NCBI GenBank assembly: GCA_963969365.1 | Contig: OZ017748.1 | Span: 3,407,001 to 3,471,000 of the forward strand | Origin: Asterochloris sp. CNOR1 | Lineage: Eukaryota; Chlorophyta; Trebouxiophyceae; Trebouxiales; Trebouxiaceae | Length of the DNA: 64,000 nucleotides | Direction of reading: 5' to 3' | Shown: in pieces, positions 1-64,000 of the stretch | Position numbering within the stretch: the first letter of the stretch is position 1 | Layout of the letters: each line of letters opens with the position of its first letter | Notes under the pieces: generated by a model | Databases searched by the model: none | What the model was told of the DNA's origin: nothing | Seen by the model: the letters and a program-made list of their open reading frames with translations, nothing else | Made by a program: the position numbers and the translations under genes

Positions 1-533
1 CCCTGCAGGTGCTGCAGATGCATCTCCAGCAACAGGTTGGCAGCCCCATGATGGCCAGCCAGGTGTCTGGAGGCTCCATGGCTGCGCTGCAGCAGCAGAT
101 GGGCGCACATGCATGGGGCACGCAGGGCCCCCAGCAGGCACGGGCCCTGGCTGCTCAGCACCAAGCGCTGCTACAGGCCCAGCTCCAGCAGCAGGCAGGC
201 CCGTGGGGCGGCCTGCATGGTCAGGGAGCCACCCTGGGCAGCAGCCACACCGGCCAGCAGAGCGCCCCAGCTGGCGTCAACGGCATGGCCTGGAGAACCG
301 GCAGCCCCACCATGGGCACCTCTGCAGCAGGCCAGCGCCTGCCAGGAAGCGGTGGCCAGGCGGGGGCATCGACAGAGTCAGGCCAGGCTACGGGGCCGTC
401 AGGGCTGGATGGTGCCAGCCTCAATGCTGCCTTGAACGGCTTCAGCGGGGTGCTGGAAGCAGGCGCCTCCCTGGGGCCCTTGAACGTAGACTCGCTCCGG
501 AGCAGCGGGTTTGGTAACCCCGGTAATGACTGA
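1..533 (+). CDS. Glutamine-rich protein, 3' end (5' part outside window)
   Basis: This is the C-terminal part of a gene entering from the left; the frame is open from the window edge to a TGA at 531-533. CCCTGCAG at 1-8 looks like a splice acceptor, so a last exon may begin at 9. The roughly 175 visible residues are low complexity: rich in Gln, Ala, Gly, Ser and Met, with QQQ and LQAQLQQQ runs, and ending in a Gly/Ser/Asn-rich tail. No catalytic motif or fold is visible. Such composition is common in transcriptional co-regulators and RNA-binding proteins, but nothing here assigns a function. The next gene lies on the opposite strand and converges on it. Confidence 0.6.
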   Translation, partial: LQVLQMHLQQQVGSPMMASQVSGGSMAALQQQMGAHAWGTQGPQQARALAAQHQALLQAQLQQQAGPWGGLHGQGATLGSSHTGQQSAPAGVNGMAWRTGSPTMGTSAAGQRLPGSGGQAGASTESGQATGPSGLDGASLNAALNGFSGVLEAGASLGPLNVDSLRSSGFGNPGND

Positions 534-1367
534 CTTGACTTGAGCAGATGGCTGCACACTTGCTTTGCGCTGCTGTGGCTTAAGCCTTGGTGCTGCTGCA
601 GGCCCTGTTGGTCAAGTCCAGGCCCAGCAGCAACAGAATGCTGTCAGCCCCATCTTGCAAGATGCTGTCCCGGCTGGGCGCTCTTTGAACAACTTAGCAC
701 CACCACTGTGCTTGTCAGGCAGCTTTCCCACATCTAGCATGCAGCGGACAAGCTCCCCTTCACAGCAGTTCTGGTCTGCGCCAATGACATGGTTCCCGGC
801 ATGAATCGTCCCCCCTTGCTCATGATTGACCGCAGCCCACGCCTTGCAGGGCAGGCTTGCGCAGATGCAGCACCACATGTACAAGACCCAACTAACGATT
901 TTACAGAGCTAAGGCTTGCTTTCAAAACACATGCAGAGGAAATTCAAGTTTTACACAGCGGGGCTAGCTGAACAGGACCCTGCACAAGCTGCACTACTGC
1001 AGCACACAAACTCAAAAATGAAGCACCCGCCCTATGTGGGGGCGTTACGCAAGGTATTGCAGCATTCAGGGAAAATCTTTTGAGCGAACAGGGGCTCAAG
1101 CGCCACCACGGCAGCAAAATTGGCTGCCTGGAGCCAGGGAGCCTTGGTGAGGGGCCTGCCACGACCCAGCCGCTGGCACCTAGTGTGCACAACAGCTGCG
1201 GTGGCCTGTTGGGAGGCCAGGAACAGATTGCAGGGGGAGAAATCAAACAGGGCAGGCTAGGGTCTCATGTCAAGGGAGGACAGCCATGGGCAAGACGAGG
1301 CCCAGAGGACGCGAGCCACAGCACAGCTGACTGGCTGGCCGGCAAGACTATTGCAGCAGCCGTTGGA
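534..1367. other. Convergent intergenic region
   Basis: This gap separates the stop of the Q-rich gene from the stop of the minus-strand DUF6544-like gene. It should hold both 3' untranslated regions. The short open frames here show no splice-consistent or family-like coding signal. No RNA gene or mobile element was recognised. Confidence 0.5.
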
Positions 1368-4300
1368 TTATGTGCGACCAGCCATGCTGGTGCGGCCAAT
1401 GCGGGTGAAGCATCTGTAGTCCGTGATGCTCAGATCCGCATAAGGGCAGGGGGTAGCGCCGTTGTGCAGCACCCAGATGCACTCCATCCTCTGGGGGATG
1501 CGCACCCCGCCGTGCTCTATGTAGTCGCTGTACCTGCCCATCCACAGGTCCCCTGGATTGAACTCCCCGTCTCCAAGGCGCCTGCACCAGGAGGTAGTGA
1601 CAGTCGAGGCCACTGCCATGCACCAGCAAAGGCAGGAGGAGTCTGCAAGCATGAGGGAACGTACCACCAACGAGGCCACAGACTAGCAGCTGGCCACTCA
1701 GCACAACAGGCCTCTCGCCGCTACAGTGCACCACCCGGCCAAGCTCACAGCTGGCTAGTCGCCAAGGCAGTCACCTTACTAATGCCATATGAACATGGCC
1801 AAGCAAGTGCTTGGCACAGATTTGCTGGATGACCAGTAATTCGGCACACCTTGGCCAAGCTACTGCGGCCACAAAAGCAGCAGGGCCCCAGCGCAGAGTC
1901 TCTGCAACAGCGCACAAGCAGGCAAGATGCCAAGCGCACCTGGCGCGGTCAGTGGCAGTCATCTTCGTGATCTGGCCCTTCTCATTGAAGTGGAACTCAG
2001 CCACAGCCTTGCTGCCGGCATGCCACAGCGTGGCCTCAGCCCGGTCGCTGTCGATGGCTCGCCAGCTGACGTGCTGCCCAGGCAGCAGGGCAGTGGGGAT
2101 GTAGCAGGCCTCGGCCAGGTAGCGGGACAGGTTGGCCTGGTCCACCTCGGGGCCGCGCTTCTCGAGCAGGGTGATGGCTGAGAACAGGCGCCAGAACATC
2201 TCACCAGGGCCTGCAGGCAGGTGCAGAGAGATGAGCAGCAGGGTTGCACAGACATGTGGGAGGCTACTTGCCGGCTGGCCATAGTAGTCTGCTAGCTCTT
2301 TAGGGTGAAGACAGTGGTGGATCTTGGGGAAACAAAGGGACCAAGGGAATGCTGTAGGTGCCGGCAGGGCTTGCTGCACTGCAGCAATGTTGACAGCCAA
2401 ACAGCAAACGGCCAGGTCCAACAACATCAAATGGCTGTGGCAGCACAGACAGATGTAGATTGAACGCAGATGCTGCAGAGCATGTGCAGCAACAGGCCAG
2501 GCTTTGCGAGGGATATTGTGCGCTTGTGATGTCAGGTCGGTTGCAGACTCACCTTGCAAGCCCTCCTTCTCTGGCACATAGGAGTCCCAGCCTCTGACCC
2601 AAACCAGGGGCGCCAGCCAGATCCATGCTGCCCACACATAGGCTGCAGGGGGCACAGGCACGTCAGCACCAGGGCATGCAAACTAAGACAGCGAGAAGGG
2701 GACACTGAGACTTGCAAAAGGGTGCAGGGCTGCCTGCCCACCAAGCTGGTCTGTGATGCATGCAAGCACAGCATGCAGACACAGCACTCCTGCAGCGGGG
2801 AGGGGCGAGCGCGGCTGACTGCCCACCTGGCTGTGCTGTGGTGAAGTACTGGGAGGCGCGGACCTTTTTCCACCCCTCCTTGACAGTCAGACCAGGGCCA
2901 ACGCGAATTCTGCAGGCAACACCTCAGGCCTTGAGGGGTGGCCAGTACACTGGGTATCGACAGGCGTCCTCTCCCTGACAGCACCTCAGCCCAGGGAGCA
3001 GGGCAATTGACAGCACACTACAGTGCCAGCAGGCTGCCCGCACCGGCGGCAACAGAACCACGGCAGTCCATAGATACTGCACTAGGGCGTCAGCAGGCTC
3101 CCCCAAAAGGGCCCCTGCAGAAGAGCCTACCACCAGACGATCATCCCCCTCGGCAGGGCCAGATCACGCACCTGAACTGGCCCTTCTGCTTGATGGTGCA
3201 GAACTTGATGTACTGCTGCCCATCTTGCAGGGCGTACTTGAAGTAGCGCTGCACAGGCTCGGGCAGGCCCTCCAACTGGGCATGGTGGAAAACTCGGCGC
3301 TCCTCCCCTGCAGCGCCTGCAGGGGGAGAACAAGTGACCTCAGCCACATCTCAAGGGCAAGGGCTCCTCCTTGCTGTGCCTGCACAGGCGAGGGCCAACC
3401 TGACCAGCCACGTGTCAGGATGCAGGCAGCACTGGGTGCACCAGAGAGACGTGAGCCGAACATGCAGCACCCCTGGGGGACCGTGTGCGCACAAGGTGCA
3501 CACAGCAGCCACAAGCAGCAGGCAGCAGCACTTTCATGCAGGCAGCACCTCCCAGCCAGCCTGACAGGCAGCGAACCAGACTGGTCCTTCAGTACGCCAG
3601 GAGGCAGCACCTGAGCAGCAGCTGCCCTCCTGGTACACCAACACAGGCATGGGCTGCAAAGAACAAACTGGTTGTGTATGACCCCTGCTCAGCCACCCAG
3701 ACGGTGGCGAGCGCACTGCCAGCCCAGAAGTGTCACCTCTGTGCACACCTGGCTCACCGCACAGCCGCACGACCGTCTCGATCTTGTCCGCTGTCTGCCG
3801 GCTCAGGCTGTAGCAGCAGGCGGCCACGTAGAGGCAGCACATCCAGAGGAAGGCGACGGTGCAAAGGGAGCCCCAGGTGCCGTGGCTGACAAAGTCCAGC
3901 AGTGCTTGGAGCAGGCTGCGCAGCATGCTGGCGTACAGGCCCCCTGCCTTGTAAAGCAGGGCCTGAGCGCTGCGGGCAAGCCGGCTGGAGCATGCCGCGC
4001 TGTGGCTGGTCAGGGACAGCAGCAGGGGGTGCAGGGCATTGCGGCATGCCACCTGTACATCAGACTCCTTGAGCCTGCAAGGCAAGCAGCAGACGGTCAG
4101 GTGGCAGCCCGTCATGGTCCAGCACACAAGGCCACCATGGGGTGGGCCTTGTCAAATGTGCCAGGCATGCAACAACCGGTCAGCAAACTCCCAGCGGGGA
4201 GAAGAAGAGCGCATGCAAAAAATGTGAGCGGGGGTTTCTGCAGCAGCCCAGGCCTTCCGCCCCCTGACCCAGAGCCCCCTCTGCCCCAGAGCCCTTTCTT

Positions 4301-4938
4301 ACCCATTCCTAGAAACATGGAGCCATGCGCAGCTGCACCCCATGCGCAGCTGCACCCTGCAGCAGCACCCAGCTGGCCTGGCACCAGAAAATATGACTGC
4401 CAGGCCTTTCCGTGTGTCCCAGGCTGGCCCATCGTCATAGATGGCAGCAACGAGACTTGTGCCATGGGAGCTATGCCACGTGCGCCGACCTGACGCATGC
4501 GGCCTGGCTTATCTCCTCAGCTGAGCCAGACCAGTTCCCGCCAGACTGTTGCACGCCTGAGTCAGCATGATGAAGTGGACCCACGCCATGGAGCCAGGCG
4601 CCCAGCATTTGCTGATGGAGGCGCCACAGCAACAGCCAACAAATGAGCTTCGCTGACTACTTGTGCGCCTGGCAGTCCACATGTCCCCCCACAGTCAACT
4701 TCTGGCGCCATGTGAACATAATGCACATGAGGAAACTCCATGCAGGGCGCACCACTGGTCTACTACTCAGCCTGACACAACAGGTGGAATCCCAGACCTC
4801 CCTCTCCGGCAACTCCCGCCTCCGCCGCAACATGGCAGCGAGCATGCTGAGCCTGCCTGTAGGACTGTTGACGGGGTCCCGGACAGCTGCCCATAACTGG
4901 CGCCCCAGCTCGCACCTGGTGGGTTGGAGCTTCCCCAT
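1368..4938 (-). CDS. DUF6544/DUF6920-like membrane-anchored protein
   Basis: Multi-exon minus-strand gene. Exons supported by splice sites and phase are 4074-3758, about 3307-3172, 2909-2827, 2642-2553, 2210-1940 and 1581-1368 (TAA at 1370-1368). A first exon from an ATG at 4938 (about 23 nt, donor CAG|GTGCGA) fits the phase but is tentative. The second exon encodes a hydrophobic segment (VAFLWMCCLYVAACCYSL), suggesting a membrane anchor. The rest follows the order of bacterial DUF6544 proteins as I remember them: LPEPVQRYFKYAL near the start, then a FVWDA-like VWAAW...LVWVRGWDSYV block, then LSRYLAEACYIPTALLP, then an RLGDGEF...RIPQRMECIW end. The biochemical role of that family is unknown. 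The domain is bacterial in its best-known distribution, but this copy has at least five introns, so it is long resident or captured early. Confidence 0.72.
4323..4357. repeat. Short tandem duplication in DUF6544 gene intron
   Basis: A unit of about 19 bp reading CATGCGCAGCTGCACCC occurs twice back to back. It lies in the presumed first intron of the minus-strand gene. It is simple sequence with no coding role. Confidence 0.7.
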
Positions 4939-5269
4939 GACGGCTTTGGAGCTGTTGTCAACACGAGAGCCCCATACGCTCCTCGCAAGCTGCTGCTTAC
5001 GCAAGCATTCGCTGGCGGGGTCTGACTCCGCACTTGACCTTTGGCTCCTGAGGTCTGACAAGTGTCTCGGTAAGGAAGCCGCCGCAGGGTGCAGTAGGGA
5101 CTGCTGTCAGCAATTGCTTGGGCAACGCCACGAAAGTGGGAGAACCTAGCTAGCAGCCCTCCGGAACTGAAGTTTTGCCAGATTACAGTCCTTGAGGCAG
5201 TCAAGTGGTGCCCATCTGTGAGGATCTGACATTGTCTGTCTGTGCGTGAGGGGGAGAAGTTCTGCTTGG
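4939..5269. promoter_or_regulatory. Divergent intergenic region (putative bidirectional promoter)
   Basis: About 330 bp separate the tentative start of the minus-strand DUF6544-like gene and the well-supported ATG of the plus-strand EGF protein. Both 5' untranslated regions and promoters must fit here if both starts are right. I saw no clear TATA element. Confidence 0.4.
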
Positions 5270-8200
5270 ATGAAACTGCCCACATCAGCAGCACTGCTGG
5301 TGGCGGTGCTAGCATTCACTCAATCATTGAAAGCTGATGGTGGGTCCTGCATGGCACTTTCCACACAGCTGACTTGCGGACAACTGATTGTGCCCAGAGG
5401 CAATGAGCCACCTCAGTTTGCTTGAGTGCTGCTGTGCTGGCCTGCAGAATGCAGTGGCCATGGTCGAAAGCCAGAAGGCAGTACTGTTTGCCAGTGTGAC
5501 AATGCCAGGCCTGCCGTGGGAGAGCTGGGCTGGACAGGAGCAGAATGTGATCTGCGTAAGTCCCCAAAAGCAACTGCAGCTGTGTTTCAAGGTCTCCTAC
5601 GCAGCCATCACCCCTGGAGCTGAGGTGCCCAGTTTTGAAGGCTCAGATCAGGGCAGACCAGCAAAGTTGCCCACTGCAGGTGTGCTGGGCGCCTCAGCCA
5701 ACGGCAGTGACATGGCAGATGGGTGCCGCCAGGAGCACTGCGATGCCCTGGAGCCAGAAGGATGGTTCTGCTATCATGTTGTCCTGCCCTGGATGTGAGC
5801 TTTCGGCTGGGGGCCCAGCTAGGAGCAGCCGGGTCATGTGATGTCTCATGTGCTCAGAAAACGCAGCCTCACTGTACGGCAGGCAAAGTCAGCACAGGCC
5901 GCTGCATGCAGCAGGTCCCTGCGACCCCTGGCATGGAGGTCGGCCCTGGGCACTGTCCCCATCACCCCATGCGTGCACGAGTCTGTGCTGCCACCTGCTG
6001 CAGGGGGCCACATAGGTGGAACTACCTAACTATGCAGCTGGCAAGGACCTCCGAGGACCCAGCCGGCGATCCAGACTTGTATGGCATGTTTTATGGAGGG
6101 GCAGCAGCGCAGGTCAGCAGCAGACTGCCACCAGGCACAGCACAGTAGTCTCTGTGCAGCCTGCGGCCTGCCACTTCTAAAAGTCATAGCAGCGCATGTC
6201 TGCCTGGCAAGAGGCAACTATGAGCCCAACATGCACACCTAAACACAGCACTGCGATTGCTTGCGCCCCCATCTCTGCACAGCGTGTGGCCTGCTGCCTG
6301 ATCCCACAGAGCAGCCCATGTTTTAGTGGCTGCCAATGAGGCTGACAAGCCCCTGGCTCCTGCAGGAAGCCCACCCCAGCCGGCAGACGTACAGTTACAG
6401 CTTCAGGGAGACCAGCAGCGCCAGCCGTGGCATTGTTACCAAGCGGGTGGCCAAAACTGACTTTGCATCTGATGACTATGATGGTAGGCCTGCCCAGCTG
6501 TTGTTCCCAGTCACTTGCACCCTCGAGGCTTACTGCCTATAAACTGTGGGATCACTTGTCTCTGCATCCAACCTATGGGTTGCCTGTCTCCCTGTACCGT
6601 GACAGCAATCACAGCGGCTGACGGGTTCCTCTGCTTGCAGGCGTGTACATCTGCGTCAAGGCCTATGGCAGCGCCAACAGCTCCTATGCGGTGCGAGCTA
6701 TCAGCACAATCTGTCCCTCAGACTTTGCCCTAGACGGCACAGAGATTCTGTGCAGCTCCAGGGTGGATTCACCAGAAAGCGAGAAGCACTTTTCAGAGTG
6801 CACGCCTGACGGGCAGTGCGTTTGTCGAGCGCAGTGGGCCAAGCCCCTGCCAGAGGTGTACCACGGTGAGCTGGCCAGGCAGCAGGGGAAGTGGAGTTGC
6901 TCAGCAGCAATCTGCAGCAGGAGGCTGCTTCTTGTTGACAGCGTGTTGGGCAACGGAGAAAGCGGTGTTGCACACTGGAGCTCTCAGGCAGGAGCTTCTG
7001 GTTGACATCATGCATTGCTGAGGGCTGCTGGGCCAGCAAGGCTGCCCATTCAGCAGCTCCCAGGCTATTGCTGAATGTCAACCCCTGCCGGACAGGTGGG
7101 TTTTACCATTTCACAGACCCAGCCATGCTGCTCTGCAGATCTTGGGTTTGAGGACTGCTCAGCGTCTGTGGTCCAGATCCCCGACTCAGACCTGTCCACC
7201 ATCAAGTCCTATGTCCAGGAGCATCAGGTTGTACCCGCCAAGGCGTGGGCCTTCTACGCCTTCAACGTGACAGAGCAGGACTACCAGATCGTGGTCAACC
7301 TGGCTGCTGAGGAAGACTCTCAATGTGAGGGGGGCTGCCTGCCTGTGTGCCGCCCAGGTGTGTAGTGCTGGCATCTGAGCTTACCAGCAAACATCAGCAG
7401 CAGCAAACATGTCTAATGCTTCTGTGTGCTCTGTCAGTGTCCCAGCGTTGAGATTGTCTGACAGCCTTGTGGTGCGCTGCTGGCCTCTCAGCACACTTAC
7501 AGTGTGAGCAGCCGCGTGCAAGACTGGTGGCGTTCTGGTGTGCTGCTGGCAGCTGAGCTGTTGCGCGCTGAGTGCAGGCAAAACCGAGGCATATTTTGAG
7601 CTGTATCTCCAGTATGGGCAGCCACCAGGGTGGCACGTAGACCAGTGGGCCTTCAGGTCAGCCGGCTGCTGCCCTGCTGCAAGGGCCTGCTTTTGCTTGC
7701 TGTCTGTTGCAAGCCAAGCATTGAGTGCCAGAGGAGGCCAAGCTCCTCCCCTGCCTGTGCCTGCTTTATGGTGGCAAGCGCTTGATTCACGAGAATGTCC
7801 TTTTGCCTGCCAGAGCATGCTCAGGCACAGGCTGTGCTGGAACTGCTGGATGTGCAGTGTTGATGCTGCATGCAGTTGACTGATGTGGGTCCGCAGCAGC
7901 TCACAGTCTGGCCAAATGCATGCAGGCCCAGCTGGGATTACATGGCTGATGACGGGGACCTGGAAGTCAAGTTTGACCGCACTTCTGACAGCTGGCAGGC
8001 CGGTAAGCGCAAGTACTGGCCATGTGCAGGGGCTGTGACTGCTGCACTGCAGGCGATTCCTTGCTGGCTGTGGCTGTCCAAAAGGGCCAAGCTGTCTGCT
8101 TTAACTCCAGCATTGCATCCCCCTGGGGGAATCTGACAAGTGTCACCCTGTCTCCTGCCCCGCCTGTGACTGGTGTGCTGGCAAGACCATGACCTTCGGC

Positions 8201-11200
8201 TCTGCATCAGGCCCTGCCTGCTGTGGCGGTTCACACAGACCAAGCTCTTTGGCTGCCACCTTGCCTGCGTCTGGTGACCCACTGTGGCCACTGTGCCTGA
8301 TGCAGGGACCTGGTACGCTGGCATCAATGGTGACGATGCCATGGAGTGCAAGTTCACCCTCTCCATCAACAAGTTCGACTGCCCACTCAACTGCTCAGGC
8401 CGTGGGCGCTGCATACACAACACCAATGGCACGCATACCTGCCTGTGTGATGAGGTGCGGACAGTCTCTGGGGTATCGTGCTTAGTGGTTCCCCTGCTGA
8501 CCTTGAGACAAGGAGCTTGCTTCAGCTGCTCAGGTCATGGACACTGCAAGCTCATCCCATTGGTACCTGCGTGTGTGATGAGGTGCCAGCACTGTTTGTG
8601 TTGTCTGTCGAGGGTTTGTGTTGTCTGTCGAGGGCTTGGTTGGCCCTCGATGCCCCTAGGCAAGGCTGCTTTTGACTCTTTCTGTATGTGGGGGAATGTC
8701 GAAAAGCAGCATGACACCAAAGCTGGCAGAGGCCCTCACGTGAGTGCTGTCTGCTGTGCAGCACTTTCTGGGAGAGGACTGCTCTAGTGAGTCAGCTGGC
8801 CTGCAGTACGGGCGCCCCGTCGTCCGGGAGGAGAGTGCCTTCGAGTGAGCAGCCTATGAGACAGCAGCATTCCTGCAAAGCACCCCGCTGACCTGCCGTG
8901 CAGCCTCTGATGCCTGTGATCATGGGCAGCATATACGCAACCGCCCTCTGTTGCATTCGTTTTGTTTGGTGCCCAGTATTTCCAGAGGAGACCATTGTGT
9001 AGCAGGTGAGGACTCCCTCCCTTCGCCAGACCAACAGATCATGCATCCTAGTACTTTTGCTGAGGCGCCTTTGGCTGCATGGTTCATGGTACTGCACAAT
9101 AGTCGGCCGCTGTGCCCATGCCTCACCGTCCCAGCCTGCTTGCCTGCCATCCAAGGTGCTAGCCTCTCCACCACTTGGACAGAGGTGTGACTGCGCCTCA
9201 CAAGGCAGCAATTGCTGTTTTGTGTCCCCTGATGCTGCCTGGATGCAAGCCCCCATACTGTGCATGCAGAGCTGTGGCAGGGTAGGCCTGACGCTGTCGT
9301 CATGCTGCCGTGCACCCTTTGTTTGGGTTCTGCCCACAGCGAAGGATTGCGGATAGATTTTGGACACACCGCCATGCTGCCCTGCAGGTATGAGTACTTC
9401 CACCTGCCCCGCATCACGGAGGCCCAGATCAAGAATAATGTGGAGCTGGTGCTGGCAGCCTCGTTTTCTAGCTCTGAGGGCTACTCTGAGTGGGTGGCTG
9501 CCCGCCCAGAGCTGTTGCTCATCAAGGTCAGCCTGGCAGGCAGGGGTGGGTCATGTCTGGGGGAAGCTAGTGCTGTGTGCTTGTTGCACATTGCCGACCA
9601 AGTGTAAACTCATGCTGCAGTGTCTTGCTCTGCGGTGGGGTGGCTGTAGTGCTCGACATGGCTGAAGGCTCTTGCCAACTTGTGTTGTGCAGAGCATGCA
9701 GAATGGGGACCACCCTACCAACACCAACTTCACCTTCAAGCAAGCAATGGAGCGGCAGAATGAAGTCTTCCAGATCACTGTGTGCCCCTCTCAGCTCCAG
9801 CATGTAAGCAGCTGCCTGCTTGCTGGCTGCCATGGCAACAACAGCGAGCGTGCATGACACCTGATGCACCTGATTCACTCTGTGTGACGCTGCCATGTCA
9901 GCGCACAAGCTGCCCACATCCCATGCTGAGCAGTGCTGCCATGTGGCCCTCTAGAGCCATCTGCCTCAGCCTGTGTGACACTGCTGTGCAGAGCACAGCT
10001 GCCCCAGCACCAAAGCAACTGTCGTCAGGCTCCCCTTGCATGCAGGCCGACTGGCGGGCAGCAGTGTTCAACCCCATGCGCCTGTACAAGATAGCCTACA
10101 ACCTGACGCTGTCCAAGCAGGCATTCTGCCTGAACGACTGCAGCGGGCATGGCACCTGCAGCGAGGACGGCGAGTGCCTCTGCCACGAGGGGTGGCAGGG
10201 CGGGGACTGCTCTGCCAACCCGGCTGCCACATGCGTCCAGGGGGCGCGGCGACCCACCCACCAGTGAGCCGGCTGCTTGCATGCACAGCCAGGGTGGCCA
10301 GGGCCCCCCTGTGTCATGAGGGGCGACAGGGCAGGGACTGCTCTGGTCAACTTGTGTCCAGCGGGCGCAGCAAGGCGCTCACCATCAGGCCTGTCATCAG
10401 GCTGCTTCCGTTCCTGACGCAGGGAGTCAGCGCCTGCATGCATGGTCAGGCTGTCTGACGCAGGGAGCCAGCGCCTGCATGCATGGTCAGGCTGTCCCTG
10501 GTGCAGGTGTGCAAGCACCTGCCCCTCTTCAGGGCAGCATCCAGGGCATGGTCCGATGGCGCAGGCTGTTCATGCTCCTGCATCCAGGGGTCCTGCCCAC
10601 CGCGCGGGCTGGCAAGCAAGCGAGCGCTGGAGCAGGCCACAGCAGGGCTGAGGGTCTGCTGCTGCCTGCAGGACGGGGTGCTGGCAGCAGTGCGTGTGTG
10701 GCGATGACCCAGCCAGCTGCAAGTTTGCCGATGAGTGTGTAGCCTTCACAACTGAGGACTTTGGAGATAGTGGAGATGCCTGCAGCAATGGGGAGGTGCT
10801 GAAGGTGTGCAGTGAATGTGTTTGGCTCTTGTCAGCAGCCTGGACATCAGGTGAGTGTTGCGCCTGGCTTGTCAGAGTGTGTGTTGCTGCCTGCGCCTTC
10901 TTGCTTGAAGCTGTGCCTGCCATGCAGGGCGCCAAAAGCACGAAGTCGGAGGGAGTCTTTGTGGGCGGCCAGTGTGTTCAGAGTTCAGAGGCCGACAGCC
11001 ACAAGTCGTCCGCAGGGCTGCATTCCCTTTACGTGCTACTGTTGCTGGTGACTGGAGCCCTCATGGGAGTTGGAGGCCATTTTGCATGGCAAACTGGCGC
11101 GGTAACCATGTTACTGGATCGCATCCCATGGCTGTCGTCAAGAAGGTCCAATGCAAACAATCTGTTGTACTCAGAGCTCAGCATGGACACCAATAACACA

Positions 11201-11209
11201 GGATTCTGA
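5270..11209 (+). CDS. Type I membrane protein with three EGF-like domains
   Basis: Sixteen exons join in perfect phase to 733 residues: 5270-5339, 5448-5555, 5680-5794, 6004-6112, 6366-6483, 6641-6865, 7139-7324, 7578-7656, 7926-8002, 8306-8454, 8762-8844, 9388-9526, 9693-9803, 10046-10263, 10672-10804, 10928-11209. Residues 1-22 form a signal peptide (MKLPTSAALLVAVLAF...). EGF-like domains follow at about 24-59 (ECSGHG ... GWTGAEC), 395-420 (CSGRGRC) and 551-577 (CSGHGTC ... GWQGGDC). Between them lie beta-rich stretches with a DPDLYGMFYGG motif, like prepeptidase-C-terminal carbohydrate-binding modules. A membrane helix (about 674-692, SLYVLLLLVTGALMG) precedes a tail of about 40 residues containing YSEL (Tyr721), a YxxPhi sorting signal. 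It is probably a cell-surface or endomembrane receptor-like protein; ligand unknown. Confidence 0.85.
8523..8590 (+). repeat. Degenerate echo of EGF exon 10 3' edge inside the intron
   Basis: The sequence GCTGCTCAGGTCATGGACAC...TGTGATGAGGTGCC resembles the end of exon 10 and its donor site at 8388-8460. It lies about 135 bp downstream of the original, in the following intron, and keeps a decoy donor (GAG|GTGCCA). Confidence 0.75.
8593..8637 (+). repeat. 20-bp tandem duplication in EGF-gene intron
   Basis: TTTGTGTTGTCTGTCGAGGG is repeated exactly twice, directly after the exon 10 echo. It is intronic and recent, since the two copies are identical. Confidence 0.85.
10305..10388 (+). repeat. 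Degenerate echo of EGF exon 14 3' edge
   Basis: About 85 bp here (CATGAGGGGCGACAGGGCAG ... GGACTGCTCTGG ... TGTGTCCAGCGGG) resemble the last 85 bp of exon 14 at 10179-10263, which encode the end of the third EGF-like domain. The copy sits about 125 bp downstream, in the next intron. Confidence 0.75.
10417..10500 (+). repeat. Approx. 42-bp tandem duplication in EGF-gene intron
   Basis: The unit ACGCAGGGAGYCAGCGCCTG followed by CATGCATGGTCAGGCTGTCT occurs twice in a row with one clear mismatch. It lies in the intron between exons 14 and 15. Confidence 0.85.
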
Positions 11210-12034
11210 AGTCTGCAGACAGTGCTCAAATGCATGCTATCATACTCTCAGGGTGGCAGTGAATCTGCTGGCGGTGATCTCGGTGAATGGTCAGTGCTCT
11301 TTTTCACTGGCTTTAATGAATTCATATGTGATACAGTGGCTGCTGAAACCCGACACGAACTGTCTGCAGAGCAGCTGAATATCCCTGGCAGCACCAGGTG
11401 GCACTGCGCCACAGGTTTGCAGAGTGACAGCTGAGATGAGTATTTGCCTGCATCATGGCAGTGCAGGTGCAAACCCATCTCCAGAGCAGCTGTACGCCTT
11501 AATTCACAGCTTGCGCCCATGACGCTTATAATCGAGATAATTGTCTATAGCCTTCCATACCAAAGGTCAATCAGACATGGATCACTTCTTAGTGAGACAG
11601 GAGTGTAGGGGTTGGAATACCTTACCACTCACCACTCACAGCAAACTTGTCGCTGTTCCACGCCTGCCTTTGAAACAGCCAGCATCATGCCACCATCCTG
11701 CACAGGTAATGTGTCCACCCTTTGATTGATGCAGAACACACTTCAAAAGGCAGTGGGCAGATTCATCCTGCCTGATTTGCATTTCAAGCCCCCGCTTGCA
11801 CCTGGCTGCCGCATTCAGCGTGACATGCTGCAGGTGTAGCAATGCCTGCCACACTGCCCCAACCAGCCCTCTGTATGCGCCTCCCCAGCAGCCAGTGCGA
11901 TGTTGCCAGCCTGCACGGGCACAGGACGATTGTGAGCTCACAGCAAGCAACACACCAAAGAGCACAGCAATCCAGCCAGCAGAGTCAGGCTGCACAACCG
12001 CTTCTCAAGCCAGTCCTGCACCTGGCTAGCGATC
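11210..12034. other. Convergent intergenic region
   Basis: About 825 bp lie between the stop of the EGF gene and the stop of the minus-strand longin-like gene. A minus-strand frame at 11995-11636 is open and hydrophobic at its start, but I could not join it in phase to the upstream gene. I treat the region as 3' untranslated and intergenic sequence. Confidence 0.45.
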
Positions 12035-13120
12035 TCAGTTTGCCGTCTCCACTGTAAGATGCCGCAGGCAGTGCGCTGCCCGCCGCAGTGCCCTGACAAG
12101 GCCCTTGGGCACGCCTGTCCCTCCCAGGTCCATGCGCTGGAGGCTGCAGCTGGCCCAGGGCGGTGGCTGACCCTGCCCCTGGCTGGCGAGTGGGGGCCCC
12201 CTCGGCAGCAAGGCGCGTGCTGCCGGGCACCGGCAGAGGCTGGCCACCAGGCATGGGCTGCTGGTCTGCAAGCTAACCTGCTGCACTGCGATGTGGAAGT
12301 CCATCTGCGAGTGGCTAGCCTGATCACATTGTAACTGGAGGATGGCGCTGTGCCCAGCTTGCATCTGGGTGGCGTCATTGCCTGCTTGCTGCGCACCAAG
12401 CTGGTGACGAGTCAGCCTCCTAGCCTCCCGGGCAGCCTCAAGCTGGCTGCAGACTTGCGCGACCGCGCTGCCTGCTGCAGTGCTGCACAGGGGCAGGTCA
12501 GGCCAGGCCTGCAGAAGGTCCCACCAGGGACTGGTGGGCTCGTAGCGAGCGCCTTGAGTGTCCAGCAGGCTGTGTTGCATGTGCTGCCCACTTGCCTGCC
12601 AGACGAGATGCAGCTGCAGCCTGCCTTGAGGAGGCAGGCAGCTGCAAACAAGGTCGGCCGCATGGCGGAGCAGCTGTTGCAGCTCCAGCAGGCTCTGCAG
12701 CTGCCTTCTGCACCCTTCTGGAAGCGCCAAGGTGTGGCGCAAAGAGGCTGAAGGCGCGCTGTGAGAGGTATATGTTGAAAGCAGCAGGCCTGTTGCTGCC
12801 TGCTCCTCACGCAGGAGCTGCTCCAGGGGCCTGCGCATCTGCTGGTACAGCAGCGCTGCTGCGTGCGCCAGGAGGAGCTGCTGCCACTGCTGCTGACCAG
12901 CGGCCTGCGCAGAATTTATGATGCATGCCAATGTGAAACTGGTTGTGCTGGTCCACATGACTGCCTTGCCATCCAGCTCGAGGCAGCCCTGCTGCAGGGC
13001 AGGCAGGAGGCTGCCCAACAGTGCCACCAGCTGTTGCAACTCCTGACAGGGAGCTTCGCCTGCAAAGGCCAGGAGATTGCATCCTGGGGATATGATGAGG
13101 ATGGAAGCGGGCATCTGCAT
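12035..13120 (-). CDS. Uncharacterised 361-residue protein, longin-like N-terminus
   Basis: A single uninterrupted frame of 361 codons from ATG 13120 to the stop at 12035, long for this intron-rich region. The N-terminus reads SILIISPGCNLLAFAGE, then a Leu-rich helix, then a beta-type stretch (VMWTSTTSFTLACIINS) and another helix. That order of strands and helices resembles the first longin domain of the MON1/FUZ/HPS1 group (inference from pattern only). The middle and C-terminus are Gln/Ala/Leu-rich. Only 111 bp separate its ATG from the likely ATG of the PTAC3-like gene, so the two probably share a promoter. It could be a real single-exon gene, or the large 5' exon of a gene whose 3' exons I failed to see. 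Confidence 0.55.
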   Translation of the reverse strand: MQMPASILIISPGCNLLAFAGEAPCQELQQLVALLGSLLPALQQGCLELDGKAVMWTSTTSFTLACIINSAQAAGQQQWQQLLLAHAAALLYQQMRRPLEQLLREEQAATGLLLSTYTSHSAPSASLRHTLALPEGCRRQLQSLLELQQLLRHAADLVCSCLPPQGRLQLHLVWQASGQHMQHSLLDTQGARYEPTSPWWDLLQAWPDLPLCSTAAGSAVAQVCSQLEAAREARRLTRHQLGAQQAGNDATQMQAGHSAILQLQCDQASHSQMDFHIAVQQVSLQTSSPCLVASLCRCPAARALLPRGPPLASQGQGQPPPWASCSLQRMDLGGTGVPKGLVRALRRAAHCLRHLTVETAN

Positions 13121-13231
13121 CTTGCCGTTTCGTGACCTAAACCAGTGGTTGACTGGCTGTGCCTAGGCGTTGTTGCGGAACGAAGGCCTGAGCAGCTCTG
13201 CATAGGCTTCGCAATTATCTAGAGTCTGTTG
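13121..13231. promoter_or_regulatory. Compact divergent promoter, longin-like gene / PTAC3-like gene
   Basis: The two presumed start codons are only 111 bp apart and point away from each other. Any promoters and 5' untranslated regions must be compressed here. No defined element was recognised. Confidence 0.35.
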
Positions 13232-16200
13232 ATGCAGCCTCTGACCGGCAGGCCCTGCCGGCAACTTGTTCTACATCTGCCGCTCAGGCAGCAGAAGAAG
13301 CATGGCAGGCAGCCCAGATCTGCAATCCCCGCTCAGTGCCGCATGTGCAGAAGGAAACAGGGCAGATTGAGGCGACAGCTGCATTGCCAGGCCAAGCAAA
13401 ACCCTGATCGGTCTGGCCTGTATGAGGGCCTGGGGTGGGCGCTGGGCGGGCAGCAAGGCAAGCTGCTGCTGCTGCCTGCACATGACCAATGGTGTCCGCA
13501 ATGTCCGCTGCAATTAGCCTGGCACTTTGACGAGCTGGCACCATTGTCCCCCAAGAGAGCTCTTGTCTGTTCATCTGCAGGCAATGAAGCAGCCGCCCGA
13601 GCGGAGCAGGAGCGCCTCCAGCAGCAGCAGCTGGAGGATGCGCTGGACGAGCAGGAGCCCCAAGCAGAGGATGCAGAGCATGCAGAGGGGCGCGACCTAG
13701 ACGACATGTGGGAGGGGCAGGACTATGTGGGCATGGAGGTGGGGAAGGAGGAGGTGGACAGGCTGCTGGAGAAATACAGCGATGCCGAGTGGATCGAGGT
13801 GGACGAGGAGGAAAACAGGCGCATCCCTTTCCATAGGTCAGCCGCCATGGCTTTAGCATACCCATGCCCGCTGGTATGCCTGCTGGTAACCTCCTGGCTG
13901 CATGCGATTTGCTATTGCTACAAGAGTCAGGCGGTGCCCACCAGATGGTTTGAAACTGGTTTTGTCAAGGTGCCAGAGGGTTTGATGTGTCTGCTGTTGG
14001 TAGCCAGAGCAAACAACATGCAGGCACACATGAATGGCGACTGAGAGGCTAAGTTGCTTGTGCCAGGCGCCTGCTGGTTGCAGCTAAGGCGACATAGATG
14101 GGCTTGGATTAGCTTGTGTGCCACAAGGCATCGCAAGAATTTTGAGGAGATTTTGCTTGTGTGCAGGTGCCTGCAAGTTGCAACCAAGGCACATGCAGAC
14201 TTGTGCTGTACAAGGTGCTTGAACATGGCTCGCAGAGTATGCTTTGCTTGTGTGCAGACACCTGCTGGTTGCAGCCCAGACGGGCTGCACTGATGGGGCT
14301 GACAAGGGCTTTGAGAGGAATCTCATTCTGCCTGTGCACAGGCGCCTGCTCACAAGCAAGAAGAAACAAGTCAGCTGTCGCCTGCTCACAGGCAAATGAG
14401 AATCCTCTTGGCTGATCATCTTCTTGCTCACTGTGAGCAGGCACCCACTGGCTACTGATACTTCTTGCTTGTAAGCAGGCGCCAGCTGGCCAAGGCTGGC
14501 CACACAGACGGGGCTGAAAGCCCAGTGTGTGCACACTGACATCATAAGATTTTGGACAGAGCTGCTCTCTGGTGTGCAGGCGCCTGCTGGTTGCAGCCAA
14601 AGCAGGCGACATACAGTTGGCTGAGAAAGTCATTGAGGAGATGGACAACCAGGAGGTGAACTTGAAGGACTACCAAATTCCACCAATGCCCCTGGGTCCC
14701 CGTGCAGTGCACATGCTGATGACCGCATATGTTCGCGGGGGGAACGTGACAGGGGCGCTGGACGTGGCTGGCAGGATGCAGAACGATAGAGGTGGGGTAC
14801 CACATCACCAGTGGTGTAATTTACCTGACTGACTGCCATCAGCAGAAGCTTCAGAACCGTCCATTACGAGCTGGGTTGCTGCTTGAGCAAGACCTCTCAG
14901 CCTGCACAGGGCGAGCGCTGGAGGCAGGAGACAAGATAATGTGTCGTTGAGCTGAGAGTCTGCATTGCATGCTCGTCTGCTGGCAGCAATGATCTTGAAG
15001 TGAAGCGCCCAGCCAAGTTCTGGTGCGCCCTGAACCTGGCTTAGGACACCTGGGAACACTGCAGATGACCGACATGATGCCAAGCCTGCGGGAAGGGATG
15101 ATGCAGAAGCATGTACCCGGCCATACACGTCAGTGCCTAGGCAGGCACTGTGCATGGCCAGAGCAGCAGTGATGATTTGATTAGGAGAGCTTCAGGCTGC
15201 TCAAGCTCCCGCCCTGCGTGCATCTGTGGCCCCATAGACCATGCTGCAGCTGTCCAGGCACCATGCATCCCCTACCCAAGGACCTCTCCTTTCACTATCT
15301 GGGGCGTGCTGCGCTGCAGGCATTCCACTGATGCAGGAGAGCTTCAGTCTGCTCATCTGGGGGTTCATCCACCAGGCAGAGCCTGACTTTGAGGCAGCCG
15401 AGGAGGTCCTGGAGTCCATGATGCAGACCGAGCTGCGCTGGGACTGCCGAGAGGCCTGGGTGAGCGCTCCACCTGCAATTTCAAAACAGTGCATCATGAC
15501 GCTGGCATGCTCAAGCCAAAGCGTTGTGCCACTTGCATGCTGTACTGGACTTCGTGCCACACATCAAAGGCACTGGGATTGCCGACAGGTCTGGGTGAAC
15601 ACACTGTTGGGGACTGCTCTTGTCAACATGAGTCCCTTGAAGTTGACAGCATGCTGCCTGCATCCTGCACAGCTTCTGTCCAACAAGTCAGATGGCTCTC
15701 TAAAGGGTTCCGCAGCAAGGTTCTGGCTCATAAGCAGTAGCAGTGCTCTGCCTGCCTCTGTTGGAGATACAGCTGCTTGCTCCCTGTCCCCAAGTGGAAC
15801 ACTGCAGTGACTGCTGCTGCCAGGGGACCTGGCCCACGTGGCCGTCCTGCAGAGTGCCCTGATGTGTGCCGCCTCCTGCCTCTCGTCCCCATTTATTGTG
15901 GACTGCTGTGCCTGCCAGGTGACGTTGACCAAGGAGCTGCTGCGTGCCCACCGCTATGACCAGGCCCGTCACTGGCTGCTGAGCCGCGAGGAGGATTGGG
16001 CGCCCTCCCCTGAGCTGTACTGGGACTTCCTGCACTTCCTGGGGGCTGCGCCAGGTTCTATCATGCTGGACGAGGCAACTGAGGAGAAGTTGACCCCTGA
16101 GGTGAAGGTGGCTCCTGCCAGTGTCTCTCGCAAGCATATTCGTGCTGCAGAGGTTTGCCAAGCTGGCTTTTCGAGGTGCCCTTCCACCCAGCTGCCCGTC

Positions 16201-19200
16201 GAGGTGACAACGTACAGCAAAGCAGCACAGGCTGACATCTGAGGTTTGCAGCTGCCTGCCTGGGGCAGGCGCTCTTGTGCCAAAGCAGATACAGTTACAA
16301 GCTGGCACCCGACGCCCGCCTGCCTCCCTCGGCAGACTCCTGTCATGCAACGCGTTGTCTGCCTGCTTCAGCATGTCAGGTCGTGTAGCACAGCCGCACA
16401 GGCTGACCCCTGCAGAGGCTGCCACCCGCCTGCTTGGGCCACACTTACATGAGGAAGCGATGGCGCTGGCAGTGTGCACTGTAGCACAGCATCACACAAC
16501 CAGCTTTGAAGATGAATCACCTAGAGGTCTGGGGTTGCAGCCCGCATCCATGCGCTGGGAGCCCCATGTCACTCGGCATCTGGCTGTTCCATACTCTCTC
16601 TGTGGGGGCCACACATCAATTTCAGGACTTGCTGCCCAGAGTGGCAACTCTGCCTGGCAGCAGCTTCAGCTTGAGCCAGTGCTTGGACCGTGCCAGAGTT
16701 CAACACCCTACATGTCCCATGTGCAGGACCTGCTGGACACTCTGGGTACCCCTCCACCTGGCTATGAATGGGAGTTTGGCACTGGGGAGGATGCCTTTGA
16801 CATCGACACCGGGGAGGATATGCCGGAGGCCGCCGAGCAGGACGAAAATTTGGAGGACATCGAGGAGTTTGAAGATGAGGCAGCCTTTGCTCAGGGCAGC
16901 CAATTGTGGGCAGACCTGCGGGAGAGCATCATGCCCAGCAGCAGCGAGAGCGGCTACAGGGCCCTCACCCACGTGGAGGCACTCCGCGAGCAGGGGGAGC
17001 TGTACCGCATGATGCAGGTGCAGTGGGAGGGTTGCCAGTGAGCAGGCCAGCTGTCGGCCAACGGTTGGCGGCCGAGTGTGCCTGTCAGCAGACATTGCCC
17101 TGCCAGTGCGCTTGCTTGGGCAACAGGATGGCACTGCTGTTCCACTAGACATGCCCCCTGCCACAGAACTTGACCATGCAGTATGCTGATGTTGCTACTA
17201 GATTCAGGCATTGCCAGGCTGCAGCTGTTGTTGCCAATTTATCAGTGCTGCTGCTCACATGGCGCTAGCTCTTGTTGCGCACAACTTCTACTGGACAGTC
17301 ACACCTAGAGCTGATTGCTGCCACCCTGCAGCATGATGGCGTGCCCATCCACCTGGTGCACGTCCAGTGCATCCTGGATACGCTGCGCGACATGGTCCTG
17401 GAGGAGGTGAACCCTGCAGAGGCGCCCATTGTCCTGCGCGGCGCCCAGCCCCTGGACGCGCTGGAGGGCTGGATCAAGGACATGGAGGCAGAGGTGGACG
17501 GCCTGCCTCCGCCAGGGTTGGATGCATTCCACGCCTGGGGCGAGGTGAGATGCAGGCTGCCAAGGGGAGAGGTGCTGACAGTTTTGCACCTGCATGCTGA
17601 GGCCTCTGCATGACGGGCAAGGATTAGGGGGCGGCAGTGGAGGTTGTGCCGGCTGCAGGTGCCGCCACAGGCCTTGCGGGCTGCCCCCGCCGGGGCTGCA
17701 TCTGATATGGGAGGCGAGCTGGAGCAGCTGGTCTGCCAGGTTGTGTGGCTGCAGTATGCACACACAGCAGCTTGAGCACAGACCTGCAGTCTGCTCAGAG
17801 GCCCAGCTTGGGAGCTTCTGCAGGCCTGACCGGCCACGTGCTGATTGTCTGCTGCATCTGCTGTTCAGCCAGCACGATGGTCTGCTCACAGTTTCTGCAG
17901 AAGGTCGGCTTGCGCCCACTGATCCTCGCAATATACCCTGAGGCAGACATGCTGCACATGCCCATCGCTGACTGCCCACATCTCCGCACTGCAGGCCCTG
18001 CTGACTGTCAACAACGAGTCAATGTACATGAAAATGAACCTGGCAAACCAGATGATGGCCTCGCGGGGCCTGGTCCCGCAAGGCAGGTGGCTGGGCTACA
18101 TGATGACTGCGCACATGCTGGAAGGGGACCTGGCGGTGAGTCCTGGGGACCCCTGCAGCACCAACAAGGCTGGTGTGCTGCGCTTGATGGTGCGCTTGCA
18201 CCGGCACCAGCAGGCCGCCAAGCCTCTGCTGAGGGGAGCACACCTCTGCCTGTCAACCGCTGCACCCTCTCTCAATCAGGTCTGTAAGGCAGACATGTCT
18301 GCTGCGATACCCTGCAGAGCTCAACAGCCCACTTTTGAAAAGGCTGGAGGGGCCCCATCTCCCCTTTGCTTGCTGCCCCTGAAGTGCCTCTGGGCTGGCA
18401 GGAAGCGTTCAGGCATTATTCCTGTATAGTCTGCTCACTTTGGAGCGCAGCACAGCATGCCTGACAATGCTAGGCTGGCCCCCTGCAGGACGCAATGGCC
18501 CTGTTCGACCGTGCCCGTGCAGCCTCTCAGGGCTGGGTGGCCATCCAGCACTTGCCTTCAGAAGTGCTGGCTGACATTCTGGTCAACCTGGCCCTGGAAG
18601 GGGAGGGCGAGGACGTAAACGCCGTCCTGAACGCCATGTGGCTGGCCAACCGCCATGTCCCCAAGCAGGCCTACCTGACGGACGAGGATGGGCGCACCTT
18701 TATCAGCATCTGGCTACAGGTGTACTTTGCCTGACACACCGTGACTCCTGCGGCCTGCATGAGGTTAAGGCATCACATTGTCACTTCTTCGTCTGGAAGT
18801 TGCTGCTCATGGGCCAGGAAAGTGTGGCCGGACATGCATTGCCGAGAGGCCAGGCACTGCTGAGCCCTACTCGGCCCAAGCGAGGCCCCAACAGCAAGAC
18901 AAAGCTTCAGACAAGCAGCTGCTTGGCGGTGGAACCCAAAAGAGGGGCTGGCTGAGGTGTTTGAGGAGTGACTGAGATCCTAGGGTTGGTCCCAGCCTGC
19001 CAGCAGTAATGCCTACACTGAGTCATTACCTGGCTGGCTGCAGAATGAGGGGGCGCTGGCTGAGGAGGATATGGTGCCGGAGGAGTGGCTGGAGTCAGAT
19101 GACGAGGAGTCAACTGACTTGAAGTCGCCTCCAGAGGGCCAGACTGGGGAGGCAGGGGGCCAGGTGGCAGGTGGGCTATCTGCAGGGGCGTGGGGGAGCA

Positions 19201-22200
19201 GGTGGCCAGACAGCAGGGCCTGTCGCAGTCCTGCTGACATGTGCTGCATGTGGAGGCCTGGAGACAGACGGTGGGTGGGCTGATTGGATGAGGCCTCTGC
19301 GTCAAGACCACGACAGTGTGCAGGCTGCCAACCTTTGCTATCCCAGATCGCTGCCCAGTTGTGCCTGCTACACTGCTGCTCTGTGCGTACAGAGCTGGAC
19401 GCCGCCCGGAGTCCCACCCTGGTGCTTGTCACATCTGCGCACTCTTGCCAGCGAACCTGCTCGCTCTGCGCATGCAGAGCTGGATGCTGTCCAGGACAGG
19501 TCCCTGGTGCTGGTCCCACTGGACGACCTCCCTCACGCCCTTGGCGGCGATCCAGTTGCGATTGGCCGGCAGCGGCATGTGGTCTATGCAGAGCACGCTG
19601 ACCCTGACAAGGCCGGCACCATTGTCCCCATCAGCAAGATGTCCCCAGAGCAGTACAAGGCTGAGCTGAGGGCGCGCAACCTCCCTACTGAAGGCGCCAG
19701 GAATGACCTCAAGAAGCGCGTGCAGGTGCTCAGCTTCTGCTGCTTGAAAAGGGCTGCATTGGTCATGCTTGAGCACTGCTGAGCTGAGCGTTGCGCTCAA
19801 GGCAGGCACACGTGCCCACAGAAGGACACCAGGCACCACCTCAAAAAGCGTGACAGGTGGACCATCTGGGTGTGCAGCCTCTATGGCTTGGTTGGCATCT
19901 TCGCCATTGCTGTGTGTGGTGCCAGATGCCTCTGGCTGGGCGGTCAGCACCCCTCATTTGACGCCTGGTTGCATGGCTGCTGCCCTGTCCGTGGGCGGCC
20001 CTGCGGCCTGAGGTTCAGCGTCCCTTGCACAAGCCAGGCTGCACAACTGCTGCTATTTGCATGTGATGCTGCCTGCCAGTGGAGCCTGACTTCCGGCTGC
20101 ACGCAGGCTTGCTGCCTGTCAAGCAGCAGTCTGCCCATCCTTACTGCCTCCGCGGCTTGCCTGCAGGCTGCCCGTGCTGCAGACCCGGTCGACATCAATG
20201 AGCAGCTGCGCCGGCGGGAGGTCCTTGGACAGAAGCGGGCGGCCACCCAGATCACCAAAGAGCTGGAAGTTGGTAGCAACAAGCAGCAGAAGAAGGTAAC
20301 AGCTGGCGCCGAATTGGTGGCATGATTCATCAACTGGCTTACGTTGCTACTCAGGCTGTTCCATCATAGGTGACTGCCTTGCCTGCAGCCTGCCTGCCTG
20401 GCCCCTTGCAGATCTATATGTGTGGTCATGCTTATGCTGACAATAGCACACTGGGACGGCAAGCCCTGTGACTTGTCAGGCTGTGCATGCTGAAGGCAGC
20501 CAAGACAGGTGACCCATGCCTGCTCAGCGCCCCTCCTTAAGCCCAGCAGCAGGGAGGTGCTCATGCACATGGCTGCTGTGGCTTGTCTCCACTCCCCTCA
20601 ATGTGCTGTGCTGTCCCTTTAGACTGAGAAGAAGGACAAGTCTGGCAAGGTCGCCAGCCGCACAACAATCCTGGAGCAGCAGTGGCAGGGGGGAGCGCCT
20701 GTGGAGGAGCGTGTGCTGGCCGTGAAGGATGATGTTGACGATGATGACCTTGAGCTGAGCGGCTCAGGTGAGATGAGGCGCAGGATCTGCTGAACTTGCG
20801 AGGGAGCTTCAGTGCCTGGGGCAGCGGTCTGTGCAGTCAAGCATTGCCCAGCTGGCGGCTCGCTGGGTCTGAAGGAGGCAGTTTCTTCTATAGACGACGG
20901 CAGAGAGAAATCCTGGGGAGCTGCCTCTGCGCTGCAGTCTGCTGTGGGGAAATGCTAGCGACAGGCTCTCCAGATACATGCAGTGCTCCCATGTGCAGAT
21001 GATGACGCTAATGAGGAGGAGGATGCTGTGGAGATCGATGAAGATGAGGAGGCGCGGCCCAAGAAGGGCAGCGACGATGAGGATGATGTTGGGGACAGCA
21101 CCCTGGGGGTCGTAGAGGACCCAGAGGATTCTCCAGTGAGCAGGGCTTTGTGTAGGGCTGGCCCTGCAGTAGCCAGGCCACACCCTTAGGGAGACTGCTG
21201 TGTTGCATCTCGAGACTGCTGCATGCCGCTGTGAGCAGCACCTTAGGCCTGGGGATATGCTTCATCAGGTGTGGGTCTGCTTCCTGCGCAGTCATGGCTG
21301 CGTGCGCAGCTGTGAGACGTGTGGTAGGCCTGGGCACCTGCTCTGCTGGGTGCAGGGCTGTTCAGCAGCTGACCTGCTAGTCAACATGGTCGTGCTCAAG
21401 TCCTAGTCCTCGTTGGGGCACATGCTTCTACTTTAAAGGTATCCTGAGAATTTTCGACCTACCAGCGCGCACACCACACACGTGGGCTGCAGAGGCTTGT
21501 GTGGGGAGCTTGGGGAACTGCAGGGCAGCCTTCAGTGGGACCTTGTGGCTGTGTGCAGCTGAGAGGACAGCTGTAGCTGGTGCCACTTGTGTTCTGCTCA
21601 GACAGAGGTCTTGCAGCTGCCTGCCACTTATACCCTTTTGCAAGCGCATCTGGCTTGTCCAGCCAAGCCTGTGAGCTGCAACACCTCGCCCGCTGGCGCA
21701 TTCTTGCTCAGCCTGCAGCTGGCTACGCAGAAGCACAGTGGTCAAGATGTTGAGCTCCTTGTGCCTGAGGAGGCCTCTGAGTGCAGCACTGAGCTGACAA
21801 CAAAGTGCCTCTGCCTGCAGACGGCACAGCAGGGCCATAGCTATGGAGTCCCTTGTGACTCAGGAGCATATCCGCACTGTCTTTCCCCTGGCAGATCAGA
21901 CTGGTTCTGCCTGCAGGCGACACGGGAGGGCAGCGACGATGAAATTGATGAGTCCCCTGTGACTGAGGAGGACTTTGAAACAGAGCCCCGGCGCTCGCTG
22001 CGGCCATGGGAGAGCAAGCCCACGCCGCCAGCTGCAGACGATGTGGAGGATATGCAGCATGACCTCAAAGCCGACATGGCCTTCAGCATCTGCTTCTATG
22101 CGCTCAAACTGAGGCATCAGCCCAGTCCGGCCGATGTCCAGGAGTTTGGCAGGGTGAGCAGCCCATTGGTGGCCTTGTTGCTGCTTCTGCTTGCGCTCAC

Positions 22201-22743
22201 TTCCCTAGCTGAGGCCGTAATACATCCCAGCATATGTCTAGAATCTTGGCCAGATTGCTTCCGTCCTCTCTTCTTGAGCCCAGCATGACACAGATTGCTT
22301 GCGTCAGCTGCTGTGTTTCATACAGATGCTGTGGATGGGCTCCATGGGTAGGCAGCTAAGTAAATGGGTCCTCAGAGCTGAGAGGGTGCAGTCCCGTGGA
22401 TAGCTTTCCCCCTAGGACATGCCTCTGCCTGCAGGCTGGCTTTGACCAAGTCGTCAAGATGTTTGGTCAGGGCGAGGACATTGCTGACATTGGAGCATGG
22501 CAGTTCCAGCCGGACCTTCCACGGCCAGGCCTGACTGAGGAGGAGCTAGCTGAGCTCAGAGCTGCTGGGGTGCCAATACCTGATGACGCTGCTCAAAGCC
22601 TCTCAACGCAGCAGGCCTCAGCAGACGCTGCATTTGATGACTCTGCCGTTGCTTACAAAGTGCGTGAAGAGGGTCATGAGAATGACACTGCATATTCAGA
22701 GGATGGGGATGACTTTGAGGACTCAGAAAGCAACTCTGACTGA
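13232..22743 (+). CDS. PTAC3: PTAC3-like plastid nucleoid SAP/PPR-type protein
   Basis: Exons in phase: 13232(or 13581)-13836, 14580-14791, 15320-15459, 15919-16152, 16727-17017, 17299-17544, 17995-18135, 18489-18719, 19044-19170, 19478-19725, 20167-20295, 20623-20767, 20999-21135, 21917-22153, 22435-22743; about 1,090 residues. The N-terminus is Arg/Gln-rich and lacks acidic residues, as in a plastid transit peptide. Helical PPR-like repeats follow (RLLVAAKAGD...EKVIEEMDNQEV). Next come acidic stretches and a SAP DNA-binding motif (MSPEQYKAELRARNLPTEGA). The C-terminus is strongly acidic. This order matches plant PTAC3/PAP1, a component of plastid-encoded RNA polymerase. The first exon boundary is uncertain: the frame is open throughout, but TTCATCTGCAG before 13581 is a good acceptor. 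Confidence 0.82.
14061..14579 (+). repeat. Tandem array of exon 5'-edge echoes in PTAC3 intron
   Basis: At least six degenerate copies of the acceptor plus exon start (GTGTGCAGGCGCCTGCTGG, true junction at 14579/14580) lie upstream in the same intron. They start near 14061, 14161, 14251, 14335, 14430 and 14472, mostly 85-100 bp apart. The copy at 14061-14097 keeps 30 or more of the exon's first bases, including TTGCAGCTAAGGCGACATA. Most copies keep an AG that could act as a decoy acceptor. Confidence 0.85.
15566..15603 (+). repeat. Echo of PTAC3 exon 3' edge (15435-15470)
   Basis: CTGGGATTGCCGACAGGTCT followed by GGGTGAAC mirrors the exon end CTGGGACTGCCGAGAGGCCT and its donor GGGTGAGC. The copy is intronic, about 130 bp downstream, and keeps a plausible GT donor. 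Confidence 0.8.
19381..19440 (+). repeat. Echo of PTAC3 SAP-exon 5' edge (19466-19530)
   Basis: The sequence CAGAGCTGGACGCCGCCCGG ... CACCCTGGTGCTTGTC parallels the true exon start CAGAGCTGGATGCTGTCCAG ... TCCCTGGTGCTGGTCC. It lies about 88 bp upstream and retains its own acceptor-like CAG. Confidence 0.8.
19810..19862 (+). repeat. Echo of PTAC3 SAP-exon 3' edge (19680-19732)
   Basis: The stretch CAGAAGGACACCAGGCACCA followed by CCTCAAAAAGCGTGACAGGTGG resembles the exon end ACTGAAGGCGCCAGGAATGA, CCTCAAGAAGCGCGTGCAGGTG. It sits about 130 bp downstream with a decoy CAG|GTGGAC donor. The same exon thus has echoes on both sides. Confidence 0.7.
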
Positions 22744-23073
22744 CACAATTCAATGCTGATGAATTTGAAAACACCCGGACAGAAGCATGCCACTCCAATG
22801 TGAGCAGCTGCAGCCATGATGGTGAGGGCCGCTGCCACATACAAAAGAGGTGCAGGGCAGTTGCACATGGGTTGAGGCCTCATGGGGTGCGCCTCAAGCA
22901 GTATACAGCACCTGGTGTGGCAAACGCTGCTACTGCATGCGGTTGGGATGCAGCACAGGTGCAGCAAGGGCTGATGCCCTGGTGGTGCTTGAACACATTT
23001 GTGCAACAGCTTTCATGAAAGCTGCTATTTGTGGCATGTCGGGTGCAAGACATCTGCAGCAGGCTGACGGCGC
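22744..23073. other. Convergent intergenic region
   Basis: 330 bp between the PTAC3-like stop and the LSM12 stop. Presumed 3' untranslated regions; nothing else recognised. Confidence 0.5.
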
Positions 23074-24141
23074 TCAAGCATAATCCAGTGTTTGGCGTGC
23101 ATGCTGCAGCACCTTGACCACACGGTCCAGGGTGGTAGTGTCGTCAGGGTGCTTTGTGTGGCAGTCCTGCGGCTGATAAGGCGCCGAGATGGTGACCTGC
23201 AGCATGGCGGCCAAGAGCTGCCAGAGTGCACCAGTCCCATGCCGTGAAACCTGAAGTTGCCAGCATGCATCAGGTTTGCCAGCATACAGTGTATGCTCTG
23301 CACATGCCTCATCACAGCTTGCAACAGCGAGTAATGCAGAGGGCAGCCCACCTCTCCCAGCACGACAATGCTTTGCCCCTGCCACTTGCAGGGCATTGTC
23401 TTGACCAGAGTGTCAAAGATGAACTGGCCCTGAGGAGTCACGCCCTGCCCAATCTTATCTGCCTCGCTTTGCGCAGTCTGCAGCAACAACGGTCAGGACT
23501 CAACTGCTGCCCAAGCCAACTGCCTGCCACCCCTCAGCCACATCAAGCTGGCCGGCTGCACATCTTCTGCTCTGCACTGCGTCATCAGCTGTCCTGCCTG
23601 TGTCCAGTATGAAGACACACAGCAAGCCTCTGTCCGGGTCAATGCAGCACACTATTGACAATGAAGGCTGCGTTTGTACCTGCAGTGCTCTGCTCAGCCT
23701 GTCCTGGCTACGCTGAGGGTCCACGTATGGCAGCGGCGCAGCTGCCAGGGGAAGGGCTGGCGGCTCACTTGAGATGACGCCCTGCAGCAGGCTCAAGTCC
23801 ATCCCCTGTCTAAGGACTGTGGGTCAAAGCAATGTCAAGGCTTGCCTTGATCTGGCTCTTTCTGAGGAGTTGCAGGTGGTGGTGGAATGGTGTGCTGCCC
23901 TTCTGGCGCAGCAATAACATGTTGGCCTGCTTGTCATGCGCAAACAGCTCCCCTGAAACCTCCTGCAGCGGCACATCTGGCAATGACACATGATGGCCTC
24001 TGCACTGCAATGAGCCGTGCAGAGAGAGGGGCTCACCTCTCCTGATACAGTCTCCAGCACTAGCTGCCCTCCAGGGACCAGGGAGTCCCCAAACACATTC
24101 TCATTGTATTGAGCATGCTCTGGTGCCTGAGGCCACTGCAT
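23074..24141 (-). CDS. LSM12: LSM12 homolog (Lsm and anticodon-binding domains)
   Basis: Five exons join in phase to 190 residues: 24141-24037, 23962-23846, 23781-23680, 23477-23352, 23196-23074. The N-terminal Lsm-like part contains [20 protein letters not shown], typical of LSM12. The C-terminal anticodon-binding (AD) domain has [19 protein letters not shown] followed by [12 protein letters not shown] and ends with a helical VVKVLQHAR segment. LSM12 proteins link RNA, ataxin-2-type proteins and stress or clock regulation; in algae the role is inferred only. The intron after exon 2 appears to use a GC donor (AAG|GCAAGC), since no GT site gives the right frame. The length is typical for the family. 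Confidence 0.9.
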
Positions 24142-24351
24142 ATTATTTTGTTGGTATTCAACTGCAGTATCACCTCTGCTGTGACACTGCAGATCCCTCG
24201 AAGTTTAGGTCGATGAAAGTTGCATAACCTGAAGCATTTAATCTGGCATTTCTTTAATTGAAGCAGGCGAATACAACAAAGACCCTCTGAGGCGCTCAAC
24301 GTTGTCACATCTGTTGCTTTGCGTGTGATCCACGACTCAGGAGTGATCACA
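24142..24351. promoter_or_regulatory. Divergent promoter, LSM12 / RBM25
   Basis: 210 bp separate the two start codons, which point away from each other. Both encode RNA-related proteins, so shared regulation would make sense, but no element is identified. Confidence 0.35.
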
Positions 24352-27300
24352 ATGAACTTCAGGCCTCCAATGGGAGGCTTTGGCCAGCCTGCCATGGGTG
24401 GCATGATGGGGCCAGGTACCTCTAGCTGCATCTCATATCTGTACTAGCCGCAGAGGATGACCATGACGCCCCCTCTTGCAGGCATGGGCCAGCCTATGAT
24501 GATGGGAGGGCCTCGGCCTGGCTACAATTCTCCCATGCCGCTTGGTGAGGCCAGAGCTGGCTACCACTTCTCAGTAGACCATCTGCTGCATGCCGTGCTT
24601 ACTTCACACCCCCAGCACACAAGCCTGAGTGTACGGCGGCCCCCCTGCAGGTCCCATTGCAAAGAGCACAACCCTCTACGTGGGCAAGATCGCTCCCACA
24701 ATCCCAGAGGACGTGATTCGCAGCCTTCTGGAAGCCTGCGGCACTGTCAAGTCCTGGAAGCCAGTGCTGAATGAGGATGGCAGCCCCAAGGGCTTTGGCT
24801 TCTGCGAATACCAGTCCCCCGAGGCGGTCACGCGTGCACTGAGGCTTTTAAACAACCTCAAAGTGGATGGGCAGGAGCTGCTGCTCAAATGCACCTCGGC
24901 CACTGAGCGGTACATCCAGCAGCACCAGGTAAGGCTCTGCTGTGTTTCAAGCCGGCAGCTTGTTTTGCTTCCCGCAGCAGAAAGTCTCAACGCTGGGCAA
25001 ACGGCTGATGTCTTGCTCACTGTTGGGCCTACTGATGCGCGAGTGCAACTTCGGCAGTGAGGTCAAGGCCAGCTCTTGCCGCTCCTGTTGCTGCTCTTGT
25101 CATTCCTGTTGGGAGCAGCGAATGTGGCAACAGGGCAGGCCTGCCCACGCCAGAAGCTTGGGCTATCCACGCACTCTACTCGGCTGCCGGCTTTGTATAA
25201 GTCAATCGGAGTCTGCGTGAAGGTGCATGCCTTGGTGGTCTACAGCTAGCTAGGCTGTGCCTGTCTGCTGCCCCTCAGGCCGACCAGCACCCTGGAGGCG
25301 CCCAGCAGGTGCCCAGCCTCCTGCTCAGCTTGCTGCACAGGTGCACTAAGCAGAATTTGGCAGCAGCTGGCAGTCGACAGGTTGCCTCATGGTGCCACGC
25401 AAGCCCACAACCTGTGCTCAGCAGGCACTGTGTCAGCAGTTCGACGGCTGTGGTTTGCCTGAGCTGCCCATAGCTGGCGCTCAGCTGATTTCCTCAGCCT
25501 GCTCTCAGCTTGCACTTGCACCCTGCCCCCAAGCAGGCCCATAAGCAGCGCAAGAGCACCCAGGAGGCGCATGCACATCAATGAGTGTTGGCAGTCTACA
25601 TTTCGGTTTTGCTGCCACGCAGGTTTGCCACCAACATTGTGAGGACTCACAGCAGGGACCCTGACACTGCACCTGCCCATACCTGACGAGATACACCTGT
25701 CAGTCAATCTGCGCTCCTCTGCAGGCCCACAAGCAGCGCGACAGCGCTCAGCAGGCCACAGCGAATGGCAAGCCTACAGACCCAGAGGGTGAGGAGGACG
25801 ACGACAAGCTGGGCGCAATCATGGCCATTGTAAGTGCCCGTGCCGCCACGCAGCAGCCCCTCGCGGCGGCCCCCTCAGCCCAGCAGCAGGCACAGGATTT
25901 TCTAGCGGAGAGCCTGCTGCCGCCCCCCCCCAAGAAGGGCGGCAGCTCCGCAGCCGCCCCTGCTGGGGCAGAGGCAGACAGGCGGGACCGAGACCGCGGG
26001 GGAGAGAAGGAAGGGCGTGACAGGGATGGACGGCGCTCTAGGAGCAGCCGGGACCCTAGCAGGGACCCTGCACGGCAGAAGGAGCTGGAGGATGAGATGC
26101 GGCGCAAGCAGGCCAAGCGTGAGGCTGAGAAGAAAGCTGCCGCCGAGCAGCACGAGTACGACAAAAAGGTGCTGGAGTGGGAGCGCCATGAGAGGTAGGC
26201 CAAACCCTGTAGCGCAAGTCTTGCATGGCCTGAGTCAGTCTGCATAAGGATGCCACAAAGCAGTGCCTTTGCACGCGCAGTTGTTGTCAGCTCAGGCTGA
26301 GTCGCTGGCTGGCTGGCTGCTGGCCGCCGGTGCAAGGCCCTCACAAGACTAATTCTGTCCTGTAGGCTGGCGCTGCGAGTGCCGGCGGCTGCAGCCAGCC
26401 GGCCTCTTGTCTGATGCTGTGTGTGGTGTATGTGCTGCTGCAGTTGACAGTGTGCTCTGCTGAAGCTGCTCAAGTCGCAGGGGGCTTGCTCGCCATGTTG
26501 TGCCTCTGGGGCTGTGCAGGGCCCGCCTGACGGCAGCGGCGGCCTGAGGGGCTGCCAAGCACACACCACTGGTTGCTTGCACATGGGTCTGCGGTGAGCG
26601 GTGTTGTGGGTCCTGCTACTGGAGAGCTGCAGCATGCGTCTTGCTGCCACCAGCCCTGCCTGTCGCACAGCTGCCTTGCCTGGAAGCACTGATGCAGGCT
26701 GCCCCAGCCGCACCCACTGGCGGGGCAGCCACTCTGCGTTGCACCGCACCTGTGGGCTTCCAGCCGTGCCTTGGCTGGGGGCCTGCAACTGTCCATGTGC
26801 CCAAAGGCAGCAGGGCCTGAGCAGTGGCTGGACATGGCGAAGAGGCTGTTCCAGGTCCGTCCCTATCTGCTGGGGCGACCCAGTCACGGCCGCCCTGATG
26901 CTCACCCTTGCTGTGCAGCTCATAGAGGACGCTGCTGCTTGATCACTCCAGCCTGGCTCCCCATGGTGCAGCTGCGGGGTTCAAGACAAGCATTGCCACC
27001 CGGCAGTGCAGCTCAATGGTGCAGACTGCTGCTTTGCCACCCTGCAGTGCGGTTGCAGACGCAGACTGCTGCCTTGCAGCACACACTGCAGGAATGTCCA
27101 AGAGCAACTCGCCTCAGCTTGTGCCTCCAGCGAGAGCCATCTGCTACTGCCAGACCCAGCCTGCCTTGCCCTTCACCCAGCCTGCCTGCCTGACTGCTGG
27201 CAGGCAGACAGCTGCCTCTGCAGCCATCTCCCCTCTGCTGACAACACCCCCGCACGATCCTGTTGTGTAGGCAGCGCCTTAAGGACGTTGAGGCTGCCCA

Positions 27301-30300
27301 GGAGGCTCTGCGCAAGGGCGAGAAGGACCGTGCTCGTGCAGTGCGGGCGGACAACGACACAGGCGACGAGGATGAGAGCATGGAGCCCTGGCTGCGCAAG
27401 CTCTTTGCTGCCACGTGAGCTCAGTGTTGAACTGCTGATGGGTTAGAGTCCCTTGTTCCAGCCCCAGCCAAGTCCAACATCTTCTCTTGTTCCAGCTTGA
27501 TCTGAATGAGTCTGTGCCAGCATGCGCAAACACAAAGGCCCCAAATCTGCCCAGAGGCGCTCTCTTACCCTTTGGCTGAACACAACATGGTGCTTTTGTT
27601 GCAGCATGCACAGTGCAAGAGGGGAAAGGCTGCAGATTTGTCAAGTTCAGCTTCGAGTCCCCCGTCTCTCTGTGCAGCAAAGAACGTACTGGAACTGCAG
27701 CATTTGCGGGGGTGGGATGTGCGCTGTGCCCAGACTCTTGGTGTGAGCTCGCCATTCTCCTTCGAAACAGGCTCAGCAAGATGCGGCAGCGCTAGACGGG
27801 GACTGAGGCAGCTTTGAGTACCTCTTCAATCCATGTGCAGCAGTTCTGCTGAGACTGGCAAGGAGGATGCAAGAATCCCAGCCCTTGACATGACTTTGTC
27901 CTTGTCTCCTGCAGCAAGCGTGGCGAGACACGGCGGCGCAAGAGGGGCGAGGAGGCGGCCGAGGAGAAGGGCGATGCTGAGCGCCTGGAGCACCTGCGCC
28001 GCAAGCAGCAGCGTCGCATGGAGAAGGCAGAGGCTGCTGCAGCAGGTAGGTTGCCTTGCAAGGCGCTACTCTGGTTGGTCAAGCTGCCAGCTGTGCAAGG
28101 GGGGATCCGAGCAACACGATCGGAGGAAGGCAGGAGAAGCTGCCGCTGGTGGGCTGCCTGGCATTGTGGTGGGTTGTGCATCAGGTGGTGGCTGCCTGCA
28201 CCACGGATGGCTGGGGCCCTGCAGGGGGCTGGCTGGTGCTGGCTGGTATGTAAGTGAGCTGTGAGGAAGTTCATCTGGCTATCTCTGCTGGCTACATCAG
28301 CACTGCTGGGATAGGGCAGGGGCCGATGTAGCAGGTGGCTGCCTTGCAAGGCCCTGTTTCAATTGACCAGGCTGCTGGCTATGCAGAGGGGATCTGGCCA
28401 TGGGTGGAGAAGGCAGGATCTGCTGCTGCAGTGGGCTGCTTTTGCTAGATTTCTGCTGTGGACTTCAACGGCCAGCTGGCTGGGCCACCTGGTGGACAAG
28501 AGAAAGAGGCCGCTTCATCACGTACAACGCCTGGCTTGGAGTAGGTGGCGATCATGCTGCATTGATTGCGTTGCTGGCTGCTCCAACATGGAGGGCTGAG
28601 GCCCAGGATGTGCGCTGGTCGGCATCCCAGTCGCGTACGATGAACCTCAACTGGTGAGTCAGCTCGTGGGACCAGTGCCACCTGCGGACGGCAGCAGGCC
28701 GCTGGCCAGCAGCATACTTATTTAGTATCAAGCTGGCTTGGCAGACTGCTCGCTGCACCAGCTGCATGAGGGCAGCAGGGGCTGCGGCAGCGAATGGGCT
28801 GGCTGGCACTGTATGGCCTTGTAGTGTGATCCTCTTCAATTTCGCATGACTGCACTTGTAAGTAAATTGGCTCCATCTGCGCTCGCATGACGAAGGCTGA
28901 GGTTGCTGCAGCAGGGGGGCCTGTTGGGCATGCTGCTGGTTGGGGTGCTTTTGTGCGGTAACGGCGGCTGCAAAAGCTGGAGTGGCTGGCAATTTGAAGT
29001 GTTGAACTCAAGCCAACTTGGGCATTGTGGTGGGCGGGCTGGCAGCCTCCATGCAGTGTCTGTTGCACCAGGCTGCCCTACAGCAACTCTCTTGTGTTGC
29101 CTAGGAATTCTGAGCAAGTGGCTCAGCCTGCACAACAATCACACTGACTTGCCTGCCCTGCAGCCCGCAGCAAGTCTGAGCCGCAGCCCAACGGCGATGC
29201 CATTGGGGCAGAGAGCAGCCAGCAGGCATCCCGGCCCCCCTCCCGGTCCCCAGCTGCTCACACCGGCGGTGCCAAGATCGCACCTGATGATGCCATCATG
29301 CAGGCCATGCTGGCGCAGGTGAGCTGCCGCCTCTGTGTTAATTGATAAGATGCTGTCTGGCCCTGTGCAAGGCAATACATACTCCTGGCCTCCCTCTCAT
29401 AACTTTCAAAGAGCTGACAAGCACTTAGGCTCTTGTCTTGATAGGCTTGGCAGAGACCCAGGTCCATGCAGTTGGCTGGATGCTGGGCTGCACAAAAATG
29501 ATATCGCAGGCGGCGGGCATGGCAGAAGCACAGTTGTGGTTGCTTGCTGCATGTTGTGGCTGCCTGCTGGGCCGACTAGGTTTTCCTGGTGCAGGCACGG
29601 GAAGCCCCCACCGCAACCTCGCGCCTGCCTGCCTCACCACACAATGCAGCCGCCTCCGCGGGCCCTCCCGGGGCTGCTGAGCCGAGGCCACGCAGTGGGG
29701 GAGTGGCTGCAGCTTTTGGCGAAGATGATGAGGAAGAGCCCAAGCGCCGGCTCATCCCTCTGCAGTACACAGACGAGGAGCAGAAAGCAGCGGCTGCGGC
29801 AGCTGCGCAGCCAGCGGCTGCCCAGGAGGCTGCGGGGCCCGATGGGGGTGCAAGGGCCCAACAGGCCCAGATATCGCAGCTGAAGCAGTCGCTGCCGCGC
29901 AGTAAGGAGGCTGTGTTTGCGGCAACTATCAAGTGGGACGCCTATGCAGAGGCTCAGCCCAAGCTGGGGGAGAAGGTGGGCATGGTGCTGAATCATCAAG
30001 CCACCACTTGACCACCCAAGATGCACTTCCATCATTGCATCAGAGGTGGTGTGCTGCTAAGCCCCTTGCCGTCAAATTCATCACTACCAGATCTAGTCCT
30101 GCAGCATGTGAGTGCGAGTGCATGGCCTGTAACTTCACCAGGTCACTCCATGTTCATGCGCACCTGCCCAACCTGCAGGTGGGCAAGTGGGTGGGCGGCC
30201 AGATCGAGAAGCTGATGGGACAGGAGGAGGGCAGCCTGCGCGACTTTGTGCTTGAGTGCCTGGGGAAGCGCACCTCCCCAGAAGCACTGCTGGGAGAACT

Positions 30301-30759
30301 GGAGCCCATTTTTGGTGAGCTGAACGTCAGGATTACTGTGAGTGGATGTAACAATAACATAGCACCTGGTGACCGCGGCTGTCTAGTGTTGCTCCACTAA
30401 GCGGCTCTCAACACTACATTGCTGAGCTCTCTGGTGCTGTTTGTGGCATGCCGCAACCGCCGAGCTGCGCATGGCGCAGGGCAATGCTTTGAAGGGCGCC
30501 TGTGCTTGCTGCATTCGTGGTGTCTCACCAATGTCTGGCCTGCTCACCACAGCGCTGCCATGTGCCGTGCTCATGGACTGGCTGCATGCCTTGTGTATAC
30601 CCCATAGTTGGTCTCTGTTCTGGTACATGCTTATTTGGTACACTGACTGAGTACTTGTGCACATCTGCTGCAGACAACGAGGCCGAAGAGTTCATCATTA
30701 AACTGTTCCAAGTCATCATCTATGAAACGGGGCGCTGGCAGATCTTGGGCCATGTCTGA
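24352..30759 (+). CDS. RBM25: RBM25-like splicing factor (RRM ... PWI)
   Basis: Ten exons join in phase to 635 residues: 24352-24415, 24482-24544, 24651-24928, 25725-26194, 27271-27414, 27915-28045, 29164-29318, 29595-29975, 30179-30314, 30674-30759. A Gly/Met/Pro-rich start precedes an RRM with RNP2 (TLYVGKI) and RNP1 (KGFGFCEYQ). The middle is charged (RDRDRGGEKEGRDRDGRRSR) and then Glu/Lys/Arg-rich and helical. The last ~110 residues form a PWI domain (VGKWVGGQIEKLMGQEEGSL ... FIIKLFQVIIYETGRW). This order identifies RBM25/yeast Snu71-type U1-associated alternative-splicing factors. Introns are large (up to 1,118 bp) and carry exon-edge echoes. A GTAAGT at 25830 lies inside the open coding exon and is probably not used. 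Confidence 0.92.
25266..25575 (+). repeat. Echoes of RBM25 exon 4 5' edge (25716-25760)
   Basis: The clearest copy, near 25538-25573, reads GCAGGCCCATAAGCAGCGCA then AGAGCACCCAGGAGGC, against the true GCAGGCCCACAAGCAGCGCG then ACAGCGCTCAGCAGGC. Weaker copies lie near 25278 and 25398. All are upstream of the true acceptor in the same intron, and the best copy keeps CAG at its edge. Confidence 0.75.
28320..28400 (+). repeat. Echo of RBM25 exon 6 donor region (28036-28115)
   Basis: GCAGGTGGCTGCCTTGCAAG here matches GCAGGTAGGTTGCCTTGCAA at the true exon 6 donor, and similarity continues for about 70 bp (GACCAGGCTGCTGGCTATGC against GTCAAGCTGCCAGCTGTGC). Another partial copy at 28889-28920 repeats the exon's GAGGCTGCTGCAGCAG end. 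Confidence 0.7.
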
Positions 30760-31268
30760 AGGCTGCACAGCATACATTCATGCCCGCGCTGTGTTCTGAT
30801 GCAGTGCCAGCTCAATTTTGTGAACTTTTTCTATCAGTGCATTCTGCTGGGACTTCAGTCTGCATGGCAGCTGTTGCCTGTAAACTTATCAGTTGCTGCA
30901 TGCATTGTCATGACATGGAACCCCAGGCTGCAGCACAGACAGCAGACCTGCTGACGATAGCCAAGTGCTCTTGCTCTTTCATGGCAAGTGCTGCCTGTAG
31001 TCTTGCAATCTGCACATCATGCCAAGCTGGAATCAGTCAGACTGCAGCATACAGGCGCTGGCGACCGATGAACGATCAGCTTGCCTTGTTTTCTGCCTCA
31101 GCAGGCACAAAGTTGTGCTTGGCTTCATGATGCATCCACCAAAATAGTGCTATGCTGCATGCCCACAATGTCAATAAGACGGCAACCAGCATTGCATGGG
31201 TCTCCTGTTTCGACTGAAGCCTTTAGCGGCGGCCAGGCTGGCGGGGGCCTTATTCATGTGGCCGTTCA
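30760..31268. other. Intergenic region between same-strand genes
   Basis: 509 bp between the RBM25 stop and the ferredoxin ATG, one of only two same-strand neighbour gaps in the window. It should contain the RBM25 3' end and the ferredoxin promoter. It is less GC-rich than its surroundings. No feature is recognised. Confidence 0.4.
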
Positions 31269-31917
31269 ATGAGGATTCAGCTTCCTAATGCTGCTGTCCA
31301 CAGCTGCTATCGGGGCACTTCCTTAAGGGAAACAAGCCAGAGGAGGCCTCTCCCTCCTGCCAGAGCTGGTGAAGATCTTGGACCAAAGACAGGCCTTGTG
31401 GGGGAGGCCAGGTTAAGCCCATCTTGGCAGTGGACAGCATGTATCCTGAGAACCCTTCACTGAGGCTTACCATGCTGCAGGATTGCAACAGCACCGCTTG
31501 GCACTTATTTGAGGCCATCGCCGGGCACTGGGCAGCTCACAACATTGCACTTTGTAGGGGGAGGCGAGATGTACAGCGTACAGGTATCAGCAGGCAGCAG
31601 TCTCCTGCGCGCTGCTGAGGAGTGCAATGCAATCAGAGTATATCCAGACTTTTGCCTGGAGGGTGAGCCAGGTGCCGCCTCTTTGGCCAGCTGCTGGCTT
31701 CTAGTTCGGCTATCCCAACTCTGACACACACGTCCCTTCAGGCTCCTGCGAAGCCTGCCTGTGCGAAGTGGCGGGAGGCGCACAGGAAATGGGGCCCAAG
31801 AGCATGGGCACCCCAGAGGTGTGCAGGTCTTGCTTAGCAGTTGTGCCGGAGTCTCAGACACCGGTGGAAGTAATGCTACTTGGAGAAGAGGATGTGTGGA
31901 GCACTGGCATGGTGTAG
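31269..31917 (+). CDS. Plant-type 2Fe-2S ferredoxin-like protein, probably plastid
   Basis: Three exons in phase: 31269-31411, 31481-31662, 31742-31917; about 166 residues. The first ~60 residues are basic and hydroxylated (SCYRGTSLRETSQRRPLPPA), like a transit peptide. The ferredoxin fold starts at TTLHFVGGGEMYSVQVSAGS. The cluster ligands follow the plant pattern Cys-x4-Cys-x2-Cys (FCLEGSCEAC). The fourth Cys (VCRSC) comes 24 residues later, shorter than the 29 usual in photosynthetic ferredoxins. The short spacing and the GEEDVWSTGMV tail suggest a minor FdC-type ferredoxin rather than the main photosystem I acceptor (inference). Its stop lies 14 bp from that of the convergent next gene. 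Confidence 0.85.
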
Positions 31918-31931
31918 CTTGATGAAAGGGA

Positions 31932-34108
31932 TCATGATAAGACGTTCATGATTTCCATGAGCTTGTCAACGCGGGGCCAGGCAGTGAACATCTCAATTGG
32001 GCTGGAGACTGGATTACGCAGGTCACCACAGGTCGCCTGTGTCTTTGAGAGGCCTGCCAAGGAAGCTGCTGCGCCTTCTGCCCTCGCTCATGGTACTCTC
32101 AGTCGGCTGCAGCAGTCACAAGGATCAAGCATCATGTCTGAACAGCAGGTCAGGATACAGCAAATTTAGTTGACAGGCTCACCGACAGCGGGTGCTGATT
32201 GAAGGAGTTGCGCATGGAGCTGACTCCAGTGTGCCCTCTGTTCCCGGCACACTTCCTTGCAGACCGCATGGCAAACTCGTCTGCAGAGCATGGCCTGTGT
32301 TCAGCCAGGCAGCATCATGGTCTCAGATAGGCCCCAGCCAGGCTCCAAGTGAATGTGTTACAGCCCAGATACCAGGCTGGACAATGCTCCTCACCAAACA
32401 TGTTGTCTGAGGCCAGCTGCTCATCGTCAGGGACTTCAATGATCAACCCAGTTGAGCCCCATACCCCATGGGACTGGCAGAGAGGTGACCTGCATGGACC
32501 ACAGAGATTGACATTGAAGCCAGAGTGTGCAGTTCTACTACATGATGATGCTGTTCAACACTGGCTGCCTCTTTAACAGACCTCCCCCATACCCATGCAT
32601 GAGCGCATCGCAAGCCCTGTGCTGTACAGGCGACAAGCAATCGCCAGCACTGGCGGGCAATGGTGGCCAGTGTCCCTCATCATTGCTCATTATGCAAAGA
32701 CCTCCGTTCCCACCTCTCCCCGCGGCACTCAGGCTCCCACTGGCGGGGGGACTGTGTGCAGCTTCCCACAGCAGATGCTGGCTGCGACTGAGTCAGTGGC
32801 TGAGGCTGCCTCTCAGTCAACTGCAGCACAGCTGGGCTGTGCAAGGCCGTCTGCAGGCAGGGCACCAGAATATTGAGGGCAGGCACTCGACACCTGTGAA
32901 GATAGCAACCATGCACACCTTGTTGCAGCATGTGCACCCCGCGCCTGGCAGGCCAATTAAGACCAAACCTGCACCGCTTGGCTTCGTCTTCTGGGTATCA
33001 CTGACTATGCACAGCTGCTGGGTCGCACCTGCTGGGCTGAGCCTTCCTCCACATCGCACGGCACCCGGGGCGGCCTCCTCCTGCATGGCCAGGCAGTTGT
33101 GCCCATGTTTACAGACTGCAGCAGCACGCTCAGCAGCTGCGTTCAGGCAGCATTGTGGGGCGGAGCTTTATCACAATCATGTTGCCAATGTGCAGCGCTC
33201 AACTGAGCGCTTGCAGAGTTTCAAACAGACAGTCAAAACCATCAGCGCCCCGTGGCCTGCACCGCAGTCCGACCAAGGCTATGGGTGCACCTCTGACATG
33301 GACGACAATCCGCTGAGCAGCGTAGCCATCTCTGAAAAAGGATGGCGGCCTGTCACCACCAGAATGTGCCTGAAGTGAGACGTGCGCGCATCTGTGCCTC
33401 CCAGTCATGCATCGCACCTTGGGGCACTGTCAGCTGGCTCCAGCGCCTGCTGCCCCAGCTCCTGAGCAGAGGCCCGCAGCAAGGTCGGTGCCGACAGCTG
33501 CAGGGGCACATCTGCAGGCAGAAATTTGCTTGCAGCAGGCCTGACCCAGGCGCGTGCTAGAGGTGCGACAGGGAGTCCTGCCTGGCCGCATGCTGATCAC
33601 TGACACTAAGATTATGGTTGTTTGCCAAGGGAAGCAGTGCCCCCCAAGATGTGGAACGACACATCGTGCTTTGAGTGCAGCTTTCTTCTTGGTATGGCCT
33701 GAGCCCAGGTGCCTTCCTGTGCAGGCCGGTACAGCAAGCCTCCCCCCACAGGCAGCTGGACTGCCCGTGCACTCACCCAGAGAGGGCCCTCCGGCTGCCC
33801 TGGGCAGCCCCCTTCCCGCAGCAGCGCTTGTGCTGTCCACAGACTCGCGCCACATCACCTCATCTGACATCCTCACATCTGTGCGCCGGGCCCCTGCTGG
33901 AGTCAGGATCCGCGGCGTGGCCAGCGATGACCTGCAGCACAGGCACCCACAGCTGCCCAAATGGAGCACAACCTGACAGCGCCCTTGGCACCTCTTGAGG
34001 CAGCTATCTTGCTGAGCATGCAGCATGGCGCTGGCGACCACCAGGAATGTCCTGCGGCACCCAAGCTGAGCTCTTGCAACCTGCACTGGCGGGCCACCGG
34101 AGCGCCAT
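31932..34108 (-). CDS. Unidentified protein, eight phase-linked exons
   Basis: Eight exons join without a break in phase: 33931-33777, 33511-33418, 33349-33291, 33080-33029, 32893-32714, 32616-32542, 32489-32395, 32008-31932 (TGA at 31934-31932), giving at least 262 residues. The 5' exon is not fixed; an ATG at 34108 is one candidate, so that end is approximate. Visible segments are a basic Ser/Arg-rich start, PPSFFRDGYAAQRIVVHVRG, RVPALNILVPCLQTALHSP, ALMHGYGGGLLKRQPVLNS, VWGSTGLIIEVPDDEQL and a C-terminal FTAWPRVDKLMEIMNVLS. These look like a folded, conserved enzyme-like protein, but I do not recognise the family. Competing plus-strand frames over the same region do not splice in phase. 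Confidence 0.6.
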
Positions 34109-34370
34109 ATACAATGAGGCAGCTGCTCTCGAGAGCAAGGTTGGTGGCTGACACAGTGTGCTGTCCATCTGTGGCCCTGCCAGGTGGGGCCACAGATGCC
34201 TTACAGAACAGGCAGCTGTCACGGGTGCTGTGCTTGCAGGCCCTCAGCATGGCGCCAGCTGCTGGGGCAAGAGCTGTGCCGAGCCTGAAGCCTGGCCACA
34301 CATCAGCTGCCAGCACACTCTGACACGTGCAGCCCAGCAGCGGCAGCCGTCCTGCAAGGTCATGCTGGCT

Positions 34371-37300
34371 TCAACTCATCTTGCAAGGGCTCAGACACCA
34401 GCCCATGCCCTGAGAAACCATCTCAGTGACTGCCAGATAAAGCGCTGATGCCACTACGCATGCTGGAACAGTGCTGGAAGCGCCAGACCTGGGGGTGTCT
34501 GTGCCGCCGGCCAGCAGGTCATACAGGGCACTGGTGGCCTTGGAGCTGCCATGGTTGAGCAAGGCCGCCAGGCCTGAGGGGGCCGGGGGCTGCAGCGCTG
34601 CTGCCAGGCCGCAGGGTGGCACGACCCCGACAGCTGCACCCTGTCCTGGCTCCTGCTGCATCTGCCCCTGCATTCAGGCATGGAACAGCTTGCTACCTGG
34701 TGCATAGCCAGCGCTTGGGGTATTCGTCAGCATGGGCCCCACCCCGACCGGGAGCACTCCTGGACGGGAGCGACATTGCGCAGCTGCCCCTGTCAATTAC
34801 GAGCAGTTGCAGGGAAAGCTTTCTCGTGACGCCAAGTCCCCTACCCCAATCCACCACCCCCTTCCAAACACCAGGCGCTTGGGCTGACCTGCTGAGGAGA
34901 GGGTGACGGCATGTTCTCCCGCCGGTGCTCAGAAGTTGTAGCAGCAGGCAGGGACGCCTCCGGCGCCGCAGACTCCAGGTGAGTGGCTGAGCTGTGCTGG
35001 CTGGAGGCTGGGGCCGGCCTGCTGCTCCCCTCTTTGGTGAGGGACCCCTGTGCATCCTCCAGTGCCTGGTGCAGGCCCCTGCAGGTCATGCACCGAGTCT
35101 TGGCAGGTACCTTGGCTGTTGGGCGATGAGCCAGACAGACGGCAGTGCAGCTGGAGGCGCAGCTGTGTGCCATGCAGGCCGACTGTGACGTCTTGCAATG
35201 CAGCTTGTATTAAAGCTCTCCACTGCAGTGCTCTGTTGGGTGACGCTGGGAAGCCTGTAACCCCCGGGCCCAGTCTGATGCTCAGCAGCAGCCATACATG
35301 CCTAAGCGTGGGGACATTCAGCGAGGCCCGGCTGGCTCCCGGCTCCTGCGCCCTGCTCTGGGGGCTGGCTGCCAGCTGGATCTGGCCCTTGATGGACTGC
35401 AGGGCAGCATCCAGGCGCTCCCGCTCCTCCAACAGCGACTCAATTTCAGCATCCTTCACCTGCACATGGTGGAGGTGTCACATGCCATTGATGACGTGCC
35501 CCTGCAAGTGACAGGTGTCAGCTCAGGTCAGTGTGGGTCATGGGTGACAGCAGTTCCCATGGCTGAGAGCTGCTGGTGGCACCAAACAGTATCAGCTGTG
35601 AGTTGCACCAGACGAGGCGTGGTTTGCTGTTGACGGGGTGGTGCGGGCAGGCCATCTGGCTTGCTCAGCGACGGCTGGGAACAGATTCCGAACTTGGAGT
35701 CTTGCACCTTGAGTTGGGGGCTGGCCAGCTGCCTGCTCAGACCCCCTGAGAGACAGGAATGACCTCTGCCTGCTTGCCAGATGTCACGCTGCACCCGCTG
35801 CTGCCGTCTAGAGCACAGACACATACCTGCCCCCAAGCGGTGCTTGCATGCTGAACAGTGGCTGTGCTGACAGTGCTGCAGCTGCTGTCTGTGAGCTTGA
35901 GGCTGGGGCGGGCAGGCAGTGCTCAGAACAGAGGGGCAGCGCAGCCTGCAGCAGTGGCTGCAGGGCCCCTGCTGCAGCCTGCACCAGTGCCCTGGGAGGG
36001 CTGATGCCTGCCTGGGCCACTTGACGCCTGCAACCTTTGCGAGGAACTTGCCACCATCTTCCCCCAACAACACAGCAGAGCTCCCTGACTTCTGACCTGC
36101 AGTGCGTCCCTCATCAGCTGCTCCACCTGGGCCACCTCTGCCTGCTTGGCCGCCAGCACCTGCATGGTGCACAGGGAGCCCAAGTGTGGCATGAGGCTGG
36201 CTGCTGACCCCTGCAAGGGCACATTGGGGCTCTGCATAGGGAGCTCAAATATGACTCCCACCTGCTCAAGATCTGCGTGGGATTGTAGGTGGTCTGCCTT
36301 GGGCTCAGGACCACCCTCCAGGGCAGCAGCCAGCTGCCTGCATGCAAGCCAGGGCGTTCAGCCCAGTGTCATGGCTGCCCAGCAACCAAACAGAACCCTC
36401 GGCTGCATGGACCCCAAGTCAGTCCCCTGAGGCAGCGACGCCTGCTGAAGCTTGCAGCACAGGCGCTGCGCTGGCTGGCTTCTGGGTTCCAGCTCTCGTC
36501 TCCTCATGCAGCACTAGGAGTTGCACAGGCACCGCACAAGCTCACCGCTGGTGCAGCTTGTCCTTCTCTGCAATTTCCTGGCCATGGCGCTCCCTGAGTC
36601 GCCGAATCTCACTCTGCACCAGCACATGTGCACATCACAGGCCTCGCATCAGCTGATGCACGGCAGGCCTGCGTGATGGCCTGAGCATCTGGCAGCAACA
36701 GAGCAGAGCAGCTGGTGCTTGCATGGCGCCCCTACCGTGGAAGAGCTTCAGCATCTGTTCCACAGCACATGCTGGGACAGGCACGCACCTGCAGATCGCT
36801 GATGCGCTGGCCTGCATGGTCCACAGCAGCATCTGCACTCTGCAGAGGCACAAGGCGGCGTCAAGCAGCAGATCAGACAACACAGTAAACTTGAAGAGTC
36901 ATGCAGCAGGGAGGCCTGACCATGAAGGGAACAGCTGCGATCTGCTGCAGGGGCAGCTGTGGGCGCGAGACAGACAGCGGCGCACACGCATGCCCTCCAG
37001 CACTGCACAGCACAGTCATGGAGTGCACCGCACAGGTGACATCCCGCACGATCTGGTTGTGCAGCACAGGATAGTGCCGTGAGGTCAAAGGCATAGTCAA
37101 GGGCGCTCAGCTGAGCTGCTGCCTCACACAAGAACGCAAGCATCCACACCACTGCCCACATTTTTCTCCACAGACAGCTCTCCCAGGCGGTGCTCCAGCT
37201 GCTTGAGGGTGGCAGCGGTGTGCTCAGCTGTCAGGCTGGCTGCCCGACGAGCGGCCAGAGCAGTGGCCAGCTGCTGCTGCAGGTCCTCCACCTGCAGGCG

Positions 37301-39678
37301 GCGCAGCCTAGCTCAGCTGAGGGCGCAAGTTGCCGGCTCGCGCTATGCCTGGCCACTTCTGCGCTCTGCACTGAACGGCTTGAGCCCAGTGCAGCTGCTG
37401 CCAACATTCAGGTCACCTGCATAGGTGCCTCACACGGCCCACATTCAGCGCTGCCCCGCCAGGGGTGCACCGCATTGCACTGGTCTGGTGTGACTGCAGG
37501 TAGCCCTGCAGCACCCTGCACATGTATGCAGCCCGGAGAGACTCACTACAGTTGCTGGCAGAGCCCATGAGTGCATGCATCTGCCTGTTGCATCCAGCTG
37601 CATGCAGGTGTGGGGTGGTGCTGCTAACCTCCAGCCTGGCCTTGGCAGCCTGCATCTGGCTGGCCTGCACAACATCCCTCAGCCGCTTCTCAGTCTCCAC
37701 CAGCTTGCCCTCCAAGGACTTGGCCTGCAGGCAACCAAGCCAACACTGCATCAACGGGAGCCTTTCCAGGACTAGACCTGCAGGGAGGCAGCTGCCATTC
37801 TGAGCAATTGTTGCAGACCTCAAAGACCTGGCCTGCAGGCGCCCAGCAGCCTGGTAGCTGTCTGGACGGCAAGATCCTGTAGGGGACAATGTTATTGCGC
37901 ACAGCCCTGCCCATATTGATGCCAGGCAACCCACAACAGAGGCCTGCAGCTGCACAGATAGGCATGGTCCTCTGCCAGGCAAGACAGGTGGGGAGGCGCG
38001 CTGTCCATATCGGGCATCTGCAGTGGGCGGTTGATCTGCGTGAGTGCAGCAGATTCCTGCAGGTTTGTGCTGGCTGCGGAATACGAGGCCGGAAACATAT
38101 GCTGCTGTGGAGCATGCCAAAACGCCACATGCGGGACGTGCTTTCAGCCAGCCAGAAATGAACAACCAGCCAGAAATGAACAAACGAGCTGCTGCGGTGC
38201 CACAAGAGGCACCTGTGTGCGAGGATGGCGCTAAGAATGGAACAAGCTGCCTGAAGCCAGGCACCTAGGCTGCTGCACTGGACGTCAAGCCAGTGTGCAA
38301 TCCTAGCACGGATGAGGAAGCAAGCAGCCTGACACTGTGCTCAACGAGGAGCTGCTGCCCAACTACGGGACACACCTGTGTACGAGCGCAGCGCTGGTTG
38401 TGGATCTGGCGGCGCTCCATTTTGCGGATGTCCTCCACTGCCACCACCCTCACTTCGCGGACCTCCAGGTCTAACACCTGCAGTGCACCCTCAAGCTTTG
38501 CGTCTCACTTGATCTGTGCTGCTGTACTGTTGTGCTGACGCTGCCATTGGCAATGCAGCACCTGCTTTCATTGAAAGAGGCTTCAGATGCATTGACACCT
38601 AGAGGCAGCCCTGATGCTGGCAGCTCCCTTGCAGCCCTGCAGGCTGGTCAGGCTGTCCCACCTTGTGGCGCCACTGCAGGTTAACCAGGCCAGAAGAGGT
38701 GACCTCCCAGCTCTCCCAGGCCCCGAAGTTGTGATTGGCGACACGATGGGGGCTGGCAGGGTCCTTCACAGCCTGCAGCGCCCGCCCCTCAGCCCTGCAG
38801 CAGCAACAGGCTGGTGACAACAGTCCGACCTCCTGTGCGGCATGGCAGAGAGTGTGCCCTGGTGGCTTGTGCTGGCAAGTGGCTGGGTGGGGCCGACTTC
38901 AGCTGCACAGCAACAGTATGGAGTGGCACCCGGGGCACGCTCTGCCATCTGGCCTGGATAGATCACCTGAAAACAAGACAAGTGGCACTGTGAAAATGTG
39001 CTTCTGACACCACAGTTGTGCCAACGATGAGGCTCTTAATTGGGAAAGGCAGACGCAAGGCCCCCTGTCTGAAGGCTGATGGGTTGCATTGCAATGCTCA
39101 TGCACGGCCCACCCGTGACAGGGAAGTACACAGCATGGCTCACTTCAGGGACCTGAAGCCAATCCTGCTGCCGTCCCTGACCACCAGGAAGACTGCCTCT
39201 GCAGGGAAATAAGGGAGGTGGGGGCTACCTGCAAGCAGTGTGACACACTGTTTTGCAGGCGGATTGCAGTCTGGAATCACTGAACAGCGCTTGATCTCCA
39301 TGGAGATCTGGGCACTTACCATCATCCTCTGGGGAGCGGGGAGCCAGGACTCCTTGCAGCACCCAATGCTTGCCCTCCCGGAATACAGTGACCAGCTGCA
39401 AAACGGTGGCCACCGTGTTGTGCCAGCAGAATTGTGATGTGGGTGCTCCTACTGAGAACTGCCAGCAGCAGTACCTCGCCCAGCGATGTGTACAGGCACA
39501 CGCAGCTTCCAGGCTCCAGAGCTCGCATGTTGATGCCCTCCTGTGGCATGATCCCGGATGCCAGCGATTGGCTGGAGTCGCCATTAGACCTCCTGGAGGG
39601 GCTGCTGATGCCTGCCGTTCGCAACCAGTCATGTGCGTTCTCCGGACATGGCGTTTCGGGCAAAGACTGCGCTGCCAT
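34371..39678 (-). CDS. Fascin/beta-trefoil-like domain plus long coiled coil
   Basis: Minus-strand gene with many small exons. In-phase exons include 39678-39475, 39395-39320, 39198-39144, 38794-38662, 38477-38376, 37724-37629, 37291-37160, 36839-36789, 36613-36546, 36159-36097 and 35459-35316; the last is about 34672-34371. The N-terminal third reads LVTVFREGKHWVLQGVL, VFLVVRDGSRIGFRSLK and HRVANHNFGAWESWEV, which resembles fascin/actin-crosslinking beta-trefoil modules. The rest is coiled coil (LEGKLVETEKRLRDVV; LKQLEHRLGELSVEK; AEIESLLEERERLDAAL). A disordered Pro/Ser-rich and Ala/Leu-rich tail ends the protein. Some exons between those listed were not resolved. A cytoskeletal scaffold is plausible; no specific homolog is recognised. 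Confidence 0.6.
38147..38185 (+). repeat. 17-bp tandem duplication
   Basis: CAGCCAGAAATGAACAA occurs twice in succession, in an intron of the minus-strand coiled-coil gene. The copies are identical, so the duplication is recent. Confidence 0.8.
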
Positions 39679-39989
39679 CTACTGCGACTGATCTACTCCA
39701 AATCGAAGGCAGCAGACGGCAGGGACTTGGTGCACCTTGGGGAGGCATGCGAGTTTGACCAGATGAAGACGGTGGCTATTGGGCACATGTCGACCAGCAG
39801 TGGCTTCCGGCAGCACAAGGCAGCACAGAAAGCGGGGCAGGCCAGGCCTCCGGCAAGGACCAGGCAACATGGTCGGCATGCTCATCTGCATGAAGTGCTC
39901 AGCATCCCTGTTCTGCAGTTAGACTGTTGATCCCTTGATGCAGGGAATGCAGACCCAAGTGTCAACTCAGCACATGAGCTTGTGACGCG

Positions 39990-41808
39990 GAAATTCCAGG
40001 CAGAGGCCAGAAATGGGCCTGAACCGTCAGGTGGCTCAGCCCTCAAAGCTCTGGCCCATGATTGTTTGCTCTATGCCCACGCTGTTCCCAGACAGCACAG
40101 ACCTCAGCTCTATCATCGCTCTGCAGGTGTGGCAGGACCCCAGCATGATGCGTCATCTGGTGTCCTTGGCCTGGTGCCAGCCATGCTGCAGATGCTCACT
40201 GATGAGCACCACTCAGCGGTTGCAGCCTCTGCGCCTCAGGCCCTCATGGGTGGTGATCCCAGCCTTTTCGGTAAGGTGAGCAGAGCATTGACCCCAGCAC
40301 GGCTTGCTCACCGGCATGCACGACGAGCCGGGCGCTGGGCTGGCAACGAACAATCTTGGCGCTGTCAAGACGTGCCTTGCAGAGTGTCTGCAGCCCAGAT
40401 CCTGCATGATGCCCTGCTGATGAGGCATGCTGCTCACTGCAGGGTTTGGGTGCCTTCAGAGCAGTCAGGCGAGCTGCAGATGCACTCACAGGGGGCGCCA
40501 CGCAGATGGCTGAGACGCTGGATGCAGCGATGGAGCAGTTCATGGATGTCTGGGTGGCTCCAGGCAGCACAGGCAACAGGCCCAGGCCTTGTCTGGCAGC
40601 TGCAAAGGCAGCTGGTGTGCAGCCACAGCAGCTGAGGCCTGATGCCCGGCAGGGGCCACCAGGGAAGCCTCCTGCAGCTGCTGAGGCGTGGAACGCAGGC
40701 TTTGGCAGCGAGGAGGACAGTTGGGCAGCTGAGGAGGCAGCAAACAAAGCCGCACCAGCAAGCAGGACTGCTGCTACTTCTGCCAAGCAGCAGCAGGCGC
40801 CAGCCAGGCACCATCCCTGTGCCGTCGGCGCGGCTGCGGCCACGAGCAGGCAGGGCGCAGGCAAGCCCTCCATTGCTGAGTGTGGCAGGGTGACTCCAAC
40901 CCTGTCCGCCGATGGTCTGGCTGGCCTGTCCCCTGCCACGCCGCCGTCTAGGAGGATCAAGCAGCTGCCAGAAGGGTCCCAGCAGTTATCAAACAGCAGG
41001 CAATGCTTAGAGCAACAGCAAGAAGGACCAGGAGCAGATGCAGGGTGGGTCCTTCATAGTGTGCTGTGTCCAGCTTGTTGGCTGTCAGATGCTGCCCTTG
41101 CCTCACCTCGGCTCTGCATTGTCTGCAGAGCCCAGGTTGGGAGGCTGGACAGCTCAGGTGGGAGCTGGACTGTCGTGATGCAGCTGGCTATACTTTGCAC
41201 GGCTCCCATGAGACTGAAGAGGGCAGCGCTGCTCTGCAGGCACAGACAGTGCATCCAGCAGCAGCAGCCCCAGCAGTCAGCTTACTAAAGAGGCTCACGC
41301 GCAATCACTGGCCAGTCAGACTGGGGCTGATGCTGTGCAGCAACCAGCCAGCATAGCGCCTGATGCCCTGGTGGATCAGGTGGGCTTCATTGCTGCAACA
41401 CCCCGATGGCTGCATGTCAGCCACATCTCAGCTGCACCAGCTCATCAGTACAGCCGTCGCCAGCGCTACATGTCTATCTGCAGGTGACAGCGCAGCTGCA
41501 GGCGCTGCTTGCAGAGAAGGCCCGTTTGGCACAGGAGAATGACAGGCTCACCCGAGAAAACACAGGGCTGCAGGTGACCCTCTGGCAGCACCTCTGTACA
41601 TCCCCGACAGTTCAAAGCAGCCTTGCTCCTGATGCCAACTTGGCATCTGTTGCTGCAGGAGCTGCTTCAGTACACCATGCAGCAACACATGGGACATGAG
41701 GCAGATGACGAGCTGCTGCATGAGGTGGAAGAGGAGTGGTCCTCTGTGCAGCCTGGCCCCAAGTCTATCCCTGCATCACCCAATGGTTCCCCAATGAAAA
41801 TTATGTAG
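39990..41808 (+). CDS. Unidentified acidic, C-terminally coiled-coil protein
   Basis: In-phase exons: about 40000-40126, 40192-40275, 40443-41044, 41129-41157, 41240-41379, 41484-41573, 41659-41808 (TAG). The true 5' end is unresolved; an ATG at 39650 is possible but would overlap the start of the minus-strand neighbour. The visible part has a hydrophobic N-terminal stretch (LWPMIVCSMPTLFPDSTDLS), a helical GLGAFRAVRRAADALTGG segment, a large Ala/Gln/Pro-rich disordered exon with WNAGFGSEEDSW, a coiled coil (LAEKARLAQENDRLTRENTG) and an acidic tail (DDELLHEVEEEWSS). The disordered-plus-tryptophan pattern recalls SCY1-like pseudokinase tails, but there is no kinase domain here. Function unknown. 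Confidence 0.55.
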
Positions 41809-41883
41809 TGCAGAGCAGATCAGTTCAATGATGACTAGATACGAATACAATGCCTCATGCATGCATGTACACTAGTAAAACAC

Positions 41884-43632
41884 TCATGAAAGCTGCTGCT
41901 GCCATGCTTTCCGCATTGAACGGACGAATTGCCCAAAGTTGCCATCGCCATTCAGCTCCTTCAGCAGTTCCACCATGGCGCCACACTCTGGTTGACAGTG
42001 TGTCACTGCAGAGCACAAGATGTCTGTCACTTTGGCTCCTAGCAGGAAGCTAGCTGCAGGCTTCCAAGTAGTCTGGTGCAGCCAGCTGCAACCCACTGCC
42101 CACGCCAGGCTGCAACAACTGACAGCGTCGAGCAGCAGCAGCTGCAGGCTGTGCATTTGGCACAAAGGCTGTGGCACAAAGGCTGTGGCACAAAGGCTGG
42201 CGTGGCAAGCTGACTGGGCATGGGCTAGAGAAGGCCAGTGCTGAATGCTAGCATGGCAAGAGCCAGTGTGCAGGAATGAGCTGGTCATGCAGCAAACACC
42301 AGGTCATGCATCTCACACAAGGTCCTGAAGTCTTGCTGCCTGATGGTGCCTGCCTGTGGCTGACAGAGCAACACCACGAGCTGCTTGGACTCCGCCACCT
42401 GTCGGCCCACCTTTGTACTTGTCCTCCTCCAGCACAACCCCCAGGCAGAACTCTCGGCCATGGTCCTGGGGATCCACCAGCGTCAGAACAATGCGCAGCT
42501 CCTGTGGGCCTTCAGGGTCTGCAAGCAACGTGCATTCTTGTGGGAGCAGTCTGATGAGGTTGTCTGTCGCCTGCCTTCAGCAGAGCTGCACAAGAAGCTG
42601 TGTGTGGCCTGCCCAGGAGTAGGATGCTGAGGACCAGCATGGGAGGCTGCTGCTGCTGCTGCTGCGCCTTCATAAATGTCAATGACCCAGAGCAGCAGCA
42701 AGTGAGGTGCTGCTTAGCTGACCTGGCTGGGATAGGATGCGCATGCCCAGCTGCGACCTGTAGGTCTGCAGGTCCGCAGTGAGGCTGTGCATGGTGCGCT
42801 CCTGTTGCCTGGACTCAGCTGCAAGCCCTGCAGCATAGCCATCATGACAGTCTCTGCTGCTCGGTAAGGGCTGCAGCATGGCTGGTGGCAGACAGTGGCT
42901 TGCCCAACCTGCCTGACAAGTTACGTCCTGCATGGCCTGTTGCCGCTGCGTGGAATAGGCTGGAACAGCATTGCTGCCGACAGCACGGAACATGGCTACT
43001 GTCTCAGAGCTGGTCAGCCTGTACCCAAGTGGCTGCCTGCACTTTACAAGCCCCTGTTGCAGGCCCCTGCTGCTCACTGGCTTGCTGACGCTGCAGCTGC
43101 TCCCGCTCTGCAGCCAGCCTGGCCTCCAGCTGGGCTACCTGCCTGGGAAGGGCAGCCTTCTCAGCCTGCAATGTCGCCAAGCGAGCCTGCAGCTCCACCT
43201 CCTGTGCGCTCTCCTGCTGCAGGCCTGCATGCAACCGATACAGACCCCTGAGGGACAGGTGGCATAGAGCCTGCCGTCTCGGCCGCTAGCATTTCCGAGC
43301 AGCTGCCTCTTGGCATATGCAGGCAAGTCTGTTGGAGCCGGCAGGCCCTCACGCTGCTTCAGGATCTGCGCCTGCTGGCTCAGCTCCTGCTGCCGGTCCA
43401 TTAGCTTCTCCATTTGCACTGCAGGAGGGGCAGTCACACCAGTACGAGACCGTGTTGTGGTCAACAGCTCTACTTGGGGCAATGGTGACACCTCACCCTT
43501 GCTGTCCCTGATGAAGTCAAGGTGCCGCCGGCGGGTATCATCTGCAGTCTCTATGGCGTTGAGGGCCCAGCTGTTGAAATTAGCCTTTGCTGTCTCAAGC
43601 TCCGCATGCAACTGCTGCAAGTCTAGTGCCAT
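41884..43632 (-). CDS. SPC25: Kinetochore protein Spc25
   Basis: Six exons join in phase to 227 residues: 43632-43497, 43418-43353, 43224-43078, 42827-42723, 42518-42411, 42005-41884. The N-terminal two thirds are coiled coil (ELSQQAQILKQRLQQESA; LATLQAEKAALPRQVAQLEA). The C-terminal globular head has LRIVLTLVDPQDHGREFCLG and ends with VELLKELNGDGNFGQFVRSM, closely following the Spc25 head (a beta sheet then a DFxxFVRxMR helix). Spc25 pairs with Spc24 in the Ndc80 complex, which ties microtubules to kinetochores. The length matches the family. An upstream in-frame ATG at 43698 would overlap the neighbouring coding sequence, so 43632 is preferred. Confidence 0.88.
42156..42200 (+). repeat. 14-bp triplicate tandem repeat in SPC25 intron
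   Basis: GTGGCACAAAGGCT and its near-copy occur three times in a row. The repeat lies in the last intron of the minus-strand SPC25 gene. Confidence 0.85.
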
Positions 43633-43660
43633 GGCAGTCAGATGCCCCAACGAAGTATAG

Positions 43661-45225
43661 ATGGCCAGCAGTGACACAGGCTCAGCAGACCCCAGCAAAA
43701 AGGCCAGTGAAGATGGCGAAGCAGCTGGTCAAAGTTTCGTCCCTGTCCGTGACGGCATGCCGCCCAAACCTTTGAGAACTCCTTCTAGGAAGGCAGCTGC
43801 AGCCTTGCCTGAAGGCAGCAGGCTGACCTTTCTGCTGGATGCTGCCAAGTTGCTGACTCCGTCTGTGCCAGAGCTGGCCAGCTATCTGGGTGCCTGTGCC
43901 CTCAAGGTGCACAAAGTAGAGCTTGATGGTGTTTATCACGGCACAGCACCATTTCAGCCTGCTCCGAACCTGCAGTGGGCCGATGCCAAGCGTCTGCAGC
44001 TGCCAAGGGGCACAGCGCATCTGCTGTGCGTCAAGTGTGGAGGGCGCATGGGCACACATGCTGCTGAAGGGATGGTCAAGTTGTCTCGCAGTGCCAGACG
44101 CAGGCGAGGCAGGCGGCAGCAGTCAGCTGGGCCTTCTGGCAGGTAAACTCCAAACACCTTGTTGATTCTGCATTCCTAGCAATGCCCTCAAGGCCCCCGG
44201 CCTGCTCTGCCTGCAGGGCGACAGACACCAAGGCCCCACTGTACATGAGCATTGGCCACTGTCAGGTGCTCATAGCACCTTTGCACACCCACACATATGT
44301 CGCCCTGTACTCAAAGGTCAGGCAGACCCTGTAACCAATGCAGGTGTGCGGACATGCCACACCTCTCCCTGTGCCAGCTTCACAGGCAGCAAGGCAGCCG
44401 GTGAGCTCACTTATTCACTATGGCCGCCTGCTTGCTGATGGAAGCATATGCTGTGCCACCCTGCAGATTGCCATGCAGGGAGACCAGGAGGCGCACCCTT
44501 CAATCTCGGCTCATCGCAGCTTCCAGCCGGCTCAGAATTCATGCCCACCAGAGGCCCCACAACCGCCACCTCCAGCCAATGACGCTGTGCCTAAGGCACA
44601 GCAGCAGGTGGCAGGTGCAGAGGACAAGGCACAGACGCTGCCTTCACAGGCACCGCCCACCAAGACTCCAATGAGCACAACAAACACCAACAAGCAGGCT
44701 GCGTCCAAGGCCCAGCGCTATCAGGAGCAGGCTGCTACAGCTGAGAGGGATGGCCAACATGCAGGGGGCCAATCTTCATTAGCCTCTGAGAAAGCTCGTA
44801 TGATGGACATGCAGCGGTCGCCAGCCAACCATGGCACTCCGTCTGGCTCGGCTGTGATTCAGGAACCGTTACCACAGCAAGACATGCGTGAGCCAAGCAG
44901 CATGTGTGAGCCCTCGGACTTGGGGTTGTCCAGCAGTGAAGCAGGTGGTGCTGGGCCTATGCAGATGAATTCGCCGTTTGCGGAGGCACCTGGTCTGGTG
45001 CTGCAGCAGCAAGTTACCGAGCCTGAGCCCATAGCGGCAGAGGTGCATGGGCTGCAGCAAAATGTTGAACAGGCCAGTGACACAGCCGACCCGTTTGTGA
45101 ACAATCAAAAAGCCCCAGTACATAGACAACAGCTCACACATCGCAGTCAGCAGGCTGTGACAGCAACAAAGCACAGCCAGAAGTCCTGCTGGCGTCGCTA
45201 TGGACGCTTTTGGAGGTGGGGTTAA
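43661..45225 (+). CDS. Rpr2/RPP21-like N-terminal domain with disordered tail
   Basis: Three exons in phase: 43661-44142, 44217-44316, 44467-45225; 446 residues. The N-terminal domain reads SRLTFLLDAAKLLTPSVPEL and then LLCVKCGGRMG followed by a basic RSARRRRGRRQQ run. A helical R-x-x-FL start, a Cys-x2-Cys pair and a basic tail are the marks of the RNase P/MRP subunit family Rpr2/RPP21/Snm1, but only one Cys pair is obvious, so the call is tentative. Residues after about 195 are Gln/Pro/Ser/Ala-rich and probably disordered. The ATG is only 28 bp from the SPC25 ATG on the other strand. A later in-frame ATG at 43757 (MPPKPLRTPSRK) is an alternative start that would widen the gap. Confidence 0.5.
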
Positions 45226-45411
45226 TTTCAACGATCACAGGGTACCAAAACAAAGAGGACCCCAAATGAATGTTGGGAATCATCCTCCACATGTACGCAT
45301 GAGTAGAGCTGAATTCATTCATTCGACACTCATTGCGCTGATCAGAACCTCGACTGCATGCATCTCAAGACCTTGGACTGGGAAAAGGATTGTTGCCCGA
45401 AGCAACCACCA

Positions 45412-47221
45412 TCAGGCCATTGCCTTCAGAAGAGCCTCTGCTGAGGTAGACTTGTCACTGGAGCCCCCACCATCCTCACCTGTCTCCACATTGAGGCACT
45501 CCACCTGGACAGACGCGGAGGAAGACTTGACCTCAGCTTCCAATACCAACTTTAGGGAGCGACAGCCAGAGGTGTCGCGCAGCAGATGGTGCTCACCGGC
45601 CTCAGCCAAGCAGAGGCTCAACCCAGCGGGATGCAGCCTCAGACCAGACGTCTGGTTCAGGAACAGGGAACTCACCGTGCCATCATTCACATACATGGCA
45701 AAACGGCGGGTGCGCTTGCCCATAATACCAGCGGACATGTCCGCAGCCAGGCCTAAAGCCTGTAGGAGACAGATACGAGTTTCAGCAGGCTTGCCGGAAC
45801 TGTTGAGACGAGTGGGCAGGCACAGGCACCCAGCAATGGGACCAGGCAGCCCAGTGGACAGAGCAACCATATGTTATTCTGCTGCAGTCTTTTAAAATAG
45901 GGAACGCTGCACCCCATAGCCAGGGACGATAGGTAGTGCACTACAAGTCAAGGATCTGGTATGAGTAGGAGCCTAGGCAAACAGGCAGGCACAGGACCCT
46001 GGCATAGCGCAAGTCCAGATCTCTGAGATGGGCAGGCACAAGGCAAGTCGAACACCCTCAACATGGGCGGCCCCACAGGATCCTGAGACTGCAGCTCTAA
46101 CAGGGTGTCGCGCAGGTGATGGGCAGCAAGTTGGGCAGCAGTTCACCTCAGCCAGCTCGCAGTTGCCGTCTGACAGCATGTGGATGCTGCTGCCCTCGCT
46201 ACCCAATGACTTGGCCCACTCCCGCATCACGAAGATGCTGCAGCAGCCAACATCCCCTTCGGCAGGTGGGGAAGCTGGACAGCTGAACACCCCACTCGAG
46301 CAGCACATCAGCAGAGACAGCAGCTCATGAGAGTATGGCTGGACGAGCGCCCAGTCAGGCTGGCCCAGACACCAGTCCATGGGGGGGGGGGGGCGGTGTG
46401 TGAACTCACTCATTTGTGGCCAGAACGCCAATGTAGTCTACGCCCTTCTCAGCAAACTGCTTGGCTGAGGAGATGAAGCCTGGAATGTGGCTGGAGCTGC
46501 AGACTGGTGTGAACGCTCCTGGGACGCCAACAAGGACAATCTGCGGCAGCACAGCTGGGCTGCAAAGCTTTCACAGGTCAGAGACATTGGTGGACGCAAG
46601 CCACGGCACTCTCCAACGAGAGGCCTACTGACAACCTCAGCCACACAATCAATGTGCTGGGAAAAATCACCTTTTTGCCCTTGACAACATCACCAACTGT
46701 GGTCTTGATCTTGTTGCCATCCTCAGCCAGCGTGTTCAGCTCAATCTGGGCTGGCAGCTGCGCCCAGACACACAGTAGGTGACACATGGGGCATGACTGT
46801 CAGCTGCCTGCAGCCTGTGTGCCATGCACACCCAAAGGAAGCTTATCTGAAACATCAATGCGTACGGCTCTGCTGCTTTCCAATCAGGGCTGGCACATAG
46901 CAGCATGCAGGTTTCGCCAGTGGTGGCGGTCAGTGGTGACCTCCCACGCGCACTCAACACACCTTATCACCCTTCTGCACAGCCTGTGTGGTGCTGGCTG
47001 CAAATTGCCTTGTGCTCTGGGCCTGCAGGGCATTGCACTGCATCTCAGCTTGGCTGACCGATTCTGGGTACCCCACCTCTGCGCACAGCTCCGCATGCAT
47101 TCACCAGGCGAGGGGACCTTATGGAGAGTGCCCTGGCATGCATCCTGTGGCCCATCAGGCTGCAGGCTGCTGGCTGGCCCAGCTGCCCCATACGAGCGCT
47201 CATCTGTGCAGCACGCAGCAT
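45412..47221 (-). CDS. Type II (PRX II/PRDX5-like) peroxiredoxin, organelle-targeted
   Basis: Seven exons join in phase to 220 residues: 47221-47105, 47022-46963, 46757-46671, 46540-46410, 46237-46147, 45759-45676, 45504-45412. Residues 1-48 are Arg-rich and free of acidic residues, ending in RSPRLAQSTRQFAAS, so mitochondrial or plastid import is likely. The peroxidatic Cys lies in GVPGAFTPVCSSSHIPGF. The usual second motif is present (ATNDIFVMREWAKSLG). The resolving Cys expected just before it in plant PRX II (I-L-C-I/V-S-V-N-D) is a Val here (IGVLATND), so the usual disulfide cannot form. The C-terminus (VECLNVETGED ... ALLKAM) is canonical. The intron 45675-45505 is 171 bp with no in-frame stop. 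Confidence 0.9.
46381..46393 (+). repeat. Homopolymer G13 tract
   Basis: Thirteen consecutive G on the plus strand (C on the gene's strand), about 20 bp inside the peroxiredoxin intron that follows the active-site exon. Likely length-variable and hard to sequence; close to a splice donor. Confidence 0.9.
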
Positions 47222-47566
47222 TCCGATTGATCTGGGTTGATGGCTGATCGTTGGAAAGGTGGATGCACAAAAGCAGGGGACAGCTACCAGATGATTGTGG
47301 AAAGTTTATGCCGTTTTATAATCTTGTCCATAAGTGCGCAGCAATGGCGCATCAACTTTGCCCGCTCGCAAGGGCAACAACTTAGTTCCTTGGGCTCCTG
47401 GCCGCAGGTCTTACCACAGGGCCCAGCAGGCAACTCGACACAATTGAAGCACACAGGGTGAGCTCTCCTACTGTTTTGAACAGCTTCCCATTGGCCCAGT
47501 CATGTAATCTCTGAATGACTCTCCAAGCCTTGCCCTGCAGGCACTCAGGCTGAGCCTTGTGAAACC
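47222..47566. promoter_or_regulatory. Divergent intergenic region
   Basis: 345 bp between the peroxiredoxin ATG and the ATG of the small membrane protein on the other strand. It should carry both promoters. No element recognised. Confidence 0.35.
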
Positions 47567-48181
47567 ATGTCTGCCCCCAAAACACCCTCGCTGATCCAAG
47601 CCATGAAGGAGAAGGTGGCAGAGTTTCAGCAGAAGCGACTGTCAGACCCTGGAGACAGCACCAAGGTCTCTTCCAAGGCGTCTCCTGACAAGATGCGGGC
47701 GTCTCCTGACAAGCTGCGGGATGCCAGCCCCCTGCAAGGCAAGACGGCATTGGAGCAGCCAGCCAGCACACCCATTATCAGAGCCCAGTCCCAGGAGCTG
47801 GCATTTATCAGCAACAGGCAGGCAGAGGCTCTCAACGCTGCAGCTGACGCCCTGTCGACCAGGACTCGCCTGGCACTCTGTGCAGCAGCGGCAGCCCTGC
47901 TCCTGTTCAGTCACTGGCGCTTCATCTGGGCCCTGCTGAAGAGCGGCTCCACCCTGCTGGCTGACCTCTTAGCCCTCGCCTGCCTACTGCTGGCCGCATC
48001 TGTCCAGGTCAAGCAGTGGGTCATCGCCCCCACCAAACGCCATGCTAATGCTGTGAGTGAAGCGGTGAGCACCCTTCCCCGCATGAGTGACTGCATCACA
48101 AAGATGCTTATCGAGATCAGGAGCATGCGAGAAGATCTGCACAGCCTCAAGGCCAAGGCATCTTGGCTGCCTGGGAACTGA
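47567..48181 (+). CDS. Small intronless protein with two membrane helices
   Basis: A 204-codon frame without introns from ATG 47567. The N-terminal ~70 residues are charged and include an 8-residue tandem repeat (SPDKMRA/SPDKLRD) with SP motifs that could be phosphorylated. Two hydrophobic segments follow near residues 105-150 (LALCAAAAALLLFSHW; LLADLLALACLLLAASV). An amphipathic C-terminal helix (MLIEIRSMREDLHSLKAK) ends the protein. No family is recognised. The mid-protein hairpin of helices would suit an ER or plastid membrane-shaping or anchoring protein (inference only). Confidence 0.7.
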   Translation: MSAPKTPSLIQAMKEKVAEFQQKRLSDPGDSTKVSSKASPDKMRASPDKLRDASPLQGKTALEQPASTPIIRAQSQELAFISNRQAEALNAAADALSTRTRLALCAAAAALLLFSHWRFIWALLKSGSTLLADLLALACLLLAASVQVKQWVIAPTKRHANAVSEAVSTLPRMSDCITKMLIEIRSMREDLHSLKAKASWLPGN

Positions 48182-48481
48182 TTTTGAATTACCCTTGACA
48201 CTTGTTGACGCTGATACTTACTACTGGGAATTTGACAGCCCACCACGCTGCTGCGAATGAATATTTGTTAACACTGAAAGCCCCCCACTCTCCAAAGCCA
48301 TCATGAAGAGATGAGCCATGCCCCACCATAAGCAGTGGCAGCATTCAAAATTGAAGTCGATACCTTCACCAGCTAATATTGTCTGCAAAATGGGGTCCAA
48401 GATCTGTCAGAAACAAGTTCACAGACCACTGTTGGAAAGGGTCTGCATTGCAGACTCCTGATGTGGGCTAATGGGCATTGT
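48182..48481. other. Convergent intergenic region
   Basis: 300 bp between the small membrane protein stop and the plastocyanin stop. Presumed 3' untranslated sequence; AT-richer than the flanks; nothing else seen. Confidence 0.45.
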
Positions 48482-49479
48482 CTACTGCACAATGACCTTG
48501 CCAGCCATGCCGGCGCCTTGGTGGGGCTCGCAGTAGTAGCTGTACTCTCCAGGCTCGGTGAACTTGCTGGACACCTTCTGGCCAGGAGCGTTCAGGTAAT
48601 CCTCGTGGGACAGAGATTCAGCGTTGACGCCGCTCTGCAAATCACACAGGAGCAGGTCAGCAAACAGCAGCTGGGTAAGAGCCTTTTAGCCAAGTTCTCA
48701 ACGGCAAGCATACGGCACCGGTTTGCAGTGGGGATCTGCATGCTTATGTTAAGGAGAAACTGCTGCAAAGGTCGGCCTTGGAACCACTCTGCATCGCAGC
48801 GTGGTTAAACGCAAACGCAGTCTATGATGCACACTGCAAATGCATGCTTCCCATGCAGATCAGCCCTGAAAGACAATGAGTGCATCAAGGCCTTGCAGGT
48901 TGCCAGCATATTCAAAAGCGCTAGCCAACGTGACACTAAAAAGCATGACATGCAGGACTGCTGCTAAGCACAGCATGAGAATGGCAGGAACCCCCAAGAC
49001 TGCAGCAACCAGACATGCGACTACCACAAACAGGCGGCAGCCATATGAACACAGCGGCTGGCCACATGCACTGAGGGCTGCCACAAGTGCTGCATCAGCT
49101 GCACGTACATGCATTTGACTGCTGCTGTTCAATGCAGTAACAAGTGATGCGAGAAGGGCGCCAGGCTTACCGGAATCTCATCCTCATCGAAGACAACGTT
49201 GTGGGGGAAGCCAACGTTGTTCACCCAGGTCACGGACTCCCCAGCCTTGATGGTCACGCTGGAGGGATCAAAGACCAGGCCACCACCGTCGGCACCGAGC
49301 TTCACTGTGGCTGCGTTGGCAGCAAATGTGAGGGCCAGGGAGGCCACGCCCACACCAGCGGCCTTCGCGAAGCGCTGCACGTCCTGCTTGAGGGCGGCGA
49401 CAGGTGCTGCCCTGGTGGATGCCCTGGCCTGCCTCTGGACAGGGATTGCCAGCCTGTTGCCTGCCAGTGCGGTCTGCAT
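48482..49479 (-). CDS. petE: Plastocyanin precursor
   Basis: Two exons, 49479-49171 and 48634-48482, joined in phase to 153 residues by a 536-bp intron. Plastocyanin carries electrons from cytochrome f to photosystem I in the thylakoid lumen. The precursor has a bipartite transit peptide: a basic stromal part ([20 protein letters not shown]) and a hydrophobic lumen signal ([14 protein letters not shown]) with cleavage expected before ATVKLG. The mature part shows all four copper ligands: His in GFPHNVVF, and Cys, His and Met in [14 protein letters not shown]. Mature length is about 98, as normal. It diverges from the nucleotide-sugar transporter gene across 347 bp. Copper-dependent control is known in other green algae, but I saw no element to support it here. 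Confidence 0.97.
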
Positions 49480-49826
49480 GGTGCCGAGAAAGTCTTGAAG
49501 GTGGGCTCTTTTGAGTTGCTGGGTGGTGGAGGTAAGGGCTAGGATTTGACCTCAAAATTAAGAGTCCAGGTTTCCACAACTGGTTCCTTCTGTGGTCCAT
49601 CAAGGAGTCAGTCTGCCAGGATCTTGACAGTGTGGCTTAGCACTCCTCCCTCTGTTGCCTGTCTACGCCAGGACGATAAGCTGGCTTTCAAAAGCAGCAT
49701 GCCGATTCGCTGATTGTATTGACACATAGCACCACTGCAGCAGAGATTCTGTGTTTCTGGAGCAGGAGCTTAGCGAGCACGTTGATCAAAAACAGCACCC
49801 TGCTCGTCCATTGATTAGTGATTGCC
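49480..49826. promoter_or_regulatory. Divergent intergenic region, plastocyanin / sugar transporter
   Basis: 347 bp between opposed start codons. Should hold the plastocyanin promoter. I looked for GTAC copper-response cores and saw no convincing pair. Confidence 0.35.
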
Positions 49827-52800
49827 ATGCCAGGCTTCTTTGATGCCCAGAACAAGCAACAGCTGGCCTTGAACATCCTGCTGATGGCCTCTTACCTGGG
49901 GCTCAACAGCTGCCTGAATTTGATGAACAAGTGAGCCGCCTCCTGCCCTTGCCTTGTGAGGCCTGCCTGCTGCTCAAGCCTCCAGTATGTGCCCTGCAGG
50001 TGGGCCCTGGGCATCTATGGCTTCAAGTTCCCTCTGCTGCTGACTTCATGCCACATGGGGTTCAGCTTTGTGGCCCTGCTGCCCTTTATGCTGCGGGAGC
50101 CCTTCCTAAGCAAGCACAAAGACACCCTGCAAAAGCAGTGGAAGGGCCTGGTGGCCATAGGCCTGTACATGGTAAGTTCTGCCCTGACAGAGGCCAGGCA
50201 CCAGTCAGGGCAGAAGTTGCTCACCCACACCACCGCTCACCCTCGCTGTCCAGCCACCCTGGACAGATAATCACCACTGGACAGATAAACACTGTGTCCG
50301 CGCGCTGCCTGCAGGCCCTCAACATTGCCCTGAACAACTTATCCCTGGTTCTCATCACGCTGTCGCTGAATCAAGTCATCAGGTGCGGGCTTGGGGTTGT
50401 CGCTGCCTGGCCACCTCAGTGCCAGCCAGCCAGGCTCCACAGAAGCTGCCGCTGGCTTGCCATGGGCTACCTGCCAGCAGCACACACAGCAGCTGACATC
50501 ATCCCCCTTAGCCATTTGTGCACACCCTCCGTCGACTGGGCACCTCGCACACCTGCTGACTCTGCAGCATTTTGAGAGGCTGCTGCAGCACGCTGTATCC
50601 TGGAAAAGTTGGTTCACCCAAGGTGTCGCCCGCTGCACCCAGGCTTGCATTGCTGCACTGTAACACGTGCCAACAGTCGCAGGCCCGATGCCAGGCTTGG
50701 ATGGCTGCAAATTACTTTGCTCTAGCCAAGCAAGCCATGGTTTGCAAAGCGACAGCACTGAGGGGCTCCCAGCCTCTGCTAGCAGGCTTGCATTGCACAT
50801 GACTCCCCTGCCCTGCCCCCAGGTCCGCTGCCCCTGTGTGCGACCCATCAGGTCTGGAGCGCTGCACCAGACCAGGGCCATTGCAGCTGCTGCCCCCTGC
50901 CTGCAAGGCCAGCAAGCAAGAGCTCTCGGTCTCTACAGCCAGACTTACCTGGGTGCATGGCATGATGCACCCACGTGGCCCTTCCTGCAAATTGGCCATC
51001 TCTGATTGCAAGGCCGGCTCCGCTGGCCTGGATTGCTGCTCTGAACCACAGCCACTGCAGCTTGCACGCCCTGCCTGCAGGTCTTGTCTTCCCCACGCAA
51101 TGGCTCATCATGCCTGCAATGCTGTCACTGCAGCTGCTGAGCCCTGCCTGCAGGTCAGCAATTCCCGTGTGCACAGCCATCCTGGCAGTGTTCATTGAGA
51201 AGGCCACCCCCACCCGGGAGGAGCTGACAGCCCTGATTGTGCTTACCCTGGGCGTCATGGTGGCAGTGTGGGAGGGGTCAGCCACGGGCAGCATCACAGG
51301 CATCATGCTGTGCATTGGAGCCACCCTCTCCAATGCAGCCATGATGTCCACCTCTGGCAAGGTATCGCATGCTGCTGTGTGGGCCGCATGCACTGCTGTG
51401 CTGTGCATGGCGGCCACCCTTTCCAACGCAGCTATGATGTCACCTCCGGCAAGGTTTGAAGTGCTGTTGGCGCCAAGGTCTCTGATTTTATTGCAATGCT
51501 GTGCATGGTGGCCACCATCTTCAATCCAGCCATGATGCCAACCTTCAGCAAATGCTGTGGTTTGATGGCTGCATGCACATCAGGATGGTGCATGGCGGCC
51601 AAATGTCCCGACGCTGCCATGATGGGCCACCTGTGGCAAAATGCCAGCAAAGTGGCGCTGCAGGGGCATGCCAGCGCAGGGCTGTGGTTGCCAAGCTTTC
51701 CGCTGGAATTCTGCTCTGCACTTGCATCCCAGCAGGATCTGCCCGCTGCGCTGTCCACCTCAGGCGAGGCGCAAGTATACAGTGCAGTGTAGTGGTCTGC
51801 AGCTTGCTGGAGACAGCATCCATGCATCCTCACCACCTGCTGTCTGCCCAGCCCTGGTGCTCCCTGCAGGGGCCCAGCCTGCATCCCGGGAGCAGCCAGC
51901 GCTGCTTCAGGAGTCTACCAAGAGCAGTCTTTTCCAGCAAACACACAGTGACCCCTTCCATAGTGGCGAGCATAGCCATCAGCATGACGCTGCCAACCCT
52001 GCTTTGCCACTGCAGGTCCTGTCTGAGAAGCTGGACGTGCTGCGCCTGGCCTTCTACACTGCGCCTGTCTCCTGCAGCGTGCTGCTGCCTGTCTTCTTTC
52101 TGCGTGAGGTGGGTGCTCAAATGCCCACTGTGCACTCCCAGCAGGCAGCTCTGCCCTGCCTCTCACAGAGGACCTCTTGTCATGGGGCAGTGTTGCCCTC
52201 CGGCAAGACGCTGCACCTCTGAGCAACGCTGTCCCGCCGCTCGGCTTTCTCCCTGTGCCTGCCTCTGAAGAAGGGATTCATCTACTGCCAAGGCTATGGC
52301 ATTGCCCCTTGTTGGAGGTATTGAGCCATGCTCTTTGGCCAGTCAGTGTCTTGCTTTGGGGCCAGCATGCTGTTGTGCACTGTCAAGGTCTATCTTGGCT
52401 TGCCGCTGATCACTCAGCAGCCTTCTGAGCCCCAGTGTTTTGCAGGAAGGGTTCCCAGCTGCACAGCTTGCTCCTTCTGAGCTCTGCCTGCCTGCGCTTC
52501 ACAACATGTGGCAAGACTCTGCAGCTGTCCATGGCTGATGGGATGTGCCTGTCCTGCAGAGGCAGCAGTTCTCAGAGTACATGGTGGCAAACTCCAGCGG
52601 CGTGGCTGGCATCCTGTTTGTCAGCAGCGGCGTCGCCTTGTCCTACAACGTGGTGCACTCCCTCATGATTCAGAAGACTTCGGCTGTCACCACCACTGTG
52701 CTTGGTGACTTGGGGCATGGGGTCTGCAGATCTTGCAGGACATGTTCATCATCTGAACATTTGTAGCAGACAGAAGCCTGAGTGCCTTGGGCACTGGCAT

Positions 52801-53456
52801 TGCTTCTGCCTGCTGCATGGCTTGGGCGGCACGGTGTCTCACTCCATGAGGCAGTCCGTGCAGCTGTTCACTAAGCACATCTCCACAGCTCTGACTCAGC
52901 AAGCCATTTGTCAGCTGTCTGCATTCAAGCAGCCTGCATACCTCAGGCTTGCTGCTGAGCACCTTGGCCGCCAGCTTGAACTCATGAAAGCTTTTGCTGC
53001 AGGCGAAGCCAAGATTGTTGGCCTTCTCATCTTGTCAGCCCTTTTGTTTGGTGAGCAGTGCTTCTACACGCTCATCTGTTGCCCGAGCTTGAGTTGTTGA
53101 CATGCTGGAGCTGCTTTCAAAATCGCAAGCAGATCTAACATATACATGTCTGCTGCATAGCTGACTTGGTCACAAGGCTGGTCGTTGCAGTTCCTAATGT
53201 TGGCTTAAGCAATCATCTCCATGCAGACGAGAAGCGCACTTTCACACTGAAGATGACTGTTGGCGTAACCATGGCGCTCATAGGATTTTGCATGTATTCA
53301 CACACCAAGATTAAACAGCCACCGAAAGTTGAGCTGCCAGTCAAGAGCCCTGCAGATCACACGCGCAATCTTGAGACCGAGAGCCTGCTGCAAGAGCAGC
53401 ATAAAGGCGTTCATCGGAGGGATGTCCCCTCAAGTCCAACGTCAACTAACACGTAG
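49827..53456 (+). CDS. TPT-family nucleotide-sugar/phosphate transporter
   Basis: Eight exons join in phase to 355 residues: 49827-49930, 50000-50171, 50315-50382, 51154-51361, 52016-52108, 52560-52704, 53003-53050, 53227-53456. About ten hydrophobic helices are visible, in the TPT/drug-metabolite transporter pattern: NILLMASYLGLNSCLNLMNK, ALNIALNNLSLVLITLSLNQ, GVAGILFVSSGVALSYNVVH. The conserved C-terminal K-T ... VLGEAKIVGLLILSALLF signature is like plant Golgi UDP-sugar transporters. A charged cytosolic tail follows. Golgi antiport of a UDP-sugar against UMP is likely; the substrate cannot be told. No plastid transit peptide is seen, so a plastid triose-phosphate role is unlikely. Confidence 0.88.
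50880..51095 (+). repeat. Echoes of transporter exon 4 acceptor region
   Basis: The intron end CACTGCAGCTGCTGAGCCCT-GCCTGCAG (51126-51153) has diverged copies upstream near 50880-50912 (CATTGCAGCTGCTGCCCCCT-GCCTGCAAG) and 51055-51085 (CACTGCAGCTTGCACGCCCT-GCCTGCAG). Each keeps a polypyrimidine-like run and a possible AG acceptor. Confidence 0.7.
51397..51645 (+). repeat. Three tandem echoes of transporter exon 4 3' edge
   Basis: The end of exon 4 with its donor (51305-51365, encoding GIMLCIGATLSNAAMMST) is followed in the intron by three decaying copies near 51397-51456, 51495-51555 and 51583-51645, each about 95 bp apart. The first copy keeps GGCAAGGTTTG, a decoy donor; later copies are progressively more degraded. 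Confidence 0.88.
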
Positions 53457-53532
53457 AGCGCCAGAAGTAGAGCAGTGAAACTTACTGTTTCATGTCATGC
53501 CCAACGTCAGGAAAGTCATTTTGTTGCCCAGC
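53457..53532. other. Short convergent gap
   Basis: Only 76 bp separate the transporter stop from the KLHDC4 stop on the other strand. The two 3' untranslated regions almost certainly overlap. Confidence 0.6.
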
Positions 53533-56500
53533 TCATTCAGAATCTTCGGTTCCCTCATCAGGCTCCTCTCCAACTGACTCCTGCCCAGCTTTAGCAGTGT
53601 TCTCCTTGACACATTTCCATCCATCGCATCTATTGAGGTCAAGCGTCCACAAGTCATCCAACGTCAAGTCACAAAGCTCAATCTGCAGATGGAGCCCCTA
53701 GCCAGTTGGAGAGAAGGCATGCACATCCTCTGTGTAGGCATGCGCCTTGGCTTCTGTGGACAGTGCTGAGTTGCTTATGTGCTGCTGCATACATGGCTTG
53801 CGCTGCACACATCGAGCAGGGCATTGGGCCTGTTAACTTGCTGGACTCAGCCCACCTCAACGATGCCGCCAAAGAGCCACAGATTGTTACCCACTGTGCA
53901 GCACATGGCGCTGGACCGCGCTCGAGGCCGCGGGGCATCTGCAGCGGAGAGGTCGATGCCATACAGGGCAGGTGAGTACAGAAGCTCGCTGATGCTGCCA
54001 CCGAGCCTGTATGACTTATAGGCCTGCAGCCAACAGCCTACGGTCAGTGAGACCCCCATGACTGCAGCACCTAAGCCTGCAGCGTGAACAAGCCCGCAGC
54101 ACGGCTCAGCCTGCACACAAAAAGCCCATGCCACCATCATGCTCACTGTTCCAGAGGCCATTGTCCAGTGTCCAGTAATGACAGGACTAGTCCGGGCGCA
54201 CCTTGCGAACAGCAAAGCCGCGGAATCTGGACTGAATCCTGACAGCCGCCCTGTACGCTGCTGAACTTGTGTCCAGACCGCTGTGCTGCAGGTGCTGGCT
54301 GACGTCTTGCCGCAACACTCCCGGCACCTGAGCCTCAGGCTGGGCTGCTAAAGACTCAGCAGGTGCGCCTTGGCCTTCTGCAGGCATGAGCGGAGTATGA
54401 CCTTAGGCTCCGCAAGAGCTGACAGGGCACCTGCAGGCACTACCTGACAGACCTCAACATAGCACTCAACATGCAGCACTGCAAGTTGAGCGCTCCTGAG
54501 GCTTTGTGTGCCTGCCAAACCCCTATTGACATGCAGCTGCAGCCTGGAAATTTCTCAACCCGCGGGTGAGTTGGAAATGCCCTGCTGAGCGCTGAGCTCT
54601 GGCCAGGCTGTTCAAAAGCAGGCCCTTTTCCTTGTTGCTGCTGCAGACTGTTCAGTCACGCTTGCCTGCTGGGCGACCTCGTGCACTCACCAGGTGTTGA
54701 GCTGTGGTCAGCTTGGTCTGGTGCAGCGCCAGCTGCACCATTTCTTTTGGGGACACGCATGGCCAGGGGAAACCAGCGGCTGGTTTCCATGTTGAAGAGG
54801 TACATATCGTCGTGCAGGGTGCTGTACAATTTGTCCCCTTGGCCACGCTGGTCTGTGATGCCACCCACCATGATGGCTGCAGGAAATGTCATAGAATGTC
54901 CCCAGATGTCTTGAGGTCTGCTGGGCACCAGTGCCTGGCTAAAGAGGGGCAGAGGCTGGATAGAGCCTTGACTGGGGCAGCTGCGCACTTCTCACCCAAG
55001 TCATGCTGCTCTGCCTGTTTCTCTGGGCATACGCAAGACGACTGCTGGTGCCACAGGGCTAGAGAGGGGGGAGCAATGGGCAAATGGCAATGCAGCAGGC
55101 AGGTGCAGCTGAGCAGGACATGCAGGCTGCAGGCTGGGTGCCATGCAGCACACAGAAGCTGTAGCTTAGATGCACTGCTGCAAGTGCTGGCCTGCCTGTG
55201 CAGCATGGTAAGGGCGCAACTAACCTCTATTCTTGTGGACAGCCATGCCAAAGCTGGCACGTGCTCCAGGTGCCATCCCGGCCTTCTTCACTTTCTCCCA
55301 CTGCACCCAGTGCTGACAGTTGAGGCACAGGTGCCGCAGGCAGCCTGCAAATGCTGCTGCCCCTGCAAGCTGCGAACAAACCCTGGGCCTGTCAGGCTGT
55401 GCTAGTGGCTGGCTGTGCAAGTGCAGCCCCATCGGGGCTCAGCGGCCAGCCTGAGGGCTAGGCTATGCCTAACATGCACCCAGCCTGCTATCCATCCTGC
55501 CGCCTGCGCTCCAGCAATGGTGCCTGAGGTGCTTGACCATGCCTGCCGTCCAACACCCTTGCTGAGCTGCTTCATGCTGCCAGTGGCCCCTCAATGCTGT
55601 TGTGTTGCAAAGTGCTACTTGACAGCTGCATGCTGCAGGCTGCAGGGTGCACCCATTCACCTGGTATGTCTTCAAGTCCAGCTTCCAGACCTCATCATGC
55701 ACCTTTTCTCGCTCCTGCCCGTCCTCCATCCAGGCAGTGTGCCCCCCAAAGGCGAACAGGCTGTCGCTGTGCAGGGCAAGCTGGTGCCCGCCCCGGGGGC
55801 TGGGGCCGTCGCCCTTGCTGTGGCAGGCCCACTGCATGCTGTCGGTGTCATACGTCCACACATCGCAGAAATACCTGCAGCAGCACGCGGTGCAATGTGC
55901 TTGCTGGAGTGTGCCTGCTGCCCTGTGTTTGCTCGTGTAGGCACCCTGCGCGGCTGCCATGCTGTGCTTGCTGCGCACACAGAGTGCAACGCATAGAGGA
56001 GTCAAGCAAGCATAAGCCGCCATCCTGGCAGCAAGGGTAGGTGCTGCAGTGTGCTTGATGCGCAGACCTGGTGCAATGGCCAGATTCGACACCAGGTCCA
56101 AGACAGCCACACTGGCAGCAGGAGGTGCACTGTGCTGACGGCATGCAGCGCACACAGCACGGCCCAAAGCACCCAACCGCATGGCCATGCTTGATGTGGT
56201 GAGACGGCCCTGGGTGTCTACAGGGCCCAGCCATGTTTCAAGCCCGCACAGGTGCCACTGGCAGACTGCAATGGCAATGCAGGCGCACAGTGCCCACACG
56301 GAAGCGCGACTGTGCTGCTGAGCCCCAACCACTTGCCAGCTGGAGGCCGTGTCAGTGTACACACACAGCAGCGCAACAACGCCTGCTGAGCCTTGACCAC
56401 TTGCCGGCGGTTGAGACTTGTCATTGGGACACACTCACTCAGGGGCTGCCGATCCATCGTCATGGAACCCGCCAAACATGATCAGCCGATTCTTGTGAGC

Positions 56501-58107
56501 CACCATTCTGTGGCCTGAGCGCGCCTTGGGCCCGCCCTTGGCAGGCAGCTTGTCCCATGTCAGGCTGTCCAGGTCCAGCCTCCACACGTCAGAGTAGTGT
56601 CTGAACTTTTTCTGCAGGTGAGTGGGAGTACAGAGCCCAGCACACAGGTCAAGGGCCATGCCTGCATGACTCTGCAGGTAGCTGGAAGCAAGTCGCTTGA
56701 TGGGCCGGACTGCCCGGCAGTACAATGCTGTGCAATGCTACAGTCAGTTGGGTTCTCGATAAGACCAAGAAGCTGGCCACTGCTTCAGGAGCTGTGGCCT
56801 GCAGGGCTGGGCGCACCTGGTTGAGCGATGTTAGCTCTCCTCCGTACACAAACAGGCACCTGCATGCAGCACAGCACAGGGTCGAGCAGCATGGCAGCGC
56901 AGCATCCTCTCAAGCAAAGCAGCAGCACAGGAGGCCAGCAGGTGCGCTGCAGCCTGACAGGGTCGCACACACCCGCCAGCCAGAGGGATGCAGGCACCAC
57001 CAGGGCGCAGAAAGGAGCATAACCAACCTCTTGATGATGGCTGCCTGGTGAGAGGTCCTGGGAGGTGGCCTGCAGGGCCAACATGCTGTGCTCAGGCAAG
57101 GCCAAGATGCTGCGCTCAGACCCCATGCACAGCTGAGAAGTTGAGCTCTGTCCTGCCAGTATCAGAGCAGATCACACCAGCAACAATGCCAGGCAGTTGT
57201 GAGTCAGGATCAGGTCTTGTCCAGGGTGGGTCACTGCTCATGTAGGCATAAGTCGGGGAGGTGTGCTGGGCCAGGGCATGAGTTGGCTGCCACAGCATGT
57301 CTGCCCAAGACTCTGCTTATAGCATGGAAGAGCTTCAGCCACGCCTGGCAGCAGAGGCCGCACCCGTTGGGGACAACCAGCTTGGTCCACTGCTGCTTGC
57401 TGCAGCTGAAGCGGAACAGGTCATTGAAGGTATGAATCTGGTCCGCTGCGTTGTCAAAGTATTCGCCGCCAAACACAATAATCTCGCCACCTCTCTGTAG
57501 CACCAGCAGAGATTGCTGTGATTGGCTGCTGAGCAGAAGCAGCAGTGGTCCACTTTCTGGTTGGTGCAAGTATGGCTGCTGAACCGGCCTCAGCCAGATG
57601 TGGACTTACAGGCTGTCAGTCTGACTTTGCACAGGACAGGTCCACACAGCAGGCTTGACTCATGGGACATGCATGAGCTCCTCACCGCAAGTGGATTCGG
57701 GGTAAAGCTTGCAAACACCCTGGCAGAGGGCGGGCTGCAGTCTTCGACCACTTGCACAGTACTCTTGGCCTCATCGTCCAGCGCGAACTGTTCTAGCAGG
57801 GCGTCCAGGTCCTCATTCTCATCCTGCAAGCCCAGTTGGTGGACATGACTGCTGCAGGCGGTTTGAGCAGGTGCTACAGATGGCATGTAGGTGTGCCGGC
57901 AGCGCACCTTGCAGACTTTGGCTGCTCGCTTTGCTTGCTTTTGCGCTGTCTTGGCGGCTGCAGCATGAGCCTGATTGGGTGAGCTGTCTGGAGGGTGTGG
58001 GACCACAGACCACAGAGGCCAACAGCTTTGCACTTGCCTGTTTTCTCTGCACCCACGCCAGGTGTCTTGCCCTTCTGCTTCTTCCTCTTATCTCTCCCGC
58101 TGCCCAT
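53533..58107 (-). CDS. KLHDC4: KLHDC4-type kelch protein with an IQ motif
   Basis: Thirteen exons join in phase to 538 residues: 58107-58038, 57957-57908, 57823-57686, 57494-57364, 57057-57028, 56859-56817, 56611-56439, 55874-55661, 55312-55225, 54876-54691, 54377-54202, 54023-53856, 53682-53533. The basic N-terminus (GSGRDKRKKQKGKTPGVGAE, KTAQKQAKRAAK) and acidic DENEDLDALLEQF match KLHDC4. Kelch repeats follow with IIVFGGEYF, CLFVYGGE, RLIMFGGF, SLFAFGGH, AIMVGGI and LWLFGGIVE. Between the last two blades lies an insert with a perfect IQ calmodulin-binding motif (RIQSRFRGFAVRKAY) across the exon 11/12 junction. Exon 1 seems to end at a GC donor (ACAG|GCAAGT), the only choice that keeps the frame. 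The family forms a six-bladed propeller; its molecular role is not settled. Confidence 0.9.
56297..56445 (-). repeat. Duplicated donor-side segment in KLHDC4 intron
   Basis: The plus-strand segment GCTGAGCCCCAACCACTTGC ... ACACACAG (about 56310-56362) is repeated at about 56381-56440 as GCTGAGCCTTGACCACTTGC ... ACACACTCAC, which includes the real donor of exon 7 at 56438. It is another tandem duplication that spans a splice junction. Confidence 0.6.
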
Positions 58108-58379
58108 CAGTCCAAATTTGAGCCTATGAAGCTGAATGGGCTGTGTACCACTGGAATCAAGTGCATGTTCAACAATCTGCACCCTATTGTGGCCTGCCTG
58201 ACAGATATAGGAGGTGCTGCTTCCAGGCCTGTCTCTGGAAGACAAAGATCACTGTGGGGAGCAGCTGTGGGAGCAGTCTAGGCTCATCAGATCCAAAACC
58301 AGAAGATCAGTCAACGGTCAACTAACAGCAAGTGTGTTTCTGCATCCCAACACGCACAGTCCCTCCGGATTCTGTCAGC

Positions 58380-60037
58380 ATGTCAAGAGAAGGAGATACA
58401 CAGGGGTACTTCCCCAGCCTCATGTTTGGCACACCTGTGAACCAGGGAGCCATGCCCACGTACACCAGTCCTCGGCCAAACAGGTCACCACAGAGGGGAT
58501 CAGGCTCAGGAAGCCCAGGACTGGGGCTCTCTAGGCGCAGTCTCACACCCGACAGGCCAACATTTGCGGATCCCCCAAAACTCAGCATGTATGATGCCCA
58601 GCCTAGTGAGCATGCAGAAGGCTTACAAGGCAAAGCACACAGACTTGCTGCAACCAGGCTGTGCTGTGGACAACACCGTATCAATGTGGCGCACACCACT
58701 GCTCACGTGCCCTATCAGTGCATTGCAGTACCGCCAGCACAAGCAGAAGAGGCCCAGGAAGCCACTGCACCAGCATCGGATGCCCAAATCCAGGCAAGCT
58801 GCTCAGGAAGTTGCACGCCAGCAACATCTGCAGCCCCCCCCCCAGCCCGCTTGTCACCTGTCAGGTGCATCCTGGGCCCAGCAGGCTGCCTAATGTCACT
58901 CATTCTGTGATCTGTGCTTTGTGTAGCAGCAATCGTTTGCTTGTGACTGCTTAACTTCTCAACACTGTGCCGTGTGCATCATGCAAGCCTACACAGACAT
59001 ATTTGGGCTCTGGTGCCTGTCCTGTCGAAGTGACATTCACATTCCCTGCGGTCGAGGAAGAGCTGAAAAAGTGATGCAGGAAGAGGCAGGGGAGCAGCCA
59101 GCAGACTGCATGGTCACAGTTTTTGGGATTGGCAGCCGCCAGGCGGCCGCAGTCATGCAGTGCTTTAGCAACCATGGCTCCATCGTAAGGTACCTGTGCA
59201 ACCCCAGCCAGAACTGGATGCACCTGCAGTTTGAGGTGCGTTGCTCTACTGTCATTGTTAGATATTCACACACGAAGAGCGCATCCTTGGCGGACTGCAG
59301 GAGCCCATGGCGACATCATATCTATCCCAATTAATTCCCTAGATCGCGTGATTTCGCCTCTTGGGCAGCAGCCCCTCTTTGCACGAGCTCACCTTACAAG
59401 AAGCACTTACCCTGCTGCTCACACTCACTGAAGCGGCTTGACCAGGGCATGCTGAGTGCAGCACCCGTATGAGGCCCTGTCAGCGCTGCGGGAGAATGGG
59501 GCACTGCTGGAGCCCAACGTGATGATTGGCGTGAGGCCCCTGTCAGCCATGCATGAGGCCCAGGTCCTGAAGGTGGGCAGTGCCCTTCTTTGTATGTTGC
59601 TTCCTCTTCTTCTGTCCGAAGTGCTGCACATCTGGGCATGACGCTTCCTGACCTGCATTGCAATGCAGCCGCAGGGGCGCTGCCAGGCCACCAGTCCTGC
59701 CTCACCAGGTGTCTTGCCAGCAGAGGTCACATGCATCTGGAGGATTGTGCCAGAGATGGTCTGCTCAGACCAGAGCCCTGAAGCATAGCGCCTGCTTCTG
59801 CAGGAGCTGGGCGAGCAGGCCACAGTCAGGCAGTTTCAGCCAGCCAGCCGCAGTCCCCTAGGTATCAGGTCCCTCAACTATGACCAGGTGAGTAGTGAGC
59901 AATGTTATGATCCACCTGGGCAGCCATGCCTTCACTGGTGCAAGTCTGAGCTGGCCCGCTGCTTGCAGGAGTCCCTTTTTCCACAGCAATCAAAGGGTCT
60001 GAAGAGCAGGGTCATGGACTTTCTCATGGGCGCTTGA
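58380..60037 (+). CDS. NUP35: NUP35/Nup53-type nucleoporin
   Basis: Six exons join in phase to 276 residues: 58380-58605, 58729-58864, 59031-59235, 59462-59572, 59804-59887, 59969-60037. The N-terminal half is disordered and Ser/Pro/Gly-rich (GYFPSLMFGTPVNQ, SPGLGLSRRSLTPDRP). The middle is the Nup35-type RRM used for dimerisation: CMVTVFGIGSRQ, IVRYLCNPSQNWMHLQFE, YEALSALRENGALLE and NVMIGVRPLS. The C-terminus (GLKSRVMDFLMGA) is short, basic and amphipathic, matching the membrane-binding helix of Nup53. The protein is an inner-ring nuclear-pore component. The exon 2/3 junction is less certain than the rest. Confidence 0.87.
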
Positions 60038-60142
60038 CATGTTTCAAGCCTTCAGCACACTGCCATTTCAATATTTCATTCTGCATTGTTCATTCTGTTG
60101 TCCGTTCAGTCAGCTCGCTGGAGCAAGTACTCCACTGTGAAG

Positions 60143-61528
60143 TCACCTCAGCCACCACAAAAGTAGCAGCACTAGAAGAACAATTAAGACCTGCAAGACC
60201 AGGAGGTGGAGGAGCTCTTGCTTTGCAGATGAGGGCAGACAACAGCCAGATGGCTCTGCCAAGGGACCCACCATGCCACCATACACAATCCGCTTGTCAA
60301 GCTTCTGCCTGCGATCAATGACCTTCAGCACTGAGTCCGACAGCCCAAGACTGTTTGCCACATCAAAGAGCTTCCTCTGGGCAGACTGCAGAGTACCATA
60401 CTCGTAAGTCAGGTCACAAACTAGGCATGATTGTCTGCACACAGCAGCTGCAAAATAGAAGAGACTTCACGATAAGCATATGCTTGTGCTGCAGCCTGCC
60501 ATCAGATATCTGAGCTCTATTCTTGATCTGCCAGCAGACCTCTGCCCTCAGGACACACGCCATGCGCCTGAGCCTTGCTGCAGTTCACAGGCAGCAAACA
60601 CATCTGGCTTGCATGGCGTCACCCAGGTGACTGTGGCACTGCCTGCTGTGCTGCAGACCATGCGTGGGGCCTGGCAGGCAGACCATGTAAGCTGTTGATG
60701 CTGTATGCTCTGGGTCTGAGACCAAGCAAAACAGGACTGCACCTTGATGCGCTCTCGCTGCCCTGACATGTTGCTCAGGACGTTGGTGCCTGTCTGAAAG
60801 GCTTCCTCAAGCACCCGCTTTGAGTTCTGAATGTAGCCCTGGCCTTGCTCGTCAGCGTCCCTCTCAATCCTGAAGTCAGGTGCGCCTGAGGCTCTTGCAA
60901 AGAGCTCGTCCCGCTGAGCTGCCTCCACTTGACGCCTGTCAATAAATGCTTGAGCTGTCAGTCTAGCTGATGTAGAAGGGACTGCCTCCAAGAGGGGTCA
61001 GCAGCTGGTGTACATGCCTGCTCTGACGGCGGAGATGTGCATCCAGGGCTGCGGCCAGGGAGTCTGTCTCCTCTGACACCTGATCCACCTTCCTGCACCA
61101 AAACTGCAGCTGCTGTTGACTGTCATGTCTATGCACCAAGCAACTCAGCTGCAGGTCTGAAGCAGCGTGGGGAATGTGAGGGGTTTACCTCTTCCAGATG
61201 TTGCGTTTGGCTGCTGTCTCTGTGACCATCTGCATGCGCAGCATGCTGTCCGTCTGCTGGCTGGTGCGCTGCAGGTCTGCCAGCTTCTGCTGGAGCATTT
61301 TGATCCTGGCTGAGCCTGCGCTTCTCTCGAAGCCCTGCAGCATTTCAAAGATTTCAGCATCTTGACCAGGTTCTGAGACACTTGCTGAATGCTGTCCTCC
61401 GTCCTTGTGCTCTGCATTCAAAGCCATCAGGATCTCACACTCTCAGATCGTTCAAGTTGCTCGAGTCCATCCCTGATGCTCAGAATCAGGCTTCTGGCTG
61501 TCTTGTGCAGCGTCGCGATATCAGACAT
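60143..61528 (-). CDS. Membrin (GOSR2/Bos1-like) Golgi Qb-SNARE
   Basis: Six exons join in phase to 249 residues: 61528-61439, 61391-61189, 61092-61018, 60962-60743, 60385-60272, 60190-60143. The N-terminal helix (LHKTARSLILSIRDGLEQLE) and RNIWKRKVDQVSEETDSLAA follow plant membrin. The Qb SNARE helix runs through NSKRVLEEAFQTGTNVLSNM to RERIKSAQRKLFDVANSLGL. It is followed by SDSVLKVIDRRQKLDKRIV and a C-terminal anchor (VLIVLLVLLLLWWLR). Membrin acts in ER-to-Golgi and intra-Golgi fusion with syntaxin-5-type partners. The first intron is only 47 bp. The third intron seems to have a GC donor (CAG|GCATGT). Stops of this gene and NUP35 are 105 bp apart. Confidence 0.85.
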
Positions 61529-61640
61529 GAAGCATGGAGTCAATCGATTGCTGAGCTTCGTTTTACATTCTCTCATTTGACCTAGGACATCTTGCACCCA
61601 GCACGCCGTGCCCTCTGTGCTGATCTGCTCGTCCAGCGAC
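61529..61640. promoter_or_regulatory. Compact divergent promoter, membrin / DEP1
   Basis: 112 bp between the membrin ATG and the DEP1 ATG at 61641. If the DEP1 ATG at 61608 is used, only 79 bp remain. No element recognised. Confidence 0.35.
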
Positions 61641-63998
61641 ATGAGCTCCGTGGAAGAGGCCAAGCAGCTCATCTGCGAAGTGTGCGAGAATTTCTACAGA
61701 GCAGGATGGGTCTCCGGAACTGGGGGTGGCATGAGCATCAAAGTAGGGGATGACATTGTCATGGCACCATCTGGTGTGCAGAAGGAGCGCATGGTGCCTG
61801 AGGATATGTTTGTCCTAGATGCCAAAGGCGAAGTGCAGTCCAGCCCCCGGGCTAGGCCAGCACCTTACAAGCCTCCCAAGCTCAGCGAGTGCTCCCCACT
61901 CTTCATGGCGGTGGGTGACCAGTTTTCATGTGGCATGCAGAATCTTGTGGGCTGCATGCTCTAAGACTCACTGCCCGCAGGCTTATGAGCTGAGGGAAGC
62001 TGGGGCAGTGCTGCACAGCCACTCTATGAATGCTGTGCTTGCCACCTTGCTGGACCCCACAGCCAAGGAGTTCAGGGTCACCAACCTGGAGATGGTCAAG
62101 GTGGGACCAGACTTGGCCAGGGTAGTTGCCAAATTGCATGCACCGGAGATAGGCCACAGCATGCTGCTTGCCTCAGGCATTCAGCGACCTCTGCCCATTG
62201 CTGGAATGCATCTAGCCCAGCTGCTTTGCAGGGCGGCTGCCTCTACTGGAGGTCAGTGGTTGCTGGCTGGCCATGCCGTAAGTCACAAACCAGCAGGGGT
62301 GCTGTTACTGCAGGGCATTGCCGGCGTTGGCTACTTTGACTCCTGCGTGGTCCCCATCATCGAGAACACAGCCAGGGAGTGCGAGCTCACCGACAGGCTG
62401 CGGCAGGCCATCAAGGAGTATCCTGAGGCGCATGCAGTGCTGGTCAGGAGGCATGGAGTGTATGTGTGGGGGAGCAGCTGGATACAGGTCAGCTGCTTTG
62501 GGCTGGCTCCAGCTTTGTTTGCAGGCTGGGAGCCTATCTGAAGGCTGGCATGCCTGCTGCCAAGGCCTGCAAACAGCCAGATCCAGGTCAGCTTTGTTTC
62601 AGTTGTTGCTGCTCTGCAGGCTTTCTGCGCATGCGGCTGGATTCTAATTTGCTGCTAGAGTAGTCGATGCCTGCTGGGGAATTCAGATCATGGGGACGAT
62701 TACTCATTCTCAAAGCCTGGCAGCTGCTTCCTGGTCAGCCGTCAGGCTGACACCTGCCCTGCCTGCTTGTGAAGTGCAAGGCACAGAGTAGCTGGCCGTG
62801 AAAGAATCGCTGCCAGGGCACCTCTGGACGCCCGATGTGTACAGCAGAGGCTGTGTGGCGCCTGCTGCTTGTCCTCAGCGAGCGCTGTGCTGCTGTCTGG
62901 CGCTGTGGGTCAGGCCTGCGAATGACTGCAAAGCTGGCTGTGCACCCACCTTTGAAAAGCTAGGTGATTCTGCATACTCAAGCACCGTCTGACACGCTGG
63001 TTGTTCGTGGCCGGCAGGCAAAGACTCAGGCAGAGTGCTACGATTACCTGTTCGATGCTGCTATCCGCATGCGCCAGTTGGGGTATGATGCCTCGAAGCC
63101 GCCGACGCTGAAGAGGGGCGCTGCGCAGATCAATGGGCATGACAGCCATGTCCACGCTGCACCCAGTGAGAACCTCCTGTCAGGATGCCGATTCCATGAA
63201 AATGTGTTGAGATGTGCACGAGGCAACTTTGCGCACCTGACCTGCATTTGTCGCCCAGCAGCGTGGCTGGTCTGCAATGGGCTAGCCTCCTTTGTTGTAC
63301 CGGGAGCACAGCTGCCACTCAGCTTGCCAGAGATGCCTGGCAGCAAGCCCTTGTCCAGCTTGCAGACGTGGACACTGACAACCCCTGCCTGCTTGCATGG
63401 CTGATGACTGCAGCCCTGCACCATGCCTGCATGGCAATGGGCTCACAAGCAGGCTTTGACGCATCTGGTCAGCTGGTGTGCAGGCAATGGGCCTGCAGTC
63501 AAGAAGCAGAAGACTGGGGTGGCAGCCCACCCTGTTGCAGTGGTCTTGGACATTGAAGGCACAGTGGCGCCGATTTCCTTTGTGAAGGAAACCATGTACA
63601 GCTATGCAGCTAGCCATCTCAAGGCTCACCTGGAAAGTACCTTTGATTCTGAACAGACACAGGTGGGCAGGGTCTTCATGCTTTGCTTGAGTACAGAGTT
63701 TGAGCACATTGGCCAAGGTTGCCCAGCAGTTTGAAACTTCTTTTGCCTTGCAGGGGGACATCAAGCTTATGAGAGAACTGGTGGGTTGCATGTGCCATCA
63801 CTATTCACAACATCAGCCAGTCATGCTGCAACACACACCTGACATATCCTGCAGGATGAAAAGGACAAGGCAGCAGGCAAAATGGCTGCCAGCATTCCGC
63901 AGCACGCCGGAAAGGCTCAGGTGATCAAGGCTGTCATCAGTAGCGTCCAGGCACAGATGGCAGAGGATAGGAAGACAACAGCCCTCAAAAGCCTCCAG
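61641..63998 (+). CDS. DEP1: MtnB-MtnC fusion (methionine salvage), 5' part
   Basis: Exons in phase: 61641(or 61608)-61910, 61981-62100, 62314-62487, 63018-63165, 63484-63662, 63754-63780, 63855-63998; the window ends on the next donor GT, so the gene is cut. The N-terminal domain is methylthioribulose-1-phosphate dehydratase (MtnB, class II aldolase fold): GWVSGTGGGMSIKVGDDI, APSGVQKERMVPEDMF, metal ligands in VLHSHSMNAV, and LVRRHGVYVWG with AKTQAECYDYLFDAA. A basic linker (KKQK) leads to the enolase-phosphatase MtnC, a HAD enzyme: AVVLDIEGTVAPISFVKETM holds the Asp-x-Glu nucleophile. The fusion is the plant type and does two to three steps of the Yang cycle from 5'-methylthioadenosine. The last third (rest of the HAD domain) lies beyond the window. 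Confidence 0.95.
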
Positions 63999-64000
63999 GT

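Follow-up and report, generated by a model that had tools for sequence, protein, structure and literature searches.

Approximately one in ten of the splice junctions examined in the genome of Asterochloris sp. CNOR1 has a worn copy in the neighboring intron. These copies, here called echoes, probably arose as second copies in local direct duplications of ~50 to 200 bp, spread about evenly over introns and exon edges, and have since decayed. They look like the leftovers of ordinary local duplication, and not of a process aimed at splice sites. The pattern was initially noted in a 64,000-nucleotide stretch of contig OZ017748.1 (hereafter the window), for which a sequence-only reading proposed that exon-edge copies carrying splice sites recur in unrelated genes, that they center on junctions as no random repeat should, and that a genome-wide process, possibly one that creates decoy splice sites, could explain them.

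Worn copies of exon edges are present in adjacent introns

The analysis covers 264 kb, comprising the window plus 200 kb, from three contigs. A gene finder self-trained on this DNA yielded 339 introns between confident exons; all gene models are predictions. In the junction test, the 60-mer around a splice junction is searched for in its own adjacent intron. Matches at p ≤ 0.01 were obtained in 66 of 640 tests, compared with 9 of 640 when the intron was inverted, and the pattern itself is confirmed. Within the window alone the count is 19 of 144, where ~1.4 would be expected, and outside it 47 of 496 (inverted, 9 of 496). All three sampled contigs are positive (25/268, 20/155 and 21/217). At z > 4, there were 49 direct and three inverted matches among the 640 tests. 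The proposal had also named dinucleotide shuffling as a control, and the echo rate lies above it: the true intron ranks first of 50 for 40 of 319 donors and 34 of 321 acceptors, where 2% is expected, and inverted introns rank first for 10 of 319 and 10 of 321.

Such a signal might be suspected of arising from base composition, from splice motifs that many sites share or from faulty gene models, given that CTGCAG-like words abound in the genome and that the self-trained gene finder fuses adjacent genes. However, the signal survives comparison with introns from elsewhere, inverted introns and dinucleotide shuffles, and it is equally strong among exons scoring at least 20 (15 of 112 donors and 17 of 108 acceptors; inverted, 1 and 2). 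An excess of direct pairs is also present in a scan made without gene models, wherein pairs scoring at least 26 comprise 173 direct pairs within 800 bp, eight inverted pairs and, as a distant control, five direct pairs 15 kb apart. We therefore give an artefact next to no credence. Twenty-five of the 173 near pairs were removed on the grounds that their extension collapsed to a spacing below 12 bp, and repeats with periods below 40 bp were considered in the first scan only. Tandem Repeats Finder reported no array with a period above 41 in the window, indicating that the echoes are too decayed for that program.

A strong echo of its own edge is carried by 48 of the 322 tested introns (264 kb). 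The median length of these introns is 453.5 bp (n = 48), compared with 295.5 bp for the others (n = 274). Greater length is predicted by insertion, but long introns also give more room for a match.

Echoes in the window

Most of the loci first listed in the window were recovered by the junction test (Table 1). The echoes in the EGF gene and in RBM25 were confirmed, as were those in PTAC3 at acceptor 14580 and on both sides of exons 15320-15459 and 19478-19725. The transporter exon had been described as echoed on both sides; its donor side is strongly positive and its acceptor side is positive but weaker. The donor-side echo is also present in a paralogue on another contig (C4) and so predates a gene duplication. 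For the KLHDC4-like gene, the evidence is a weak match (z = 3.0, p = 0.01) at acceptor 56611 on the minus strand. Among window junctions at p ≤ 0.03 there is none from the DEP1-like gene, and an echo there is not supported.

Table 1. Exon-edge echoes at loci in the window. Gene models are predicted; z values are relative to 99 stretches of introns taken from other contigs.
Feature	Positions	Strand	Junction and score	Copies, distances (bp) and remarks
EGF gene, start of intron with copy of the end of exon 8306-8454	8455..8616	+	donor 8455, z = 7.7	copied donor near 8583, 128 bp away; identity of the exon part 0.82 across 61 columns; also pair 8387-8490, distance 135
EGF gene, start of intron with copy of the end of exon 10046-10263	10264..10470	+	donor 10264, z = 5.7	copied junction near 10385, distance 121; second, weaker copy near 10463, distance 199
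'PTAC3' intron, five copies of 3′ junction (exon 14580-14791)	13837..14579	+	acceptor 14580, z = 9.9	near 14479, 14256, 14169, 14064, 13989; distances 101, 324, 411, 516, 591
'PTAC3' exon 15320-15459, acceptor-side copy	15130..15230	+	z = 4.4	near 15168, distance 152; copied AG lies beyond extended alignment
'PTAC3' exon 15320-15459, donor-side copy	15541..15610	+	z = 4.9	donor near 15595, distance 135; GT kept
'PTAC3' exon 19478-19725, acceptor-side copy	19295..19437	+	z = 7.6	acceptor near 19394, distance 84; AG kept; pair at distance 86 as well
'PTAC3' exon 19478-19725, donor-side copy	19790..19915	+	z = 4.9	donor near 19857, distance 131; GT kept
'RBM25' intron, copy of 3′ junction (exon 25725-26194)	25270..25575	+	acceptor 25725, z = 7.6	near 25537, distance 188, AG kept; weaker second copy near 25283, distance 442
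'RBM25', weak copy of 3′ junction (exon 27915-28045)	27740..27815	+	acceptor 27915, z = 4.3	near 27768, distance ~147-149; AG lost
'RBM25' intron, five copies of 5′ junction	28046..28930	+	donor 28046, z = 10.6	near 28152, 28335, 28432, 28796, 28914; distances 106, 289, 386, 750, 868
Transporter exon 51154-51361, acceptor-side copy	50879..50915	+	z = 3.7, p = 0.02	0.86 identical over 37 bp, distance 247
Transporter intron start, three donor-side copies (exon 51154-51361)	51362..51686	+	z = 9.8	~93 bp apart; distances 93, 191, 278; array 51287-51686
Minus-strand gene, copy of donor junction	2720..2760	-	donor 2826, z = 6.7	donor near 2741, distance 85; GT kept

The echoes are under no coding constraint

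The 49 strong cases lie at distances of 29 to 418 bp (median 129) and 46 of them are 65 to 85% identical. The alignment crosses the junction in 46 cases; in three, the extended alignment does not include it. The GT or AG is kept at the copied junction in 34 of the 49, and several echoes score level with the real site on a trained splice model. These features would suit alternative splice sites or alternative exon ends that are maintained, yet we consider maintenance very unlikely. Spacing is a multiple of three in only 13 cases (13, 18 and 18 modulo 3; n = 49), and differences between exon and echo occur at every codon position (152/761, 176/755 and 215/776, or 0.20, 0.23 and 0.28). Thus, neither the frame nor the codon-position bias expected of maintained or tandem exons was found among the strong echoes, and the echo is under no coding constraint. 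Whole-exon copies are not in excess either: when an exon edge is compared with the intron at the exon's other end, only 7 of 478 far-edge tests match, where 4.8 are expected, and whole-exon duplication was rejected. The copy sits in the intron that touches the copied edge (66 of 640 touching edges versus 7 of 478 far edges).

A further explanation is intron birth, in which the introns themselves would derive from tandemly duplicated exon pieces. It is known from other genomes, including a potato gene in which a tandem duplication over an intron-exon boundary gave a new intron (PMC4974935). Such births predict that the intron end resembles the upstream exon end and that the intron start resembles the downstream exon start. 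However, only 5 of 319 and 4 of 319 pairs exceed the 99th percentile of permuted pairs, where 3.2 are expected for each. This explanation is rejected for recognizable ages; very old births would show no trace, and overall we rate it very unlikely. Dispersed intron families were also rejected. In a whole-genome search of six echo regions, five match their own locus only and one matches a paralogous gene, which is the sole exception, and the distant control gave five pairs compared with 173 near ones.

Duplication need not prefer junctions

The sequence-only reading was wrong to assume that local repeats of random origin should not center on splice junctions. Windows placed in the middle of introns match at p ≤ 0.01 in 19 of 222 tests, similar to the junction rate (Fisher p = 0.51), although the geometry is unequal in that junctions are searched on one side and mid-intron windows on two. 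At z > 5 the counts are 36 of 640 for junctions and 10 of 222 for mid-intron windows, and 23 of 222 mid-intron windows rank first in the dinucleotide-shuffle test. An equal rate away from junctions is what the sequence-only reading had itself named as refuting its idea, and for mid-intron windows that is the outcome. Mid-exon windows show a lower rate (7 of 272), and this is predicted by selection on coding sequence.

Could the junction nonetheless be the template, for example at breaks or R-loops arising during transcription, so that short, junction-centered copies are produced? Many alignments consist of the junction, 30 to 60 bp of exon and a short intron piece, far shorter than the spacing. 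Junction pairs exceed intron-internal pairs by 31 to 16 (a ratio of 1.9), a count that omits seven exon-to-junction pairs and becomes 38 to 16 with them. At the copied GT, 48 of 53 bases are identical, compared with 0.77 to 0.82 at positions +3 to +6 and in the exon alongside. Against this stand the similar mid-intron recurrence, the choice of junctions as the place for the test windows, and the decay of the intron side in both copies.

The analytic expectation for the junction-to-internal ratio, with no correction for detection, is only 0.7 to 1.1. Because this is unlike the observed 1.9, we made simulations with decay, in which duplication is uniform, exons are conserved, introns decay and junctions are not preferred. 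The simulated ratio rises from 1.56 (t = 0.2) to 3.5 (t = 0.25) when indels are small; with larger indels it is 2.1 at t = 0.2, and matched lengths are then also similar to those observed. The agreement with the observed ratio rests on the simulated decay. Taken together, these results make junction-directed copying very unlikely. Replication slippage and break repair, the processes originally suggested, stay candidates, but nothing marks the junction as their template.

Possible head-to-tail duplication or capture of nearby DNA

Local direct duplication, the explanation we prefer, would proceed as follows. The duplicated stretch would span a junction. Splicing would go on at the outer copy, which is the upstream one for a donor and the downstream one for an acceptor, leaving a spare exon edge and splice site inside the intron and the protein unaffected. 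Since the spare copy would be spliced out, a junction-crossing event should be tolerated, whereas a duplication wholly within an exon would alter the protein. The intron copy would then decay while the exon is held by selection, so that junction-crossing copies should be recognizable for longer than intron-internal ones. Some sites would be recopied to form arrays of three or more. Multiple copies are present at 19 of the 49 strong echoes; two arrays, at the transporter donor (position 51362) and at position 68895 of contig C1 (75 and 150 bp), are plainly tandem. By hand check, the pooled spacings of the 19 sites are not clearly multiples of a single period.

Several repair steps could underlie the duplications: staggered breaks whose ends were filled in and joined, slippage during replication, or the capture of nearby DNA as breaks were repaired. 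The two arrays agree in length with head-to-tail duplication, but among pairs of at least 0.75 identity, 14 of 17 match over less than 0.8 of their spacing, with a median of 0.39. Small indels do not reconcile these values with strict head-to-tail duplication, for which the simulated ratio of matched length to spacing has a 10th percentile of 0.94 (t = 0.1) or 0.63 (t = 0.2). A possible cause is larger indels, with a mean of 12 bp, as they give simulated medians of 0.4 to 0.7, which fit.

Nearby capture, in which synthesis-dependent strand annealing during break repair sets a copy at a distance, would fit too. A study of primates (PMC2671141) describes repair duplications reaching 619 bp and containing splice sites. 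Repair-mediated capture would insert a copy away from its donor, in either orientation and with microhomology at the ends. The separation fits many pairs here, and the orientation of these old copies is nearly all direct. This last property, along with the plainly tandem arrays and a spacing of ~100 bp compared with the primate average of 1.2 kb, argues against capture. It is a lesser possibility, though one that deserves to be taken seriously.

Age of the echoes and possible consequences for introns

Young-looking long-period copies occur at 3 of 53 loci. The expected share is 23%, obtained by hand integration over simulated detection power under the small-indel model and for junction and intron events, whereas a few of the 53 lie in exons or between genes. 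Repeat-induced mutation was rejected as a cause of this scarcity, there being no C-to-T excess; changes from exon to echo at the first two codon positions comprise 157 transitions and 171 transversions.

We tentatively suggest, as a speculation that may well be wrong, that introns were lengthened by repeated edge copying in an older burst of local duplication that has since largely died down. A considerable part of intron sequence would then be decayed local array, leaving old putative decoy splice sites across the genome, and the order in which these decayed would record intron growth.

A puzzling pattern becomes a measurable process, and local duplication becomes a plausible source of intron length and spare splice sites in this genome (48 of 322 introns). 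Because exons are conserved, repeats that touch them stay detectable for longer, and a random process looks splice-junction-centered. Exon conservation can therefore mimic junction-centered duplication, a trap that is general. Splice-site choice is also at issue, since splicing seems to keep to the upstream donor and the downstream acceptor despite neighboring rivals that were once nearly identical.

Comparison with known systems

We found no description of junction echoes in the open-licence literature. Tandem duplications have reportedly been studied in rice insertions and, in plants, at adjacent nicks.

Several known systems are related. In the potato RNA-dependent RNA polymerase gene, a local direct duplication likewise includes an intron end and the start of the next exon (PMC4974935), but there it created a new intron, whereas the copies described here lie inside existing introns and lack the signature of intron birth. 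Introners also place repeated DNA in the introns of many genes (PMC9860276); however, they are families common to unrelated introns, and each echo resembles only its own exon edge. Break-end fill-in with end joining yields small direct tandem duplications and is a general source of them (PMC8355091), although those events are from human and mouse cells and the present copies are too decayed to retain a break signature.

The capture of proximal DNA in vertebrates (PMC2671141) similarly gives short local duplications with splice sites and partial exons, and its intensity is described as having fallen over time. That set consists of insertions in transposable elements, with copies within 50 bp excluded as tandem, and its copies lie ~1.2 kb apart, whereas the echoes lie ~100 bp from their source and are nearly all direct.

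Exon-edge copies recur beside introns across the sampled genome

The 264-kb sample, drawn from a 56.4-Mb assembly of 21 contigs, comprises the window (C3:3407001-3471000), 40 kb flanking it, and 80 kb each from contigs C1 and C2. Its GC content is ~58 to 59%; this value and the assembly size are in keeping with those published for Asterochloris glomerata (56 Mb and 56 to 62% GC; PMC6652019). A hidden-Markov gene finder, self-trained on the 264 kb, yielded 45 gene models and 675 exons, all of them predicted, with a sharp acceptor signal (TGCAG) and a GTGAG-like donor. The predicted acceptor is almost invariably TGCAG, and GC replaces GT at ~7% of predicted donors, a share to which prediction errors may contribute. 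Some adjacent genes are merged, for example EGF and “PTAC3”, and exon edges are consistent with the reading frame wherever inspected. An exon filter (coding log-odds of at least 8) retained 384 exons and 339 introns. Pfam matches were obtained for five of six submitted proteins (EGF, RRM, EamA-type transporter, Kelch, and class II aldolase plus hydrolase). The Pfam search with the 125-residue “PTAC3” fragment gave no match, and thus this name derives solely from the sequence-only reading.

That reading had noted echoes, copies of exon edges with their splice sites, next to many introns in unrelated genes, and had suggested a genome-wide process. To score them, junction 60-mers (40 exon and 20 intron nucleotides) were aligned to the remainder of their own adjacent intron, with the same intron reverse-complemented and 99 equal-length pieces of introns from other contigs serving as controls. 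The echoes are real and exceed chance. Own introns reached p ≤ 0.01 for 35 of 319 donors and 31 of 321 acceptors, versus 4 and 5 for inverted introns. Against dinucleotide-shuffled introns, the check suggested with the proposal, 40/319 donors and 34/321 acceptors ranked first of 50, and inverted introns did so for 10 donors and 10 acceptors (6.4 expected in each case). Rates are similar among contigs (25/268, 20/155, and 21/217 tests) and persist outside the window (47/496 positive versus 9 inverted) and among the best-scoring exons (score of at least 20; 32/220 versus 3 inverted). Strong echoes (z > 4 relative to the other-contig pieces) number 49 of 640 direct versus 3 inverted, and are spread over 24 of 44 testable gene models.

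No preference for splice junctions is required

The further claim that echoes centre on splice junctions fails. Mid-intron 60-mers matched the remainder of the same intron at a comparable rate (19/222, inverted 0; Fisher p = 0.51 versus junctions, although the geometry differs in that the search from a mid-intron window runs in both directions). The first 60 bases of introns matched in 20/222 cases and the last 60 in 12/222. Mid-exon windows matched less often (7/272; p = 3e-5 versus junctions), and exon edges matched the intron at the exon's opposite end in 7/478 cases. The echo pattern is not about junctions.

An annotation-free scan for repeats within 800 bp recovered 173 direct and 8 inverted pairs at scores of at least 26, with 5 direct pairs at a 15-kb control distance; at scores of at least 22, the counts were 317, 60, and 35. 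The direct excess lies mostly below ~300 bp. After 25 pairs were dropped, 148 were usable, and 67 of these had identity of at least 0.65 and spacing of 40 to 450 bp: 28 intron-junction, 16 intron-intron, 7 exon-junction, 5 exon-exon, 5 outside genes, 2 exon-intron, 1 junction-junction, and 3 mixed.

Of the two copies made by a duplication across a junction, one would stay exonic and be held unchanged by selection. When uniform duplication was simulated on real exon-intron triples, the detected junction:internal ratio rose from 1.1 at low divergence to 1.56 (t = 0.2) and 3.5 (t = 0.25), t being the simulated divergence; larger indels gave 2.1 at t = 0.2. The observed ratio is 31:16, or 1.9, with identities that match (medians 0.69 and 0.68). 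Because uniform duplication reaches this value, the observed junction share, as modeled, requires no preference for junctions. An intron-birth signature, sought by comparing exon ends with intron ends and exon starts with intron starts, exceeded permuted pairs in only 5/319 and 4/319 cases, respectively (3.2 expected).

Echoes are probable products of local direct duplication

Echo spacing ranges from 29 to 418 bp (median 129; 10th-90th percentile 69-289), and spacings of the 49 strong echoes modulo 3 number 13, 18, and 18. Exon and echo differ at codon positions 1, 2, and 3 by 0.20, 0.23, and 0.28, respectively; if silent sites of the exon change too, this slight increase at the third position is expected. 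GT is retained in 22/28 donor echoes and AG in 12/21 acceptor echoes, and identity at the copied GT (48/53 bases) is somewhat above that of its flanks in a raw comparison. At the stricter threshold used for counting copies, at least two occur at 19/49 sites and none at 2/49. Clear arrays include those in the first two rows of the table; spacing at other multi-copy sites is irregular.

Echo arrays and associated features
Feature	Location	Observation
Transporter donor (exon 51154-51361)	window 51362	copies at 93, 191, and 278 bp
Clear array	C1:68895	copies at 75 and 150 bp
Donor locus L012	C1:68721-69042	three 75-bp copies; first and third 92% identical, neighbours ~81%
“PTAC3” intron	window 14341-14483	72% match to own reverse complement across 143 bp
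Intron after exon 10046-10263	window 10414-10496	young 41-bp tandem duplication (97%)
Transporter paralogues	window 51303-51665; C4:1861432-1861779 (L025)	whole intron alignable between the two genes

Among pairs with identity of at least 0.75, the matched length is below 0.8 of the spacing in 14/17. This is contrary to tandem copying with small indels only. Allowing the indels to be larger makes tandem copying compatible, and capture of DNA from close by is compatible as well. Since both fit, we restrict our claim to local direct duplication as the source of echoes, with tandem copying or nearby capture as candidate steps.

The identities at L012 suggest that a two-unit block was duplicated in a second event. 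The “PTAC3” feature is a large imperfect palindrome within an echo array and the sole inverted copy among the named cases. The intron with the young tandem duplication also holds an old echo.

Most long-period copies appear old

The paralogous transporter introns align over their full length (832/1074 columns identical, 195 gap columns), which is unusual given 7/60 differences in the last 60 exon bases. Because the first echo lies at matching positions in both paralogues, 92 and 80 bp away from the genuine donor, it predates that gene duplication, which we count as independent support on age. Its exon-derived part is better kept in the window gene (56/65 aligned, 10 gap columns) than on C4 (45/55, 30 gap columns), and this may reflect later re-copying in the window gene.

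Among 53 long-period loci, identity is at least 0.86 in 3 and between 0.65 and 0.70 in 27. Constant birth predicts ~23% young copies, a hand estimate from simulated detection that depends on simulated decay, versus the 3/53 observed (binomial p = 7e-4). Copy loss was rejected as the cause, because it would thin old copies only. Under the simulated decay, a past burst or a declining duplication rate can explain the scarcity.

The pattern is real, genome-wide, and instructive, and its cause is ordinary and of a known kind; its interest resides in the abundance and age structure of the echoes. Repair-mediated duplications in primates are likewise reported as declining in intensity (PMC2671141).
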